Origin: Singulisphaera sp.
GTDB lineage: Bacteria; Planctomycetota; Planctomycetia; Isosphaerales; Isosphaeraceae
Direction of reading: 5' to 3'
DNA: 53,912 bases
NCBI GenBank assembly: GCA_027451445.1
Contig: DAIDJG010000036.1
Coordinates: 1-53,912, forward strand
Shown: positions 1 through 53,912 of the stretch, one piece after another
Position numbering within the stretch: position 1 is the first letter of the stretch
How the letters are laid out: each line of letters begins with the position of its first letter
Notes under the pieces: generated by a model
Databases searched by the model: none
Told to the model about the DNA's origin: nothing
Seen by the model: only the letters and a program-made list of their open reading frames with translations
Program-made: the position numbers and the translations under genes

Positions 1-289
1 TGATCCGACGAAAGGCCGCTGAACTCGCCAACCCATAACCTCACCAGACGAGTGAAGTCCTCCTTCCCAACGACCGCTTGCGGCCGCCGCGAGCCACCCA
101 CCTGCGCGCATTGCACACCACCGGGTTATTGAGATCAGCCCTTGAGCGTACATCAAATATCTCCGAGACAAAAATTTCTAAAGTACCTAAATTCTTTTTG
201 GCCCGTGTGGTAAACTGACCTGCGAGCCAACAAGGACGAAGTTCTGCGCCGAGTGAGTGCGCCCAGGGACTGAAGGATGATGCCGGATC

Positions 290-613
290 ATGTTCGCAAT
301 CTTTGATAGACAACAGGGCTTCCTTTGTTTCGCGACGCGGATCGCCGACGGATTTCGGGGACACTGGCAAGACGGCGTGACGCTCGCGCCGCTACCAGAC
401 GATCTCTACACCTTGCCCTGTGGACCTGGGTGGCCGGACCGTATCGTGGGCGTGTCTCTGGACGATCACGGCCTGTACCGGGTGTTTTCGTACACGGACG
501 ATGTGGTGGGGAGCGGCTTTCGGTCGACGGGCCTGATCTACGGGGGGACGTTCGACCGATTTCCACGACGGACGCAGCGGAAACTGGGCCACCACTATTT
601 GAGTGGGGAATAA
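290..613 (+). CDS. Possible small hypothetical protein (107 aa)
   Basis: An ATG ORF of 107 codons with no family I recognise. It is rich in Gly, Asp and aromatic residues and looks soluble, with no signal peptide or membrane segment. A purine-rich GAAGGATGA lies 9-16 nt upstream and could act as a ribosome binding site, although it also overlaps two other ATGs in other frames. Long overlapping ORFs run on the opposite strand, so strand choice is uncertain. Reading codon composition by eye mildly favours this frame. Treat it as a weak prediction. Confidence 0.3.
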   Translation: MFAIFDRQQGFLCFATRIADGFRGHWQDGVTLAPLPDDLYTLPCGPGWPDRIVGVSLDDHGLYRVFSYTDDVVGSGFRSTGLIYGGTFDRFPRRTQRKLGHHYLSGE

Positions 614-786
614 CGACCGCGTCGCGCCTGGGGCGCGTCTCTGGCATTGCCAAACAGCCTGCCGAGTTGCCATGACTCAGCGAGGGCAAACCGGCAGCCA
701 TGGTTCCAACTCAACCCCTCGCATATCAAATTGGGTTCATGCTGGTGCCGCCCGCTTAGCCGCCCTGGCTGCGGCCTTGCACAGGA

Positions 787-1041
787 TCACCCGCCGTCCC
801 CAATGAACGGGGTCGGGTCGATCGTAAGCGCGGCGTGGTTCAAGTGGTACGCCAGCAGCTTTGCCGAAGCGGCATCCAAGCTCAGGAGCATACCATAATC
901 CGTGTCGCCGTACGGAATCGCAATGAGCACACGCCCATCGTCAGTCTGGACGTGCATCCGGCGCGTGGCCGGCTCACGACCCGCCGCGCTGGTCAGTTCG
1001 AGGGCAATGTTCCCAGTCATGACGCCGCGATACTCTTTCAT
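787..1041 (-). CDS. Small hypothetical protein (84 aa)
   Basis: An 84-residue soluble protein starting MKEYRGVMTGN. The start is supported by GAGGG placed 6 nt before the ATG. The middle (roughly residues 27-65) reads as alternating beta-strand and helix (RMHVQTDDGRVLIAIPYG, then LLSLDAASAKLLAYHL), but I do not recognise a family. It stands alone, about 300 nt downstream of the TMEM175-like gene on the same strand; the interval 1042-1337 holds no supportable gene. The function is unknown. Confidence 0.5.
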   Translation of the reverse strand: MKEYRGVMTGNIALELTSAAGREPATRRMHVQTDDGRVLIAIPYGDTDYGMLLSLDAASAKLLAYHLNHAALTIDPTPFIGDGG

Positions 1042-1337
1042 TGGTTTCCCTCGACTTCCTCAGCAAGTACGCCCTAGCCGATCCCGACTCGCTGTCGGAG
1101 CGAATCATGGTGCGTAGGTCATCGCCGGGATGGGTTCCGACCAAAGCGGCATAACGCCGTCCAGAATTGCCCGGTGATTGATTGAGATGCTCCTGTTCCC
1201 TTCAAGCCGTCCGCCAGATCCATTGCATCCTGTCCTTCCCATAGCCAGTGAGCAAGACCGGTCTCCCTTGACACGGATCACTTCTTCGCCGGTCGGGTCG
1301 CCGTGCGTGGCCGTCAAGAAGTCGTTTCTCTGACTTC

Positions 1338-2222
1338 CTACGAAGCGGCACTCCTGCCGCAGCCTGGCATACAGTCCGTATCGACCTCCGGCGCGGACGA
1401 TCCTGTGACCTTGACTCTCACCAGTTTCCGTTCCAACATCGCGAGCTTGCGGTCGATCATCCCCGGGCGAATGCTGATTATGGGCACCAACACGTAGACC
1501 ATCATGCTGACGGTCGTGCTCAAGGACGCGAGCATGACGGCCAACAGGTAGAGCATCGAGGGGATGAGAGTCTTCCACATCGTCAATCGAACCATCAAGG
1601 CGTCGATCCTCGGGTCAACGAGTTTATGCCCACTCGTGGCATACACCCAGATGAGGAGGAGCGTGAAGCCGATCGCCGCCAGGGTGAGACCGTAGATCAT
1701 CACGATGACGGGTCGTCTCCCGTACGCACCGAGCAAAGCCGTCGGGAAAGGCAGGAACGAGACGAACATCAGGAACAAAAGATTGAGCCAGAGCAGAAAG
1801 CGATCGGAGCGCCGAATGTAGTGAAACATGAAGTGGTGGAGGATCCAGTAAATGCCCACACTGACAAAGCTCACAGCGTAGCTCAGGAACGCCGGCCACA
1901 GTGCCAGGATTGTCCGCGTCAACGATTCCTCAACAGCCTCCTCAGCAATCTTTGGCACCTGGATCTGCAACACCAAGAGGGTGCCGACGATGGCGAACAC
2001 GCCGTCGCTGAACATCTCGATCCGGGCCGTGCTGAGGCCGACAATTGCCTCCGGGCGTTCGGACTGGACACCCGGTGATCCGGTCTCTTCGCCCTCCGGC
2101 GATCCGGAAGACGAGATGGCTTGGTCGCTATCAAGCTTCGACTGTGTCGCGTCCCCCGGGTTGCGAACCTCAGATCCGCGTCCGGTTCGTTCTTTCTGAT
2201 CACTACTCGGACTCGGTTCCAT
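1338..2222 (-). CDS. TMEM175 / DUF1211-family potassium channel-like membrane protein
   Basis: Family proteins form potassium-selective leak channels in the membrane. The signature RIEMFSDGVFAIVGTLLVL-type first helix lies around residues 68-86, including the FSDGVFAI core. About five further hydrophobic segments follow, then a charged tail. At 294 aa the protein is longer than the usual ~200 aa because of a ~60-residue N-terminal extension rich in Ser, Glu, Pro and Gly that is probably disordered. AAGG lies 8 nt before the ATG. The gene follows the metallo-hydrolase remnant on the same strand and may be the distal member of the PAS-kinase transcript. Family is clear; ion selectivity is inferred from the family. 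Confidence 0.85.
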   Translation of the reverse strand: MEPSPSSDQKERTGRGSEVRNPGDATQSKLDSDQAISSSGSPEGEETGSPGVQSERPEAIVGLSTARIEMFSDGVFAIVGTLLVLQIQVPKIAEEAVEESLTRTILALWPAFLSYAVSFVSVGIYWILHHFMFHYIRRSDRFLLWLNLLFLMFVSFLPFPTALLGAYGRRPVIVMIYGLTLAAIGFTLLLIWVYATSGHKLVDPRIDALMVRLTMWKTLIPSMLYLLAVMLASLSTTVSMMVYVLVPIISIRPGMIDRKLAMLERKLVRVKVTGSSAPEVDTDCMPGCGRSAAS

Positions 2223-2365
2223 CGAGTTACCTTGGTTGGAAGAAAGGCGTTATGCCCTCACGTGCCGAGCGAAGGCCTGAAGCTCGCGGCGACCCGCCAG
2301 TCAAGGGGCGAGAGACCAAGCCGTCACGCCTGGCGCCGAGGTGGTCGCCAGGAGGCGTCGAGCGC

Positions 2366-2848
2366 TCACCAGGTGTCAATCGTCCCGATCCTCTTGACCT
2401 CAAGTTTCGGCAGACCCAGGCCCTTGAGCGCACTGACGATTTGGACGCGAAACCGCGTCTTGATATGGACGACGACAATCGTCCCGGGCCTCGTGAGCTT
2501 CCGGACCTTAGTGCCGAGCATCGGGGGCGTCATGTGTTTCGTGGTCATCGCCAGGTCGTGCATCGCGTTGGGGAATGAAGCCTCCAAATCCACCGCCTTG
2601 AGGTGCTCCGTCGAGCTGGCCAGCCGCCAAGGTTCCTCCGTTGGTCCCGTGTCGGAAGCGATCAGAAGCGCTGATGCCAGGTCATCGATCAAGAACCCCA
2701 TCGTGGGCGCCATATCGTTGACCTCGACGGGTGTGATCCCAAAGCCCTGCAGTTCGATGGGCCGGCCTGGTTCCAGGCGTCCGAGCTTCATGAAGGGGAC
2801 CGGCCCGCTGGAGAGCGCGACGAAGTCGGGCCTATTCTGACGACTCAC
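2366..2848 (-). pseudogene. C-terminal fragment of a class-II cAMP phosphodiesterase-like metallo-hydrolase
   Basis: The 160 residues match the second half of the metallo-beta-lactamase-fold class II cyclic-nucleotide phosphodiesterases. There is a conserved LKAVDLEASFPN stretch, a TKHMTPPML segment, and then a KLTRPGTIVVVHIKTRF strand leading to ALKGLGLP. The N-terminal half that carries the HxHxDH zinc-binding motif is absent. Only ~170 nt separate the ORF start from the upstream kinase gene, too little to hold the missing part, and I see no HxHxDH remnant there. I infer a 5'-truncated, inactive gene. It lies just downstream of the PAS kinase on the same strand. Confidence 0.6.
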
Positions 2849-3020
2849 GAGCTTGCGAACAGCCTCCGGTTGGCGCTTCCCGTCCGACTGAGATTGTCCA
2901 GATCTTTCCTCCAGCCGGCGTCTCGCATCCGTTCCCGACCCAACCTCGCAGATCGAAGTGAGATCGGTGGATCCGTCTCCGATTTAGCGTGGCGGTCCTG
3001 ACTCCCGGCGGTTTTCGCGG

Positions 3021-5390
3021 TCAGCCCCCGTCCACCGCACGGGAAGGTTTCAGCAGGTTCGTTACCAGGTCGCGGACCTGAGGAAAGTCGACCGGCTTCA
3101 GAAGATGCGTGTCGAAGCCCGCCTCGTGCGCGAGCCGGACATCGCTGTCGTCTCCGTGTCCGGTGAGGGCGACGAGCCGGACTCCCTCGATCTTGGAGAG
3201 TTGTCGTAGGTGCCGGGCGACCTCGTAGCCGTTCAGCCCCGGCAATCCGATGTCCAGCAGCACGACGTCAGGAAGATGCTCTCGCGCTGCGTCCAAGGCG
3301 TCAGGGCCCGTGTAGACCGTCCGAACGTCATGCCCCATGAGCCTCAACAAATTCGACATGATGTCGGCGGTGTCGACGTTATCATCAACCACGAGCACGC
3401 GACCGGCAGGCGCGAGCCGCTCCCGCGGTTTCGTCGCGGGAGTTGGAGTTGCGGATGTGTGCGCCGGCTGAGCGAGTAGCAGCGGCAGTCGGACGGTGAA
3501 CTCGCTCCCCAGTCCCAGGCCGTCACTATGCGCCGTGACCATTCCTTCATGGAGTTCCACGAGCCGTTGGACCAGGCACAACCCGATGCCGAGCCCGCCT
3601 TGCGCACGGTCCAGCGACCGATCGGCCTGCGCGAAGAGATCAAAGATGTTCGGAAACAGTGCCAGGTCGATGCCGATGCCGGTGTCCCGGACGCTGAGGA
3701 CCATCTCCGCCCCCTCCGGATGGGCACCGATGTCGATTCGGCCCCCTTCGTCGGTGTACTTGGCGGCGTTGTTGAGCAGGTTCACCACGACTTGCTCCAG
3801 GCGGCCCGGGTCCCCGTGCAGCCAGATCGGTACGGGCGGCAGAGTGATTGTCAGCACGTGCCGGCGGCGGTCGATCAGTGAACGAGCGGTCTCCACCGCG
3901 TGTTCTACGACCGTCCGCATGTCCAGACGCTCCCGTTCGAGCCGGACCCTGCCGGTGGTAATGCGGGCGACTTCCAGAAGGTCGTTGACGAGGCACGTTA
4001 GTTGCGCCACCTGGCGTTCTATAATCCCGCGGGCCTGTTTCTGAATCACGTCCTCGTTGCCCTGAAGGCGGAGCATGTCGAGGGCGCTGAGGATCGGTAC
4101 CAGGGGGTTGCGCAGCTCGTGCGAAAGGATCGCCAGGAACTCGTCCTTGCGACGGTGGAGGTCGGCCAGGGATTCCGCCTGCGCCTTCGCTTGCCGCTCC
4201 AGTCGGCAGCGTTCGGTGATATTACGGATATTGCACTGGGCGACACGCCGCTGACCCGCCGTGTAGAGGTTGCTGACAAACTCGACCGCAACCTCGTCGC
4301 CGTTCTTTGTCCTGAGGGGCAGGTGTTGATACCGGATGAATCCCGTCTCGCGCAGTACCCGGTACGCAGCTTGGTTCTCCTTCTTGTCCCGGAACAGGCC
4401 GATCTCCCAGAGTTGCTTCCCCACGAGCTCGACAAGCTCGTAGCCCAGCAGCCCGATGATGAACGGGTTGGCGTCGATGATCTCCCCAGTGTCCGCGTCC
4501 AGGATGAGGATCCCGTCCCTGGCGGCATGGAAGAGCCGACGATAGCGCAGCTCGGAGTCCTTCAACGCGTCGGCCGTCCGCTTGCGCTCGGTGACATCCC
4601 GGATCGCGAGCAGGATGAACTCCGGGTGTCCTGGCCGCGTAGGAAAGCGGTGGGAATTGAGCAGCATGCATCTATGGCCAATGGCCGGAAACACTTGCTC
4701 AACCCGGAAATTCTTGACGGGTTTCTCGCCGGAGACCGGTTCTTCCAGCATCGACAGCAGGCGCGGGACATTCCACTGGCCGTCGCCGAGGTCGTAGAGG
4801 AACCGACCCTCGGTTTCACCCCGCGAAACGAGAAACGTTTGATAGAAGGCGGTGTTAGCTGTCCGGACTTTCAGCTCGGAATCGAGGACGAGGAACGGTT
4901 CTCGCAACGACGCGATGATATTGTCGGCATATTCGAGGGCGTCATGCGCCATCCGTTCTTCCCGCCTGCGTTGACTGGCGTCGCGAAAGACCAAAACGAC
5001 GCCGGCGGTGGTTCCATGAACGTTACGGATCGGCGCGGCGCTCTCGTCGATGGCGTGCTCGACACCGTCCTTGGCGATAAGCAAGGTGTGGTCTGTTAGG
5101 GTCACCCTCGCCCCGTCCAGCAAGACCCGGCGAGCGGGACTCTCGACGGTCTCGCGGCTCTCTTCGTTGACGATGCGGAAAACTCCCGCAAGGTCGATGC
5201 CCGCGGCCTCAACTTGTGACCAGCCGGTCAGCGCTTGGGCCACCGGGTTCAAGAAGGTGACCCGGCCGTCGACGTCAGTCGTGATCACCGCGTCGCCGAT
5301 GCTGGAGAGGACGTCACGGAGCCATTCCCGTCGTTCGTTCGCTTCCCGCGAGGTCTCGTCCGTCTCCGGTATCTTCAAGTCCAAATTCAT
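3021..5390 (-). CDS. Multi-PAS hybrid sensor histidine kinase with C-terminal receiver
   Basis: A cytoplasmic 789-aa kinase with no membrane segments. The order is: a PAS domain (about 25-145, SIGDAVITTDVDGRVTFLN), a second PAS-like region (about 150-270), a third PAS with PAC (about 280-400, FHAARDGILILDADTGEI), and a HisKA domain with phospho-acceptor in LSHELRNPL (about 420). The HATPase domain follows, with N box NLLNNAAKYT, G1 DTGIGID and G2 GLGIGL. The C-terminal receiver (about 665-785) has VLVVDDN, phospho-acceptor Asp in VVLLDIGLPG and Lys in LLKPVD. A type B leader with terminator and a strong promoter lie upstream. The ligand is not deducible. Confidence 0.92.
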   Translation of the reverse strand: MNLDLKIPETDETSREANERREWLRDVLSSIGDAVITTDVDGRVTFLNPVAQALTGWSQVEAAGIDLAGVFRIVNEESRETVESPARRVLLDGARVTLTDHTLLIAKDGVEHAIDESAAPIRNVHGTTAGVVLVFRDASQRRREERMAHDALEYADNIIASLREPFLVLDSELKVRTANTAFYQTFLVSRGETEGRFLYDLGDGQWNVPRLLSMLEEPVSGEKPVKNFRVEQVFPAIGHRCMLLNSHRFPTRPGHPEFILLAIRDVTERKRTADALKDSELRYRRLFHAARDGILILDADTGEIIDANPFIIGLLGYELVELVGKQLWEIGLFRDKKENQAAYRVLRETGFIRYQHLPLRTKNGDEVAVEFVSNLYTAGQRRVAQCNIRNITERCRLERQAKAQAESLADLHRRKDEFLAILSHELRNPLVPILSALDMLRLQGNEDVIQKQARGIIERQVAQLTCLVNDLLEVARITTGRVRLERERLDMRTVVEHAVETARSLIDRRRHVLTITLPPVPIWLHGDPGRLEQVVVNLLNNAAKYTDEGGRIDIGAHPEGAEMVLSVRDTGIGIDLALFPNIFDLFAQADRSLDRAQGGLGIGLCLVQRLVELHEGMVTAHSDGLGLGSEFTVRLPLLLAQPAHTSATPTPATKPRERLAPAGRVLVVDDNVDTADIMSNLLRLMGHDVRTVYTGPDALDAAREHLPDVVLLDIGLPGLNGYEVARHLRQLSKIEGVRLVALTGHGDDSDVRLAHEAGFDTHLLKPVDFPQVRDLVTNLLKPSRAVDGG

Positions 5391-5480
5391 GGCCGCCTTT
5401 CGATCGGGATGCTCGCCTTCGGTGGGCTCGCGGACGTTCGCGCTGCGGACCAGGCGGACCGATTGGACGTACCGAACGTG

Positions 5481-5600
5481 AAAAAAAGCCGACGCGGCCG
5501 GACACGATCAAGTGTCCGGTCACGTCGGCTTACTCCTCAACGAGCCTCCCGGAGCGGCCGGGTTGCCCCTTACCTAGTCATCCGACGAATGTGATTTCAA
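5481..5600 (-). promoter_or_regulatory. Type B structured leader with intrinsic terminator, upstream of the PAS kinase
   Basis: Read on the minus strand, a conserved block (ATTCGTCGGATGACTAG, then GGGGCAACCC) leads to hairpin CCCGG-CCGCT-CCGGG (5562-5548). A GGCT...AGCC segment (5546-5527) follows, then a terminator whose arms (5529-5523 and 5494-5488) enclose a long GC hairpin and end in seven U. The AGCC shared by the second hairpin and the terminator makes them alternatives. The same block recurs at 12664-12787 before a DUF2294 gene. I cannot match it to a described RNA family from memory. It ends 90 nt before the kinase start. Confidence 0.7.
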
Positions 5601-5644
5601 GCCGCGTGGAGGGCAAGCCGCCCTTCACCGACTCTTCAACACCC

Positions 5645-5672
5645 ATCATAGCGATTGGCATAGAAAAAGCAA
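5645..5672 (-). promoter_or_regulatory. Sigma-70-type promoter for the PAS kinase transcript
   Basis: On the minus strand, TTGCTT (5672-5667), a 16-nt spacer and TATGAT (5650-5645). Transcription would start near 5638, about 40 nt before the conserved part of the type B leader. Assignment is by resemblance to the consensus only. Confidence 0.55.
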
Positions 5673-5835
5673 GCTCAAAACATATCCAATTTTCAAGGAC
5701 CCGTGAAAAGCATCGTCATAGACGACTCGGACGATGATCGTCGGCACGCTCGGGTTCCTCTCACGCCGGGAACGGAATTACGTACGTATCTCGCCGCGCC
5801 GAGGCCCCTCCGACGCAGCTCTCGGAACTAAGCAA

Positions 5836-5863
5836 TTGAATATTTAAAATAAATTGCTATAAT
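5836..5863 (+). promoter_or_regulatory. Sigma-70-type promoter for the CBS-pair gene
   Basis: TTGAAT (5836-5841), a 16-nt AT-rich spacer and a perfect TATAAT (5858-5863). The start site would fall near 5870, giving a ~60-nt untranslated leader before the ATG at 5931. No terminator hairpin lies in between, unlike the leader-bearing genes elsewhere. Confidence 0.65.
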
Positions 5864-5930
5864 GAAATCGCTTGGCGTGGAATACCGCGAGCAGTTTATC
5901 GAGCCTTGCGACTTTTTGGAGAACCTATCG

Positions 5931-6338
5931 ATGACCAGCGCAACCGATGCGGCCCTGACCGCGGCCGACGTGATGACGCCCGCCCCGCGCACCTGTTCCG
6001 CCTTCAGCTCTGTCCTGGAGGCCACCATGATCTTTCGGGACGTCGACTGTGGCGCCGTGCCGATCGTCGACGGCGACCGGCCGATCGGCATCCTCACCGA
6101 CCGCGACGTGGCCCTGGCTCTGAGCGAGTTTCCCGACCTGGAGAGCCGGCCTGTCACCGATGTCATGACCAAGGGGACGGTCTCAGTCGCATCGAGCGCT
6201 TCGCTGGAGCAGGTGCAAGCCGCCTTCAATGAGCAGGGATTCCATCGTCTGCTGGTGGTCGATTCGGCCGGCCGGCTTCTGGGGATCATTGCTCGGGGCG
6301 ATCTCGCTTCACATCTGCCCGGTGGAGTGGTTGAGTAA
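5931..6338 (+). CDS. CBS-pair (Bateman) domain protein
   Basis: A 135-aa protein made of two CBS motifs. CBS1 starts at AADVMTPAPRTCSA and ends in PIVDGDRPIGILTDRDV. CBS2 starts at VTDVMTKGTVSV and ends in LLVVDSAGRLLGIIARGDL. Such stand-alone pairs bind adenine nucleotides and act as energy-state sensors, often in stress regulons. I chose the ATG at 5931 because GGAG lies 9 nt upstream and the protein then begins just before CBS1; an in-frame ATG at 5862 sits inside the -10 region and is unlikely. It is transcribed away from the PAS kinase and toward the end of the AI-2E gene. Confidence 0.85.
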   Translation: MTSATDAALTAADVMTPAPRTCSAFSSVLEATMIFRDVDCGAVPIVDGDRPIGILTDRDVALALSEFPDLESRPVTDVMTKGTVSVASSASLEQVQAAFNEQGFHRLLVVDSAGRLLGIIARGDLASHLPGGVVE

Positions 6339-6405
6339 GTCGGCGAAACGGGACGCCTGAGACCGGTCATGTAACGGTTCAACCGACCGCGTTCCCATCT
6401 TCGTA

Positions 6406-8292
6406 TCAGGCTCGCAATGCGGTGGCCATGGCCGCCGCTCTACGCTCGGGAAAGGCCAGATCGATAGCGCGATCCCGGGCGTCGGCCAGCGAGAGGGAGA
6501 CGTGAGTCGCCCCGATCTGGCGCAGCCGCTCGGCGGCTGAGACGCCTCCGGTCTCGCCCCAGTGACCCACGAGGATCGGCAACTGGGCGAACTGGGCCCT
6601 GAGTTGCCGCACCTGGTACCGAGCCAATCCCAACCCCTCCGGAGGCAGGTGAGACACGACGACGAGCCTGGGAGACTGCTCGGACACGCGCTCGACGACC
6701 TGCATCGACGATGCGCTGCTTGGAATGATCTCCAGAGCACAGCCCGACGCGGCCATGAGTTGGCCCAACATCCGCAGCACCAAGGCGTCGGCGGCATCCT
6801 CGACCGCCAGGCCCACGAGCGGAACCGCCGTCCTGGCGGACACCGTGACGTCCATTTCGTGCGGCTCGGCGACAGGGGGGTCGCTTGTCGCGACGCAGTC
6901 CTCTCGTGTCCCCTCCAGACCATCAAGGATCTCACCCACGACTGTCCAGACGAACTCCTGTTTCGTCTCGTCCAGCTCATCCCGCGCCGTGTCGCGCTCG
7001 GCTCGAGACAGGGCCGGCACCAGGACTTGATCGAAGACCTCAAGGTGCGCTCTCTGCTTCAGTGCGGCTTCCACCACCGCGACGGCCCCTTCGCGGTCGA
7101 GCGCGACGAGCCGTTGGTAGAATCGGACATCGGGTTCGAGCTCGGCCTCTTCGCCGAGCAGCGTCGCGAAGACATGGAGGCTGGGGACGTATTTGCCGAG
7201 CACTGCCAGGCAGACCGTCAGCGGCGTGGAGAGGAGCAGCCCCATCGTCCCCCAGAGCCAGGTCCAGAACATGGCGGCGACGAGCAGCCCGAGCGCCGAG
7301 ATTCCGGTGGTCTTGCCGTAGATGACCGGCTCCAGGTAGCCGTTGAGCAGCATCTCGGCCACTCCGAACAGTGCGGCTACCTCGATCGGTTGCATCCAGC
7401 CCGGGAAGTGCGCGAAGGAGAAGAGCAACGGCAGGAGGAAGGCCACGGCTGGACCGACATAAGGGATGAAACGCAGCAGCGCTCCCAGGCACCCCCACAA
7501 GATCGCGTAGGGCACCCCGATCAGCCCCAGCCCCACGCCGACGGCGAGTCCGTAACCCGAGTTGACGAGTGCGAAGGTCGCGAGGTAACGGCTAATCCGC
7601 TGGCCCACCTCTTCCATCGTCCGGGTCGTCAGGCTGATCTGGCGGCGGCCAAAGAGACCGATGATCCGATCGCTGAGATTTTCGCGCCCGATGAGGATGA
7701 ACAGAACGAGGATCAACACGAACGCGCCGACACCGAGCAATTCGAGGAATGGACCGGTCACCGCACGGACCCGCTCCTGAAACGACGGCTGAGCGACGAC
7801 CTCCACTTTCTGGATCGGGTCCGCAACACTTTCCCCCGCGGCCGTGCCCTCTGTCTGGGATGTCAGACGATCCGCCATGGCTTTCAGACGATTTCCCGCC
7901 GCCCATTGCGCGGGCTGGAGGATCCGACTGACTTTCTTCTCGATGTTCGCCTGGTAGCCGGGGAGGCGCCTGGCCAGCATGGTCAACTGCTGCTCGACGA
8001 CAAAGCCGACACCAGCCAGGAGCGCCAGTGCGACGGCAACCGTGAGCAGCACCGCGGCGGCGCGCGGCAGGCGGCACCGCTCCAGCAAGCGCACCGCCGG
8101 CGCCAGCGCGAAGCTCAGGAGGACTGCCAGGGCCAGCGGCCTGAGGACCTCACCCGTGAAGTACATGAAGGCGATGACGGCGAAGATCAACAGCGTCACC
8201 TTGAACGGATCCGACGGCCTGACAGGATGACTCACGGCGACCGCGTCGCGATTCGCCAGCGCCGTCGCGCCCGTCTCGTGGGAATCGTTCAT
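6406..8292 (-). CDS. AI-2E/PerM-family membrane protein with C-terminal B12-binding-like extension
   Basis: 628 aa. The first ~390 residues are the AI-2E family (PerM/TqsA-like) permease fold: paired N-terminal helices (FKVTLLIFAVIAFMYFTG; LALAVLLSFALAPAV), a soluble insert, then C-terminal helices with the family core PYAILWGCLGALLRFIPYVGP. Residues ~400-470 are helical and ~490-628 resemble a Rossmann-like domain seen after cobalamin-domain caps (AALKQRAHLEVFDQVLVPAL, later LVVVSHLPPEG). No DxHxxG cobalamin motif is present, so B12 binding is doubtful. The ATG at 8292 overlaps the preceding stop by four bases (ATGA), implying coupled translation with the acyltransferase. Confidence 0.75.
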   Translation of the reverse strand: MNDSHETGATALANRDAVAVSHPVRPSDPFKVTLLIFAVIAFMYFTGEVLRPLALAVLLSFALAPAVRLLERCRLPRAAAVLLTVAVALALLAGVGFVVEQQLTMLARRLPGYQANIEKKVSRILQPAQWAAGNRLKAMADRLTSQTEGTAAGESVADPIQKVEVVAQPSFQERVRAVTGPFLELLGVGAFVLILVLFILIGRENLSDRIIGLFGRRQISLTTRTMEEVGQRISRYLATFALVNSGYGLAVGVGLGLIGVPYAILWGCLGALLRFIPYVGPAVAFLLPLLFSFAHFPGWMQPIEVAALFGVAEMLLNGYLEPVIYGKTTGISALGLLVAAMFWTWLWGTMGLLLSTPLTVCLAVLGKYVPSLHVFATLLGEEAELEPDVRFYQRLVALDREGAVAVVEAALKQRAHLEVFDQVLVPALSRAERDTARDELDETKQEFVWTVVGEILDGLEGTREDCVATSDPPVAEPHEMDVTVSARTAVPLVGLAVEDAADALVLRMLGQLMAASGCALEIIPSSASSMQVVERVSEQSPRLVVVSHLPPEGLGLARYQVRQLRAQFAQLPILVGHWGETGGVSAAERLRQIGATHVSLSLADARDRAIDLAFPERRAAAMATALRA

Positions 8293-9560
8293 ACGGCACC
8301 ACCCCCGCTCGCCATCGACTTGTCCGGGAAGCCTTGCCTCGCCGGCCCACACTTCGCGGTCATCTCGTCGACCAATTCCTGAATCATGTCGCGGAGCCGT
8401 TCCGCGATGCGGTGCCGTACGCCCTGAGGATCCAAAGAGTACTCGGCGACAAAGCGCCCCAGGTCGACCGGAGGACCGATGCGGAGGAAGATCTCGCGCT
8501 TCGCCAGTTGGCGAGGACGACGGACCTGGTAGACTTCGCGTTCCAGTTTGAGCACCATTTCCGCCAGTCGCTCCTGCGAGGGATCCACATCCGTGTATTT
8601 CGGCTGCCACGAACCCATCTGGACCACGCCCTTCAATGCCGCCAGGTCGCTGAAAATCTGCGCACGGGCTCCGGCGCCGAATTGTCCCATGCGGGCCAAG
8701 AGACCCCGTAGATGAGCGCTGAGGGTCCACGCCCGATCCGTCGTTCGGGCCTGCGCGTTGATCGTCGCACCGCTGTACTTCCCCTCGATCTCCGCGAGCA
8801 CCGCATGCCTCACGTCCTGAACGCGCTGGCTCAATTCGCCAAGCTCGTCGCTGCCGAGCTTCAGATCATGGGCCAGTTCCTTGCGGTGCAGAAGCTCCGC
8901 CGCAATGCGCGACAATCTTTGGTTGAGTGCAGCGGTCCCCTTGCGCCAGGCAAGATGCCGCTCCATCCGTCGAATCCGCCGCTCCAGGACGCGGCCGATC
9001 GGGCGCCGGTAACGGTACTTGAAGGCCAGGGGGAGGAGAAAGACGGCCGCGTCCGGGCGGGTCGACCGCGACGCGGTCACTGCCTGCATTCCGATGTCGA
9101 CTGCCCCACTCTTGAACGGTTGCACGAGGTCGTTCAGGTAGTGGATTTCCCCTTCGGGAAAGATGACGAGCACATCGCCTCCCGTTTTCACCAGTTCGAT
9201 GGCGTAACGCTTCGCCTGTGCATTATCGCCCCCTCGTTCCACGGAGAATGCCCCGAGGCGCTGCAGCCACCAACCCGCGACTCCGTGTCCCTCATCGAAC
9301 GCTTCGCGGTTCATCATGAAGAGAAACCGCCGGCCAGAGCGCCGGGAAAGTTCGAGGCAAGCCTTGAAGTCTGTCTCGTCGGCGTGGTTCGCGACGAGAA
9401 TGACCCCTGCCCCCGGCGCGACGTCTTGGAGCAACTTCAAGTCAAGCGGTTCGAGGCGAAGCCGGTTATGCCACCACAAGTCAAGCCCGAGGAAAGTCTG
9501 GACGATCCGGATCACCCATCCCCACGGCCTTGCTGGTCGAAACGTGGAGTCAGCCGCCAT
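8289..9560 (-). CDS. PlsC-like glycerolipid acyltransferase
   Basis: A 423-aa protein with the acyltransferase signature HADETD (the H-x4-D catalytic pair) after VILVANHADETD, and FPEGEIHYLND as the substrate-binding block. The fold predicts 1-acyl-glycerol-3-phosphate-type acyl transfer at the membrane. It is longer than a minimal PlsC (~250 aa) because of a helical C-terminal region. I chose the ATG at 9560 because GGAGA lies 8 nt upstream; the frame stays open further upstream without a convincing ribosome site. It overlaps the AI-2E gene by four bases, so the two probably act together in envelope maintenance. Exact substrate unknown. Confidence 0.75.
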   Translation of the reverse strand: MAADSTFRPARPWGWVIRIVQTFLGLDLWWHNRLRLEPLDLKLLQDVAPGAGVILVANHADETDFKACLELSRRSGRRFLFMMNREAFDEGHGVAGWWLQRLGAFSVERGGDNAQAKRYAIELVKTGGDVLVIFPEGEIHYLNDLVQPFKSGAVDIGMQAVTASRSTRPDAAVFLLPLAFKYRYRRPIGRVLERRIRRMERHLAWRKGTAALNQRLSRIAAELLHRKELAHDLKLGSDELGELSQRVQDVRHAVLAEIEGKYSGATINAQARTTDRAWTLSAHLRGLLARMGQFGAGARAQIFSDLAALKGVVQMGSWQPKYTDVDPSQERLAEMVLKLEREVYQVRRPRQLAKREIFLRIGPPVDLGRFVAEYSLDPQGVRHRIAERLRDMIQELVDEMTAKCGPARQGFPDKSMASGGGAV

Positions 9561-9789
9561 GGCTGTCGTCTCCGCACGACGGTCGCGACGAACGTTGCCA
9601 TCCACCAGGATGTTTCCAGCATACCGGTGCAAAGGCTCAGGCGACGAGGTCGAGGAACCTTGAACGTGTGTCTCGGAGCGCTGGCCAGCGTGTGGGAACG
9701 CGGGAACGCAGCGGCGATCAGCAGACATAAGAGGGACCTTGCCCGGCATTTGCTCTGACCTTGGCCGCCTCGAACGTTGGTTTGCTTCC

Positions 9790-10518
9790 TCACCCTTCGG
9801 CCAGGTCCTCCACGCTTCTCAAGAGCGAGGGGATGTCGAATGGCTTGTAACAGATCGACTCGACTCCCTCGGCTTGAAGCCTCTTGACCGCTGGCTCCAT
9901 CTCCGCCCGATGACCGGTGATGAGTAAAACCCGTGTCGCCGGATTCGCCGCCCGGATCAGTCGAAACACCTCGGCGCCGTCCTGATCCGGAAGCTTCAGG
10001 TCGAGCAGAACAACTCGCGGTGAACTGCTGAGCCGCTCGATGGCCTGCCGCGCGTTGTGGGCAAGGCTGACCCGGTAGCCACGTCCATGAAGCAGGTCCC
10101 AGAGGTTGGCGCACAGATCGGCGTCGTCATCGACCACCAGCACCATTGGTCGCTTCAAAGCCTCATCGATCAGGCGCAACAGCCGTGCCACGTCGACTGG
10201 CTTGGGCAGCACATGCGAGATCCCAGCGACGACCGCCTCCTGGGCCGTCGACCCGGCGGCATAGGCCGTGACGAGGATTGCCACCGTCGCGGCCTGCACC
10301 TTCTTGATCTCGTGATAAAGCGTCAGGCCGTCCATGCCGGGCATCTTCAGGTCCAGAACTGCGACGTCGTAAGGCTGGCGTTGCACCATGTCCAGGGCCG
10401 TCATCCCTTCGTGCGCGACGCCGACACGGAATCCCTGCTCGACGAAGATGTCAGACATGTTCTCGCAAATGTATTCATCATCGTCCACATAAATGATCGA
10501 CCTTTCAGATGTGATCAT
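9790..10518 (-). CDS. Tandem-receiver response regulator without output domain
   Basis: 242 aa made of two CheY-like receivers. Receiver 1 (about 5-120) has YVDDDE, phospho-acceptor in VAVLDLKMPG and LPKPVD. Receiver 2 (about 125-240) has VLVVDDDAD, phospho-acceptor in VVLLDLKLPD and CYKPFD. There is no DNA- or RNA-binding domain. It is a close paralogue of the protein at 46796-47548, which is translationally coupled to a globin-sensor kinase, so it probably works in the same phosphorelay type. It is not adjacent to a kinase here. It lies ~230 nt upstream of the acyltransferase start on the same strand. Confidence 0.85.
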   Translation of the reverse strand: MITSERSIIYVDDDEYICENMSDIFVEQGFRVGVAHEGMTALDMVQRQPYDVAVLDLKMPGMDGLTLYHEIKKVQAATVAILVTAYAAGSTAQEAVVAGISHVLPKPVDVARLLRLIDEALKRPMVLVVDDDADLCANLWDLLHGRGYRVSLAHNARQAIERLSSSPRVVLLDLKLPDQDGAEVFRLIRAANPATRVLLITGHRAEMEPAVKRLQAEGVESICYKPFDIPSLLRSVEDLAEG

Positions 10519-10732
10519 ACTACCTTAACTGCGATAAATCATTCTGTGTAGATAGTGACTCAATGAGAACATTCGTCCCCTGGCGACGGCGACGTCCCGG
10601 CCGGTTGTCGAAGCAGGGCGACACGCGGATATCGATTGCGTTCGCCGAATTGCTTAAGACCGGAGGCGACGGGGCCTGGAGCGGGAACCACGCCTCGCGC
10701 CTGGTTACCGGGAACGGGCCGGCGCGTTGGTC

Positions 10733-10942
10733 TTACTTGTGCGAGTGCTCGTGGGCACTCGTCGTTTGCTTGTGGCCGTGCTGGCTCTGCTGGTGCGCGG
10801 CCTCGGCGTGTTTCTTGGCCGCCTCGTGCTCGCCCGTCTCGTGGTGGTGGGCTGCCTCGAGGTGATGGTGGGCGGCCGCTGCGTGGTGGGCGGCGGCTTT
10901 CTCGTGGTGCTCGGTCGCGGCGTGCTTCGTGGTCGTAGACAT
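10733..10942 (-). CDS. Small His/Ala-rich protein (69 aa)
   Basis: About a third of the residues are His, arranged as HH pairs spaced by Ala/Glu/Lys (AAAHHAAAAHHHLEAAHHH). Similar short helical His-rich proteins occur in many bacteria and are presumed metal-binding, but no function is established to my knowledge. The ATG at 10942 is chosen because GGAG lies 8 nt upstream; the open frame upstream shows no family feature. It is the last gene of the small stress-protein cluster that begins at the type B leader near 12.7 kb. Confidence 0.7.
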   Translation of the reverse strand: MSTTTKHAATEHHEKAAAHHAAAAHHHLEAAHHHETGEHEAAKKHAEAAHQQSQHGHKQTTSAHEHSHK

Positions 10943-11070
10943 CGGTCGTTCTCCTTCAGAACCAGGGATCGCGGACATCGAGGCCAGCCGAACGTCGGCG
11001 GCCCCGAATTCGGAAGAATCCTCTTCTAGCGGGATCGTGAGACGCGGATCATCGAGGCATGAGACGCGGA

Positions 11071-11460
11071 TCAACGGCGCCGAAGCGACATCCCAAAGAT
11101 CAGGCCGGCCACCAACCCGATACCGAAGATCGCCAGCGCTGATCGCGTCGGGTTGCCGCGGACCACGTTCTCCGCCCTGTCATAGCGCTCGCGGACCTTA
11201 TGGCCGGCTTGGCGAGCGTACTGATTCACGGCATCGGCCGCATGCGACACGGCCGCGGCCGCCTGCACATTCATGTCCGACAGGACGTGCTCGATCGCTT
11301 CTCGCGCCTCGCCTGTCCTCTTCTGAATGCGGTCGGCGAGCTGGTCGACGTTGCCGCCCTGAACACGAAGGTCGTCGTCGGTCAGTTGCCCCCAGCGCTT
11401 CTTCGCACCGCGCAGCAGCGTGTTCCACTGACTTTCGAGCTCGCGAGTATTGCCTGGCAT
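11071..11460 (-). CDS. CsbD-like / DUF883-like stress protein with C-terminal membrane anchor (129 aa)
   Basis: The N-terminal ~50 residues look like CsbD (WNTLLRGAKKRWGQLTDDDLRVQGGNVDQLADRIQ). The rest resembles the ElaB/YqjD/DUF883 family: an amphipathic helix, HKVRERYDRAENVVRGNPTRS, one membrane helix (ALAIFGIGLVAGLIFGMSL) and a terminal RRR. These proteins are stress-induced inner-membrane proteins, in some cases ribosome-associated. The architecture matches the protein at 51374-51751, so the window carries two paralogues. It sits within the DUF2294-CsbD-DUF1328 cluster. Confidence 0.8.
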   Translation of the reverse strand: MPGNTRELESQWNTLLRGAKKRWGQLTDDDLRVQGGNVDQLADRIQKRTGEAREAIEHVLSDMNVQAAAAVSHAADAVNQYARQAGHKVRERYDRAENVVRGNPTRSALAIFGIGLVAGLIFGMSLRRR

Positions 11461-11595
11461 CTCAGTTCGACTCCCTCGGTTGCGGGATCGTCCAGCACGA
11501 TGAATGGCTCCCCGGGCGTACGACGATCGGAATTGTGATTCACGAACCGCTCGTGACTCTGCCCTCCCACGTGAGGGAGGGCGTCCAGGCGCACG

Positions 11596-11766
11596 TCAGA
11601 CACTCGGCCCCCGACGCCTGCCAGTGATCACCGACACGATGAACATGGCCAGGAAAACGAACAGCAAGATCTTGGCGACCAAGGCGAGCGTGCCGCTGAG
11701 CGCCACGAAGCCGAAGACGCCCGCGAGCAAGGCGAGGACCAGGAACACGATGCCGTAGTACAGCAC
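11596..11766 (-). CDS. DUF1328-family small membrane protein (56 aa)
   Basis: After a GTG start the protein begins M-LYYGIVFLVLALLAGVFGF and has two membrane helices separated by SGTLALVAK, ending in a basic tail RRR. That is the full DUF1328 (YtjA-like) pattern and length. I chose GTG at 11766 over an ATG 57 nt upstream because family members start exactly at this LYY motif and an AAAGG box lies just upstream. Function unknown; commonly found with CsbD and other envelope-stress genes, as here. Confidence 0.8.
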   Translation of the reverse strand: MLYYGIVFLVLALLAGVFGFVALSGTLALVAKILLFVFLAMFIVSVITGRRRGPSV

Positions 11767-11940
11767 GAAACGACTACCTTTCTGACAGAAGGAACTGGGC
11801 GCGCCCCAAGAGGAGGACGGCACCCGCCGTGTTTTTGATGTCGTTTGACGCCTCGCCGCCCCTTCGCCGGGTGTCCCGTCACCTTGTTGGCGAGGTTACC
11901 CTCGACGGTGGAGGGCCATGCCCCGACACACGGGGAAGGC

Positions 11941-12144
11941 TCAGGACTTCAGGGCCTTTGCAAACGCGTCGATTTCCATTTCCGCCTGGTCCTTGGCGTA
12001 GCCGTAGCGCTCCTGAAGGAGGCCGGCCAACTGATCGCGCTTCCCGGCGATGGTTGTCAGCTCGTCGTCAGTCAGCTTGCCCCACTTCTCTTTCACATGA
12101 CCCCGGAATTGCTTCCATTCACCTGCGACTCGGTCCCAGTTCAT
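11941..12144 (-). CDS. CsbD-family stress protein (67 aa)
   Basis: A complete CsbD protein, MNWDRVAGEWKQFRG, then WGKLTDDELTTIAGKRDQL and a helical tail. CsbD proteins are abundant small general-stress proteins of unknown biochemical role. GAGGAG lies 8 nt before the ATG. The gene starts 58 nt after the end of the DUF2294 gene and is probably co-transcribed with it. Confidence 0.88.
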   Translation of the reverse strand: MNWDRVAGEWKQFRGHVKEKWGKLTDDELTTIAGKRDQLAGLLQERYGYAKDQAEMEIDAFAKALKS

Positions 12145-12202
12145 GAACTTTCTCCTCAAGAAAAGGCTTTCTCTCAACAGCGACTCTGAGTCTTCTCCGC
12201 GC

Positions 12203-12616
12203 TCACGACGGATCGCCACGTCCGTTCCAGGTCTCAGGGGAAATTCGCTGAGCAAGCAGAAACACTTGCACCGTTGTGCCCGTCGTGAAAACGTGAACCA
12301 CCGTTCCGGTCGTGGTTTCGACCTCCGCGGCCGCTTCGCGCACCTCGACCCCTGTGATTCGTTTGATCTCCTGCCGAAGCGATTCGGAGGAGTTGGTGAA
12401 AAGTTGTCGGTGGAATTCTTGAATCCGGGCAGCCCCGGCCGGGCTCTGAACCATGTGCTGCTCGGCGGGCGACAGGGCTCCGTGCAGGGTGACGACGAGC
12501 GTGTCGTCACTCAGGACCACCGTCACTGCCCTGGGTGCGTGGCCCGTACTCTGGAGTTGAAATAGACTCGCCGCTTCAGCGACTTGCTGAGCCATGGTCG
12601 AATTCAATGCGTCCAT
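12203..12616 (-). CDS. DUF2294-family protein
   Basis: 137 aa: helix, TVVLSDDTLVVTLHGALSPAEQHM, then FRQ/REIKRITG and a C-terminal VVHVFTTGTTVQVFLL. This is the DUF2294 pattern of small cytoplasmic proteins with no established function. The ATG at 12616 has AGGGGTG 6 nt upstream. A type B leader with terminator ends 47 nt before it, and a divergent second DUF2294 gene lies at 12989, so this is a divergent paralogous pair. It heads the CsbD-DUF1328-DUF883-His-rich cluster. Confidence 0.75.
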   Translation of the reverse strand: MDALNSTMAQQVAEAASLFQLQSTGHAPRAVTVVLSDDTLVVTLHGALSPAEQHMVQSPAGAARIQEFHRQLFTNSSESLRQEIKRITGVEVREAAAEVETTTGTVVHVFTTGTTVQVFLLAQRISPETWNGRGDPS

Positions 12617-12663
12617 CGGGTTCACCCCTGGTGACATGCCGACGTACGGCAGCGCCACTAACG

Positions 12664-12787
12664 AAAAAAAAGCCGACGTGGGCGAACACCCCTGAAGGTG
12701 CTCGCCCACGTCGGCTTACTCGTCAACAGGCCCCCCGGTCCGGCCGGGTTGCCCCTCATCTAGTCATCCGACGAATTCGATTTCAAT
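12664..12787 (-). promoter_or_regulatory. Type B structured leader with intrinsic terminator, upstream of DUF2294
   Basis: Second copy of the leader found at 5481-5600. It has the same ATTCGTCGGATGACTAG block, GGGGCAACCC, hairpin CCCGG-CCGGA-CCGGG (12748-12734), a GGCC...AAGCC segment, and a terminator with AGCCGACGTG arms ending in eight U (12671-12664). Loop and outer-stem positions differ from the first copy while the stems are kept. In both copies the conserved block overlaps the end of a small frame encoding -E-I-x-F-V-G-stop, which may be coincidence of RNA conservation. Confidence 0.7.
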
Positions 12788-12988
12788 TGTCGTTCGATAC
12801 CGGGACGTCCACTCATCCTCTGTGGTGTCCGGCAACTTCCATTGTCCGGCCCGCGACGGAAATAGCAAGCAAAAAACCATTGATTCGTCTATTATAAATT
12901 CGCGGATGCTTGAACTCGGCCATTCCGTGAGCGCTTCGTGTTCAGAGCACTCGAGTCGGTAATGGAACAGCGCGGGAAACGGAGCAGC

Positions 12989-13369
12989 ATGAAGACCCAA
13001 GGTGAAATTGAGTCCAACATCTGCGAAGCGATCAATCACTTCGAGCAAGAATACATGGGCCGAGGACCGAAGGACATACGCGCTCACCTCCTCGGGGACA
13101 TTGTCCTTGTCCGCCTCACAGGCGTTTTGACCGCGGCCGAACAGCACCTGGTCAAGTCGCTTTCGCCCGACAAGGGAAGGGACCTTCTCAAGCAAGTCCG
13201 AACCCATCTGATCGAAACGGCGCGGCCGGTCATGGAAGCGATGATAGAACGGGCCACCGGCACGAAGGTGCTGACCCTCCACCACGACATCAGCACCGTG
13301 ACCGGGGAGGAGGTCATCCTGTTCACCCTGGCGGAAACGCCGGTCTTCCGTGAGACAAGGAAGAAGTAG
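12989..13369 (+). CDS. DUF2294-family protein (second copy)
   Basis: 126 aa starting MKTQGEIESNICEAINHFEQ, with LGDIVLVRLTGVLTAAEQHLVKSL, a helix ending MIERATGTKVL, and C-terminal EVILFTLAETP. It shares the family layout with the divergent gene at 12203-12616 but is clearly diverged in sequence. The ATG at 12989 is preceded by CGGAG at a 5-nt spacing; upstream in-frame ATGs lack this. Function is unknown. An AT-rich TTGATT...TATTATAAA stretch near 12870-12895 may be its promoter. Confidence 0.75.
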   Translation: MKTQGEIESNICEAINHFEQEYMGRGPKDIRAHLLGDIVLVRLTGVLTAAEQHLVKSLSPDKGRDLLKQVRTHLIETARPVMEAMIERATGTKVLTLHHDISTVTGEEVILFTLAETPVFRETRKK

Positions 13370-13486
13370 AGTTCGCCCGGAGGAAGCGTACCGGCGATCT
13401 CGAGGCGCCAGGCTTGCGCATCGGCAACCTTTGATGGACAAGTTCTGCACGTGCAGTGAACCGGCGCAAAACTATCGTATTTCCGA

Positions 13487-13796
13487 CACTGTAGCAAGGA
13501 TGCCGGGTGTAGTTTTCTGCAGCCTCGGACGAGCCAGGGCCGTTTCATTGTCATAGCCGAAGCCGTTCGTCCGAAGCAGTCCGCAGGCTTTGGAGTGCGG
13601 GGGCTTGCTCCCGCTTTCGAACCGTCTGCGCGCTCCGACAGGGACCCTGTCGCTTTCGAACGGCCTTCCCGGACCTCCGCTTTCCAGCCGCATTTCCAGC
13701 GCGAAAGCGGGAGCAAGCCCCCGCACTCCAAAGCCTGCGGCCTCCGTCTACCAGCCCATACCCAGGAGGAACAACCCCGGCATCCTTGCTACAGTG
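13487..13796. mobile_element. Foldback/MITE-like element with perfect 21-bp terminal inverted repeats
   Basis: The outer inverted repeats (13487-13507 and 13776-13796) are identical over 21 bp, containing GTAGCAAGGATGCCGGG. Inside, a second perfect 39-bp inverted repeat (13581-13619 and 13702-13740) forms a long stem. No transposase is encoded; the apparent short reading frames (ECGGLLPLS..., PRTPKPA) are translations of the repeat, a pattern I know from dispersed repeats in Gemmata-like genomes. It lies in the gene-poor gap between DUF2294 and the ANTAR operon. Confidence 0.75.
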
Positions 13797-13901
13797 ATGT
13801 ATTTCCTCTGATTTTCTTAACAAGCCTGGAAGCCGCTTGCGGCCGCAGAGAACCGTCCAAGTACTTTCAGTGAAAAGACTTGCGACAACGCAGTCCGCTC
13901 G

Positions 13902-13944
<43 letters not shown>

Positions 13945-14190
13945 TTCACATTTCCTGACGATTTGCCTTGTTGAGTGGCGCATCCGCCTTGCACGCCGAT
14001 CTTCCAGCGCGTGCGCCGGGATCGACTGAAAACTTCCTCCAGTTCGATGATGAGGCGGCGACGTGGCGCGTGTTCGCCGCCCATGATTTGGTCGTTACTG
14101 CCGCAAGACAACGACTTGTGGCCACAAACGATAGTCGGTGCTCAGCGTTTATTCCGACGCAGAGCACCTGGTTTGATTCGATGCGCGCGG

Positions 14191-14796
14191 TCAGCGCTTT
14201 TCGCGTTCCGGGGGCAGGAAAGCTTCCTCGGCCATGATGATCATCTGCGCGACGTCGACCAACTTCTTGTTCCGGTCGCTTGCCAGCCGTTGAAGTCGGC
14301 GGAAGGCCTCATTTTCATCGAGCGACGCTTTCTTCATCAGCAGCCCCTTGGCGCGTTCGATGAGCTTGCGGTCCTCGAGGGCCTGTTTCAGATCGGCGGC
14401 TTCCTTCTCGAGGGCCTGAAACTGCTCGAACCGTCGCATCGCGATTGCGATGGCGGGTTCCAGGTCGGGCTGTTTGATCGGTTTCACGAGATACGCGAGG
14501 ATATGGTCTGCCTCGGCGCGCTGGATCAGGGCGGCATCGTGGTAGGCCGAGACCAGGATGACCGGCACGGGACTCCGCCGATAGATGTGCCTGGCGGCCT
14601 CGATGCCGTCCATGTCCGGCATTTTCACGTCGGTGATGACGAGGTCGAAGGACGTTTCGCGGCTCTTTTCGAGAAGGTCCCTCCCGTCCTCAGCCACGAC
14701 GACGACCTGGTGGCCGAGGCGCGGAAGGATGGTGGCAAAGTACTCTCTCATATCCGGTTCGTCGTCGGCGACGGCAATGCGTAGCGATCGGCTCAT
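14191..14796 (-). CDS. ANTAR-domain response regulator (RNA-binding antiterminator type)
   Basis: 201 aa. Receiver domain about 1-120 with VADDEPD acidic pocket, phospho-acceptor in LVITDVKMPD and Lys in LVKPIK. A coiled-coil linker (RRFEQFQALEKEAADLKQALEDR) leads to an ANTAR domain: RKLIERAKGLLMKK, EAFRRLQRLASDRNKKLVDVAQ. ANTAR proteins bind paired RNA hairpins in leaders and stop intrinsic terminators forming. It overlaps the upstream kinase gene by four bases (ATGA), so that kinase is its likely partner. Given the many two-hairpin attenuator leaders in this window, it is a candidate regulator of them. Confidence 0.92.
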   Translation of the reverse strand: MSRSLRIAVADDEPDMREYFATILPRLGHQVVVVAEDGRDLLEKSRETSFDLVITDVKMPDMDGIEAARHIYRRSPVPVILVSAYHDAALIQRAEADHILAYLVKPIKQPDLEPAIAIAMRRFEQFQALEKEAADLKQALEDRKLIERAKGLLMKKASLDENEAFRRLQRLASDRNKKLVDVAQMIIMAEEAFLPPEREKR

Positions 14797-16328
14797 GGAA
14801 TCCCTCGTGGAATAGAAAGAATGATCTCCGCGCCGGGGCCAGGTCGGTCGCCGACGGTGATCTGGCCGCCATGGGCCTCGACGATCCGCTTGGCGATGGC
14901 CATGCCCAGGCCGGTCCCCTTGGTCTTGGTTGTGTAAAACGACTCGAAGATACGTGCTCTCTGCTCCGCATCCAGTCCCGGCCCGTTGTCCTGCACCGAG
15001 ATCCGCAGAGCAGGCTGATTGCCAAGATGGACGGGGGACGCGGTCAACTCGATCTCGACAGGGCCCCGGGTTGCGGCAAGTGCGTTATCGAAAATGTTTC
15101 GGAAGACCTGGCCCAGGCGGAAGTGGTCAACGCAACAGCGCAAGTCCGCTCCGGCAAGGTTCTCGGCCAAGCGGGCGGTCTGCTGCTTTCGGGCTGATTC
15201 GAGGTGGGTCCATGCTTCGCGCCAGACGTCGGACAGCAGGCACTCGTGGCGGTCCAGCTTGATGGGCGCGGCGTAGCTGCGTACGTCTTCATAAAGGTGA
15301 TAAAGATGATCCTGAGCGCTCTGAATACGAGCGATCAGATCGAGCGCGGCTGGGCGGTCTTCGACTTTCAGGGCGAGCATTTCGAGACACGCCTGGCTGC
15401 GCTGGAGAGCATTGCGACTCTCGTGGGCCAGCCCGGCACACATGTGCCCAATCGCCGCGAGGCGTTCGGCCTGGAGCACGCGCTCCTGAGCGGCGATCAA
15501 CTCTGTGATGTCGTGACCCACGATCAGCACCGCGGCTTCGCCATCGTAGTCGAGCAATCCGCGGACGTTGCTCAGGAGCCAGCGGGTTGAACCATCGCGC
15601 CGAGATACCCGCCCTTCGACGGCCCGCGATGGTGCACCCGTGAGAGCCCGTTGATAAACGTTGGCCAGAAACGCGCGGTCCGGCTCGGCGACGAAGAGGT
15701 CGAGATAATTCTTATCAATGACTTCCGACGCGTCGAAGCCGGTCAACTGCTCGGCAAATGGACTGAAATAGGCGATCGTATGATCGGGCCGCAGAATGAC
15801 GATCATAGACTCGGCCGCTTCGACGAGGTTTCGGAAGACCGCGTCACCTCGTTCCTTGGCCTCCCTGGCCCGGCGTTCTTCCATGATCCGGCCCAGGCGG
15901 AAACGCAACGAATCCACGTTGACCGGCTTGAGGATGTAATCGACCGCTCCGAGCCGCAAGGCCTCGATCGCGCCTTCGACATCCGAATGGCCCGTGATGA
16001 TGACCACAGCAGCGTTCGGGGCCAGTTTTTTGAGCCGAGGGAGCAATTCCTGGGCGTTGCCATCCGGGAGCCGGCGGTCGAGCAAGATCGCCGCGTAGCG
16101 CGGCCAGTCAGTTCGTGCCAGGGCGGCGCGCACTGTGCCCGCCACGTGGACGCTGAATTCGCCCGAGAGCTCAAGGATGTCCGACAGGTTCGCGCACGTG
16201 TCGGGGTCGTCCTCGATAATCAGCACGTCGACTGGGTGGTTCGTTCGTTGGCGCAACATCGTTTCGTGGTTCTGAACCTGATGGTCATCGCAGCGACTCT
16301 GCGGTTCCACCGGCGACAAGGTTACCAT
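14793..16328 (-). CDS. Receiver-PAS sensor histidine kinase, partner of the ANTAR regulator
   Basis: 511 aa. An N-terminal receiver (VLIIEDDPDTC, phospho-acceptor in ILLDRRLPD, ILKPVN), then a PAS domain (VEAAESMIVILRPDHTIAYFSPF), then the kinase core with His in GLAHESRNALQRS, Asn box NIFDNALAAT, DNGPGLD and GTGLGMAIA. Soluble, no membrane segment. I chose ATG 16328 because GGAGG lies 5 nt upstream; a GTG 18 nt further up is possible. It is 43 nt downstream of the cytochrome gene and overlaps the ANTAR gene, so the three form an operon. The receiver-first layout suggests it is an intermediate in a relay. Confidence 0.9.
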   Translation of the reverse strand: MVTLSPVEPQSRCDDHQVQNHETMLRQRTNHPVDVLIIEDDPDTCANLSDILELSGEFSVHVAGTVRAALARTDWPRYAAILLDRRLPDGNAQELLPRLKKLAPNAAVVIITGHSDVEGAIEALRLGAVDYILKPVNVDSLRFRLGRIMEERRAREAKERGDAVFRNLVEAAESMIVILRPDHTIAYFSPFAEQLTGFDASEVIDKNYLDLFVAEPDRAFLANVYQRALTGAPSRAVEGRVSRRDGSTRWLLSNVRGLLDYDGEAAVLIVGHDITELIAAQERVLQAERLAAIGHMCAGLAHESRNALQRSQACLEMLALKVEDRPAALDLIARIQSAQDHLYHLYEDVRSYAAPIKLDRHECLLSDVWREAWTHLESARKQQTARLAENLAGADLRCCVDHFRLGQVFRNIFDNALAATRGPVEIELTASPVHLGNQPALRISVQDNGPGLDAEQRARIFESFYTTKTKGTGLGMAIAKRIVEAHGGQITVGDRPGPGAEIILSIPRGIP

Positions 16329-16371
16329 GAATCCTCCGCGAGTCACTATCCGGCCTTCCTCCCCGTCCGGA

Positions 16372-16809
16372 TCACTTCTTCAAATCAAGCGCGCGAAAGT
16401 CGCGCACGTGTTTGTGGCACTCGACGCAATTGATCGTGAGGCGCACGTAAGACAAGGTGGCGCCGTTGAGATCGTGATCCTTGGCGCGGCGTGAGAGCTC
16501 GTCGGCCAGCGAGACAAACTCGGTGGTGTACTTCACGTACTCCAGGCTGGGCGTTACCTTCGCGAGTGTGTCGGCGCCGACCCGCTTCAACGACTCAGCA
16601 TTGTCGACGATCGTGGGGAAGTCCTCGATCGTGAGACCCGTGAGGAGCGACTGGGCGTGCTTCAACTTCTTACCCATTTCCACTTGGAGGACCTTCCGCT
16701 GCGCCTCGGGATCGTTCCGCGCGTCGGGGCCCTGTGCTGCTATCGCACCGATCACGAGCACGGTCAAGGATAAGAGCGAGATAAGTGCGGCTGCGGTTGA
16801 CCTCGTCAT
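16372..16809 (-). CDS. Exported monohaem c-type cytochrome (cytochrome c'-like)
   Basis: 145 aa with an N-terminal signal peptide (AALISLLSLTVLVIGAIAAQG) and one haem-binding CVECH near the C-terminus (residues ~132-136). The rest is helical, consistent with the four-helix cytochrome c'/b562-like fold in which CxxCH is C-terminal. The ATG at 16809 has GAGGAATTG upstream. Its position directly before a sensor kinase and an ANTAR regulator suggests a periplasmic redox or gas-binding input, but that is inference. Confidence 0.75.
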   Translation of the reverse strand: MTRSTAAALISLLSLTVLVIGAIAAQGPDARNDPEAQRKVLQVEMGKKLKHAQSLLTGLTIEDFPTIVDNAESLKRVGADTLAKVTPSLEYVKYTTEFVSLADELSRRAKDHDLNGATLSYVRLTINCVECHKHVRDFRALDLKK

Positions 16810-17043
16810 CGTCAATTCCTCATCCTTCAAGTGTTGAAGGCCACGGGCGGGTCAAGGGACGAGAATACGGTTCATTGAATTGAGAGCCGTCGACGGCTCC
16901 CAGCGGCGAACAACCGCTTGGCGCACAATTGGGGAGGACGAGGGACGGAGCCTTGCCTGGGGTGCTGGAAACGTGGTTACGGGACGTGCCGAGCCTCCCT
17001 CTGGTTCCGTTGCGAGTTTCACCTTGCGCGGTGGCACTCTTAC

Positions 17044-17140
17044 TCCCTCGCCGCTTTGTGGGGGAGGGCTGGGGGGGCTTGGGTTGAAGCGACCGCTGTC
17101 GCACCCCCCACCCTAACCCTCCCCCACAAAGGGGGGAGGG
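17044..17140. repeat. GC-rich inverted repeat (REP-like foldback)
   Basis: Arms 17044-17077 and 17104-17140 contain GCTTTGTGGGGGAGGG and its near-complement CCCTCCCCCACAAAG. The unpaired centre is ~26 nt. The rest of the 466-nt gap 16810-17275 holds no gene I can support. Confidence 0.65.
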
Positions 17141-17275
17141 GACCAGAGCGTGTGACAACGAGCGTAAAGAATCGGGTCGCCAGCGCTTGGAGATCCCTAC
17201 CGGCAATCGCCCGAGTTTGCGACATCTCAGCCTCGCCTTCCTCCAGAAGCGTCTGCCACCCAAACGTTTACTGCT

Positions 17276-17473
17276 CTAACGCTTTGAGCCTCGTTGCCGC
17301 CCCGCCTGCTGGTTTCCCCGGCCGATGTCAACCATACGATCGCGGTTCGATGCCTCGGCGTTCTTCGCTTTCCGGCTCTCCTCGGCCTCTCGGATACTTT
17401 CGGCCTCGGTTTCGTGTGAAGCCTCTGGCTTGCCGCCGTGACCGGATGGGTTGGGTGCGTTGTGCGTCGACAT
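17276..17473 (-). CDS. Small hydrophilic stress-type protein (65 aa)
   Basis: A highly charged, Gly/Asn/Glu/Arg-rich protein starting MSTHNAPNPSG with a conserved-looking C-terminal DRMVDIGRGNQQAGR. No hydrophobic segment; probably disordered or helical. GAGGAG lies 7 nt before the ATG. It follows two universal-stress-protein genes on the same strand, and is likely the last gene of that operon under the type A leader at 19.8 kb. I do not recognise a named family. Confidence 0.65.
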   Translation of the reverse strand: MSTHNAPNPSGHGGKPEASHETEAESIREAEESRKAKNAEASNRDRMVDIGRGNQQAGRQRGSKR

Positions 17474-17573
17474 GAGGGTCTCCTCAGAGAAAACTGGGTA
17501 TGACGGTTTGGTCAGAATCGTTCCCGAACCGGTTCCGGACCGTCCGGAACCGTGTTTCAAGATGAGCCGTTCG

Positions 17574-18542
17574 TTACAGCGTTGCGGGCTCACATTCCAC
17601 CCCGAGCGCGACGGGCACGCGAGGCCTGGCGGTGACGCCCGACCACTTGATGGTCAAGACGGGGCAAGTTGCCTGGCGCATGACGGTTTCGGCGACACTC
17701 CCCATGAGAAATCGATCCAGTCCACTCCGGCCATGAGTTCCCATGACGATCATGTCGCTCGAGGTCGACGTCGCCGCCGCGAGGATTTCGGAGGCGGGGT
17801 CGCCGTTACGCAACTGCGGCTCAACGGCAAATTTCAGGTCATTCCCCTCGATCCTGCGTCGGACGCCGTCGAGAGCCGCGTCAGCCGATTCAAACTCGGC
17901 GCGTACGAACGCCGACGACGGCACGACGCTGGCCTCGACCACGTGGGTCAGAACCAGGCGCGCACCGTGGCTGCGCGCGAGCTCGCGGGCGACTTGCACA
18001 GCCGCCTTCGCATGAGGCGAGAAATCCGTCGCGCAAACGATGGTCTCCAACGGCTTGGGAATGGCGTGCACGCCCGGCCGGACGGTCAGGATCGGCGACG
18101 GTGCCCGACGGATCACAGCCTCGGCCACGCTTCCCAGGAACAGGCGGTCGAATCCCGATCGGCCTTGTGTTCCCATGACGAGCAGTTGGCAGCCGGTTTC
18201 CTCGCCCGCCTGGACGATCTGCTCCACGGCGCGTCCCGAGCGGACCTGATACTCCACCGTGATAGGGGTTCTGGGCACGAAAAGGCGCGCGAGCTGTTCG
18301 CGGAGCGCGAAGTGGCTGACGGGAGCCTCGTGAGGCAGGATCGCGGGGATACCGAAATCACCGTAGGCAATCATCCCGTCCTCGAAGGGTACGGGCTCGT
18401 CGACGTAGAGTACGATCAGGCGCGTCGCTTCTTCTTGCGCCAGTGCGCAGGCCACTTCAAACGCCGGGCGCGAATTCTCCGACAGATCGGTCGCGAACAG
18501 AATCGTGCGGAAGGGGGGCAGCGGGATTCGCTTCGGGGCCAT
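17574..18542 (-). CDS. Tandem universal stress protein (two UspA domains)
   Basis: 322 aa with two UspA domains (about 10-155 and 165-305). Each has the N-terminal TILFATDLS / TIVCATDFS strand and a complete ATP-binding motif G-2x-G-9x-G(S/T): GTQGRSGFDRLFLGSV and GTHGRSGLDRFLMGSV. These domains bind ATP and support survival during hypoxia and starvation. Gene order and a 29-nt gap place it second in the operon started by the USP at 18572-19696. Confidence 0.93.
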   Translation of the reverse strand: MAPKRIPLPPFRTILFATDLSENSRPAFEVACALAQEEATRLIVLYVDEPVPFEDGMIAYGDFGIPAILPHEAPVSHFALREQLARLFVPRTPITVEYQVRSGRAVEQIVQAGEETGCQLLVMGTQGRSGFDRLFLGSVAEAVIRRAPSPILTVRPGVHAIPKPLETIVCATDFSPHAKAAVQVARELARSHGARLVLTHVVEASVVPSSAFVRAEFESADAALDGVRRRIEGNDLKFAVEPQLRNGDPASEILAAATSTSSDMIVMGTHGRSGLDRFLMGSVAETVMRQATCPVLTIKWSGVTARPRVPVALGVECEPATL

Positions 18543-18571
18543 GAGTCAGTCTCCCTAATGAACAGCAAGGC

Positions 18572-19696
18572 TCAATGAAAGACGAAAAGAGGAATGGGGC
18601 TTTCTCGGAGCAGCGTGCGGGTCGCGGAGCCGAGGAAGAACTCACGCATGGCCGAGTGGCCGTACGGTCCCAACACCAGCAGTCCAGGACCAAGATCGTG
18701 AATATGTTTGAGGATGATCCCTGCGGGATCGGCATGCGACGCCACTGGGTGCACCTGGGCACGGATGTCGTGATGGCGCAGGAAGTCGTTCGCACGCTCG
18801 GCGTGACGCGCCGCGACTTTTTGTTCTTCGTGGACGCTCACGATGTGGACCGGACAATCTCGGCCGAGGCCGGAGTGTTCAAACGCGAAAAGCGCACGCG
18901 CCGCCGCATCGCTGCCGTCGTAGGCGATGATGACCCCGTCACCGCTCTCCGCTGCCTCGGGAACGACGACGACGGGGCGCGGACCGGTCTTCACGACCTT
19001 CATGAGCGTGTCATCGTGACGTTCCTGCACCTCAAAATGGAATCGCGTATTTCGTCCCAGCAGAACCAGGTCGTAGCGCTGGGCTTCGAGCGCAATCTCG
19101 TCGGCGGGCATGCCGACATCCTCGAGGACCTTTGACGCCACGCACGCCTCGGCGCATTGGACCGAAAACTGTTCCAGGAACCCGGTGGCCTGACGGCGGG
19201 CGTCCGCCATCCGCTCGCGGTAGAAGATCGGGTCCGCATAGGGCACCCCGCCCAGAAGCACCGGTTCCTCCGCGGCAATCGTCGGCTGATCGACGATGGC
19301 CAGCCCAACCAAGAGCGCATCAGTCTGACGGGCCCACTGGATGCCAAGGCGGACAGCAGCGGCACTATCGGCCGAACCATCCAGTCCCACCAGGAGACTG
19401 CGCAGACGGTCGGTCTTCCGAGTCAACAGATAGCTGGGACATTTCGCGCCTTCACCGCACGCCGCGGCGAACGCGTTGGCATCCTCGATCGCCGCGCGGA
19501 TCTGCGATTGATGCCAGTCCGTCGACGCGTGGTCCAGCGCAAGGGTTAACTGATTCGCAAGCTGCAGCGCGGCGGCCCGCGACGTGTGGCCCTCGCCGCA
19601 GGTTTCCGGGAAGTCGCGATGATGCGCGAACGACGCATTGATCGAGGCGCAAGAGCAAGGCCTGATCGTGACTGAGATTCGACTGGGGTCGGACAT
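18572..19696 (-). CDS. Universal stress protein, tandem type
   Basis: 374 aa. A ~100-residue Cys/His-containing N-terminal region precedes two UspA-like domains. The first starts LRSLLVGLDGSADSAAA and is degenerate at its nucleotide motif (LLGRNTRFHF). The second starts GVIIAYDGSDAAARA and ends with LGPYGHSAMREFFLGSATRTLL, close to the G-2x-G-9x-G(S/T) pattern. The ATG at 19696 has GAGGAG upstream. It is the first gene after a type A leader whose terminator ends 59 nt before the start. Confidence 0.88.
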   Translation of the reverse strand: MSDPSRISVTIRPCSCASINASFAHHRDFPETCGEGHTSRAAALQLANQLTLALDHASTDWHQSQIRAAIEDANAFAAACGEGAKCPSYLLTRKTDRLRSLLVGLDGSADSAAAVRLGIQWARQTDALLVGLAIVDQPTIAAEEPVLLGGVPYADPIFYRERMADARRQATGFLEQFSVQCAEACVASKVLEDVGMPADEIALEAQRYDLVLLGRNTRFHFEVQERHDDTLMKVVKTGPRPVVVVPEAAESGDGVIIAYDGSDAAARALFAFEHSGLGRDCPVHIVSVHEEQKVAARHAERANDFLRHHDIRAQVHPVASHADPAGIILKHIHDLGPGLLVLGPYGHSAMREFFLGSATRTLLRESPIPLFVFH

Positions 19697-19754
19697 GATC
19701 GAAACGCTCCTCGAAGGATCCTGGGCCGGTGTCACGCATTGGTTCACGCGCACG

Positions 19755-19833
19755 AAAAAAGCCCCGTCCTCGCGAGTGTTCGCAAGGTGGGGCCGCCATA
19801 GCCATCGTCAGGGATCGCCCGTCACGAGCGATC
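19755..19833 (-). promoter_or_regulatory. Type A two-hairpin attenuator leader (USP operon)
   Basis: Read on the minus strand: P1 GATCGCTC-GTGAC-GGGCGATC (19833-19813), 9-nt linker, P2 GGCT-ATGGC-GGCC (19803-19791). The intrinsic terminator reuses the 3' arm of P2 (GGCCCC...GGGGC) and ends in six U (19760-19755). P2 and terminator cannot form together, so this is a transcription attenuator. P1 has 8 pairs and its loop G sits at position 3, as in all nine copies in the window. Confidence 0.8.
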
Positions 19834-19846
19834 AGTCATATCTTTC

Positions 19847-19875
19847 AGAATAAAGCGATCGATTCGATAAGGCAA
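19847..19875 (-). promoter_or_regulatory. Promoter of the USP leader
   Basis: Minus strand TTGCCT (19875-19870), 17-nt spacer, TATTCT (19852-19847). The -10 ends 13 nt before P1, so the transcript starts a few nucleotides before the leader's first hairpin. Confidence 0.6.
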
Positions 19876-19931
19876 GTCTATTGCGTTTAACGTCCGCCGA
19901 CGCATTCGCGAAACGTCTCGAGTCGGTTCCG

Positions 19932-20129
19932 TCAAGCCACTGCGTGACGGACTTTCTCGATCAGGCTGCGCACGATCGCCTCACGATGCTGGGCCTGATC
20001 ACGGTAGGCCGGTGTGTGCGTATGATGGACCTCGACGCGCGTCTCGCCCAGGGTGTACTCGAGGAGGGCGAGCAGTTCGGTTCGTTCTTCTTCGGTCAGC
20101 GACAGCGTCAGCGCGTGCGTCTGGGACAT
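19932..20129 (-). CDS. Small hypothetical protein (65 aa)
   Basis: Starts MSQTHALTLSLTEEERTELLALLEYTLGETRVEVHHTHTPAYR and is helical and acidic with a His-rich middle. GGAG lies 8 nt before the ATG. It follows the ECF sigma gene on the same strand after ~190 nt and may share its transcript. It resembles short planctomycete proteins of unknown function; I assign none. Confidence 0.55.
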   Translation of the reverse strand: MSQTHALTLSLTEEERTELLALLEYTLGETRVEVHHTHTPAYRDQAQHREAIVRSLIEKVRHAVA

Positions 20130-20318
20130 CGAAATGCTCCGATCAGAACAACGATCCGAGGACGCAGCGCCGAGGGAGTCCACCTCCCTCGCCCGCGCTG
20201 GGACGGGCCGTCGTGTTTTGTAAGAACTCTGATGGTCGAATCACTCTCTCGATTGCCATGCTCACAACAGGTGTACGGGTACAAGCGGGAAAAGTTCGCG
20301 AACTTTTGCGATGCTGGT

Positions 20319-20996
20319 TCAACCCGCGGCCTTCTCGCGAAGCCGGGCGATCGCCCCGTGCAGTCGCGATTTGACAGTCCCGAGGGGGATGTGAAGAGCG
20401 TCGGCAATTTGGTTGTAGTTCAGGCCCTGAAAGTAGGCCAGGTGCACGATCTCTCGCGATTGCTGGGGAAGCGATGAAAGCGATTCACGCACCCAGCGGC
20501 GACGTTCCTCCGTTTCGAGCGCAGCGCTCGGTGCCGGACTTTCGTCGGCCAGTGAAACGGCGAGGCTCAGGACATCCGTCTCGCCATCTCCGTACAGGGC
20601 GTCGAGAGCATACACCTTGACTCGCTTGACCTTTCGCAGGGCATCGATGGCCTGGTTCGTTGCGATCGCGTACAGCCAGGGACGTACGGGACAACCGTCG
20701 CGATACAGCCCGCATTTCAAGTGAACCTGGAGGAAGGTGTTCTGAAGCACGTCCTCGGCCGGCACGCGATCGTTCAGGTAGCCTTTGAGATGACGGAACA
20801 GGCCGCCGGCGTAACGGCGGACAAGCTCGTTGAATGCGCTGGAATCGCAGTGATCGCGATAGCGGCAGAGCAACTCGGCATCAGAAGCGGCCTCGACAGT
20901 GAATGGGAGGGAAGTGAGTTGCCTCTCAACACCGAAACCGGCGTCACAACGGTCGTCGATCCAGATGGAAGGCTCAGCAGTCATTGAACAGAACAT
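20319..20996 (-). CDS. ECF-family RNA polymerase sigma factor
   Basis: 225 aa. Sigma region 2 runs about 40-110 (FNELVRRYAGGLFRHLKGYL, then AEDVLQNTFLQVH), and region 4 about 165-222 (SLPQQSREIVHLAYFQGLNYNQIADALHIPLGTVKSRLHGAI). A ~35-residue N-terminal extension precedes region 2. GGGAG lies 9 nt before the ATG at 20996; an ATG four codons later is possible. No anti-sigma gene is adjacent. It is preceded by its own type A leader, so its synthesis appears controlled by attenuation. Confidence 0.92.
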   Translation of the reverse strand: MFCSMTAEPSIWIDDRCDAGFGVERQLTSLPFTVEAASDAELLCRYRDHCDSSAFNELVRRYAGGLFRHLKGYLNDRVPAEDVLQNTFLQVHLKCGLYRDGCPVRPWLYAIATNQAIDALRKVKRVKVYALDALYGDGETDVLSLAVSLADESPAPSAALETEERRRWVRESLSSLPQQSREIVHLAYFQGLNYNQIADALHIPLGTVKSRLHGAIARLREKAAG

Positions 20997-21123
20997 GAAT
21001 CCGGCTCCCGAAAGATCCCCGATGGGGATGCAAGTGGGTCGCGGCGTTCATGACCGCAGGATGAAAGGAGACGGGGAGGTGTACCTCATGGCTCGCGCTC
21101 AAGGGCGAAAGCATGGGGCGCAT

Positions 21124-21201
21124 GAAAAAACCCCGGCTCTGCGAACATTCGCACGGCGGGGCTGTCGTAGCCGGAATGAAGATTACCCGTCACGAGCAAT
21201 C
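21124..21201 (-). promoter_or_regulatory. Type A two-hairpin attenuator leader (ECF sigma factor)
   Basis: Minus strand: P1 GATTGCTC-GTGAC-GGGTAATC (21201-21181), 8-nt linker, P2 GGCT-ACGAC-AGCC (21172-21160), terminator AGCCCCG...CGGGG followed by U-rich end (21130-21124). The P1 arms differ from the USP copy yet remain paired (GC changed to GU and AU), which supports a real stem. The terminator ends ~128 nt before the sigma gene start. Confidence 0.8.
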
Positions 21202-21212
21202 CTTATCCATGG

Positions 21213-21242
21213 AGAATACGCTGCAATCAGTCCAGGAGTCAA
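21213..21242 (-). promoter_or_regulatory. Promoter of the sigma-factor leader
   Basis: Minus strand TTGACT (21242-21237), 18-nt spacer, TATTCT (21218-21213), ending 11 nt before P1. The remaining gap to 21403 shows nothing further that I can call. Confidence 0.6.
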
Positions 21243-21403
21243 GTGTTTTTTCTGAACGAGCCTCGATTTTCGGACTAACCTTCCGTTCCGCAGCAGATTC
21301 CGGGCGCCAGGGGGATCGGCGAGGTTGGTGAACGGATCGGTCGTTAGCGTGCAAGCTGGCCGTGCACCCGATCGTGGAATGCGTACACCTGCAATCGATA
21401 GTC

Positions 21404-22999
21404 TCAGGCCAGCAAATGGACTTCGCGGAGCGCCGCGAGCGCCTGGTCGATGGCGGGCTGTTCAGGGCAATCGGTGGCAATTGCGCGGCTCAGTCGTGCT
21501 GTCGGCTCAGGAAGTGGCTCCCAGCGCTCGGCCGCCTGGCGGTAGATGGACCAGTCCGCATCGGAGGCGTCGTCGCGTCGGCCTTCGACTCGCTGCTGTA
21601 TGATTGCCGGGTCGGCCTTGCAAAGGAGGAGAACCGTCGGCACGCCCCACCGTCGACCCAGGTCGAGGAAACGGTGACGGGTCGCCTCGTCGCGAAAACT
21701 TGCGTCGATCAGAACGCGCTGACCCTGGAAAAGGAGGTGTTCCGCCTGTCGTAAGCACTCGGCGTAAGTACGCTCGCTCCAGGCCGGTGAGTAGACGCCC
21801 TGCTCGAATTCGGCACGGGCGCTGTGGCCCGGATTGAGACCGGCCAGCTCCTTACGCACCACATCGGACCGGACGACTGTAAAGCCGGCGCGCTCGGCGA
21901 GCTGTCGGGAGAGGGTCGACTTACCCGTGCCGGGCAAACCCCCGACGAGCACGAGTCCCGGCCTTCGGGCCGGTTGTTCGAATTCGCTGAGCGCGAGGAG
22001 CCAGTGCGCCCTCGCACGATCGGCCGCCGCGAATCGGTCGGCTTCGGGGACCTCGGCCTCCAGGGATGCGATCCCCTCGACCTTGCCTCGCACGGCGGCG
22101 CGGTAAGCAGCGTAGAAAGGCAGAAGTACCGCTCCCTCCACATCGCCGCCGGCTTGAAAATAAGCGTCGGCGAATGTGCGAGCAAGGTCGCGGCGGCCGT
22201 GGCGGGACAGGTCCATGACCACGAACGCGATGTCCGCTACCGGATCGGCGTAGCGGAAGCGCTCATTGAACTCGATACAGTCGATGATGACGAGGTCGTC
22301 CGGACGCGGACGGTCGGGGAAGAGATAAATGTGATCGAGCCGTAAGTCGCCATGCCCATCGCACGGAATGTTCCGGGCGGCTCTGCTTTCGATCGTCGTC
22401 CGGAGATCCGCGAGAGTGGCGTCGGTGGACGTCCACAACCGATCGAAGACAGCCTCGCTGAGCGTCGTGCCCACGAGCGAGACCGACTGCTCGAGGTTCT
22501 CTCGCGCGTTGCCCGCGACGGCGTCGAAGCGGCCGTACTGCGCCACCGCAGGGCCACGCTCGGCGCGCGCGTGAAACGCCGCGAGTCGGCCGGCGAGAGC
22601 CTCGAGTGGCGCGGTGCCTAGCTCATCGCGCAACAACCGTTCGCTGAGCGTTGCCTCGTGCGGGAGGCGTTCCATCTTCACCGCCCATTCGATCGTTTCA
22701 CCACTTCCCTCGATTCGGATCCCCTCCGGATCGCGTGTTATGGGGACTACGCCGAGATAGACCGAGGGAGCGAGGCGGCGGTTGAGCCGAACCTCCTCCT
22801 CGCAGAAGTGACGGCGCCGGGTGAGCGTCGAGTAGTCGAGGAAGCCAAGGTTAACGGGTTTCTTGATCTTGTAAACGAATGGACCAGCCATGAAGACGAT
22901 CGAAATGTGCGTTTGGCGCATCTCGACCGACTCGTCACCGATCGGGTAGGGATACGCAGCAGAGTCGGCGAGAGCAGCCATCAGGCGAGCCAATTCCAT
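21404..22999 (-). CDS. Bifunctional APH-like / P-loop AAA kinase
   Basis: 531 aa. The N-terminal half is an aminoglycoside-phosphotransferase-like kinase fold: VYKIKKPVNLGFLDYS (Lys region), catalytic GHGDLRLDHIYL and IIDCIEFNERFRYADPVADIAF. The C-terminal ~180 residues are a P-loop kinase with Walker A GGLPGTGKST and VVRSDVVRKELAG. This fusion is widespread and of unknown substrate, and often sits in hypoxia/stress regulons with USPs. The ATG at 22999 has AAGGA upstream; the frame extends six codons to a TTG. It is divergent from hsp20. Confidence 0.85.
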   Translation of the reverse strand: MELARLMAALADSAAYPYPIGDESVEMRQTHISIVFMAGPFVYKIKKPVNLGFLDYSTLTRRRHFCEEEVRLNRRLAPSVYLGVVPITRDPEGIRIEGSGETIEWAVKMERLPHEATLSERLLRDELGTAPLEALAGRLAAFHARAERGPAVAQYGRFDAVAGNARENLEQSVSLVGTTLSEAVFDRLWTSTDATLADLRTTIESRAARNIPCDGHGDLRLDHIYLFPDRPRPDDLVIIDCIEFNERFRYADPVADIAFVVMDLSRHGRRDLARTFADAYFQAGGDVEGAVLLPFYAAYRAAVRGKVEGIASLEAEVPEADRFAAADRARAHWLLALSEFEQPARRPGLVLVGGLPGTGKSTLSRQLAERAGFTVVRSDVVRKELAGLNPGHSARAEFEQGVYSPAWSERTYAECLRQAEHLLFQGQRVLIDASFRDEATRHRFLDLGRRWGVPTVLLLCKADPAIIQQRVEGRRDDASDADWSIYRQAAERWEPLPEPTARLSRAIATDCPEQPAIDQALAALREVHLLA

Positions 23000-23401
23000 T
23001 CCGTCGTTTCCTTCCAATTCCTCTCGAACCTGACCCGCGCGAGTCCGGACGCTCCATCAAACCACTCATGCATCGCTCTTGACGATGATCGGACTTAGGC
23101 TGATGCATCCAAGCATGCGAGACATGCTCCAGGTTTATCGCAGCGTCATCGGGTAGCGAGCCGCGTGTTGACACCTCTCCATCATACCAATCAACACGCG
23201 CCACGGAGGTTCGGGGGCGAGGCGCAACCGATGTTGAAGCCGCGGCGACCTGGCCAACTTGGCGCCGGCGAGGGTACCAGGGGCCAACGACCGGACATCT
23301 CCGAAATTGAGGATCGCCCGCCAGCAATCGGCGCCGTTTTCAAAAAAATGCGCGAACTCCATACCGCTTGGCTCCGTTTGTTTGAGTGTAGTTCTCGCTC
23401 A

Positions 23402-23479
23402 CGCTCATGCAGGGCGCGGCGGGACGAAGGCTAGGGCAGCCCTGCCGTGCGGTTTAACCGCGCGGACGGGGCTCTTTTT
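23402..23479 (+). promoter_or_regulatory. Type A two-hairpin attenuator leader (hsp20 operon)
   Basis: P1 CGCTC-ATGCA-GGGCG (23402-23416), 12-nt linker, P2 GGCT-AGGGC-AGCC (23429-23441), terminator from AGCCC (23438) to GGGGCT (23473) with five U to 23479. Sequence outside the apical motifs differs greatly from the other copies while the architecture is kept. A clear -10 is not visible; a weak TTGGCT/TAGTTC pair lies at about the right distance. The terminator ends 35 nt before the hsp20 ATG. Confidence 0.7.
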
Positions 23480-23513
23480 GTTTCTTCACGCCAACCCAGA
23501 GGAGTTGAAGATC

Positions 23514-24104
23514 ATGGCGGCTGTCAAAGAAGCGCCGAAGCCGACGACTGAGCCCGTGAAGGAATGTGCGGTTGCAGCGCCCACTCCCAAGGCGCCCGCC
23601 GCACCCGAGGTCAAGCACCACGGTCCCCTCGACATCATGCACCGGTTCGCGGAGGAAATGGACCAGCTCTTCGACGAGTTCGGAGTTGGGACCGGCAGGC
23701 GTTGGCCCAGGGTTCTCGCACGTGGTCGCGAGCTCCTGCGCCGGGAGGCGGGTCTGATTCAGGCCGATTGGTCGCCCCGCGTCGAGATCAAGGAGAACGA
23801 CGGCCAGTTCATCGTCCGGGCCGACCTTCCCGGGCTGTCGAAGGACGACGTCCATGTCGAATTCACCGACGACATGCTCACCCTGAAGGGCGAGCGCAAG
23901 CAGGAGAAGAAGGAAGAGCGCGAAGGCTACTCGTATAGCGAGTGCAACTACGGCAGCTTCTACCGTGCCATTCCGCTGCCGGAGGGTGTTGATCCGTCCA
24001 AGGCCAAGGCCGAGTTCCACAACGGCACCCTCGAAGTCGCGATGCCCGCGCCGAAGCGTGCGGTGTCGCAGCCGAGGCGGATTGAGGTGCAGGAGAAGAA
24101 GTGA
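23514..24104 (+). CDS. Hsp20/alpha-crystallin small heat-shock protein
   Basis: 196 aa. A Pro/Ala/Lys-rich N-terminal segment (about 1-40) is followed by MHRFAEEMDQLFDEFG and an alpha-crystallin domain (about 85-180): VEIKENDGQFIVRADLPGLSKDDVHVEF, GSFYRAIPLPEGVD and AEFHNGTLEVAMP. These are ATP-independent holdase chaperones that form oligomers. AGGAG lies 8 nt before the ATG. It is the first gene after a type A leader and probably leads a five-gene operon with USP, ABC permease, HlyD and alcohol dehydrogenase. Confidence 0.93.
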   Translation: MAAVKEAPKPTTEPVKECAVAAPTPKAPAAPEVKHHGPLDIMHRFAEEMDQLFDEFGVGTGRRWPRVLARGRELLRREAGLIQADWSPRVEIKENDGQFIVRADLPGLSKDDVHVEFTDDMLTLKGERKQEKKEEREGYSYSECNYGSFYRAIPLPEGVDPSKAKAEFHNGTLEVAMPAPKRAVSQPRRIEVQEKK

Positions 24105-24254
24105 GCCAACCCCCCCCAGAGTCCGGCGGGGCGGCATGCTGCGGTATGAGCGCATGCCGTCCCCGTCGTTCTGTAACCGCAAGGCGTGAACGTCGGCCCG
24201 TTGCGGTCAACGGGTGTTTGATTCGTGATTCGGTGGGAGTTTCGGAGAACGACG

Positions 24255-25166
24255 ATGTCGCTGTTCCACACGATTCTGGTCGCTGCCGATTTCTCGGAGC
24301 CCTCGCGCGAGGCCTTTCGCCTCGCATGTGCCCTGGCCGACGAGCATACGACGCGCCTTCGGGTCGTACACGTTCTGGAGAAGTTGCATCTTACGGAGCA
24401 GGCGATCGGCTTTGGCGAGCATGGCGAGCTCGTTCTACTCGATGAAGAAAGCATGACGTATCACGAGTCGGTGCGGGAGCACATGCGCGAGTTTTACGTG
24501 CCCGCGTGCGCCGTCAACGTCGAGTATGAGGTGTCTGACGGCCAGCCGAGCGCAGCGATCCTCGCGGCCGCCGAACGTAGCCAGTGCGATCTCATCGTGA
24601 TGGGGACCCACGGGCTCACGGGACTGCGTCGGCTGGTCGCCGGCAGTGTGGCCGAATCCGTGCTCCGAGCGGCATCTTGCCCGGTGCTGGCCTTACGCAC
24701 GTTGGAGCATCCGGTGCGTGTGGAGCCGGGCGGAGTGATCCTCCATCCGGTCGAGTTGGAGGAGCCATCACTGGCGGCGCTCCGAACCGCCCGGTCGCTG
24801 GCCCGAGACCGCGGAGCGCGGTTGGTCCTCGTCCATGTCGCGCCGCTCGACCTATCGATCAACAACCGGTCGACCGTCGTGTTCGACTTGGGAGCCTACG
24901 AACGAAAACTCGAACGCATGCGGACCGATCTTGACGGCCCGGACCTCAAGTTTCCGGTGGAAGCGCGGATTGTACGAGGCAACGTGGCCAATGAGATCGT
25001 GCGCACAGCGCAATTAACCGGAAGTGGGCTCATCGTCATGGGCGCACACGGCCGGCGGGGGCTCGAGCGGGTGCTGTTTGGCAGTGCCGCGGAGGGAGTG
25101 ATGCGTGGAGCGCCTTGCCCCGTTCTGGCCGTGAAAGAGGCGGCCTCGGTCTTCGTCGAAACCTGA
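24255..25166 (+). CDS. Tandem universal stress protein (two UspA domains)
   Basis: 303 aa with two UspA domains: TILVAADFSEPSREAF ... MGTHGLTGLRRLVAGSVAESV, and GVILHPVELEEPSLAAL ... MGAHGRRGLERVLFGSAAEGV. Both ATP-binding motifs are intact or nearly so. It is the third USP of the window. It starts 150 nt after hsp20 and ends 65 nt before the permease gene. A palindrome CGGCATGC/GCATGCCG (~24132-24160) lies in the gap but has no U-run, so it is not a clear terminator. Confidence 0.92.
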   Translation: MSLFHTILVAADFSEPSREAFRLACALADEHTTRLRVVHVLEKLHLTEQAIGFGEHGELVLLDEESMTYHESVREHMREFYVPACAVNVEYEVSDGQPSAAILAAAERSQCDLIVMGTHGLTGLRRLVAGSVAESVLRAASCPVLALRTLEHPVRVEPGGVILHPVELEEPSLAALRTARSLARDRGARLVLVHVAPLDLSINNRSTVVFDLGAYERKLERMRTDLDGPDLKFPVEARIVRGNVANEIVRTAQLTGSGLIVMGAHGRRGLERVLFGSAAEGVMRGAPCPVLAVKEAASVFVET

Positions 25167-25231
25167 GCGGGAGGAGTTGGATTGAAGTTGGCCCCCTTGC
25201 TCCGTGGTGACATTGTGTAACGAGGTTGGCA

Positions 25232-26425
25232 ATGGGCTGGGTGGCGCTCAAGATGTTGACCGGTGATCGGGCGAAGTTTATTGGGATCGTCATCGGTCTA
25301 ACATTCGCGGCGCTCTTGATCACGCAGCAAGGCTCGATCTTCTGCGGGATCATGCTCCGCACGGCCGCGCAAATTAGCGACATCAGCGGTGCAGACCTCT
25401 GGGTCATGGACCGCAACGTGCGGTACATCGACGACATCAAGCCGATGATCGAGGACAATCTCTACCGCGTTCGGGGCGTCGATGGCGTGCAGTGGGCGGT
25501 CCCCCTGTACAAAGGGCAGGCCCAGGCCAAGGTGACGTTCAACGACCGCGTGTCGGGCGAGCGCCGGGACGTGATCGAGTCGATCATCCTGCTCGGGCTC
25601 GACGACGTGTCGCTCATCGGGTCGCCTCGCCATTTCTTCGTCGGCAAAGGACTCGACCTCTGGACGCCTGACGGCATCGTTGTCGACAAGGTGGGCCTGC
25701 GCAAACTCTTCCCCGGGCAACGAGGCGAGTTTGCGAAGACCGACAAAGAGCTTACCTGGTTCCTCGGCCGCCAGTTGGAGATGAACGACCGCCGCGCGGT
25801 GATCGTTGGCATCTGCGAGACCACTCGCACGTTCCAGTCCAATCCGGTCGTCTATACGACCTACTCGCGCGCCCTCACCTTCACCCCCCAATCGCGGATG
25901 CCCTTGACCTACATCCTTGCGAAGGCGGAGCCGGGCCAGGACCCGTCCGTCGTGGCGCGTCGTATCGAAGCGCGAACGAATTTAGGTGCCAAGACGAGCG
26001 ATGAATTCAAGTGGATGACGATGAAATATTACCTGGTCTATACGGGCATCCCGATCAACTTCGGCGTTACGACGCTGCTCGGCTTCGTCGTTGGCACCGC
26101 CATCGCCGGACAGACGTTTTATAATTTCACGATCGAGAACCTCAAGCAGTTCGGCGCACTCAAGGCCATGGGATTGACGAACGAGCGTGTCGCGGGCATG
26201 GTCGTCTTGCAGGCCGGGGTCGTCGGGATGCTCGGTTACTGTTTGGGTGTGGGCCTGGCCGGAATCTTCGGTCTGCTGGCGAAGGGGACGGAACTGGCGT
26301 TCTTTACCCCCTGGCAGCTTTTGCCGATCTCGGCGGTGGCCGTGCTCTCGATCTGCACCCTGGCCAGCATGCTTTGCATCCGCAGGGTGGTCGCGCTCGA
26401 GCCCGCAATCGTGTTCCGTGGTTGA
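25232..26425 (+). CDS. ABC exporter permease (FtsX/MacB/DevC type)
   Basis: 397 aa. One membrane helix near the N-terminus (FIGIVIGLTFAALLIT), a ~220-residue extracytoplasmic domain (about 45-265), then three C-terminal helices including NLKQFGALKAMGLTNERVAGM, the family's cytoplasmic coupling segment. This is the FtsX/MacB topology, closest in feel to DevC. The ATG at 25232 has GAGG upstream. The next gene encodes its membrane-fusion partner. No ATPase subunit gene is present in the cluster, so it must borrow one or be encoded elsewhere. Confidence 0.85.
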   Translation: MGWVALKMLTGDRAKFIGIVIGLTFAALLITQQGSIFCGIMLRTAAQISDISGADLWVMDRNVRYIDDIKPMIEDNLYRVRGVDGVQWAVPLYKGQAQAKVTFNDRVSGERRDVIESIILLGLDDVSLIGSPRHFFVGKGLDLWTPDGIVVDKVGLRKLFPGQRGEFAKTDKELTWFLGRQLEMNDRRAVIVGICETTRTFQSNPVVYTTYSRALTFTPQSRMPLTYILAKAEPGQDPSVVARRIEARTNLGAKTSDEFKWMTMKYYLVYTGIPINFGVTTLLGFVVGTAIAGQTFYNFTIENLKQFGALKAMGLTNERVAGMVVLQAGVVGMLGYCLGVGLAGIFGLLAKGTELAFFTPWQLLPISAVAVLSICTLASMLCIRRVVALEPAIVFRG

Positions 26426-26442
26426 TCCGACGGGGAACGTGA

Positions 26443-27555
26443 ATGAAACGGCTGACGAAATACCTGTTGCCGATGGCCGCCGCCGCGTTCCTTATCTTCG
26501 AGGTCGTGAATGTAGTCCTGGCCCGTCGTGCGTTGCCGCCGTCGATCACCGCGGTCGCGCCGCCAAGCCGTCCGCGCGGTCTGCGCGCGATCGCCGGCGC
26601 GGGGGTGATCGAAGCCAGACGCGAGAACATCCCCATCGGCACGATCATTCCCGGCGTGGCCACCGAGGTCTACGTCAAGCGCGGCGACTTCGTCAAGGAG
26701 GGAGATCCCCTCTTCCGGATTGACGATCGCGACCTCAAGGCCCAGCTCCTGGTGCGCGAGGCCGACCTGGTCGCGGCCCAGGCGCAGCTCGATCGCCTGT
26801 TGGTCGCTCCGCAGCAAGGGGACATTCCGACGTCCGAGGCAGCCGTCGCCGAAGCGCGGGCGCACTACAAGGACACCGAGGTTGCGTACAACCGGTCGCA
26901 GGCCCTCTTTCTCCGCAACGCCGAGTCGGCGGGTGATCGCGATCGCGACCTCTATGCCTATGAGGCGAACAAGGCCACCCTGGCTCGAATGGAGGCCGAT
27001 CTGAACCGGCTCAAGGTGACGTGGGAGAAAGACAAGATGGTCGCCCGTGCTGCGGTTGGGCAGGCACAAAGCCAGGTCGAGAGCGTGAAGATCAACCTTG
27101 AACGCTGCACCGTACGTGCCCTGGTCGACGGTGCGGTGCTCCAGGTCCACGTCCGCCTCGGCCAGTTCGCGGCCCCCAACTGGAACGAGCCGATGATCGT
27201 CCTGGGAGACGTCGGCGAGCTTCATGTGCGCGTGGATATCGACGAGCAGGACCTTCCTTACTTCACCAAGAACGCCCCGGCCGTCGCCACGCTCAAGGGG
27301 CGTCCCCAGGTTCCGTTCCCCTTGAGGTACTTCGATGTCGAGCCTTACGTGATCCCCAAGCAGAACCTCACAGGCTCGAATACCGAGCGCGTCGATACGC
27401 GTGTGCTTCAGGTGTTGTACGCGTTGCCGAAGGAGACCGCGGTCCCGCTCTTCATCGGCCAGCAGATGGACGTGTACATCAAGGCAGCCAACCCTCCCGA
27501 AGCGCTCAAGCTCGATGTGGACCCCAGGACGATCACGCGGCCATTCGACAATTGA
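26443..27555 (+). CDS. HlyD-family membrane-fusion protein (DevB-like)
   Basis: 370 aa: N-terminal membrane anchor (YLLPMAAAAFLIFEVVNVVL), a lipoyl/barrel half (IPIGTIIPGVATEVYVKRGDFVKEGDPLFRIDD), a coiled-coil hairpin (about 105-215), then the second barrel half (CTVRALVDGAVLQVHVRLGQFA) and a beta-barrel domain. It bridges an inner-membrane exporter to the outer envelope. It starts 17 nt after the permease gene, so the two are one unit. Substrate unknown. Confidence 0.87.
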   Translation: MKRLTKYLLPMAAAAFLIFEVVNVVLARRALPPSITAVAPPSRPRGLRAIAGAGVIEARRENIPIGTIIPGVATEVYVKRGDFVKEGDPLFRIDDRDLKAQLLVREADLVAAQAQLDRLLVAPQQGDIPTSEAAVAEARAHYKDTEVAYNRSQALFLRNAESAGDRDRDLYAYEANKATLARMEADLNRLKVTWEKDKMVARAAVGQAQSQVESVKINLERCTVRALVDGAVLQVHVRLGQFAAPNWNEPMIVLGDVGELHVRVDIDEQDLPYFTKNAPAVATLKGRPQVPFPLRYFDVEPYVIPKQNLTGSNTERVDTRVLQVLYALPKETAVPLFIGQQMDVYIKAANPPEALKLDVDPRTITRPFDN

Positions 27556-27589
27556 TATGCGAGCCGTGTCGCGGAGGTGGAGAGAACCC

Positions 27590-28618
27590 ATGCGTGCCAT
27601 GCTGCTCGAAACAATCGGCCCGCTCAATGAAAACGCTCCGCCGCTCGTGCCGGCGGACTGGCCCGACCCATCGCCAGGGCTCAGTGAAGTCCTGATCCGC
27701 GTGGCCGTCTGCGGCGTCTGCCACACGGAACTGGACGAGATCGAGGGACGAACGCCACCGTCGCGTTTGCCGGTCATCCTGGGCCATCAGGTTGTTGGGC
27801 GGATTGAACGTCTCGGTGAGGGAGTGAGCGGTCTGCGAGTTGGCGATCGTGTCGGCGTGGCCTGGATCCATAGCGCGTGCGGACGTTGCGAATCCTGTGC
27901 GCGGGGTGAGGAGAACCTGTGCAATCGTTTCCGGGCGACGGGACGCGACGTGCACGGCGGATATGCCGAACGTATGACGGCACCGGCGGCCTTCGTTCAT
28001 GCGATTCCCGATGCGTTTACTGACGTGGAAGCGGCGCCGTTGCTCTGCGCCGGCGCGATCGGCTATCGCTCCCTCCGGCTCACGGGGCTCAGCGACGGGC
28101 AGAGCCTTGGACTGACCGGGTTCGGGGCCTCGGCTCACCTCGTGTTGAAGCTGGTCCGTCACCACTGGCCGCACAGCCGCGTCTTCGTCTTCGCCCGGTC
28201 CGCCGCCGAGCAATCGTTCGCGCGCGAGCTGGGCGCCGTTTGGGCAGGCGACACAGAAGAGCCGTCGCCCGAGGCTCTGCGCGCGATCATCGACACAACC
28301 CCCGCATGGACGCCCATTGTCGCCGCGCTCGCCAATCTCGAGCCGGGCGGCCGACTCGTCGTGAACGCGATCCGCAAAGAGGAGGGAGATAAGGATGCGT
28401 TGCTCTCACTCGACTATGCGCGGCATCTCTGGCTCGAAAAAGAGATCAAGAGCGTCGCGAATGTCGCCCGCGCCGATGTCCGCGAGTTCCTGCGCATCGC
28501 GGCCGAGGCCAGGCTGAAGCCGGAGGTCGAAGAGTACGCTCTCGCCGATGCCAACCAGGCACTTCGCGATCTCAAAGAGAAGCGAATCCGCGGCGCGAAG
28601 GTGCTACGAATCGACTGA
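27590..28618 (+). CDS. Zinc-dependent alcohol dehydrogenase (AdhA-like, MDR superfamily)
   Basis: 342 aa. Catalytic zinc residues in VCGVCHTELD and GHQVVG, where the usual GHE is GHQ. The structural zinc site is complete, CGRCESCARGEENLC. The nucleotide-binding region (LGLTGFGASAHLVLKLV) fits the zinc-binding alcohol dehydrogenase family variant that carries GxGxxxH in place of classical GxGxxG. GGAGAG precedes the ATG. Being last in the hsp20-led operon, it probably disposes of reducing equivalents from fermentation during oxygen limitation; the substrate is inferred. Confidence 0.88.
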   Translation: MRAMLLETIGPLNENAPPLVPADWPDPSPGLSEVLIRVAVCGVCHTELDEIEGRTPPSRLPVILGHQVVGRIERLGEGVSGLRVGDRVGVAWIHSACGRCESCARGEENLCNRFRATGRDVHGGYAERMTAPAAFVHAIPDAFTDVEAAPLLCAGAIGYRSLRLTGLSDGQSLGLTGFGASAHLVLKLVRHHWPHSRVFVFARSAAEQSFARELGAVWAGDTEEPSPEALRAIIDTTPAWTPIVAALANLEPGGRLVVNAIRKEEGDKDALLSLDYARHLWLEKEIKSVANVARADVREFLRIAAEARLKPEVEEYALADANQALRDLKEKRIRGAKVLRID

Positions 28619-28637
28619 GCAAGTTTCGGCTGTTGGC

Positions 28638-28946
28638 TTAAGCCTCGATCGGACGATCGGGAAGCGGCTCCTGGAACCGATGAAGGATCAGGTTGGAAAG
28701 TGCAGCGACGGCGCTCTCCGCGTCGGGACCGAGGGCTTCCACGCCGAGGGTCGTGCCGCACGGAATCGCCAGGCAGGTGAGGTCGAGTACGCTCTTGCCG
28801 TCGGCGCGCATTCCGTTGCACTCGACCCAGACGAGCGACTTGAAGGACGAGGCCATGCGTGCAAACTGGGCGGCCGGCCGCAAGTGGAGACCGAGCTCAT
28901 TCAGAAGTGTCAAATGCCGGCTGGCGATGGTGGGGTGTTCGGCCAT
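28638..28946 (-). CDS. HPr-family phosphocarrier protein
   Basis: 102 aa from the ATG at 28946. It has the active-site His in NELGLHLRPAAQFAR and a Ser-46-like site in ADGKSVLDLTCLA. HPr carries phosphate from enzyme I in the phosphotransferase system; no other PTS gene is here, so a regulatory role is possible. An upstream in-frame ATG at 29042 would add 32 residues without family similarity. Neither start has a strong ribosome site, and the upstream one is only 27 nt from the leader terminator. It converges on the alcohol dehydrogenase gene. Confidence 0.82.
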   Translation of the reverse strand: MAEHPTIASRHLTLLNELGLHLRPAAQFARMASSFKSLVWVECNGMRADGKSVLDLTCLAIPCGTTLGVEALGPDAESAVAALSNLILHRFQEPLPDRPIEA

Positions 28947-29069
28947 CGGACTGCTACCACGGTAAGGGACGGGGCTGGAAGGCGCCTCCGTGTGAGGAGA
29001 GGAAAACGATTCCTGGAGCGCCTGGTCGGGTAAGTGGGTCATAAGCGATTCACGAAACCCTAAAACGAC

Positions 29070-29146
29070 AAAAAAACCCTCCCCACGCGCGGAAGCGCAC
29101 AGGAAGGGCTACCATAGCCGAGATCATGTCGCCCCTCGCGAGCGAC
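29070..29146 (-). promoter_or_regulatory. Type A two-hairpin attenuator leader (HPr)
   Basis: Minus strand: P1 GTCGCTC-GCGAG-GGGCGAC (29146-29128), 8-nt linker, P2 GGCT-ATGGT-AGCC (29119-29107), terminator AGCCCTTCC...GGGAGGG with seven U (29076-29070). The terminator arms have switched from CCCC/GGGG to CCCTTCC/GGGAGGG but still pair and still include the P2 3' strand. Confidence 0.8.
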
Positions 29147-29162
29147 AGTGAGTATTACTGGT

Positions 29163-29191
29163 AGTGTAACGACCGGCACCGAAACAGGCAA
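29163..29191 (-). promoter_or_regulatory. Promoter of the HPr leader
   Basis: Minus strand TTGCCT (29191-29186), 17-nt spacer, TACACT (29168-29163), 16 nt before P1. Confidence 0.55.
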
Positions 29192-29284
29192 GGGCCGAAT
29201 GCAGATTATTGGATTCTACATGAACAATTGATACGAATTACACATCGCCACCGACCGTTTGCGATCGCGGCCGAGCCACAGCGT

Positions 29285-32020
29285 TCACGCGGACATCGCG
29301 GTGAGGTCAAAAGTGACGTTGACCTCCGATCCCTCCGATTGGGAAATCGTCGCACCGAGTTTGGTGCAAACCCGAAGCATTCCCGGGTTCTCGGCAAGCA
29401 CGACGCCGGTGACGTGATGCAGTCCCTCGTCGCGGGCGACCTGCAAGAGCTGGCGGAGCAGTTCGGTGCCCAGGCCCAGGCGTTGGTAGGGATCGCTGAT
29501 CAGCAACGCAAACTCCGCCGCGTCGGTCCGCCGGAGCTTGCGGATCCGCCCGACGCCGATGATCGCAGGCCCATCGGGCGTGGCGAGCTCGGCGACGAGG
29601 GCGAGCTCGCGGTCGTAGTCGATGAAGCAGATCCGGCGCAGCCGTTCGTGAGACGTGCGGAAGCTCAGCTTGCTCACGCTGAAGTAACGGAGATAGACGC
29701 TTTGCTCCGAGAGGGTCTGATGGAACCGCGCGATCAAAAGCTCGTCCTCGGGGCGGATCGGGCGAATGAGCACCTGGATTCCATCCCGCAACGTCCAGGG
29801 CGCGACGTACTGCGTCGGATAGGGCCGGATCGCCAGCCTGGGGAGACGGTCATCAGCGATTGTAGCGTCGTGCACGACGACGCGCGCATCGAGGGCCAGC
29901 AATCGCCCGGGCGCTGCGAGGAGTGGGTTGATGTCGATCTCCTTGATCCCCGGCTGTTCCACCACGAGCTGGCTGAACCGCACCAGGAGGCGCTCCAACG
30001 CGGCCAGATCCACGGGCGGCCGGCCGCGAACCCCTTTCAGGGCGGTGAGGATGCGCGTCCGTTCCATCATCCGGCGGGCCAGGACCGTGGTCAGCGGCGG
30101 CAGGCCGAGCGCGTGGTCGTGAAACACCTCCACAAGCTGTCCTCCCGCGCCAAACAGCAGGACCGGCCCGAACTGTGGGTCGAGGCTGCTGCCCACGATC
30201 AGCTCATAACCGTCAAGCGCTACCATAGGCTGTACGGTCACGCCCAGGAAGTGGCCCTCCCCGGCGCGAGCGCGGACCGAGGAAGCGATCGTCTGATACG
30301 CTGCACGCACCTCGTCCGGGGTCGCGAGGTTGAGCTGCACGCCCCCGACGTCGGTCTTGTGCGTGAGCGTTTCGGAATGGAGCTTGAGCGCGACGGGGAA
30401 TCCCAGATTCGTCGCGGCGGCGACGGCGTCCGCTTCGGTCGTCGCCACGTGCGTGGCGACCGTGGGGAGACCATAGAGCGTGAGCAAGTGCTTCGACTCG
30501 GCCTCGGTCAGAAACGCGCGGCCGGCGGCGCGGGCACGTTCGACGAGTGCGGTCGCGGCGGCGCGGTCCGGCGCGTTGCCGTCGGTCGGAACGGCCGGGG
30601 TCTCGTAGAGCGACGCCAGGCTGCGGCTGAAACGCCACATGTGGTTGAACGCCTGCACGGCGTTGTCGGGGTAGGGGAAGGTTGGTACGCCGGCCTTCTG
30701 CAAAATCGCCTCGCCAGCCGCGACGTCGGCCCCGCCCATCCAGCTCGCAAGCAAAGGCTTGCCTTCAAGCTTCGCCAGGGGTCTCAGGCGCTCGGCCGTC
30801 TGAGTCGGATCGGTCATGGCCTGGGGGGTCAGCACGACGAGCAGGGCATCCGTGTTCGGGTCGCTGGCAACGGCCTGGAGCGACTGGGCGAAACGGTCGG
30901 GGCCAGCGTCGCCCAGAACGTCGATGGGGTTCCCGTGGCTCCAGTGCGCCGGCAGGAGTGTGTCCAGGGCTTCGAGCGTCGGCGGAGCCAACGGCGCAAG
31001 TTCGCCCCCACCGGTGATCAGCGCGTCGGTCGCGAGCACGCCGGGGCCGCCGGCGTTGGTGATGATCGACAGGCGCGGACCTTTGGGACGCGGCTGCTTG
31101 GCCAGCACGTCGGCCATCGAGAACAGATCGGCGATGCGCTCGACGCGAAGCACCCCGCAGCGCCGAAACGCAGCATCGAGCACCTCGTCGCTTCCGGCGA
31201 GCGCTCCGGTATGCGACGCCGCGGCCTTCGCCGCCGCCTGGGTCCTGCCGGCCTTGAGCACGATGATCGGTTTGCTGAGGGCGACTTCGCGCGCCGCGGA
31301 GAGAAACGCGCGGGCGTCGCCGATCGACTCCATGTAGAGGATGATGCTCGTCGTGCGCGGATCGTCGCCGAGCTGGTCGATCAGGTCGCCCCAACCGACG
31401 TCAAGCATCGAGCCGATGGAGATGAACGCGCTAAAGCCGACGTTGACCCGGAAGCTCCAGTCGAGCACCGCCGTGCAAAGTGCGCCGCTTTGGCTGATGA
31501 ACCCGATACTGCCGGGCCGCGCCATCGCGCCGGCGAACGTGGCGTTGAGGCCTTTCAACGGGTTCATGACCCCGAGGCAGTTCGGTCCGATGATCCGCAT
31601 GCGCCCCCGGCGCGCAATCTCCAGAATCTTGTGCTCGAGGTTGGAACCTTCGATCCCGACCTCCTTGAAGCCGGCCGAGATAATAATCGCCCCGCGCACG
31701 CCGGCATCGACGCAAGCCGCGATCACATCCGGAACCCCCGGCGCCGGCGTCGCCACCACGGCCAGGTCGACCGCATCGGGCACGTCGGCGATCGTCGGGT
31801 ATGCACGGATCCCGAGGACGCTGCTGTGCCTGGGATTGACCGGAAAGACGGTTCCGCCGAAGGGGTTGCTCACGAGGTTCCAGAGCAACGTGCGCCCTAC
31901 GGAACCCGCCTTCTCGGTCGCGCCGATGACCGCGACGTTCCTCGGCGCGAAGAACACGTCGAGCGAATGCGGTCCCGCAACACGCGGGTCAGTGCCTGCT
32001 TTCGATTCTAGACTATTCAT
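29285..32020 (-). CDS. ADP-forming acyl-CoA synthetase-like / GNAT protein acetyltransferase (Pat/PatZ-like)
   Basis: 911 aa. Order: CoA-binding domain (about 18-140, [15 protein letters not shown]), two succinyl-CoA-synthetase-like domains with catalytic His in SHTGALAGS (about 260), an ATP-grasp domain (about 480-700, [15 protein letters not shown]), and a C-terminal GNAT domain (about 745-905, acetyl-CoA loop RLGLGTELL). Proteins of this layout acetylate lysines of central metabolic enzymes, classically acetyl-CoA synthetase; intact synthetase residues mean ligase activity cannot be excluded. It overlaps the hydrogenase protease gene by 8 bases and is the last gene of the hydrogenase operon. 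Start ATG 32020. Confidence 0.88.
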
Positions 32021-32468
32021 GCGTACGACTTTCGATTTTGCCGGCGGCCACGTGTTGATCCGCAAGGTCGCTCACAGTGCGTGCGACCGCCTCACTGAGC
32101 GGCGCTCCGGCTCGGGCCGTTTCGCCCTCGATCGCGACGATGGTGGTACGTTTGGGAAGCTGCCCGAGTGCCTCGGCCAATCGGAGTGCGTCCACCAGCC
32201 CCAATCCGTGCGTACTCCACGCCCGCATCCCGGCAAGCTCGGGACAGGGCCAGACGAATACACGGACACGGCCGGGTGTGTCGACGGGCGCCGAGGCGTC
32301 GACGATCACAACGTCGTCCTGTCCCTCCAGAGCCGCCAACAATTCAACGCCGTCGCAGACTCGCCGAGCGCGTGTGTCGCCCTGCGCCTCGAGGCGATCG
32401 ACGATGGCCCAGCCCGCCCTGTCATCACCGTGCGGGCTGCCCAGACCGATGACCAGGGGGCGGGTCAT
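32013..32468 (-). CDS. [NiFe] hydrogenase maturation endopeptidase
   Basis: 151 aa, starting [22 protein letters not shown]. This is the HyaD/HycI/HoxW-family N-terminus with its nickel-probing acidic site; the usual GNxxxGDDG is [11 protein letters not shown] second conserved area is VIVDASAPV and later [11 protein letters not shown]. The enzyme removes the C-terminal tail of the large subunit after nickel insertion; here that tail would be the nine residues after CATH in the upstream gene. The ATG overlaps the large-subunit stop by four bases. Confidence 0.87.
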
Positions 32469-33769
32469 CGCCCGATCACCTTCAGCTTGAGGGAGTGGGT
32501 CGCGCAACTGATGCACGGGTCGTAGTTCCGCACCACCTGTTCGCAACGCCAGGCTGCGTCATCGTCGGGAAGGTCGAGCACCGACGGGGCGAATCGAATC
32601 AGGTCCTCCTCGATCTGCCGCTGGTTCTGGCTCGTGGGCGGGACGATGACGGCTTCGGAAATCTTGCCAACCGTGTCGATCACATAACGATGATACAGAA
32701 TGCCCCGAGGCGCTTCAGTAATCCATACTCCCTCCGCCGCTACTGGCTCGAAGGGAATGAACGCGGACGCGGGTGGTTCGAATGTGTCGAGCAACCGAAT
32801 GGCCTCGTCGACGGCGAAGAGCACCTCCACCGCGCGGACCACGATGCTCGCGTAGGGGTTCCGGCAGGGCCACGTCAGTCCGCTCTCCGCGGCGGCCTGT
32901 TGCGCTTCAGGGGGAAGTCGGTCGTGGTTCAGGTTCCAACGCGCCAGGGGGCCGACGAAGTAGGCGCCGCCTCCTTTGCGACGGCATTGCAGGGCATTCG
33001 AGTAGGGGACTTGATGCTCTTGAAACTCGTTCGGGAACTCCGCGTAGGCGATGTCGAGACCGCGGTTCGACACGAGTCGCCCTTCATTCATCGGGTACTC
33101 ATCGTCGTGGCGCAGGGCGACGAATTCGTAATCGTGATCGGCGGCTGGGAGTTCAAAGGCCGCCACCCAGCGCAGCAGAGCGTGGGCACGGTCGCGTGCC
33201 GCCCTGAGCGTTTCGGCCAGCGCCGCCCGCTCGTCCTGGCGCGGAATGCGGTAGAAGCCGCCGACGCGCACGTTGATCGGGTGGATCTCACGGCCGCCGA
33301 TGAGGTTCACGATCGCGTTGCCGGCCTTCTTGAGCTGGAGGGCGCTCCGAACCTGCTCGGCGAGCTCGGGGCTGGACTGTGCCATCGCGATCGAGCTTTC
33401 AAATCTAAGAAAGTCCGGGGCGTGGAGAAACGCGATATGCAACACGTGACTCTCGATCCACTCGCCGCAATACAGCAGTCGACGGAGTGCCCGCAATGGC
33501 GAAGGCAGGCTCATCCCGAGCGCGGCCTCCAAGGCGTGGCAAGCGCTCATCTGATAGGCGACGGGACAGATCCCACAGATCCGCGCGGTGATGTCGGGTA
33601 CCTCGGTCAAATCACGTCCACGGAGCAACGCTTCGAAGAAGCGAGGCGCCTCGAAAATCCGGAAATGTACATCTTCGACACGGCCTTCGCGGAGATGGAC
33701 CGTGAGTGCGCCTTCACCCTCGACGCGCGCAAGGGCTTCGATCCGAATGGTCCGTGTGCCCTCACTCAT
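32465..33769 (-). CDS. hydA: Group 3b [NiFe] hydrogenase large (alpha) subunit
   Basis: 434 aa starting [20 protein letters not shown]. The nickel ligands are the two CxxC motifs: [11 protein letters not shown] (about 64-74) and DPCISCATH near the C-terminus, the latter followed by a nine-residue tail removed in maturation. Sequence and the gene order hydB-hydG-hydD-hydA fit the cytoplasmic bidirectional NAD(P)-linked group 3b enzymes (sulfhydrogenase type), which produce or consume H2 to balance NAD(P)H. It overlaps hydD by 8 bases and the protease gene by 4. Confidence 0.93.
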
Positions 33770-34568
33770 GGCGTCGGGCCTCCTCGAGGAACTCAGGGGC
33801 CTGGTTGTAGAACATCTGGAAGAGCCGTCGAATATGATCAGCCGATAATCCAATCGCCTGAAACCGCTCGGCCAGCGACGCCGTGTTGGGTTGCGGGGCC
33901 GGACCAAAGCAACTGAAACACGGGCGGTCATAGCTGGGACAGAGCACTCCGCAGCCCGTCGACGTCACCGGGCCCAGGCAAGGAGACCCATGTGCAACAA
34001 GTACGCAGACGACATTCTGACGCTTGCAGTCGAGGCAGAGCGCGTGCTGATCGATGCGAGGCTTGCCACCAGAGAGCATCTGTGCGAGGACCGAAAGCAG
34101 TTGGCGTTTGTTGATCGGACATCCCGGCAGCTCCAGGTCGACATGGACGTAGTCGCTCGCGGGGCGGGACGAAGGGAGCGTGCTGATCGTTTCCGGCGTC
34201 GCGTAAACGATCGCAAGCGCATCGTCCACCCTCGAGAAGTTGCGCAGGGCCTGGATGCCGCCGTGCGACGCACATGCTCCCAGGGTGATCAGGAACCGGC
34301 TCCGCGCGCGGACGTCGCGGATCTCCGCTTCCTGCTCCGGCGCGGAGACCGACCCTTCCACGAGGGACACGTCGAACGAGCCTTCGAGGGGCCGACGCGT
34401 GGCTTCACGGAAAAAGGCGATCTCGACGCGGTCGGCCACCGCGAGCAACTCGTCCTCGCAGTCGAGCAGCGAGAGCTGGCAGCCATCACACGAGGCGAAC
34501 TTGAATACACCGAGACGCGGCCGAGGGGCGCGGCGTGTGTTCAAAACGGTGAGCGGTTGTGCGATCAC
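33762..34568 (-). CDS. hydD: Group 3b [NiFe] hydrogenase small (delta) subunit
   Basis: 268 aa from a GTG at 34568, placed 2 nt after the hydG stop with AAGGAG upstream; the protein then begins [35 protein letters not shown]. The CDGC motif holds the proximal iron-sulfur cluster. Further cysteine groups ([50 protein letters not shown]) complete the relay to the NAD(P)-binding subunit. The open frame continues upstream inside hydG without similarity. Overlaps hydA by 8 bases. Confidence 0.9.
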
Positions 34569-34570
34569 GT

Positions 34571-35404
34571 TCAGAAATGCTCCTTGCCGAGAAAGCGCGC
34601 GACGCGCTCGTAAGGGAACACCGGTCCGTTCATGCACAAAAACTCGGGGCCGAGCTGGCAATGTCCACACAGCCCCACCGCGCACTGCATATTGCGCTCG
34701 AGCGAAACGTAAACGTCGGAGGCCGCGACCCCGCGATCGATCGCTTCATGCACCGTCGCCCGCATCATCACTTCCGGCCCGCACGTCAGCACCAAGGTCC
34801 GCGAGGGGTCCAGCGCCAGCTTTCGAAACAGGAGCGGAACGATCCCCACCGCACCCCGCCACGACGCGTCGGCCCGGTCGACCGTAACGAGCAGTTCCAG
34901 CCCCGCTCGCTCCCAATCCGCATATTCCGCCACATAGAGCCGGTCGGACGGCTGGCGCGCACCATAGAGGAGCCAGAGACGTCCGTACTGGGCTCGCTCG
35001 GCCAGCAGGGCCTTCACGGCGGGTCGCAAGGGGGCGAGGCCAAGGCCACCAGCGACCAGCACGACGTCGCGCCCGCGCGCCTCCTCGACGGGCCATGCAC
35101 TGCCATAGGGGCCTCGCAGGCCGAGCACCGCCCCCGGCCGCAGCGACTGCAATGCGTTCGTCACGCGGCCGACGAAGCGGATCGTATGCCGCAAGCCCAC
35201 GCCCTCGCCGGGCGCACTCGCGATGGAGATGGCTACCTCGCCCACGCCGGGCAAGTACACCATGTTGAACTGGCCCGGCCGATGGTGAAACGCCGCCGCG
35301 CGCGCCGGCTCCTGGAACTCCATTCCGAACGTGGCTACGCCCGGAGTCTCGGGCTCGACCGAGCGCAACACGGCGGGGTGCGGGCAGTACGGATCGCTCG
35401 TCAT
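34571..35404 (-). CDS. hydG: Group 3b hydrogenase FAD/NAD(P)-binding (gamma) subunit
   Basis: 277 aa. Ferredoxin-NADP-reductase-like: FAD domain with RPGQFNMVYLPGVGEVAISIAS (about 40-60), NAD(P) domain with VVLVAGGLGLAPLRPAV (about 115-131) and TCGPEVMMRA, and a C-terminal [2Fe-2S]-binding cysteine set CAVGLCGHCQLGPEFLC. It passes electrons between NAD(P)H and the iron-sulfur chain. The ATG overlaps the hydB stop by four bases (ATGA). Confidence 0.92.
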   Translation of the reverse strand: MTSDPYCPHPAVLRSVEPETPGVATFGMEFQEPARAAAFHHRPGQFNMVYLPGVGEVAISIASAPGEGVGLRHTIRFVGRVTNALQSLRPGAVLGLRGPYGSAWPVEEARGRDVVLVAGGLGLAPLRPAVKALLAERAQYGRLWLLYGARQPSDRLYVAEYADWERAGLELLVTVDRADASWRGAVGIVPLLFRKLALDPSRTLVLTCGPEVMMRATVHEAIDRGVAASDVYVSLERNMQCAVGLCGHCQLGPEFLCMNGPVFPYERVARFLGKEHF

Positions 35405-36507
35405 GCGCGGTCGCTCCCCCGGATCGCAGCCACTTCCTCGGTCAGGTCGATCCCAACCGGACACCACGTAATGCAGCGCCCACAGCCAACGCAGCCCGAG
35501 ACCCCGAACTGGTCGATCCACGAGGCGAGCTTATGCGTGAGCCATTGTCGATAACGCGCGCGGATGTCCGGGCGCGTGCTCCCGCCGGCCACATGGCTGA
35601 GCTCGGGATTGAAGCACGAGTCCCACTGGCGCACGCGCTCGCTGCGCTCGCCCAGGAGGTCGGGCACCTCGTCGACCGAGTGGCAGAAGCACGTCGGACA
35701 GACCATCGTGCAGTTCGTGCACGACAGGCAGCGTCCGGCCACGTCATCCCAGCGCGCGTGATCGAGGTTCTCGTAGAGCAGGGCGGGCATGTCCGACGTG
35801 TCCAGGGTGCGAGTCATCTGGCGCTTCGTCGTCTCGGTAACTTGGTGAGCGGCTTCGATTTCACCGTTCGCCGCGCGCACGTTCAAGCCTACCAGCAACG
35901 CTCCTCCGCGCTCGGAGCCGACTTCGACCACGAATGCCTCGGGAAGCTCCGTCAAGGCCAGGTCGAAACCTTGAGTTGCCCTTGGTCCGGTGTTCATGCT
36001 GGCACAAAAACACGTGGATGCTGCCGTGCCGCACTGGACCGCGATGATGAACGCACGTTCGCGCCGGCGCTCATAATGGGGATCAACGTACGGGCCATGC
36101 AAGAACGTGCGATCCTGGACGGCAATGGCGTGAAGGTCGCAGGACCGGACGCCGAGAAAGGCGTAGCGTGGTACATCTGTCGACCCTTGGTGGACGGCGA
36201 ACGAGTCGGCGGTCCGCTCAATCGAAAACAGGGTGAGACGGGCAGGGAAGAGGTACTTCTTCCAGGAGTGCGGGCCGACCGCATAGCCGAAGTAGGCCCC
36301 ATCGTCGCGACGCTTCAGCCGATAGGAGCCCGGCTCCTGCTCGTCGGTCCAGCCAATGGGAAGTTGGTCGGCGGTCCGCAGTTCGTCGAAGACAATTGCG
36401 CCTTGAGCCAGCGTCGGACCGACGACGGTGTAACCCTCGGCCCAGAGCCGGGCGATGAGGTTGCCAAGCTCGGATTTCTCCATCACGACAGCGGAGGTGT
36501 TCACCAT
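35401..36507 (-). CDS. hydB: Group 3b hydrogenase 4Fe-4S (beta) subunit
   Basis: 368 aa. N-terminal ~220 residues resemble the HydB/AsrA family (SYRLKRRDDGAYFGYAVGPHSWKKYLFP; FLGVRSCDLHAIAVQDR). The C-terminal part carries two ferredoxin-like cluster motifs, CLSCTNCTMVCPTCFC and CVGCGRCITWCPVGID. It connects the FAD subunit to the hydrogenase dimer. The start overlaps the stop of the cyclic-nucleotide-binding gene by one base (TGATG), so translation is coupled. Confidence 0.92.
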   Translation of the reverse strand: MVNTSAVVMEKSELGNLIARLWAEGYTVVGPTLAQGAIVFDELRTADQLPIGWTDEQEPGSYRLKRRDDGAYFGYAVGPHSWKKYLFPARLTLFSIERTADSFAVHQGSTDVPRYAFLGVRSCDLHAIAVQDRTFLHGPYVDPHYERRRERAFIIAVQCGTAASTCFCASMNTGPRATQGFDLALTELPEAFVVEVGSERGGALLVGLNVRAANGEIEAAHQVTETTKRQMTRTLDTSDMPALLYENLDHARWDDVAGRCLSCTNCTMVCPTCFCHSVDEVPDLLGERSERVRQWDSCFNPELSHVAGGSTRPDIRARYRQWLTHKLASWIDQFGVSGCVGCGRCITWCPVGIDLTEEVAAIRGSDRA

Positions 36508-36995
36508 CAGGGCCGCTCCTTCGCGTGGTGTTCCGGACTGGCGAAGAGGTCGAGCAACTGCATGCGGGTTGTTCGGAGACGCTCGGAGACGACCGTCAGT
36601 AGCCGTCGCGTCAGGGCGTAGCCGAGGGAGGGATTAGCGTCGCAGAGGGCGCGGAGACGAAGCGAGTCGAAGGCATACGCATTGGTCGCGACGACGGCCC
36701 GCGCCGAGCTGAATTTCGGCTGATCGGCGAACACGTTGGACCACCCGAAGATCTCTCCCGGGCCCACGGTGAGGATCGTCACCCGTTTGCCGGATAGGCC
36801 GCTCAACTCAATGGCCACCCGCCCTTCCCGGATCAGGTAAAGCGACATCGACGGGCTTCCGTGACGGAAGATCATTGTGTCTTCATCCCAGTAAACCGGC
36901 GTAGCGAGCGCGGCTAGCGGCTCGATCTGCTCGGGTGCCAAATCGCTCAAGAACGCGAGCTTGGCCAGTTCGGACGGTATCGCCGGCTGCGACAT
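36507..36995 (-). CDS. Stand-alone cyclic-nucleotide-binding (CAP_ED) domain protein
   Basis: 162 aa: FLSDLAPEQIEPLAALATPVYWDEDTMIFRHG and SLYLIREGRVAIEL, GPGEIFGWSNVF, SARAVVATNAYAFDSLRLRAL. This is the beta-roll of the Crp/Fnr family followed by the dimer helix (LLTVVSERLRTTRMQLL). The polypeptide ends there; no helix-turn-helix follows, so it cannot be a normal DNA-binding Crp protein. It is the first gene after a type A leader and is coupled to hydB. It may act as a cyclic-nucleotide-responsive partner for a protein in the operon. Confidence 0.85.
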   Translation of the reverse strand: MSQPAIPSELAKLAFLSDLAPEQIEPLAALATPVYWDEDTMIFRHGSPSMSLYLIREGRVAIELSGLSGKRVTILTVGPGEIFGWSNVFADQPKFSSARAVVATNAYAFDSLRLRALCDANPSLGYALTRRLLTVVSERLRTTRMQLLDLFASPEHHAKERP

Positions 36996-37083
36996 GGATG
37001 ATGCCCTCGACTCCACTCCCTGGTCAGGCCTTGGAATTCACATGGGCTCACACAGTAGATCAGGTTCGCGTGAATCGCATATC

Positions 37084-37163
37084 TAACAAAAGACCCCACT
37101 CATGCGCAAGCGCACAAACGGGGCCACCCTCGCCGAAGTCGTACCACCCGACGGGAGCGGCAC
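37084..37163 (-). promoter_or_regulatory. Type A two-hairpin attenuator leader (hydrogenase operon)
   Basis: Minus strand: P1 GTGCCGCTC-CCGTC-GGGTGGTAC (37163-37141), 6-nt linker, P2 GGC(G)-AGGGT-(G)GCC (37134-37122; the fourth pair is mismatched here), terminator GGCCCCGTT...GTGGGGTC followed by UUUUGU. The U-run is interrupted by one C, so termination may be weaker. It controls a seven-gene transcript and lies back to back with the cbb3 leader. Confidence 0.75.
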
Positions 37164-37170
37164 ACGGATC

Positions 37171-37199
37171 ACTGTAGGAGTGCGCCGCGGCAGGGTCAA
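37171..37199 (-). promoter_or_regulatory. Promoter of the hydrogenase operon leader
   Basis: Minus strand TTGACC (37199-37194), 17-nt spacer, TACAGT (37176-37171), ending 7 nt before P1. Confidence 0.6.
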
Positions 37200-37295
37200 G
37201 CGTTTTCCAACGCGAGACACAACGATCAGATGTCATGGAGGAACAATGGCGTAACGCACAACGATGCCACATTCCGCAATTTTCGTGAGCCTATC

Positions 37296-37323
37296 TTGAC
37301 CTTTCGCCATCGGGGTGTATATT
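37296..37323 (+). promoter_or_regulatory. Promoter of the cbb3 operon leader
   Basis: TTGACC (37296-37301), 16-nt spacer, TATATT (37318-37323), 12 nt before P1. It is nearly the same -35 sequence as the divergent hydrogenase promoter about 100 nt away. Confidence 0.65.
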
Positions 37324-37335
37324 GTCTTTCGTTCG

Positions 37336-37410
37336 GTTGCTCACGACGGGCAACCTCTGTTGGCTATGAGCGCCCCAGTCCGTGTTTCCACACGGGCTGG
37401 GGCTTTTTTT
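37336..37410 (+). promoter_or_regulatory. Type A two-hairpin attenuator leader (cbb3 oxidase operon)
   Basis: P1 GTTGCTC-ACGAC-GGGCAAC (37336-37354), 7-nt linker, P2 GGC(T)-ATGAG-(C)GCC (37362-37374). The terminator, GCCCCAGTCCGTG-TTTC-CACGGGCTGGGGC, ends in seven U (37404-37410). The terminator stem has 12 pairs with one GU; the P2 closing pair is a mismatch. It ends 30 nt before the cytochrome ATG. Confidence 0.82.
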
Positions 37411-37440
37411 GCGCGCGGTCAGGCCCCTACGGCGAGTGCC

Positions 37441-38544
37441 ATGCAATTAACTTACCTCAGAACACCCGGTACAAGAGACCGTCGCCTGGTCGCGACGGGC
37501 GTGTTGTTGCTTTCAACTCTTGCCCACGCTGGCGGGTGCACCCGCGTACCCGAGCCGGCAGTGTTCGTCACCGGCAAACAAGTGGTCCAGCTCGATCCAA
37601 AGCTCCGTGAGAAGGTTCGCAAGGTCCTCGATGAGCAATGTGGCACACCCGAGAACATCAAGCTGCTCGGTGACGAGAAGATGAACCCGGCGCACCTTCG
37701 TAAAGGGGCCGAGGTCTATGCCCGCTACTGCCGGCAGTGCCACGGCGTCTCGGGCGATGGTGCCGGGCTGGCGGCGTCTTACATGAATCCGCGCCCTCGG
37801 GATTACCGCGCGGCAATCTTCAAGTTCACCTCGACCACGTACGGCGCAAAGCCGCTTCGCGAAGACTTGCTCCGCACGGTCCGTCGGGGAGTCCTGGGCA
37901 CGTCGATGCCTTCGTTCGACCTTCTACCGAAGAACGACCTCGAGGCCGTCGTCGACTATGTGCTGGCGCTGACCCACCGGGGCGAGCTCGAAACCCAGCT
38001 CGCCGAGGCCGCCGAATTCGACGGCGACGTCAATGCCGATCAGGTCCCCGAGCTGGTCGCGGGCATCCTCAAAAAATGGCGCGACGCGCCGGCGCACATC
38101 GTTTACCCAACGACCCCCATGCCTGACTTCAATACTGACACCGTAAGAGCCGGGCACGAGGCCTTCCTGCGTGTCGGGTGCTCGAAGTGCCACGGCGACG
38201 ACGGACGCGGCCAGACCAAGGACAACATCGGCGTCGATGCCTGGGGCTTCCCCACGAAGGCCGCGGATCTCACCTCGGGGATGCTCCGCGGCGGAACTGA
38301 ATCGCTGGACATCTACCGGCACATTGACTCTGGCATCAACGGAACGCCGATGCCTTCGTTTCGCAACGCCCTCAACGCTGAGCCGGCCACCGTCTGGAAC
38401 CTGGTGTCCTACGTCCATTACCTTTCCAACCGCCGCCGCGTAGGCGACGTCCCCGAGGCGGGCATCCTCAAGCCGTTGCCCGGCGTCGAACCCGCGACGA
38501 AAGCTCAGTCGGCCGAGCGGCCGTTGTCCCGAGTCACGCGATAG
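37441..38544 (+). CDS. Di-haem c-type cytochrome of the cbb3 operon (CcoP-like role)
   Basis: 367 aa. N-terminal signal segment (LVATGVLLLSTLAHAGGC) with a possible lipidated Cys. Two cytochrome c domains: CRQCH at about 97-101 and CSKCH at about 247-251, with later Met-containing segments (GTSMPSFDLL; GTPMPSFRNAL) as distal haem ligands. It heads the oxidase operon and would pass electrons to CcoO/CcoN. Classical CcoP has a membrane helix; here anchoring may be by lipid. Leader and promoter lie directly upstream. Confidence 0.85.
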   Translation: MQLTYLRTPGTRDRRLVATGVLLLSTLAHAGGCTRVPEPAVFVTGKQVVQLDPKLREKVRKVLDEQCGTPENIKLLGDEKMNPAHLRKGAEVYARYCRQCHGVSGDGAGLAASYMNPRPRDYRAAIFKFTSTTYGAKPLREDLLRTVRRGVLGTSMPSFDLLPKNDLEAVVDYVLALTHRGELETQLAEAAEFDGDVNADQVPELVAGILKKWRDAPAHIVYPTTPMPDFNTDTVRAGHEAFLRVGCSKCHGDDGRGQTKDNIGVDAWGFPTKAADLTSGMLRGGTESLDIYRHIDSGINGTPMPSFRNALNAEPATVWNLVSYVHYLSNRRRVGDVPEAGILKPLPGVEPATKAQSAERPLSRVTR

Positions 38545-38568
38545 CCTCAGCCGACAGGAACCACCGTC

Positions 38569-39225
38569 ATGAATGTCGAGGATCTGCGGGGTGAGCTCGA
38601 TTCGCTCCGCGAGCGAGTTCAACGCCTGGAAACCGAATTGTCCGAGGAGGAAGCCGTCCGTGCGTGGCAGTCGTTGCACACCTACCCGACCTACTCCGCC
38701 ACCACGGGCTTCCTCCTGGGAATCTTCGGCGCGATGACGAGTTTGCTCTTCAACGTCATCGGCGCACCGATCGCCGGCAAGGGCCCCCTGGAGCTCATCC
38801 GGATCTATTTGACCTTTCCGCTTGGTGAAAACGCCTTGAGGCTCGCCGAAGGCACGGCGGCCCATTATGCGGTGCCCGACGGTCTGATTCTCGCCTTCGG
38901 GTGCTGTCTTTACCTGGTGACGGGGATGGTCATCGGCATCCCGGTCAATCTTGCGGTGGACCGGTTTGCTTCGGATGGTCCGGTCTGGAAGCGGGTCGCC
39001 GTGGGGTGCGCCGTGGCGATCCTGGTCTGGGTGATCAACTTCTACGCCATCCTCTCCTGGCTTCAGCCCGCACTCTTCGGCGGCCACTGGATCACTGACA
39101 ACACACTGCTGCCCTGGTGGGTCGCCGCCGCGACGCACCTGGTCTTCGGCGGAACCGTCGCCCTTTGTTACCCCCTCGGCCAGTTCGCGCGGAACCGGCA
39201 GCCGTACGATCCGAATGTCCTTTAA
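38569..39225 (+). CDS. Conserved membrane protein of the cbb3 operon, function unknown
   Basis: 218 aa. A short coiled coil (about 4-30, ELDSLRERVQRLETELSEEE) precedes at least four membrane helices: GFLLGIFGAMTSLLFNVIG, LILAFGCCLYLVTGMVIGI, AVAILVWVINFYAILSWL and ATHLVFGGTVALCYPLG. No haem or metal motif is evident. It is encoded between the cytochrome and ccoN with 24- and 15-nt gaps, so it is likely an accessory subunit or assembly factor of the oxidase. Confidence 0.7.
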   Translation: MNVEDLRGELDSLRERVQRLETELSEEEAVRAWQSLHTYPTYSATTGFLLGIFGAMTSLLFNVIGAPIAGKGPLELIRIYLTFPLGENALRLAEGTAAHYAVPDGLILAFGCCLYLVTGMVIGIPVNLAVDRFASDGPVWKRVAVGCAVAILVWVINFYAILSWLQPALFGGHWITDNTLLPWWVAAATHLVFGGTVALCYPLGQFARNRQPYDPNVL

Positions 39226-39240
39226 TACGAGAGCGAGTCT

Positions 39241-40641
39241 ATGAGTGCGGATGTGGAACGAGAACGCCCCCGCCACGAGGACCTGGTCGACGAACGACTG
39301 GTGAGCTGGTACTTCCTCGCGGCCCTGGGCTACATGTTTATCTCGATGCTTGGCGGGTTCCTGATGGGCTTTCAGCTCATCCGCCACAACCCGCTACGAG
39401 GGATCGAGCTCCTGTCGCCCGGCCGCTGGCGGATGATTCACACGAACGCGATCGCGTACGGGTTCCTGGCGAATGCGTTCCTGGGTGCCCTGCATTGGGC
39501 TGTGCCCCGGCTCGCGCTTCGGCCAGTGCTCGACCGCCGGCTCTCGTACTTCATCTTCGGCGCCTGGCAGGTCGTCGTGCTATCGACGGCGGTCGGCATC
39601 ATGCTCGGCCAGGCGCAAGGGCTCGAGTGGGGTGAGACGCCCGTCTGGATTGATCCGCTGGCGCTGGCCGGCCTACTTCTGGTTGCGATCAACTTCCTGG
39701 CACCCATCGTCCGGCTGCGCGGCCCGATGTACGTGACGCTCTGGTATTTCACCGCGGCGTTCATCTGGACGTTTCTGACCTACGCCATGGGGAACTTCAT
39801 CCCGCAGTACTTCGTCTCGGGCACGAGTGCCGGCGCCGTGGGCGGACTGTTCATCCACGACCTGGTCGGCCTGTTCGTCACACCGCTCGGATGGGGCCTG
39901 ATGTACTATTTCGTGCCGATCATGCTCAAGAAGCCGGTCTGGAGCCACGGACTCTCGCTCGTCGGCTTCTGGGGCCTGGCGTTCTTCTACCCGCTCACAG
40001 GCATTCACCACTTCCTCTACACGCCGATTCCCATGTTCCTTCAGTACGGTGCCGTCATCTCGACGATCGCCGTGGAGATGGTTGTGACGACCGTTTTGAT
40101 CAACTTCTTCGTCACGCTTCGAGGGGCAACCGGGGCTTTGACCAACAACCTACCGATCCGCTGGTTCTACACCGGAATGGTGTTCTACGGCCTGACCTGC
40201 CTTCAGTGCGCCTTTCAGACCACGCTGACGTTCCAGGCCCTGATCCACTTCACCGACTGGGTGGTGGGACATGCCCACATGGTCATGTTCGGTGTGTTCA
40301 GCATGTGGCTGCTCGGAACCATGACGTACCTGTTCCCGCGCTTGCTGAAAACCGACTGGTACAGCCGCACGCTCTGCGAGTGGCACTACTGGCTCTCAGC
40401 CCTGGGCATCGGCCTGATGTCAGCCGACCTTATCGTCGCCGGACCGTTTCAGGGCTATTTCTGGGCATCCTTGCTCCCCTGGGATGTGTCGGTCGACTTC
40501 TCGATCCCGTTCTGGGCCGTCCGACTGGTGGCCGGCACGATGATGTTCACCGGCTTGCTCGTGTTCTTGACCAACCTTGCACTGACGTGGGCCCAGGCAC
40601 GGCGCGCCGAGGAACCGGCGGTGCTGGCCGCCGCCGCGTGA
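39241..40641 (+). CDS. ccoN: cbb3-type cytochrome c oxidase catalytic subunit I
   Basis: 466 aa with about 12 membrane helices. His ligands expected for haem b, haem b3 and CuB are visible: MIHTNAIAYGF, FIHDLVGLF, GIHHFLYTPIP and VVGHAHMVMFG. The SWYFLAALGYMFISML start and LPIRWFYTGMVFYGL are typical of CcoN. cbb3 oxidases have high oxygen affinity and work under microaerobic conditions. It precedes ccoO by 24 nt. Confidence 0.95.
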   Translation: MSADVERERPRHEDLVDERLVSWYFLAALGYMFISMLGGFLMGFQLIRHNPLRGIELLSPGRWRMIHTNAIAYGFLANAFLGALHWAVPRLALRPVLDRRLSYFIFGAWQVVVLSTAVGIMLGQAQGLEWGETPVWIDPLALAGLLLVAINFLAPIVRLRGPMYVTLWYFTAAFIWTFLTYAMGNFIPQYFVSGTSAGAVGGLFIHDLVGLFVTPLGWGLMYYFVPIMLKKPVWSHGLSLVGFWGLAFFYPLTGIHHFLYTPIPMFLQYGAVISTIAVEMVVTTVLINFFVTLRGATGALTNNLPIRWFYTGMVFYGLTCLQCAFQTTLTFQALIHFTDWVVGHAHMVMFGVFSMWLLGTMTYLFPRLLKTDWYSRTLCEWHYWLSALGIGLMSADLIVAGPFQGYFWASLLPWDVSVDFSIPFWAVRLVAGTMMFTGLLVFLTNLALTWAQARRAEEPAVLAAAA

Positions 40642-40665
40642 TCCGACCCACGAGGAACTCCATTC

Positions 40666-41355
40666 ATGTTTGAAAAGAAATCGGGCGTCTTGTTGATCGC
40701 AGGCCTGTTGTTCTTCGCGATCGCGTTCCTCTCGAACGGACTCGTGCCGATCTTGATGTACAAGAACCTCAAGGAGAAGACAGCGGAAGAACTTGTCCAG
40801 GGTAACGGCAATCTGCGCTACCAGTTCGAAGACCTCGCCCGGCGCTATCCCGAGAGCTTCAAGACCGCCTTCGGCACGCCCCCGGAAGAGACCGCCGCGC
40901 GGGAGGCGTGGCTCAATCAGAAGTGCGCCGATGCCCTGCGGCGCGGCCGCAACGTGTACGTCGGCGAGGGTTGCTGGCACTGCCACAGCCAGTTCATCCG
41001 GCCCGTCTCGAACGAGGACCGCCGCTGGGGACCGGTGTCGAAGTCGGAAGAGTACCAGAACGAGCTCCAGCGCCCCGTCCTTTTCGGTACGAGGCGGGTT
41101 GGTCCTGACCTCTGCCGCGAAGGAGGCCGGCGTTCGAACGACTGGCACGCCGTACACTTCTTCAAACCGACGATGCTCTCCGAAGGCTCACCGATGCCCG
41201 AGTACCCGTGGCTGTTCGACGGTTCGCCGGACAAACCCAACGAACGCGGATTCGCTCTGATCGCCTATGTGCAGTGGCTGGGCTCTTGGCAGGAAAGCTA
41301 CCCCTACTACAAGGATTACCAGGCTTCGAACGTCAAGGACGTCAAGCTGAAATGA
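40666..41355 (+). CDS. ccoO: cbb3-type oxidase mono-haem cytochrome subunit II
   Basis: 229 aa with an N-terminal membrane anchor (VLLIAGLLFFAIAFLSNGL), one haem site GCWHCHSQFIRP (about 104-109) and the Met region SPMPEYPWLF. The VYVGEGCWHCHSQFIRPV block is diagnostic of CcoO/FixO. It receives electrons from the di-haem cytochrome. In the operon between ccoN and two small membrane proteins. Confidence 0.95.
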   Translation: MFEKKSGVLLIAGLLFFAIAFLSNGLVPILMYKNLKEKTAEELVQGNGNLRYQFEDLARRYPESFKTAFGTPPEETAAREAWLNQKCADALRRGRNVYVGEGCWHCHSQFIRPVSNEDRRWGPVSKSEEYQNELQRPVLFGTRRVGPDLCREGGRRSNDWHAVHFFKPTMLSEGSPMPEYPWLFDGSPDKPNERGFALIAYVQWLGSWQESYPYYKDYQASNVKDVKLK

Positions 41356-41369
41356 GAGGAAGCTCGCGT

Positions 41370-41681
41370 ATGAGTACGCCAATCAGTGCACGACCGCCGG
41401 CCTCGACCCGCAAGCAGACGCTCACGACGATCGTCCTTGCCCTGATCATCCTCGTGCCCTGCTTGCTCGGGTTCGGGAACAAGTTCAAGGAATTCATTCT
41501 GCTGTTCCGAGGCGACGTCGATGGGGTGTTCGCGATCACGCCGATCATGAACTACCTGCTGGCGAGCCTCGGGTTCTTCTGCCTGTTTCTCTGGGCGATC
41601 TTGCAGGGGATGTTTCGCGACCTCGAGCAGCCCAAGAAAACCATGCTGGAGAACGAGCGGATGCTTGACGACGAAGACTGA
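41370..41681 (+). CDS. Small cbb3-operon membrane protein (103 aa)
   Basis: Two hydrophobic segments (LTTIVLALIILVPCLLGF and ITPIMNYLLASLGFFCLFLWAI) with short polar ends; the C-terminus is acidic (ENERMLDDED). It follows ccoO after 14 nt with GAGAGGAAG upstream of the ATG. Position suggests an accessory subunit, but I do not recognise the family and it is not a classical CcoQ. Confidence 0.7.
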   Translation: MSTPISARPPASTRKQTLTTIVLALIILVPCLLGFGNKFKEFILLFRGDVDGVFAITPIMNYLLASLGFFCLFLWAILQGMFRDLEQPKKTMLENERMLDDED

Positions 41682-41812
41682 TCCGCTCACCCCCCCGAGC
41701 GATTTGGCTCCGAGTCGTCGGCTGGTCGGGGCGGCTGTTCCAGGCCCCCTCCTGGTGCAGCCGTGCCCGGCCTATCTTTCAACATCACTTTACCGTCAAA
41801 GGAAACGCGACC

Positions 41813-41989
41813 ATGGCCCAGGTCGAACAAACGACCGCCGAGGAAGAGCACCGCTTCCACTGCTACACGACCAGCACGGTTCCGTGGAGCGTCCATCTGT
41901 ATTGGCTGCTCTTCTGGGGCTTTTCCACGTATTACGTGCTCAAGTTCCTCCTGCCAGTGTTGTCCACAGAGCTTCAGTCTCCGCCATGA
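41813..41989 (+). CDS. 58-aa single-helix protein in the position of CcoQ
   Basis: A short gene beginning MAQVEQTTAEEEHRFHCY. One membrane helix (VHLYWLLFWGFSTYYVLKFLL) then a short polar tail. AAAGGAAACG lies upstream. Its stop overlaps the start of the copper ATPase gene by four bases (ATGA), which strongly supports it being real. Size, topology and location suit a CcoQ-like assembly or stability subunit, though sequence identity to CcoQ is not obvious to me. The stretch 41682-41812 holds no gene. Confidence 0.75.
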   Translation: MAQVEQTTAEEEHRFHCYTTSTVPWSVHLYWLLFWGFSTYYVLKFLLPVLSTELQSPP

Positions 41990-44139
41990 CCAACCCCGCG
42001 CTCTGCGATCATTGTCAGTTGCCGCTCCCGCGCTCGCGCTGGCGCCCCCTCTCAGAGAGTGAAGAGGGTCCGCGCTATTGTTGCTTCGGTTGTGAAGTGG
42101 CTGCGGCCGTGAGCCAGCAGCGCGGCGAACACGGCACGGCCAGCATGTCGCTGGTAAAGCTCGGCCTGGCGATCTTCTTCACGATGAACGTCATGGCGTT
42201 CACCATGGCCCTCTGGACGACCGACGTTTACGGCGCAGAGGAACCAAGCCGGCTCGCAACGGTACTGAACGGGCTCTTCCGCTACGTGGTCCTGCTCTTT
42301 TCGGTGCCCGTCCTGTTGTTGCTCGGGCGGCCGTTCGTTGAGAGCGCCTGGCAATCGTTGTGTCGAGGCGTTCTTTCGACCGACATCCTCCTGGCCTCCG
42401 GCATCGTGGCGGCATTCGCGTTTTCATCGGTCTCGGTGGCCCGAGGTGTCGGTCCGGTTTATTTCGAAGTAGGTTGCGTCGTTCTGGTGCTGATCACGCT
42501 CGGCCGCTGGCTCGAGGCAACGGGTAAGCTCCGGGCGAGCGACGCGCTCGAACGGCTCGAAAGGCTGCTTCCCGCGGAGGTCCGCCGGCTCGTCGACGGG
42601 CGTGAGGAGAACGTGCCGATCGGATCGCTCCGGCATCACGATCGGGTCCGCGTCCTGCCGGGGGAGCGATTTCCGGCAGACGGCAGGCTCATCGCTAACA
42701 TGGCGTTCGTCGACGAGCACGTTCTTACCGGCGAAAGCCAGCCCGTCTTGAAGCAAGCGGGGGACGCGGTGCTTGCGGGCACTCTTAACCTCGACGGCGA
42801 TCTGACGGTGGAAGTGACCGCCGTCGGAGCTTCAGGGACGTTGGCCCGGTTGATCGAGATGGTGCGCGAGGCAAGGTTGTCACAGGGGCGTTACGAGCGG
42901 TTGGCGGACCGGGTTTCCTCCTGGTTCTTCCCCATTGTGAGCCTGATTGCCCTGGCGGCGCTCGCCATTCACACCTGGCAAGGGGGAATCGAACGAGGCC
43001 TGATGGTCGCGCTCTCCGTCTTACTAATCTCGTGCCCGTGTGCTCTGGGGCTGGCCACGCCGTTGGCTGTCTGGACGGCCCTGAGTCGCGCTGCGGGCGC
43101 TCAGGTGCTCTTTCGCGGTGGCGACGCCCTCGAGCGCCTCGCGTCCGTTCGCGCAGTGCGTTTCGACAAGACAGGTACACTCACGACCGGGACATTGAGC
43201 GGAGCCGAGTTCGTCGCGCGGAACGAGGAGGAGCGCGAGCAGGCACTCGCTGTCGCCTCGGCCCTCGCGGCCGGTTCGAGTCACGTGCTCTCCCAGGCAA
43301 TCCTCCGTCATGCGGATCACGCGGGAGTCGAGAAGGTTTCAGATATCCGCACGCACCCCGGCCTGGGGGTCGCCGGTGTGTGGGAATCCCCTGGTGTTCA
43401 GGCTTTCCTGGGCAGCGCGCGTTTTCTAGAGGAGCAGGGATTGCGGCTCGACCCATCGTTCGCGCAAGCGGTTCACCCGGCTGGCGAGCAGGGGCGAGCG
43501 CTGGCACTCGTCGGGTGGAACGGCGAAGCGCGTGGTCTATTCCTGTTCGATGAGCAGACGCGCCGCTCGGCCGGACCGGCTGTCGAGCGTCTGCGCTCAC
43601 TCGGGCTTGACCTGGGCGTGCTCACGGGCGACCAGGCTGCGCGCGGTCGGGCGCTGGCGGAACGGTTCAACATGGCTGTCGAGTCTGGCCTTCTGCCGAC
43701 GGACAAGGTCAACGCGATCCGTCAGGCACAATCGGCGATTGGGCCGGTGGCGATGGTTGGCGACGGCATCAACGACGCACCCGCCCTTGCGGCCAGCGAC
43801 GTCGGGGTGGCCCTCGGATGCGGTACCGATCTGTCACGCGACTCGGCGCTTGTGTGCCTGCTAGGTAACGACCTGGAGCGTTTGCCCTGGGCGATTGAGT
43901 TGTCGAGACGCACGGTGCGGGTGATCCGCGGCAATCTCGCCTGGGCGTTCGGTTACAACGCGGTGGGTGTCCTGAGCGCGGCGTTCGGTTGGCTCAACCC
44001 CGCGTTCGCAGCGGTGTTGATGGTCGCGAGTAGCGTGCTCGTCGTGGTCAATTCGCTCCGTCTGGGACGTGATGACGCCTTGACCGAATCGGCGGCCCCG
44101 AGTCCACGGGTGTCGCCCGCCTGGGAGGGCTTGCCGTGA
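41986..44139 (+). CDS. ccoI: Copper-transporting P1B-type ATPase for cbb3 assembly (CcoI/FixI-like)
   Basis: 717 aa. A short Cys-rich N-terminus (LCDHCQLPLPR ... RYCCFGCEVAA) replaces a full heavy-metal-associated domain. The transport core has about eight helices with the copper site SCPCALGLATP, the phosphatase loop LTGES, phosphorylation site DKTGTLT and hinge MVGDGINDAPAL. FixI/CcoI ATPases export copper for the oxidase centre, which fits the operon. It overlaps the small gene upstream by four bases and the SafE-like gene downstream by four. Confidence 0.9.
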   Translation: MTNPALCDHCQLPLPRSRWRPLSESEEGPRYCCFGCEVAAAVSQQRGEHGTASMSLVKLGLAIFFTMNVMAFTMALWTTDVYGAEEPSRLATVLNGLFRYVVLLFSVPVLLLLGRPFVESAWQSLCRGVLSTDILLASGIVAAFAFSSVSVARGVGPVYFEVGCVVLVLITLGRWLEATGKLRASDALERLERLLPAEVRRLVDGREENVPIGSLRHHDRVRVLPGERFPADGRLIANMAFVDEHVLTGESQPVLKQAGDAVLAGTLNLDGDLTVEVTAVGASGTLARLIEMVREARLSQGRYERLADRVSSWFFPIVSLIALAALAIHTWQGGIERGLMVALSVLLISCPCALGLATPLAVWTALSRAAGAQVLFRGGDALERLASVRAVRFDKTGTLTTGTLSGAEFVARNEEEREQALAVASALAAGSSHVLSQAILRHADHAGVEKVSDIRTHPGLGVAGVWESPGVQAFLGSARFLEEQGLRLDPSFAQAVHPAGEQGRALALVGWNGEARGLFLFDEQTRRSAGPAVERLRSLGLDLGVLTGDQAARGRALAERFNMAVESGLLPTDKVNAIRQAQSAIGPVAMVGDGINDAPALAASDVGVALGCGTDLSRDSALVCLLGNDLERLPWAIELSRRTVRVIRGNLAWAFGYNAVGVLSAAFGWLNPAFAAVLMVASSVLVVVNSLRLGRDDALTESAAPSPRVSPAWEGLP

Positions 44140-44855
44140 TCGAGGCGCCATTGCTCATCATGGGTGGTCTGCTCGGCTCGGCGCACTGCGTGGGCATGTG
44201 CGGCGGATTCGCGTTGACCGTGGGTATCGGAACGCGGGGGTTGTCCGAGAATCTGCGCCGACAGCTTCTGTACAGCCTCGGACGCGTTGGTACGTACGCT
44301 TTTTTTGGTCTCGGCGCCGGCTCCGCGGGATTCTGGCTCCAGCGCAGGGCCGGGCTGCTTGTAAACTTCCAGGCCGTGTTGTGTATCGCCGCCGGACTGG
44401 TACTGGGTTGGCAAGGGCTGCGAGCGCTGGGGTGGCTGCCGGGGTCCCGTCGCCGGGGCGCGGGGCCGTCGGTCTGCCTGGCGGGAAGCTTCCTCGGTCC
44501 ATTCCTCGCCGCTCCGCGCGGATTTCATGTGTTTCTCGCAGGGATTATCAACGGATTCCTCCCGTGCGGTCTCGTTTACGGCTACCTGGCGCTCGCCAGC
44601 AGTACGGCAAGCCTGGTGCAAGGGCTCGCGACGATGGCGCTTTTCGGCCTGGGAACAGTGCCGATCATGGTGTTGACCGGCGCGGGTGCTTCGCTTTGGA
44701 AACCTTCGCTCCGCCGGCAGTTGCTCCGGAGCGCGGCGTGGTGTGTGTTATTCACCGGGCTTTTTTCGATCGGTCGGGGCGTCCTCGCCTTTCAGCACGG
44801 TTCGCCGGGCGGCGCCTGCCCCGCGTGCGCGGTGAAGTCACCCCGCACGCCGTGA
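44136..44855 (+). CDS. Sulfite exporter TauE/SafE-family (UreH/DsbD-like) membrane protein, cbb3-associated
   Basis: 239 aa, GTG start overlapping the ccoI stop (GTGA). It has the signature LLGSAHCVGMCGGFALTVG with paired cysteines, six membrane helices and a second GIINGFLPCGLVYGYLAL motif. This is the small Cys-containing transmembrane family seen next to ccoI in cbb3 gene clusters, where copper delivery or thiol chemistry is proposed. It is the last gene of the operon and converges on csrA. Confidence 0.82.
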   Translation: MIEAPLLIMGGLLGSAHCVGMCGGFALTVGIGTRGLSENLRRQLLYSLGRVGTYAFFGLGAGSAGFWLQRRAGLLVNFQAVLCIAAGLVLGWQGLRALGWLPGSRRRGAGPSVCLAGSFLGPFLAAPRGFHVFLAGIINGFLPCGLVYGYLALASSTASLVQGLATMALFGLGTVPIMVLTGAGASLWKPSLRRQLLRSAAWCVLFTGLFSIGRGVLAFQHGSPGGACPACAVKSPRTP

Positions 44856-44879
44856 ATCGAACCGGTTCGAGGCATTGCG

Positions 44880-45074
44880 TCAGGATGTGAGGACGGCCCG
44901 AGCGGGTGTTGCCGAGGCCGTTTTGGAGTGCAGGATTTCCTGACGGAAGACCGGCACCTCGAGGGGGGCTTCGATTCCGATGCGGACCTGGCTGCCGTTG
45001 ATGGCAACGACCGTCACGCGAATGTTGTCACCGATCAGGATCGTCTCATTGATCTTCCGGCTCAAAACCAGCAT
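44880..45074 (-). CDS. csrA: CsrA carbon storage regulator
   Basis: 64 aa: [23 protein letters not shown] and a [15 protein letters not shown] segment containing the RNA-contact Arg at about 44. CsrA dimers bind GGA motifs in mRNA leaders to repress or activate translation. GGAGG lies 7 nt before the ATG. It has its own type A leader, so a post-transcriptional regulator is itself under leader control. Confidence 0.95.
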
Positions 45075-45248
45075 GGCGCTTCCTCCGTGTTGTTGCGATG
45101 TACTGGAGTATTCCTTCAATCGTGGCCGTCGGTTGCGTTGGTCGGACGTTTGATGGACTACTCATTCTCAAGAAACGCACGTTGATCCCGTATGCGCGCA
45201 TTCGATTCCGCGCATTGACCCCTACCACCTTGAAAAACCGCGAGGGCT

Positions 45249-45345
45249 AAAAACACGAAACCCTCCACTGCGCCCGTATTTGAGGGGACGCAAGGAGGGG
45301 CTGTCTTAGCCGATGTTCTGTTCCAAGCCCGTCACGAGCCCTTGA
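45249..45345 (-). promoter_or_regulatory. Type A two-hairpin attenuator leader (csrA)
   Basis: Minus strand: P1 with apical GGGCTC-GTGAC-GGGCTT (about 45344-45322), ~11-nt linker, P2 GGCT-AAGAC-AGCC (45311-45299). The terminator, AGCCCCTCCTTGCG...GTGGAGGGTTT, has a U-poor tail (UUUCGUGUUUUU). P1's lower stem needs a bulge to pair. The terminator loop is longer than in other copies. Confidence 0.72.
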
Positions 45346-45354
45346 ACGAGCGGG

Positions 45355-45384
45355 AATGTATCACAGGCACTCCCGGTGCATCAA
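45355..45384 (-). promoter_or_regulatory. Promoter of the csrA leader
   Basis: Minus strand TTGATG (45384-45379), 18-nt spacer, TACATT (45360-45355), ~10 nt before P1. Confidence 0.55.
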
Positions 45385-45453
45385 GCCCATTTTTCTGGAT
45401 CGGAAACGGATTTTGACGCTACCGCTTTCTTCGAAGAGAATGCCTCGTTTCTC

Positions 45454-45483
45454 TTGTCTTTTCGGTGCGATGCCGGATAATAT
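45454..45483 (+). promoter_or_regulatory. Promoter of the globin-kinase leader
   Basis: TTGTCT (45454-45459), 18-nt spacer, TAATAT (45478-45483), 13 nt before P1 at 45497. Confidence 0.55.
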
Positions 45484-45496
45484 GAATAATGGCGGT

Positions 45497-45594
45497 GGAG
45501 GACTCAAGTCAGGGTGCTTCCCCCCACATTCTGATGAAGGGTTACGACAGCCCATACGACCTTTAACCACAGGTCGGTGGGCTGTTTGGCTTTT
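45497..45594 (+). promoter_or_regulatory. Variant type A attenuator leader (globin-sensor kinase)
   Basis: P1 has apical ACTC-AAGTCA-GGGT (45502-45515) on an interrupted stem; its loop is six nucleotides rather than five, with G still third. After a 17-nt linker, P2 is GGGTT-ACGAC-AGCCC (45539-45553). The terminator, AGCCCATACGACCT...AGGTCGGTGGGCT, is followed by a broken U-run (TTTGGCTTTT). The A-U apical pair of P1 replaces G-C of other copies. The U-run ends only 14 nt before the kinase ATG, and no Shine-Dalgarno sequence is visible there. Confidence 0.62.
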
Positions 45595-45608
45595 ACCCCC
45601 CGTCTCCC

Positions 45609-46799
45609 ATGAACTCGCCAGAACTTTATCTCCGCTATCAAGAGCTCCAGTCATACGTGGCGTGGACGGACGACGACGCCCGGCTCGTCGCCTCGCTGGC
45701 CGACCTCGTCGGACCGCACCTCAGCCCAATCATCGACGACTTCTATGAGGAAATCTCGCGACATCCTCACGCCGCGAAGGTGATCACCGGCGGCGCGGCG
45801 CAAATCGCGCGCCTGAAAGGGACGCTCAACCACTGGATTCGCGACCTTTTCACAGGCCGCTATGACGCCGAGTTCGTCGCCGTCCGCTGGCGCGTCGGCT
45901 GGCGTCACGTCGAGGTGGGCCTCGACCAGGTCTACACCAACGTGGCCCTCTCGCGCATCCGCATGGGGTTATTGCGCGTCATCCACGAGAACTGGCAGGG
46001 CGATGCCGACTCATTGATGGCCGCATCCCGGTCGTTGAACAAGCTCCTGGACCTCGATCTCGCGGTGATCGAAGACGCGTACCAGGCCGAGCACATGCAG
46101 CGCCAGCAACGGGTCGAGCGGCTCGCCAGTATCGGCCAGGTGGCCGGTGGCGTGGCGCACGAGCTTCGCAATCCGCTCAATGTCGTCAAAACATCTGTTT
46201 ACTTCTTGATCCATGCCAGGAACCCGACTGTCGAGAAGACGCGCGAGCACCTCGCCCGCATCGAGCGCCATGTCGATCTTGCTGATGGGGTGATCACGGC
46301 GCTCTCGAACTTCGCCAAGCTCCCTGTTCCCGACGCCCGGCCGTTCTCGGTCGAGTCCTGCGTGCGCGAGGCGCTCGAGCGCAACCCTGTCGAGGCACCG
46401 ATCGCGGTCGTGCTGGAGTTCCCAGCCTCGCTGCCTCACGTGTCGGCCGACTGGAACCAGATCCAGATTGTGCTCGGCAACTTGATTCGCAACGCCCGCG
46501 ACGCGATGGCCCAGGCCCCCAACGCTCGCCTCACGATCAGCGCCACGGAGGTCGATCACGCCGTCGAAATCGCCGTGATCGACAACGGCGTCGGCATCGC
46601 TCAGAAGGAACTGGCACGGATTACGGAGCCGCTTTACACGACCAAAACCAAGGGTTTGGGATTGGGTCTTGCCATCGCCCGCGCGATCCTCGATAAAAAT
46701 CAAGGGACCCTGCGCGTTACGAGTGAGCTGGGTCAAGGGAGCCGATTCGCGATCACGCTCCCCGCCACCCCAATTGATCCTGGAGACGAGCCGCGATGA
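45609..46799 (+). CDS. Globin-coupled sensor histidine kinase (protoglobin domain)
   Basis: 396 aa, soluble. Residues ~1-160 are a protoglobin/globin-sensor domain: YQELQSYVAWTDDDARLV, IIDDFYEEISRHPHAAKVI, and WRHVEVGLDQVYTNVALSR, where the His of WRHVEVG is the likely proximal haem ligand. A dimerisation helix with phospho-acceptor GGVAHELRNPLNVVKTS follows, then the ATPase domain (NLIRNARDAM, DNGVGI, GLGLGLAIA). Haem binding would make it an O2, CO or NO sensor. It overlaps the tandem-receiver gene by four bases. A variant type A leader precedes it. Confidence 0.9.
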   Translation: MNSPELYLRYQELQSYVAWTDDDARLVASLADLVGPHLSPIIDDFYEEISRHPHAAKVITGGAAQIARLKGTLNHWIRDLFTGRYDAEFVAVRWRVGWRHVEVGLDQVYTNVALSRIRMGLLRVIHENWQGDADSLMAASRSLNKLLDLDLAVIEDAYQAEHMQRQQRVERLASIGQVAGGVAHELRNPLNVVKTSVYFLIHARNPTVEKTREHLARIERHVDLADGVITALSNFAKLPVPDARPFSVESCVREALERNPVEAPIAVVLEFPASLPHVSADWNQIQIVLGNLIRNARDAMAQAPNARLTISATEVDHAVEIAVIDNGVGIAQKELARITEPLYTTKTKGLGLGLAIARAILDKNQGTLRVTSELGQGSRFAITLPATPIDPGDEPR

Positions 46800-47548
46800 G
46801 CGCTGAGGGACCGCGAGTTCTCGTCGTCGACGACGAGGTAGACATCTGCAAGAACCTGGCCGATATCCTGGGTGATTTGGGTTACGCGGTCGATGTGGCG
46901 CATGAGGGCGAGGGTGCGCTGAAGCTGGTGCGCGAGCGCCCCTACGACGTCGCGCTCCTGGACCTGAAAATGCCCGGTATGGACGGACTGACACTTTACC
47001 GCGAAATCAAGGCGCTGCGCGCTGGCACGGTCGCGATTATCGTGTCTGCCTACGCGACGAGCAGTACGGCGGAGGCCGCGCTCGGCGCCGGTGCCTGGAA
47101 GGTCCTCGCGAAACCGGTCGACTTGCCGAAGTTGATGGACTTCGTGGACGAGGCTGTTGAACAACCGTTGGTGCTCGTCGTGGACGACGATCTTGACCTG
47201 TGCAACAACCTCTGGGACATCCTTCGCGAGCGTAATTACCGCGTCTGCCTGGCGCACGATTCCGACGAAGCTGCCGCGCGGCTCAAGGACCAGGCCTTCC
47301 GCGTCGTCCTGATCGACATGAAGCTGCCCAAGGACAACGGCGGCACCGTCTTCCGCCTGGTCCGAAACGCCGACCCCCGGGCGCGGACGGTGTTGGTGAC
47401 CGGCTACCGTTCGGAGACCGATGAGCTGATTGCCGAGGTCGTCCGCGAAGGGGCCGACGCGGTCTGTTATAAGCCGTTCAACGTGCCTTCCCTGCTCACC
47501 ACCTTGCGCGACCTCATCGAGCCGCACAGGGGCACAACGGCGCAATGA
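46796..47548 (+). CDS. Tandem-receiver response regulator, partner of the globin-sensor kinase
   Basis: 250 aa. Two receivers: VLVVDDEVDICKNL, phospho-acceptor in VALLDLKMPG, LAKPVD; and VLVVDDDLDLCNN, VVLIDMKLPK, CYKPFN. No output domain, so the signal must pass to another protein by phosphotransfer or contact. ATGA overlap with the kinase gene. Closely similar to 9790-10518, including the PFNVPSLL-type end. Confidence 0.9.
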   Translation: MSAEGPRVLVVDDEVDICKNLADILGDLGYAVDVAHEGEGALKLVRERPYDVALLDLKMPGMDGLTLYREIKALRAGTVAIIVSAYATSSTAEAALGAGAWKVLAKPVDLPKLMDFVDEAVEQPLVLVVDDDLDLCNNLWDILRERNYRVCLAHDSDEAAARLKDQAFRVVLIDMKLPKDNGGTVFRLVRNADPRARTVLVTGYRSETDELIAEVVREGADAVCYKPFNVPSLLTTLRDLIEPHRGTTAQ

Positions 47549-47630
47549 GCGCAGCGCCAGTCAGAAACAGGCTCACGAGCACGCCCCTTCCTTGCGTTCG
47601 GATCGGGCGCCCATTGCGTGGATCGCTAGC

Positions 47631-47894
47631 GCGGTTTTCGTGCGCGTTGCGCACACTCGGGAGGGCGAGGCTCCGTCCGAGCCAGCCCTGATCCATTGGC
47701 GAGTCTTCGAGCCGATGGATCATCGCGTGCCGCCCAGGGGACCGCGTCAGCACACGTGGTGTTCGGAGGACTCGAAGACTCGTCCTCCGAACAAGGCTGG
47801 CTCGGACGGAGCCTCGCCCTCCCAAAGACATGCTGCTACCATACATAAAATGATATCGAAGGTGTTGGGCATGCGCAACGCGCGCGAAAACCGC
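47631..47894. mobile_element. Foldback/MITE-like element
   Basis: Imperfect outer inverted repeats of ~24 bp (about 47631-47654 and 47871-47894, core TTTTCGTGCGCGTTGCGC) enclose a perfect 29-bp inner inverted repeat (47659-47687 and 47795-47823, GGGAGGGCGAGGCTCCGTCC...) and a nested GAGTCTTCGAG pair. There is no coding region. It fills the gap between the tandem-receiver and esterase genes. Confidence 0.65.
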
Positions 47895-47906
47895 TCTAAG
47901 GATGTC

Positions 47907-49256
47907 TCAGATTCCTGATGGGAAAGTCTCCGGCACCTCTCCCACCTCCCACTCGGTCGTGCGTTCCAGCGGCTCGACCGCCCGCGTGCGGTCGAAGTGG
48001 AGCACGGCATCGAACTGCGCCGGCAAGCTGGCCTGGAAGTAATGGCTGGCCCGCTCGGTGTCAGGACGGTAAATCACGCCTATGGCTCGCTCCAGACGTG
48101 GCTCACGGAGGCCCGCGACGGTCGCGCCGCGCAAATCGAGCAGGAATCGACTCGACCCCGCGTTGTGGAACAGGAATTCATAACTCCCCGGGAGGGCAGG
48201 CCGAACGCGCTTCCGCTCGGCGGGCGCGTCCCAGTTCGAGGCTGCCGTCACCGTTCCGTCGTAGGTCGTGAAGCCGATCAGGACCGAGTCGCCGCCGTGC
48301 CGCTGCCGCACGAGCTGACCAACATTCCACTCACCCCGGTCCCCCATCCGCGTGGCCCTTGCGTCACCGAGGTGGGAGTTGTGCGCCCAGAGCACAACTT
48401 TCGGCGATCCGCCTTGCTGGCCCAGGAACGCGACCAACGCATCGAGCGTGTCGGCCATGTGCCAGTCGCGCAGGTTCCAGGACGAGACCTCGCTGCAGTA
48501 CATCGCGCGGTAATACTGCTCGGCGTTCTGGACCAGCCGCGCGTTCTGCTCGGCACAAAAGTAGTCGTCCTCCGCGATCCGGCCGTCGCGCAGCGCGTAC
48601 TCTGCGGCCGAGCGGCGCAGGTCGACGAGCTGTCTGACGACCTCGCGCTCGCAGGATGGCCCAAGCCCGAGCCCCGACGCGAAGCCGTAGGCCTGTGTGT
48701 CCTCGCCGTAGAGGTCGAAGCAGGAGTAGCGGGCCCTCGCCCTCTCCGCCGCCTCGGGATCGATCTTGCCCAGGTAGGCGAGGACCGCCTCGATCGAAGC
48801 ATGTAGACTGTAGAGGTCCAGGCCGTAAAAACCCACGGCCCTCGAGCTCGCCTCGTCGTTATAGGCGCGGAGCCAGCCGACGAAGTCGAGCACCTCAGCG
48901 TTGCGCCACATCCAGGCCGGGAACCGCCGGAAGCCCGCCAGCGCGTCGATCGCCTCGGCGTCGTCACCCTGGCCACGGACGTAGCGGTTGACGCGATAGG
49001 CGTCCGGCCAGTCGGCCTCGACGGCGACTGCGGTGAAACCCTTCTCGCGGATCAGCCGCTTGGTGATCTGCGCCCGCTCGCGGTAGAACTCGTGCGTACC
49101 GTGCGATGCTTCGCCCAGCAGGACGAACCGGGCCTCACCGATCAGCTCGAGCAGCGGATCGTAATCCTCAGCGTCGCCCTTGAGTGGGCGAACCGTTCCT
49201 CGCAACGCCTGGATTGCCAGGTCGTCGCTTAATGTCCGGCCTGTCGCGATCATCAT
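47907..49256 (-). CDS. Erythromycin esterase-family hydrolase
   Basis: 449 aa. The family active-site blocks are present: [24 protein letters not shown] (Glu and His), [31 protein letters not shown] and [16 protein letters not shown]. Chromosomal members are usually not antibiotic resistance enzymes and their natural substrates are unknown. It overlaps the phosphoribosyltransferase gene by four bases. In many bacteria these two domains are fused in one protein or adjacent as here, so they likely act together. Confidence 0.88.
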
Positions 49257-49939
49257 TGGACCGCCTCCTCTTCGCGCACGGCCACGGCAGCGGCCGGGAC
49301 GACGGACCGGGCGAGGAGGTCACAGACCTCCTCGTCCGTCGTCTGTGAGAAATCCTCGTACCAGACGCCAACGGCATAAAGCGGCTCTGGAGTCATCACG
49401 CAAACGCAGTCGTCTGCCTCGTCCCGGAACTCGTCACAGGTTGATGGCGCGGCGACCGGGACGGCCACGACGATGTGTGCCGGTCGGAGCCGCCGCAGTG
49501 CGGCGACGGCGGCGCGCATCGTCGAGCCCGTGGCCAGGCCGTCGTCCACCAAGATCACCGTGCGCCCCCGCACGTCGGGAGCCCCGCGGTCGTCCCGATA
49601 GGCCCGCTCGCGCCGGGTCAGCTCGCTCAACTCCTCGGCCGCGACGGCATTGATCACCCGCGCGGGAATGTGCATGCCATCTACTACATCGTCGTTGAGA
49701 ACGGTCACGCCACCCGAGGCCACGGCGCCCATGGCCAGCTCCTCGTGACCCGGAACACCGAGCTTACGCACGACGAAAACGTCGAGAGGGGCCTTCAGCG
49801 CTCGCGCCACTTCAAAAGCCACCGGAACCCCGCCGCGAGGCAGCGCCAGCACCACAACGTCGGAGCGGCCCGCGTAGGCCTTGAGCCGCTCACTCAGAAC
49901 GCGGCCCGCCTCGGTTCGATCTCGGAATGCAGTTAACAT
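49253..49939 (-). CDS. Phosphoribosyltransferase-family protein
   Basis: 228 aa starting [19 protein letters not shown]. It carries a type I PRT fold: [43 protein letters not shown], and PRPP-binding loop [18 protein letters not shown]. Substrate unknown; typical partner of the erythromycin esterase family. GGGGGAACC precedes the ATG at 49939. A longer open frame upstream runs through repeat DNA and is not coding. Confidence 0.87.
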
Positions 49940-49961
49940 GGTTCCCCCTGCAAGTTCAGAT

Positions 49962-50156
49962 GGGAGTCTGTCCCAATAGTGCGAGAAGCGTGGAAATGGG
50001 GACTGGCTCCGGACGTCTTCGGACGGTGCCTGTCCCCATTTCCACGCTTCTCGCTCCGCCGGAAAAGGGGACAGCCTGAAAAGGGGGACAGGCACCTCGA
50101 AGTCTCGGAGCCAGTCCCCCTTTTCCGGCTCCGCTTCACTTCCGGGACAGACTCCC
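49962..50156. repeat. Compound inverted repeat of planctomycete type
   Basis: Outer 13-bp inverted repeat GGGAGTCTGTCCC / GGGACAGACTCCC (49962-49974, 50144-50156). Inside are two hairpins: a 23-bp stem at 49981-50003/50033-50055 (GCGAGAAGCGTGGAAATGGG...) and a second built from CCGGAAAAGGGG and its complement. The motifs GGACTGGCTCCG and GTGCCTGTCCCC occur in both. No gene in 49940-50229. Confidence 0.7.
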
Positions 50157-50229
50157 TGACGAGCGCGACAAATTCTGAAAGTTGTGGCCCATCGGCTGGA
50201 CGATGTCTGGGCTGCGGCTCGACTGGCGC

Positions 50230-50673
50230 TCAGCGGCGAACGGGACTCTTCCCGTGAAGCAGCGCCCGGATCCAGGCAACGTTTCGGCGCAGCTCCTCGC
50301 GGGAGCGGTGAAAGCCGGGGAAGCAGCCGCTCAGTCGCGCGGAGCTCACAGCGAGAGCCAGAGCCGCGACAACGATGGTCGCTGCCGCCGCCAAGAGCAT
50401 CGACCAGCCCTGATCGATCCCCAGCCGAACTGCCAGAAGCCGGGCAATCCCAAGAAGCGCCACCGGCACAGCGCCGGCCGACAGCACCACGCCAGCCGCG
50501 ACTGCAACCAGCGGGACGGCGGCCGCGCGGGCATTCTCCCGGCACTCGAGAGACGCGAGCCGAACCTGAAGCTCGACCAAGGTGGCGATGTCGCCGACGA
50601 CGTCGCCCGGGTCGTTCGCGCCAGAACCGTGGTGCGATTCGTGCCTTCCGTTCACCGACGCTTGATGAGCCAT
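50230..50673 (-). CDS. Phage-holin-3_6/DUF1469-like small membrane protein
   Basis: 147 aa. A soluble N-terminus ([27 protein letters not shown]) leads to two membrane helices ([25 protein letters not shown] and [18 protein letters not shown]), ending in a basic helix [15 protein letters not shown]. The layout matches the DUF1469 (YqjE-like) family that accompanies DUF883 proteins. It overlaps the preceding gene by 22 bases. Confidence 0.75.
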
Positions 50674-50864
50674 CCGAGTATGATCCCCGCGCCGAGCGCG
50701 ATCCCCAGCGCACGTACTGGTTCTTTGGCCACGTACTCCTTCACCCACTCGGTCCCTTCCGCAAGCCGCTCGCGAGCCGTTGCCTCCAGCTCCAGTGCCC
50801 GCTCTCTTAAATCGAACGCCTCGGGATCAAATGACGTTGTCTGTTCGCGCGCATTGTCGATCAT
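50652..50864 (-). CDS. DUF883/ElaB-like membrane-anchored small protein (70 aa)
   Basis: An amphipathic helix ([26 protein letters not shown]), the family signature [28 protein letters not shown] and a single membrane helix to a basic end. ElaB/YqjD-type proteins anchor ribosomes or act in envelope stress. GAGGAG precedes the ATG. ATGA overlap with the upstream gene. Confidence 0.82.
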
Positions 50865-51355
50865 CGATCAGAACTCCTCGCTTCTGGCCCGCGTTTCACT
50901 TGTGAAGAGGATTCAGTATCGTGCGGCGGCCGCACGGGCTCTGGCGCTGCCTGGCGACCTTGCTGATGGATCCACTGTTCGACCCGGTGCGCCGCGTAGC
51001 CCTGAGCGGCGCGGATTGCCACGGGGTAAGCGATTTCCCAGAGGGTTTTGAACACGTGCCGACCGACGCCCTGCGGCTGGCCGGGCGTCGGTTCCGCCAC
51101 CGGCTCTTCGAGCGAATCCGCCACCGGCGCCGTCGTGACGGTGGGACTCGGACGGTTCCCCCGCGACGGGACAATCACATATCCGGCTACGGCCGCCGCA
51201 GTCAGGAACGCCCAGGGATATTTGCGGACGTACCACCGCCAATCCGGCATGAGTTCACCGTCGCTGATGATCGCATGGATCTCCGAGTTGAGGTCGCGGC
51301 GAACCTGCGCCATCCGGTGCCGGATCTCAGCCACTTCGTCCATTCCTGCGCTCAT
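50861..51355 (-). CDS. Single-pass membrane protein of the DUF883 operon (164 aa)
   Basis: An N-terminal helix (EVAEIRHRMAQVRRDLNSEIHAII) precedes one membrane segment (YPWAFLTAAAVAGYVIVP) and a Pro/Gln-rich tail with a second amphipathic part (VFKTLWEIAYPVAIRAAQGYA). The layout recalls DUF3618-type proteins. AAGGAG lies 7 nt before the ATG. Third-party function unknown; middle of an envelope-stress operon. Confidence 0.7.
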   Translation of the reverse strand: MSAGMDEVAEIRHRMAQVRRDLNSEIHAIISDGELMPDWRWYVRKYPWAFLTAAAVAGYVIVPSRGNRPSPTVTTAPVADSLEEPVAEPTPGQPQGVGRHVFKTLWEIAYPVAIRAAQGYAAHRVEQWIHQQGRQAAPEPVRPPHDTESSSQVKRGPEARSSDR

Positions 51356-51373
51356 CAGATTCTCCTTCCACGA

Positions 51374-51751
51374 TCAACGTCGCCGGAGCGCCGCTCCGAG
51401 GACCAGGCCCGCGACAACGCCGACGCCGAACGCCGCCGCGACAGCCTGGGTCGGATTGGTGCGGACAAGCTCCTCGGCATGGTCGTAGCGTTCCCGCAGC
51501 TCACGCGCGGCGCGGCGAGCATCTTCCGTGAGGCGTTCCCCCGACTGACGCGCGCTCGCTGCGGAGTGGAGTAAGAACCGCGCGATCGCATCGCGGCCCT
51601 CGCCCGTCTTTTCCTGGATCCGGTCGACAAGCGCGTGGACATCGCTTTCGAGCGCTCTCAGGTCGTCGGCGGTCAGGTGCCCCCACCGCTGCGCGATCGT
51701 TTCACGAAGCGCGACGTCAGGACCGCGTGATGGCTGCTCGTCGGTCGTCAT
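51374..51751 (-). CDS. CsbD/DUF883-type stress protein (125 aa)
   Basis: Same layout as 11071-11460: CsbD-like start (QRWGHLTADDLRALESDVHALVDRIQEKTGEGRDAI), a helical middle, RELRERYDHAEELVRTNPTQ, one membrane helix (AVAAAFGVGVVAGLVLGAAL) and RRR. First gene of a four-gene operon. Leader terminator lies 33 nt before the ATG at 51751. Confidence 0.82.
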   Translation of the reverse strand: MTTDEQPSRGPDVALRETIAQRWGHLTADDLRALESDVHALVDRIQEKTGEGRDAIARFLLHSAASARQSGERLTEDARRAARELRERYDHAEELVRTNPTQAVAAAFGVGVVAGLVLGAALRRR

Positions 51752-51783
51752 GGTCGTCGATCTCCCAGAGGCCTATGAAGCGC

Positions 51784-51859
51784 AAAAAAGCCCCGACCCT
51801 GCGCCGGTGCGCAAAGCGGGGCTGTCATAGCCGGTTCTCTATCGCCCGTCGGGAGCGAT
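51784..51859 (-). promoter_or_regulatory. Type A two-hairpin attenuator leader (DUF883 operon)
   Basis: Minus strand: P1 ATCGCTC-CCGAC-GGGCGAT (51859-51841), 8-nt linker, P2 GGCT-ATGAC-AGCC (51832-51820), terminator AGCCCCGC...GTCGGGGC with six U (51789-51784). No clear -35/-10 pair upstream; the remnant reading frame ends 2 nt before P1, so the transcript may come from the globin-kinase gene upstream. Confidence 0.8.
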
Positions 51860-51861
51860 CT

Positions 51862-52035
51862 CTAACCTCTTGAATCTTGAACGTAGCAACCCGGCGAAAA
51901 GTTCACGGGAATCCTGGCGCCTTCTTCAAGGCTCCTCTGGGGTAGGGCGATGACGATCTCGGCCCCCTTGGTCTTCGTCCTGTAGCGCGGCTCGTCATCG
52001 ACAACGAGCACCCGCGGTTCATTGGGAATTGTCAT
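51862..52035 (-). pseudogene. Collapsed response-regulator gene fused to a kinase-tail remnant (57 codons)
   Basis: The frame begins MTIPNEPRVLVVDDEP, the start of a receiver like MSAEGPRVLVVDDEV at 46796. It then jumps to RYRTKTKGAEIVIALPQ, which resembles the end of a histidine-kinase ATPase domain (YTTKTKG ... GAEIILSIP at 14793-16328), and continues to a stop. The ATG overlaps the end of the kinase gene by 17 nt, the place where an intact partner gene sits at the other globin-kinase locus. I read this as a partner gene lost by internal deletion or recombination. Confidence 0.6.
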
Positions 52036-53218
52036 GAGACGACTCCTTCCCTTCCTGCGCGGGAGCGGCCGGCAATCTCACGATGAAGACGCTACCCTGG
52101 CCGGGCTCGCTCTCCACGCTCAAGCCGCCCCCTCCTTTATCGAGAATGGACCGCACGATGGCGAGCCCGAGGCCGAGTCCGCGGGCCTTGGTGGAGTAGA
52201 GAGGCTCAAGGATGCGGGCCAGGTCCTCCCTGGGAATGCCGACCCCGGTATCGGCGACCGCCACTTCCAGCGCGTCGCCGATCGTCCTGGCTGAGATGGT
52301 AAGCTGCCCGCCCCCAGCCATGGCGTCGCGAGCATTTCTTATAAGGTTCCCGAAGACGATACGGAGCTGACCGACATCGGCCAGCGCTGGCGGTAGTGAC
52401 GCCGGGACGTCGAAAGCGACCCGGATGTTGTCGCCAGGCGGGTAGGCCTCCAGCGCCTCCCGGACGCAGGGTTCGAGCGGAGTGAGGCGCAGAGTCGGCG
52501 TGGGCATCCTGGCGAAATTCGAGAGCGTCGTGATCACGCCGTCCGCAAGCCCGACCTGGCGTTCGATGCGGACGAGGTGCTCGTTCCTTTTCTCCGGAGT
52601 CGGATTGCGGGCGTTCAGCAGGTAATAGACTGACGTCTTCACCACATTGAGCGGGTTGCGGAGCTCGTGGGCTATGCCTCCGCCGATCTGGCCTAACGCC
52701 GCCAGTCGCTCGCCCCGCTGAAGTCGGGCGGAGTACTGAGCCTGGTAGGCGTCTTCGATCTTGGCCAGGTCAAGGTCGAGGAGTTTGTTGAGGGCGCGGA
52801 TCGCCGTGATCAGGCCTGCCTGGTCTCCAGGCCACGATTCGCCGAGCAGCCGCACCAGGCCGTCGCGGAGCCGGGAGAGCGCGACGTTGGTATAAACCTG
52901 GTCGAGACCGATCTCGACGTGCCGTGCGCCAACCTTCCAGCGGCGAACCACGTAGTCGCGGTCGTAAGGGCCTTGAAACAGGTCGCGCAGCCATTTCAGC
53001 AGCGCGCCCTTGAGCCGGTCGATCTGCGCCTGGCCGCCGGTGAAGACCTTGTGGGCTGCGGGGTGGCGGGCGATCTCGGCGTAGAAGTCCTCGACCAGGG
53101 AAGTCAGATGGGGTTCCACGAGCGGAGCGAGCCCACGGACCCGCTCCGCGTCCTCGTCGGACCACGCGACGTAGGACTGAAGCTCTCGATACCGATCGAA
53201 CAGGCGATCCGCGTCCAT
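52019..53218 (-). CDS. Globin-coupled sensor histidine kinase, second copy
   Basis: 399 aa. Protoglobin domain (about 1-160): YRELQSYVAWSDEDAERV, LVEDFYAEIARHPAAHKVF, ARHVEIGLDQVYTNVALSRL with the candidate proximal His. Kinase core: GGGIAHELRNPLNVVKTSVYYL, NLIRNARDAM, DTGVGIP, GLGLGLAIVRS. It is a clear paralogue of 45609-46799. No type A leader precedes it, and its downstream partner gene is a remnant, so it may signal to one of the other tandem-receiver proteins. Confidence 0.9.
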   Translation of the reverse strand: MDADRLFDRYRELQSYVAWSDEDAERVRGLAPLVEPHLTSLVEDFYAEIARHPAAHKVFTGGQAQIDRLKGALLKWLRDLFQGPYDRDYVVRRWKVGARHVEIGLDQVYTNVALSRLRDGLVRLLGESWPGDQAGLITAIRALNKLLDLDLAKIEDAYQAQYSARLQRGERLAALGQIGGGIAHELRNPLNVVKTSVYYLLNARNPTPEKRNEHLVRIERQVGLADGVITTLSNFARMPTPTLRLTPLEPCVREALEAYPPGDNIRVAFDVPASLPPALADVGQLRIVFGNLIRNARDAMAGGGQLTISARTIGDALEVAVADTGVGIPREDLARILEPLYSTKARGLGLGLAIVRSILDKGGGGLSVESEPGQGSVFIVRLPAAPAQEGKESSHDNSQ

Positions 53219-53329
53219 CTCCGGTCTCCCCAGGCCGATTAGCCTGATGAATCAGTCTACACACGGGGCGGTGGAATGTAAGGCCCCGTCAGGGGATCGC
53301 ACGAGGGTGACGCTGGTGCGCGCATGCGG

Positions 53330-53450
53330 CTAGTACCCAGTCAAGTTGTGTTTGTCGGGTTGGATTGGCTGCCCCCAACGAACAATCGGCTAGATTTCGG
53401 CGGTTTCTGCTGCGAGTCAACCCGACAGAAATCGCTTGACTAGGTACTAG
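53330..53450. repeat. Imperfect inverted repeat element
   Basis: Arms 53330-53362 and 53418-53450 (CTAGTACC..AGTCAAG, then TGTCGGGTTG) match at about 27 of 33 positions in inverted orientation. The centre is 55 nt. CTAGTAC at each end makes it look like a small transposon-derived element. No reading frame. Confidence 0.6.
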
Positions 53451-53569
53451 AGCGTTTTACGGTCGCATTGCGCAGGCCCCGCGACCGACGACCAGGAGGA
53501 CGACAACGGGGCGGTCGCGTTACCGGCCCGCGTGGGCTTTGTGCCGACATCGACCTTAGCTCTTACACT

Positions 53570-53625
53570 AACCCGACGCGCAAGCGAGGCATAATTATAT
53601 AATTACCTCGCTCGCGCTTCGGGTT
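53570..53625. repeat. Short palindromic repeat (NPKRERG-type planctomycete repeat)
   Basis: Arms AACCCGACGCGCAAGCGAGG (53570-53589) and its near-complement (53606-53625), with an AT-rich centre CATAATTATATAATTA. Translated fragments of this repeat (NPKRERG) are familiar from dispersed intergenic repeats in planctomycete genomes. The remainder of 53219-53794 shows no gene. Confidence 0.65.
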
Positions 53626-53794
53626 GGTATTGGGGGTTCGGCGCCAGGATGTGCGCGACGCGGTCGTAAACCGCTGTAGGTCTGGGAGGCCGAGCACCGC
53701 ATCGCGGTCGGCCGTAGCCTCACACGCAGTTCCAACCAACGTTGCCGAGCAAGTTCGCGAGTCGTGCGCGCAGGGGTGCGATCCCAAAAAGGGG

Positions 53795-53912
53795 TCACGC
53801 CGCAGGTCGCTTAGACCGTTTCTTCGTTGAGGGTTGCGTCAAGTCGTCGTCTTTTTCGTCGAGCGCTTTCAACTCGGCCAGGCATTCGGGTGGCACCCAG
53901 CGCCAGTCCGTT
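53795..53912 (-). CDS. Partial C-terminal coding fragment running off the window
   Basis: On the minus strand a frame open to the window edge reads TDWRWVPPECLAELKALDEK and then a polar Lys/Arg-rich end before a TGA at 53797-53795. The composition is protein-like but only 38 codons are visible, and I do not recognise it. Without the rest it could be any cytoplasmic protein or a transposase-like tail. Confidence 0.35.
   Translation of the reverse strand, partial: TDWRWVPPECLAELKALDEKDDDLTQPSTKKRSKRPAA

Follow-up and report, generated by a model that had tools for sequence, protein, structure and literature searches.

The closest described relatives of the RNAs reported here are the ANTAR-target leaders of the eut, nas and ami systems, which are read by EutV, NasR and AmiR, respectively. 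As described in the accounts cited (PMC3369931, PMC7496416, PMC8934654), they and the leaders reported here have in common tandem small hairpins with similar apical loops, a conserved G (and in the second hairpin, P2, also an A), a C:G closing pair in the first hairpin (P1), and a P2 that overlaps an intrinsic terminator. Terminator overlap is not described for every published ANTAR-target RNA. EutV, like the regulator considered below, is a REC-ANTAR protein paired with a kinase, and its RNA binding is reported to be abolished by the M172A substitution and likewise by N173A, R175A and R177A together (PMC8934654). Many ANTAR RNAs have been found by covariance models in Actinobacteria, as was done here for Planctomycetes, in a set that is described as curated for hexanucleotide loops (PMC8164766). 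PAL, the LOV-ANTAR protein of Nakamurella (6hmj), is light-controlled, and the hairpins that it binds are reported to carry loops of six and nine nucleotides (PMC10966536, PMC11381354). A literature search, from which most subscription papers and bioRxiv fell outside, found no paper on ANTAR leaders or pentaloops in Planctomycetes.

Described here are nine leaders in a stretch of 53,912 nucleotides from Singulisphaera sp. (the window). They are very likely antitermination switches read by a type-A REC-ANTAR protein encoded at 14191-14796, and probably fed by a signalling chain like that of Myxococcus NmpRSTU.

Leaders in the Window

All nine leaders that a preliminary description had placed between 19755 and 51859 are present, with the coordinates and loops listed below.

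19755-19833, minus strand: leader, P1 loop GUGAC, P2 loop AUGGC, terminator; ahead of a universal stress protein gene (18572-19753, minus)
21124-21201, minus strand: leader, P1 GUGAC, P2 ACGAC; ahead of an ECF sigma factor gene (20319-20996, minus)
23402-23479, plus strand: leader, P1 AUGCA, P2 AGGGC; ahead of an Hsp20 gene
29070-29146, minus strand: leader, P1 GCGAG, P2 AUGGU; ahead of an HPr-like protein gene (28638-29042, minus)
37084-37163, minus strand: leader, P1 CCGUC, P2 AGGGU; ahead of a cNMP-binding (CRP-like) regulator gene (36507-37016) and Fe-S, NAD and NiFe-hydrogenase genes (minus)
37336-37410, plus strand: leader, P1 ACGAC, P2 AUGAG; ahead of cytochrome c and cbb3-type oxidase genes
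45249-45345, minus strand: leader, P1 GUGAC, P2 AAGAC; ahead of the CsrA gene (44883-45119, minus)
45497-45594, plus strand: leader, six-nucleotide P1 loop AAGUCA, P2 ACGAC; ahead of a protoglobin histidine kinase gene
51784-51859, minus strand: leader, P1 CCGAC, P2 AUGAC; ahead of a DUF883-like protein gene (51374-51751, minus)

The label of stress and respiration transcripts given to the nine is a fair one for these genes; the Pfam match of the DUF883-like protein lies under the cut-off. The spacing between the tandem hairpins falls in the published linker range of ∼2-25 nucleotides, the longest spacers in the window being those of the 45249 and 45497 leaders. The terminator of the former was seen by eye and missed by the terminator algorithm. 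The latter, with its six-nucleotide P1 loop in which G is third, is the exception of the set: it gave no match to covariance model R1, and its support comes from P2, the terminator and its position, since relatives likewise have leaders in front of protoglobin kinase genes. The density of copies, previously called exceptional, is indeed high within the window, but it is that of a clustered regulon, since other contigs also carry copies.

At the gathering score, Rfam gave no matches in the window and none in 13 loci. Loose-threshold matches to Spot_42 and NsiR1 on 36900-37500 fell far below that score and were set aside. The preliminary statement that the RNA could not be matched to a described family thus holds for Rfam but not for its architecture, which is that of the ANTAR-target RNAs as they are described in PMC3369931, PMC8934654 and PMC8164766. 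For these leaders, which have no Rfam family, the covariance model offers a handle for annotation.

Covariance Models and Further Copies

Model R1, which leaves out the terminator, was seeded with seven of the nine leaders, exactly cut, because MAFFT misaligned the hairpins of loosely cut leaders and an eight-row alignment inserted into the 45249 stem; the 45249 and 45497 leaders were not part of the seed. In its own genome R1 yielded 28 matches at E ≤ 10, namely the seven seeds, the 45249 leader, 15 further copies accepted by eye, and five (C325, C48, C203:7914, C408 and C276) rejected by eye as coding or chance. With the 45497 leader added to the 23 accepted model matches, the genome carries 24 accepted leaders. 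Model R2 also gave candidate own-genome matches on C547, C118 and C233. Copies are also present in relatives, from which 65 matches at 54 loci, a subset of all those found, were examined.

RNA Architecture

In 74 of the 88 examined matches (22/23 in the own genome and 52/65 in relatives), the P2 3' arm also forms part of a terminator, as compared to 20 of 3000 random positions. The terminator is absent from the covariance models and is hence an independent check of the matches, and the overlap supports the attenuator with P2/terminator competition that had been proposed. The motif TTGAC occurs within 80 nucleotides upstream of 52/88 matches and of 195/3000 random positions.

The pairing covaries. 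Cells changed on both sides of a pair number 35 versus 11.1 after shuffling in the 23 own-genome rows, all of which are distinct from each other, and 99 versus 29.2 in 64 distinct rows from relatives, with shuffles that ignore the relatedness of rows. Of the two P1 stem variants formerly regarded as compensatory, ACUC:GGGU is so, but GCUC:GGGU is a one-sided change from G-C to G-U. The conserved letters are limited to the two loops and their nearest pairs. At the third position of the P1 stem, 23/23 own-genome rows and 63/64 rows from relatives have a U.G wobble pair.

Both loops are five nucleotides long in all 74 terminator-bearing matches, whose alignments were fitted to a five-nucleotide model, and G3 is likewise present in both loops of all 74, partly by model construction. 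A scan made without loop letters gave the same peak, with five-nucleotide G3 loops enriched; its 23 pentaloop G3 pairs comprise 14 at R2 matches and nine others, some of which are probably chance. The leaders thus differ from the eut, nas and ami RNAs, described as having A1/G4 hexaloops, in their five-nucleotide G3 loops, in the near-invariant P1 wobble, and in the first loop position of P1, where A1 is kept in only 18/74 loops as compared to 68/74 for P2.

The difference in loops is a point against an ANTAR reader, and it could be one of drawing. If the closing pair is opened, the loops become seven nucleotides long with G at 5' position 4 as in the hexaloop, and the leaders would be ordinary members of the published class. 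Indeed, seven-nucleotide loops with G at position 4 account for 21/91 in the same letter-free scan, and P2 closes with U-G or U-A in 46/64 rows from relatives and has its closing position unpaired in six. The P1 closing pair, however, is C-G in 60 of those 64 rows, and the remaining four also have a standard pair there. Six-nucleotide loops with G4 were not enriched in the scanned loci (8/64, with 4-9 for other positions), and the scarcity of A1 in P1 is not that of the published loops. On balance, it is unlikely that the pentaloop is a drawing choice.

The REC-ANTAR Regulator

An ANTAR protein is the likely reader of the leaders because proteins of this type bind two small hairpins, the second of which overlaps a terminator. 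The candidate gene lies outside the interval 19755-51859 of the first reading, which missed it. It and the kinase and double-receiver genes of the window are as follows.

14191-14796, minus strand: REC-ANTAR response regulator, 201 residues, proposed leader reader, type A (Q168, A171, S172, N175, K177 in EutV numbering)
14793-16346, minus strand: REC-PAS-HATPase hybrid kinase (NmpS-like), overlapping the ANTAR gene by 4 bp, an arrangement similar in relatives
45609-46799, plus strand: protoglobin-HisKA-HATPase sensor kinase (NmpU/AfGcHK-like), whose gene follows the 45497 leader
46796-47548, plus strand: double-receiver protein (NmpT-like) with two Response_reg stretches, overlapping the kinase gene by 4 bp
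52019-53218, minus strand: second protoglobin histidine kinase

The regulator, one of four ANTAR proteins in its genome, contains both a receiver and an ANTAR domain, and its phospho-acceptor, Asp 56, is invariant in 20 rows. The G-contact residues of EutV, Arg 142, Lys 149 and Glu 160, are retained, and the aromatic character of Tyr 164 is preserved by a phenylalanine. Arg 168, Met 172, Asn 173, Arg 175 and Arg 177 of EutV are replaced by Gln, Ser, Asp, Asn and Lys, respectively, and the loss of Met 172 and Arg 175 speaks against this protein as the reader. Ser 172, Asn 175 and Lys 177 are shared with PAL. Among 22 ANTARs with the RNA at their locus, drawn from 71 ANTAR domains recovered out of 80 loci, residue 172 is Ser in 19, Asn in two and Ala in one. 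A simple code in which Ser 172 specifies a pentaloop is not supported, given these Asn and Ala residues and the loops of six and nine nucleotides described for PAL, which also has Ser 172.

The search gave no leader in front of the kinase-ANTAR operon in the window itself. In S. acidiphila (L160), the kinase gene overlapping the ANTAR gene has a leader 68 nucleotides ahead of it; this leader and its GP187 counterpart score low, at 26.4 and 24.6 bits, respectively. Six other named loci have leaders upstream in the same orientation.

Co-occurrence of the RNA with ANTAR Subtypes

Across a family of 45 genomes, the RNA (E ≤ 0.01) is found in 26 of 29 with a type-A ANTAR and in three of 16 without (Fisher p 3e-6, a test that overstates independence because the genomes are related). 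Among the type-A genomes, G006 (E 0.038) and G031 (E 0.042) gave only weak matches and G032 gave none. Conversely, matches without a detected type-A gene occur in G012 (four) and G044 (two, both counts at E ≤ 0.1), the assemblies of which are 81% and 74% complete, and in G030, where the match is without a terminator. In a class sample of 297 genomes, the RNA is present in 23 of 68 with a strong match to the type-A profile (E ≤ 1e-20, a cut chosen after the table was seen) and in one of 229 others. The remaining 45 of the 68 gave no R2 match. That single case among the others (G126), which is antisense inside a 493-residue open reading frame and lacks a terminator, was still counted as an exception to the proposed association, and L265 and L266, without clear terminators, were also kept in the 24/297.

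Co-localisation was counted on 150 listed RNA matches of a larger set. Among the matches listed, 12 of 34 type-A genes lie within 20 kb of the RNA, where ∼1 would be expected. Regulator and RNA could, however, lie together as parts of a functional gene cluster, with no direct binding involved.

Readers of another kind appear improbable. The CsrA gene sits behind the 45249 leader, and type-B ANTARs are widespread in the 45-genome family. The CsrA motif is GGA, and GGA occurs in a loop in just one of the 74 terminator-bearing matches. Of ten genomes with type B alone, only two have a match at E ≤ 0.01, and in one of these two the terminator is missing. None of 38 type-B or six type-C genes (0/44 together) lies within 20 kb of the RNA among the matches listed. 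Type assignment followed overall sequence, by which the own-genome C296 gene is type B even though its residue 172 is Arg.

Still less probable is a riboswitch for a metabolite or ion, or some other attenuator that acts by itself, with a small ligand bound by P1 and P2 and no need for a protein reader. A compact, structured terminator leader that stands upstream of many operons and has no Rfam match would suit such an element. The leaders, however, comprise two short hairpins with neither a junction nor a large conserved core, and their distribution tracks the ANTAR subtype, with no RNA in the five family genomes in which no ANTAR was detected (two of these being only 64% and 77% complete). 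That the leaders are ordinary promoter-terminator units with constitutive activity, or dispersed repeats, and have no reader that regulates them, as promoter-like sequence close to the terminator and many copies in one genome might suggest, is the least credible reading in view of the partly model-built G3 pattern, the same peak in the letter-free scan, the compensatory stem changes in rows that are all distinct, and the functionally related genes behind the window copies.

Proposed Mechanism and the Nmp-like Kinases

In the antitermination model, the P2 3' strand would pair into the terminator when the regulator is inactive, and transcription would stop within the leader. Upon phosphorylation, ANTAR dimers are expected to hold P1 and P2 by contacting G3 of each loop, such that the terminator could not form and the operon would be transcribed. 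The signal would probably pass from the protoglobin kinase, sensing oxygen or another gas, to the double-receiver protein, to the REC-PAS kinase, and finally to the REC-ANTAR protein.

The protoglobin kinase matches AfGcHK (5ohe) with an E-value of 1.6e-26. As described in PMC11841059, Myxococcus NmpRSTU and Anaeromyxobacter AfGcHK share with the present system a protoglobin kinase, a double-receiver protein and a REC-kinase, and the Nmp regulon has in common with that considered here a cbb3 oxidase, a P-type ATPase, a universal stress protein and the system's own genes. The outputs differ. There, an NtrC-like sigma54 regulator binds DNA; here, the output would be an RNA-binding REC-ANTAR protein acting on leaders, and in the examined loci the gene following that of the kinase encodes REC-ANTAR rather than an NtrC-like regulator. 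By analogy with the Myxococcus system, antitermination would switch on as oxygen falls.

The five-nucleotide G3 loops, and Nmp-matching kinases with an RNA-binding in place of a DNA-binding output, appear to be new features. It is somewhat more plausible than its opposite that Planctomycetia possess a distinct ANTAR code, with paired central-G pentaloops and an ANTAR subtype in which a small residue replaces the loop-plugging methionine, together with an Nmp-type oxygen phosphorelay of RNA-binding output that places a low-oxygen, multi-operon regulon under antitermination. If so, Planctomycetes would have a large RNA-based regulon, with the accepted leaders of a single genome as its example, and one kind of phosphorelay would lead to DNA-binding output in one phylum and to antitermination in another. 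The role of loop size and of the residues around position 172 in ANTAR specificity would then be directly testable.

The organization of the kinase genes varies. S. acidiphila (L160) has one protoglobin-PAS kinase only, and L158 has a protoglobin kinase and a REC-PAS kinase with no double-receiver gene seen between them. All three components are present in the window, split over two places, and in L174 and L196 the protoglobin kinase, the double-receiver protein and the REC-kinase are encoded together.

Structure of the leader RNA

The preliminary description claimed nine leaders in the window, each ahead of a gene, and all nine were found and match that account. From 5' to 3', a leader consists of hairpin P1, a linker, and hairpin P2, followed by a terminator with its 5' arm starting inside the P2 3' strand. 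The window is a single complete contig from a genome of 10.9 Mb. Seven leaders, cut from P1 through P2 to exclude both promoter and terminator, served to build a covariance model, R1. When run on the leaders' own genome (E ≤ 10) it gave 28 matches, namely the seven seeds, the copy at 45249, 15 additional places accepted by eye, and five that were discarded by eye as coding or chance. The 23 accepted rows were used to build a second model, R2, which was then run on relatives.

Covariation was observed at the paired positions. Cells changed on both sides of a pair numbered 35 in the 23 own-genome rows versus 11.1 upon shuffling and at most 9 upon sliding the pairing, and 99 in 64 distinct rows from relatives versus 29.2 and at most 38, respectively, in alignments that are model-fitted and biased towards the structure. 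The terminator provides the stronger check because it is absent from both models. Indeed, a terminator re-using the P2 3' arm accompanies 74 of the 88 distinct matches (22/23 from the own genome and 52/65 from relatives) versus 20 of 3000 random positions. The motif TTGAC occurs within 80 nt upstream of 52/88 matches versus 195/3000 random positions, and 46 of these 52 display a loose -10-like match at a spacing of 16-19 nt. In the latter, the -35 element starts 36-47 nt 5' of P1, and transcription therefore probably starts close to P1. The leader is judged to be a real, widespread antitermination-type RNA of planctomycetes.

Divergent pairs, with one leader per strand, a few hundred bases apart or nearer, and heading two transcription units, are frequent (L-numbers denote loci from relatives):
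Window 37122-37374, both strands, divergent leader pair
Window 45299-45552, both strands, divergent leader pair
L013 1217-1541, both strands, divergent leader pair
L169 2777-2954, both strands, divergent leader pair
L185 340-about 530, both strands, divergent leader pair

Elsewhere in the own genome (G000:C547:11777-11994, minus strand), two same-strand matches lie less than 200 nt apart and are possibly tandem leaders on one transcript. In the window, an erythromycin esterase-like gene adjoins a phosphoribosyltransferase-domain gene at 47907-50713 (minus strand, as for the leader at 51784). Located between the 21124 and 23402 leaders is a gene (21404-23017, minus strand) encoding a phosphotransferase-family stretch and an AAA (zeta-toxin-like) kinase domain in one protein.

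The hairpin loops

The leaders that ANTAR proteins are described as binding have two hairpins, the second in competition with a terminator, and carry hexaloops with A1 and G4 (PMC3369931, PMC8934654, PMC7496416). In all 74 terminator-bearing model matches, both loops are five nucleotides long with G third. The P1 loop is mostly N-Y-G-A-N (A4 in 66/74) and the P2 loop mostly A-N-G-R-Y. As both models had been trained on loops of this kind, a scan free of loop letters was run on the 80 loci retrieved by means of the type-A alignment. With five-nucleotide loops, a G shared by the two hairpins is most frequent at position 3 (23/80; other positions 4-9), and with seven-nucleotide loops there is an equivalent peak at position 4 (21/91; others 4-10). 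For six-nucleotide loops, G4 is at background (8/64; others 4-9). With their five-nucleotide G3 loops, as opposed to hexaloops with A1 and G4, the leaders thus lack two defining features of the published ANTAR-target class, yet they would work in the manner of its members.

The REC-ANTAR regulator

The reader of the leaders is most likely a type-A REC-ANTAR regulator ending an oxygen phosphorelay. Its gene lies beyond the interval of the preliminary description:
14191-14796, minus strand, REC-ANTAR response regulator

The gene overlaps that of a REC-PAS-HATPase kinase by 4 bp. The AlphaFold model is of high confidence (mean pLDDT 90.1) and displays a receiver, one long helix, and two more helices. 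Where the genome is named, relatives of the protein come from planctomycetes, with Isosphaeraceae MAGs and Singulisphaera acidiphila among them. By sequence comparison with EutV, the residues holding the flipped G are retained in type A, and the position of Met 172 is occupied by serine. Met 172 is common to EutV, NasR, AmiR, and Rv1626, and in EutV it is described as essential, plugging the hexaloop (PMC8934654). Residue 172 as the sole determinant of loop size is not supported by PAL, which has Ser 172 and hairpin targets described with six- and nine-nucleotide loops (PMC10966536, PMC11381354). Elsewhere in the genome (G000:C609:2862-5202), a second type-A gene and a leader lie 2.3 kb apart, the leader preceding another Hsp20 gene.

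Co-occurrence of leader and regulator

The 45 family genomes contain 78 ANTAR domains, which were split by their RNA-binding-loop residues. Type A, to which the window protein belongs, is defined by Q168, A171, S172, N175, and K177 (EutV numbering) and comprises 34 genes. Type B is a second REC-ANTAR type, mostly with Q172 and R175, present in most family genomes; the own genome has two:
G000:C473:452-610, type-B ANTAR
G000:C296:14028-14183, type-B ANTAR

RNA matches (E ≤ 0.01) occur in 26/29 type-A genomes, 2/10 with type B only, 1/1 with type C only, and 0/5 without a detected ANTAR, a group that includes two genomes of 64% and 77% completeness. For type A this amounts to 26/29 versus 3/16 (Fisher 3e-6, a value that is optimistic given that the genomes are related). 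Of the three exceptions, G012 (81% complete) and G044 (74% complete) have fetched matches that carry terminators, and the match in G030 has none. Within one genus, the type-A genome has eight matches (E ≤ 0.1), and the two lacking type A have none and one weak match (E 0.03). Among the RNA matches listed, the RNA lies within 20 kb of 12/34 type-A genes, with about 1 expected, and of 0/38 type-B and 0/6 type-C genes.

In the class sample, 24/297 genomes have an RNA match (E ≤ 0.01), and 23 of these fall among the 68 matching the type-A profile at E ≤ 1e-20, a cut chosen after the table was seen. In the remaining one, G126, the match is antisense within a 493-residue ORF and has no terminator. 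No R2 match was observed in 45 of the 68, in which the RNA either diverged, was lost, or escaped the stricter filter.

A probable oxygen signaling chain

Leaders also precede kinase-ANTAR operons, which may therefore be autoregulated. In S. acidiphila (L160), a 26.4-bit leader that has a terminator of its own precedes the gene of a protoglobin-PAS kinase by 68 nt, and this kinase gene overlaps that of the type-A ANTAR protein. Between leader and ANTAR gene, L174 and L196 have genes for a protoglobin kinase, a double-receiver protein, and a REC-kinase, and L158 (leader 24.6 bits) has genes for two kinases, one with protoglobin and one of REC-PAS type. The relation is less clear in L153, with 1.3 kb from leader to kinase ORF, and in L195, where the leader and a possible start of the kinase frame overlap. 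In 10/13 loci, the last 4 bp of a long ORF fall within the ANTAR gene; all ten ORFs scanned, eight of them with this overlap, encode kinases.

The order of kinase, double-receiver, and REC-kinase genes mirrors that of NmpU-NmpT-NmpS, described as an oxygen-linked chain in Myxococcus (PMC11841059). In the window the parts are split, with the 45497 leader, a protoglobin kinase, and a double-receiver protein at one site and the REC-PAS kinase and REC-ANTAR protein at another. The window protoglobin domain matches AfGcHK (5ohe, E 1.6e-26). Whereas the Myxococcus output is the NtrC-like DNA-binding regulator NmpR, here an RNA-binding output, the REC-ANTAR protein, is proposed. The targets reported for NmpR are a cbb3 oxidase, a P-type ATPase, Usp, and the nmp genes (PMC11841059), and the genes behind the window leaders are comparable. 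The type-A REC-ANTAR protein, as the last member of a probable oxygen phosphorelay, would read the leaders and bring about antitermination, by analogy upon activation at low oxygen. Leader and regulator would thus represent ANTAR control in a new variant form, with binding and regulation being predicted. A second double-receiver protein (9790-10518, minus strand) and a second protoglobin kinase (52019-53218, minus strand) are encoded in the window, where the sensing arm may be duplicated.
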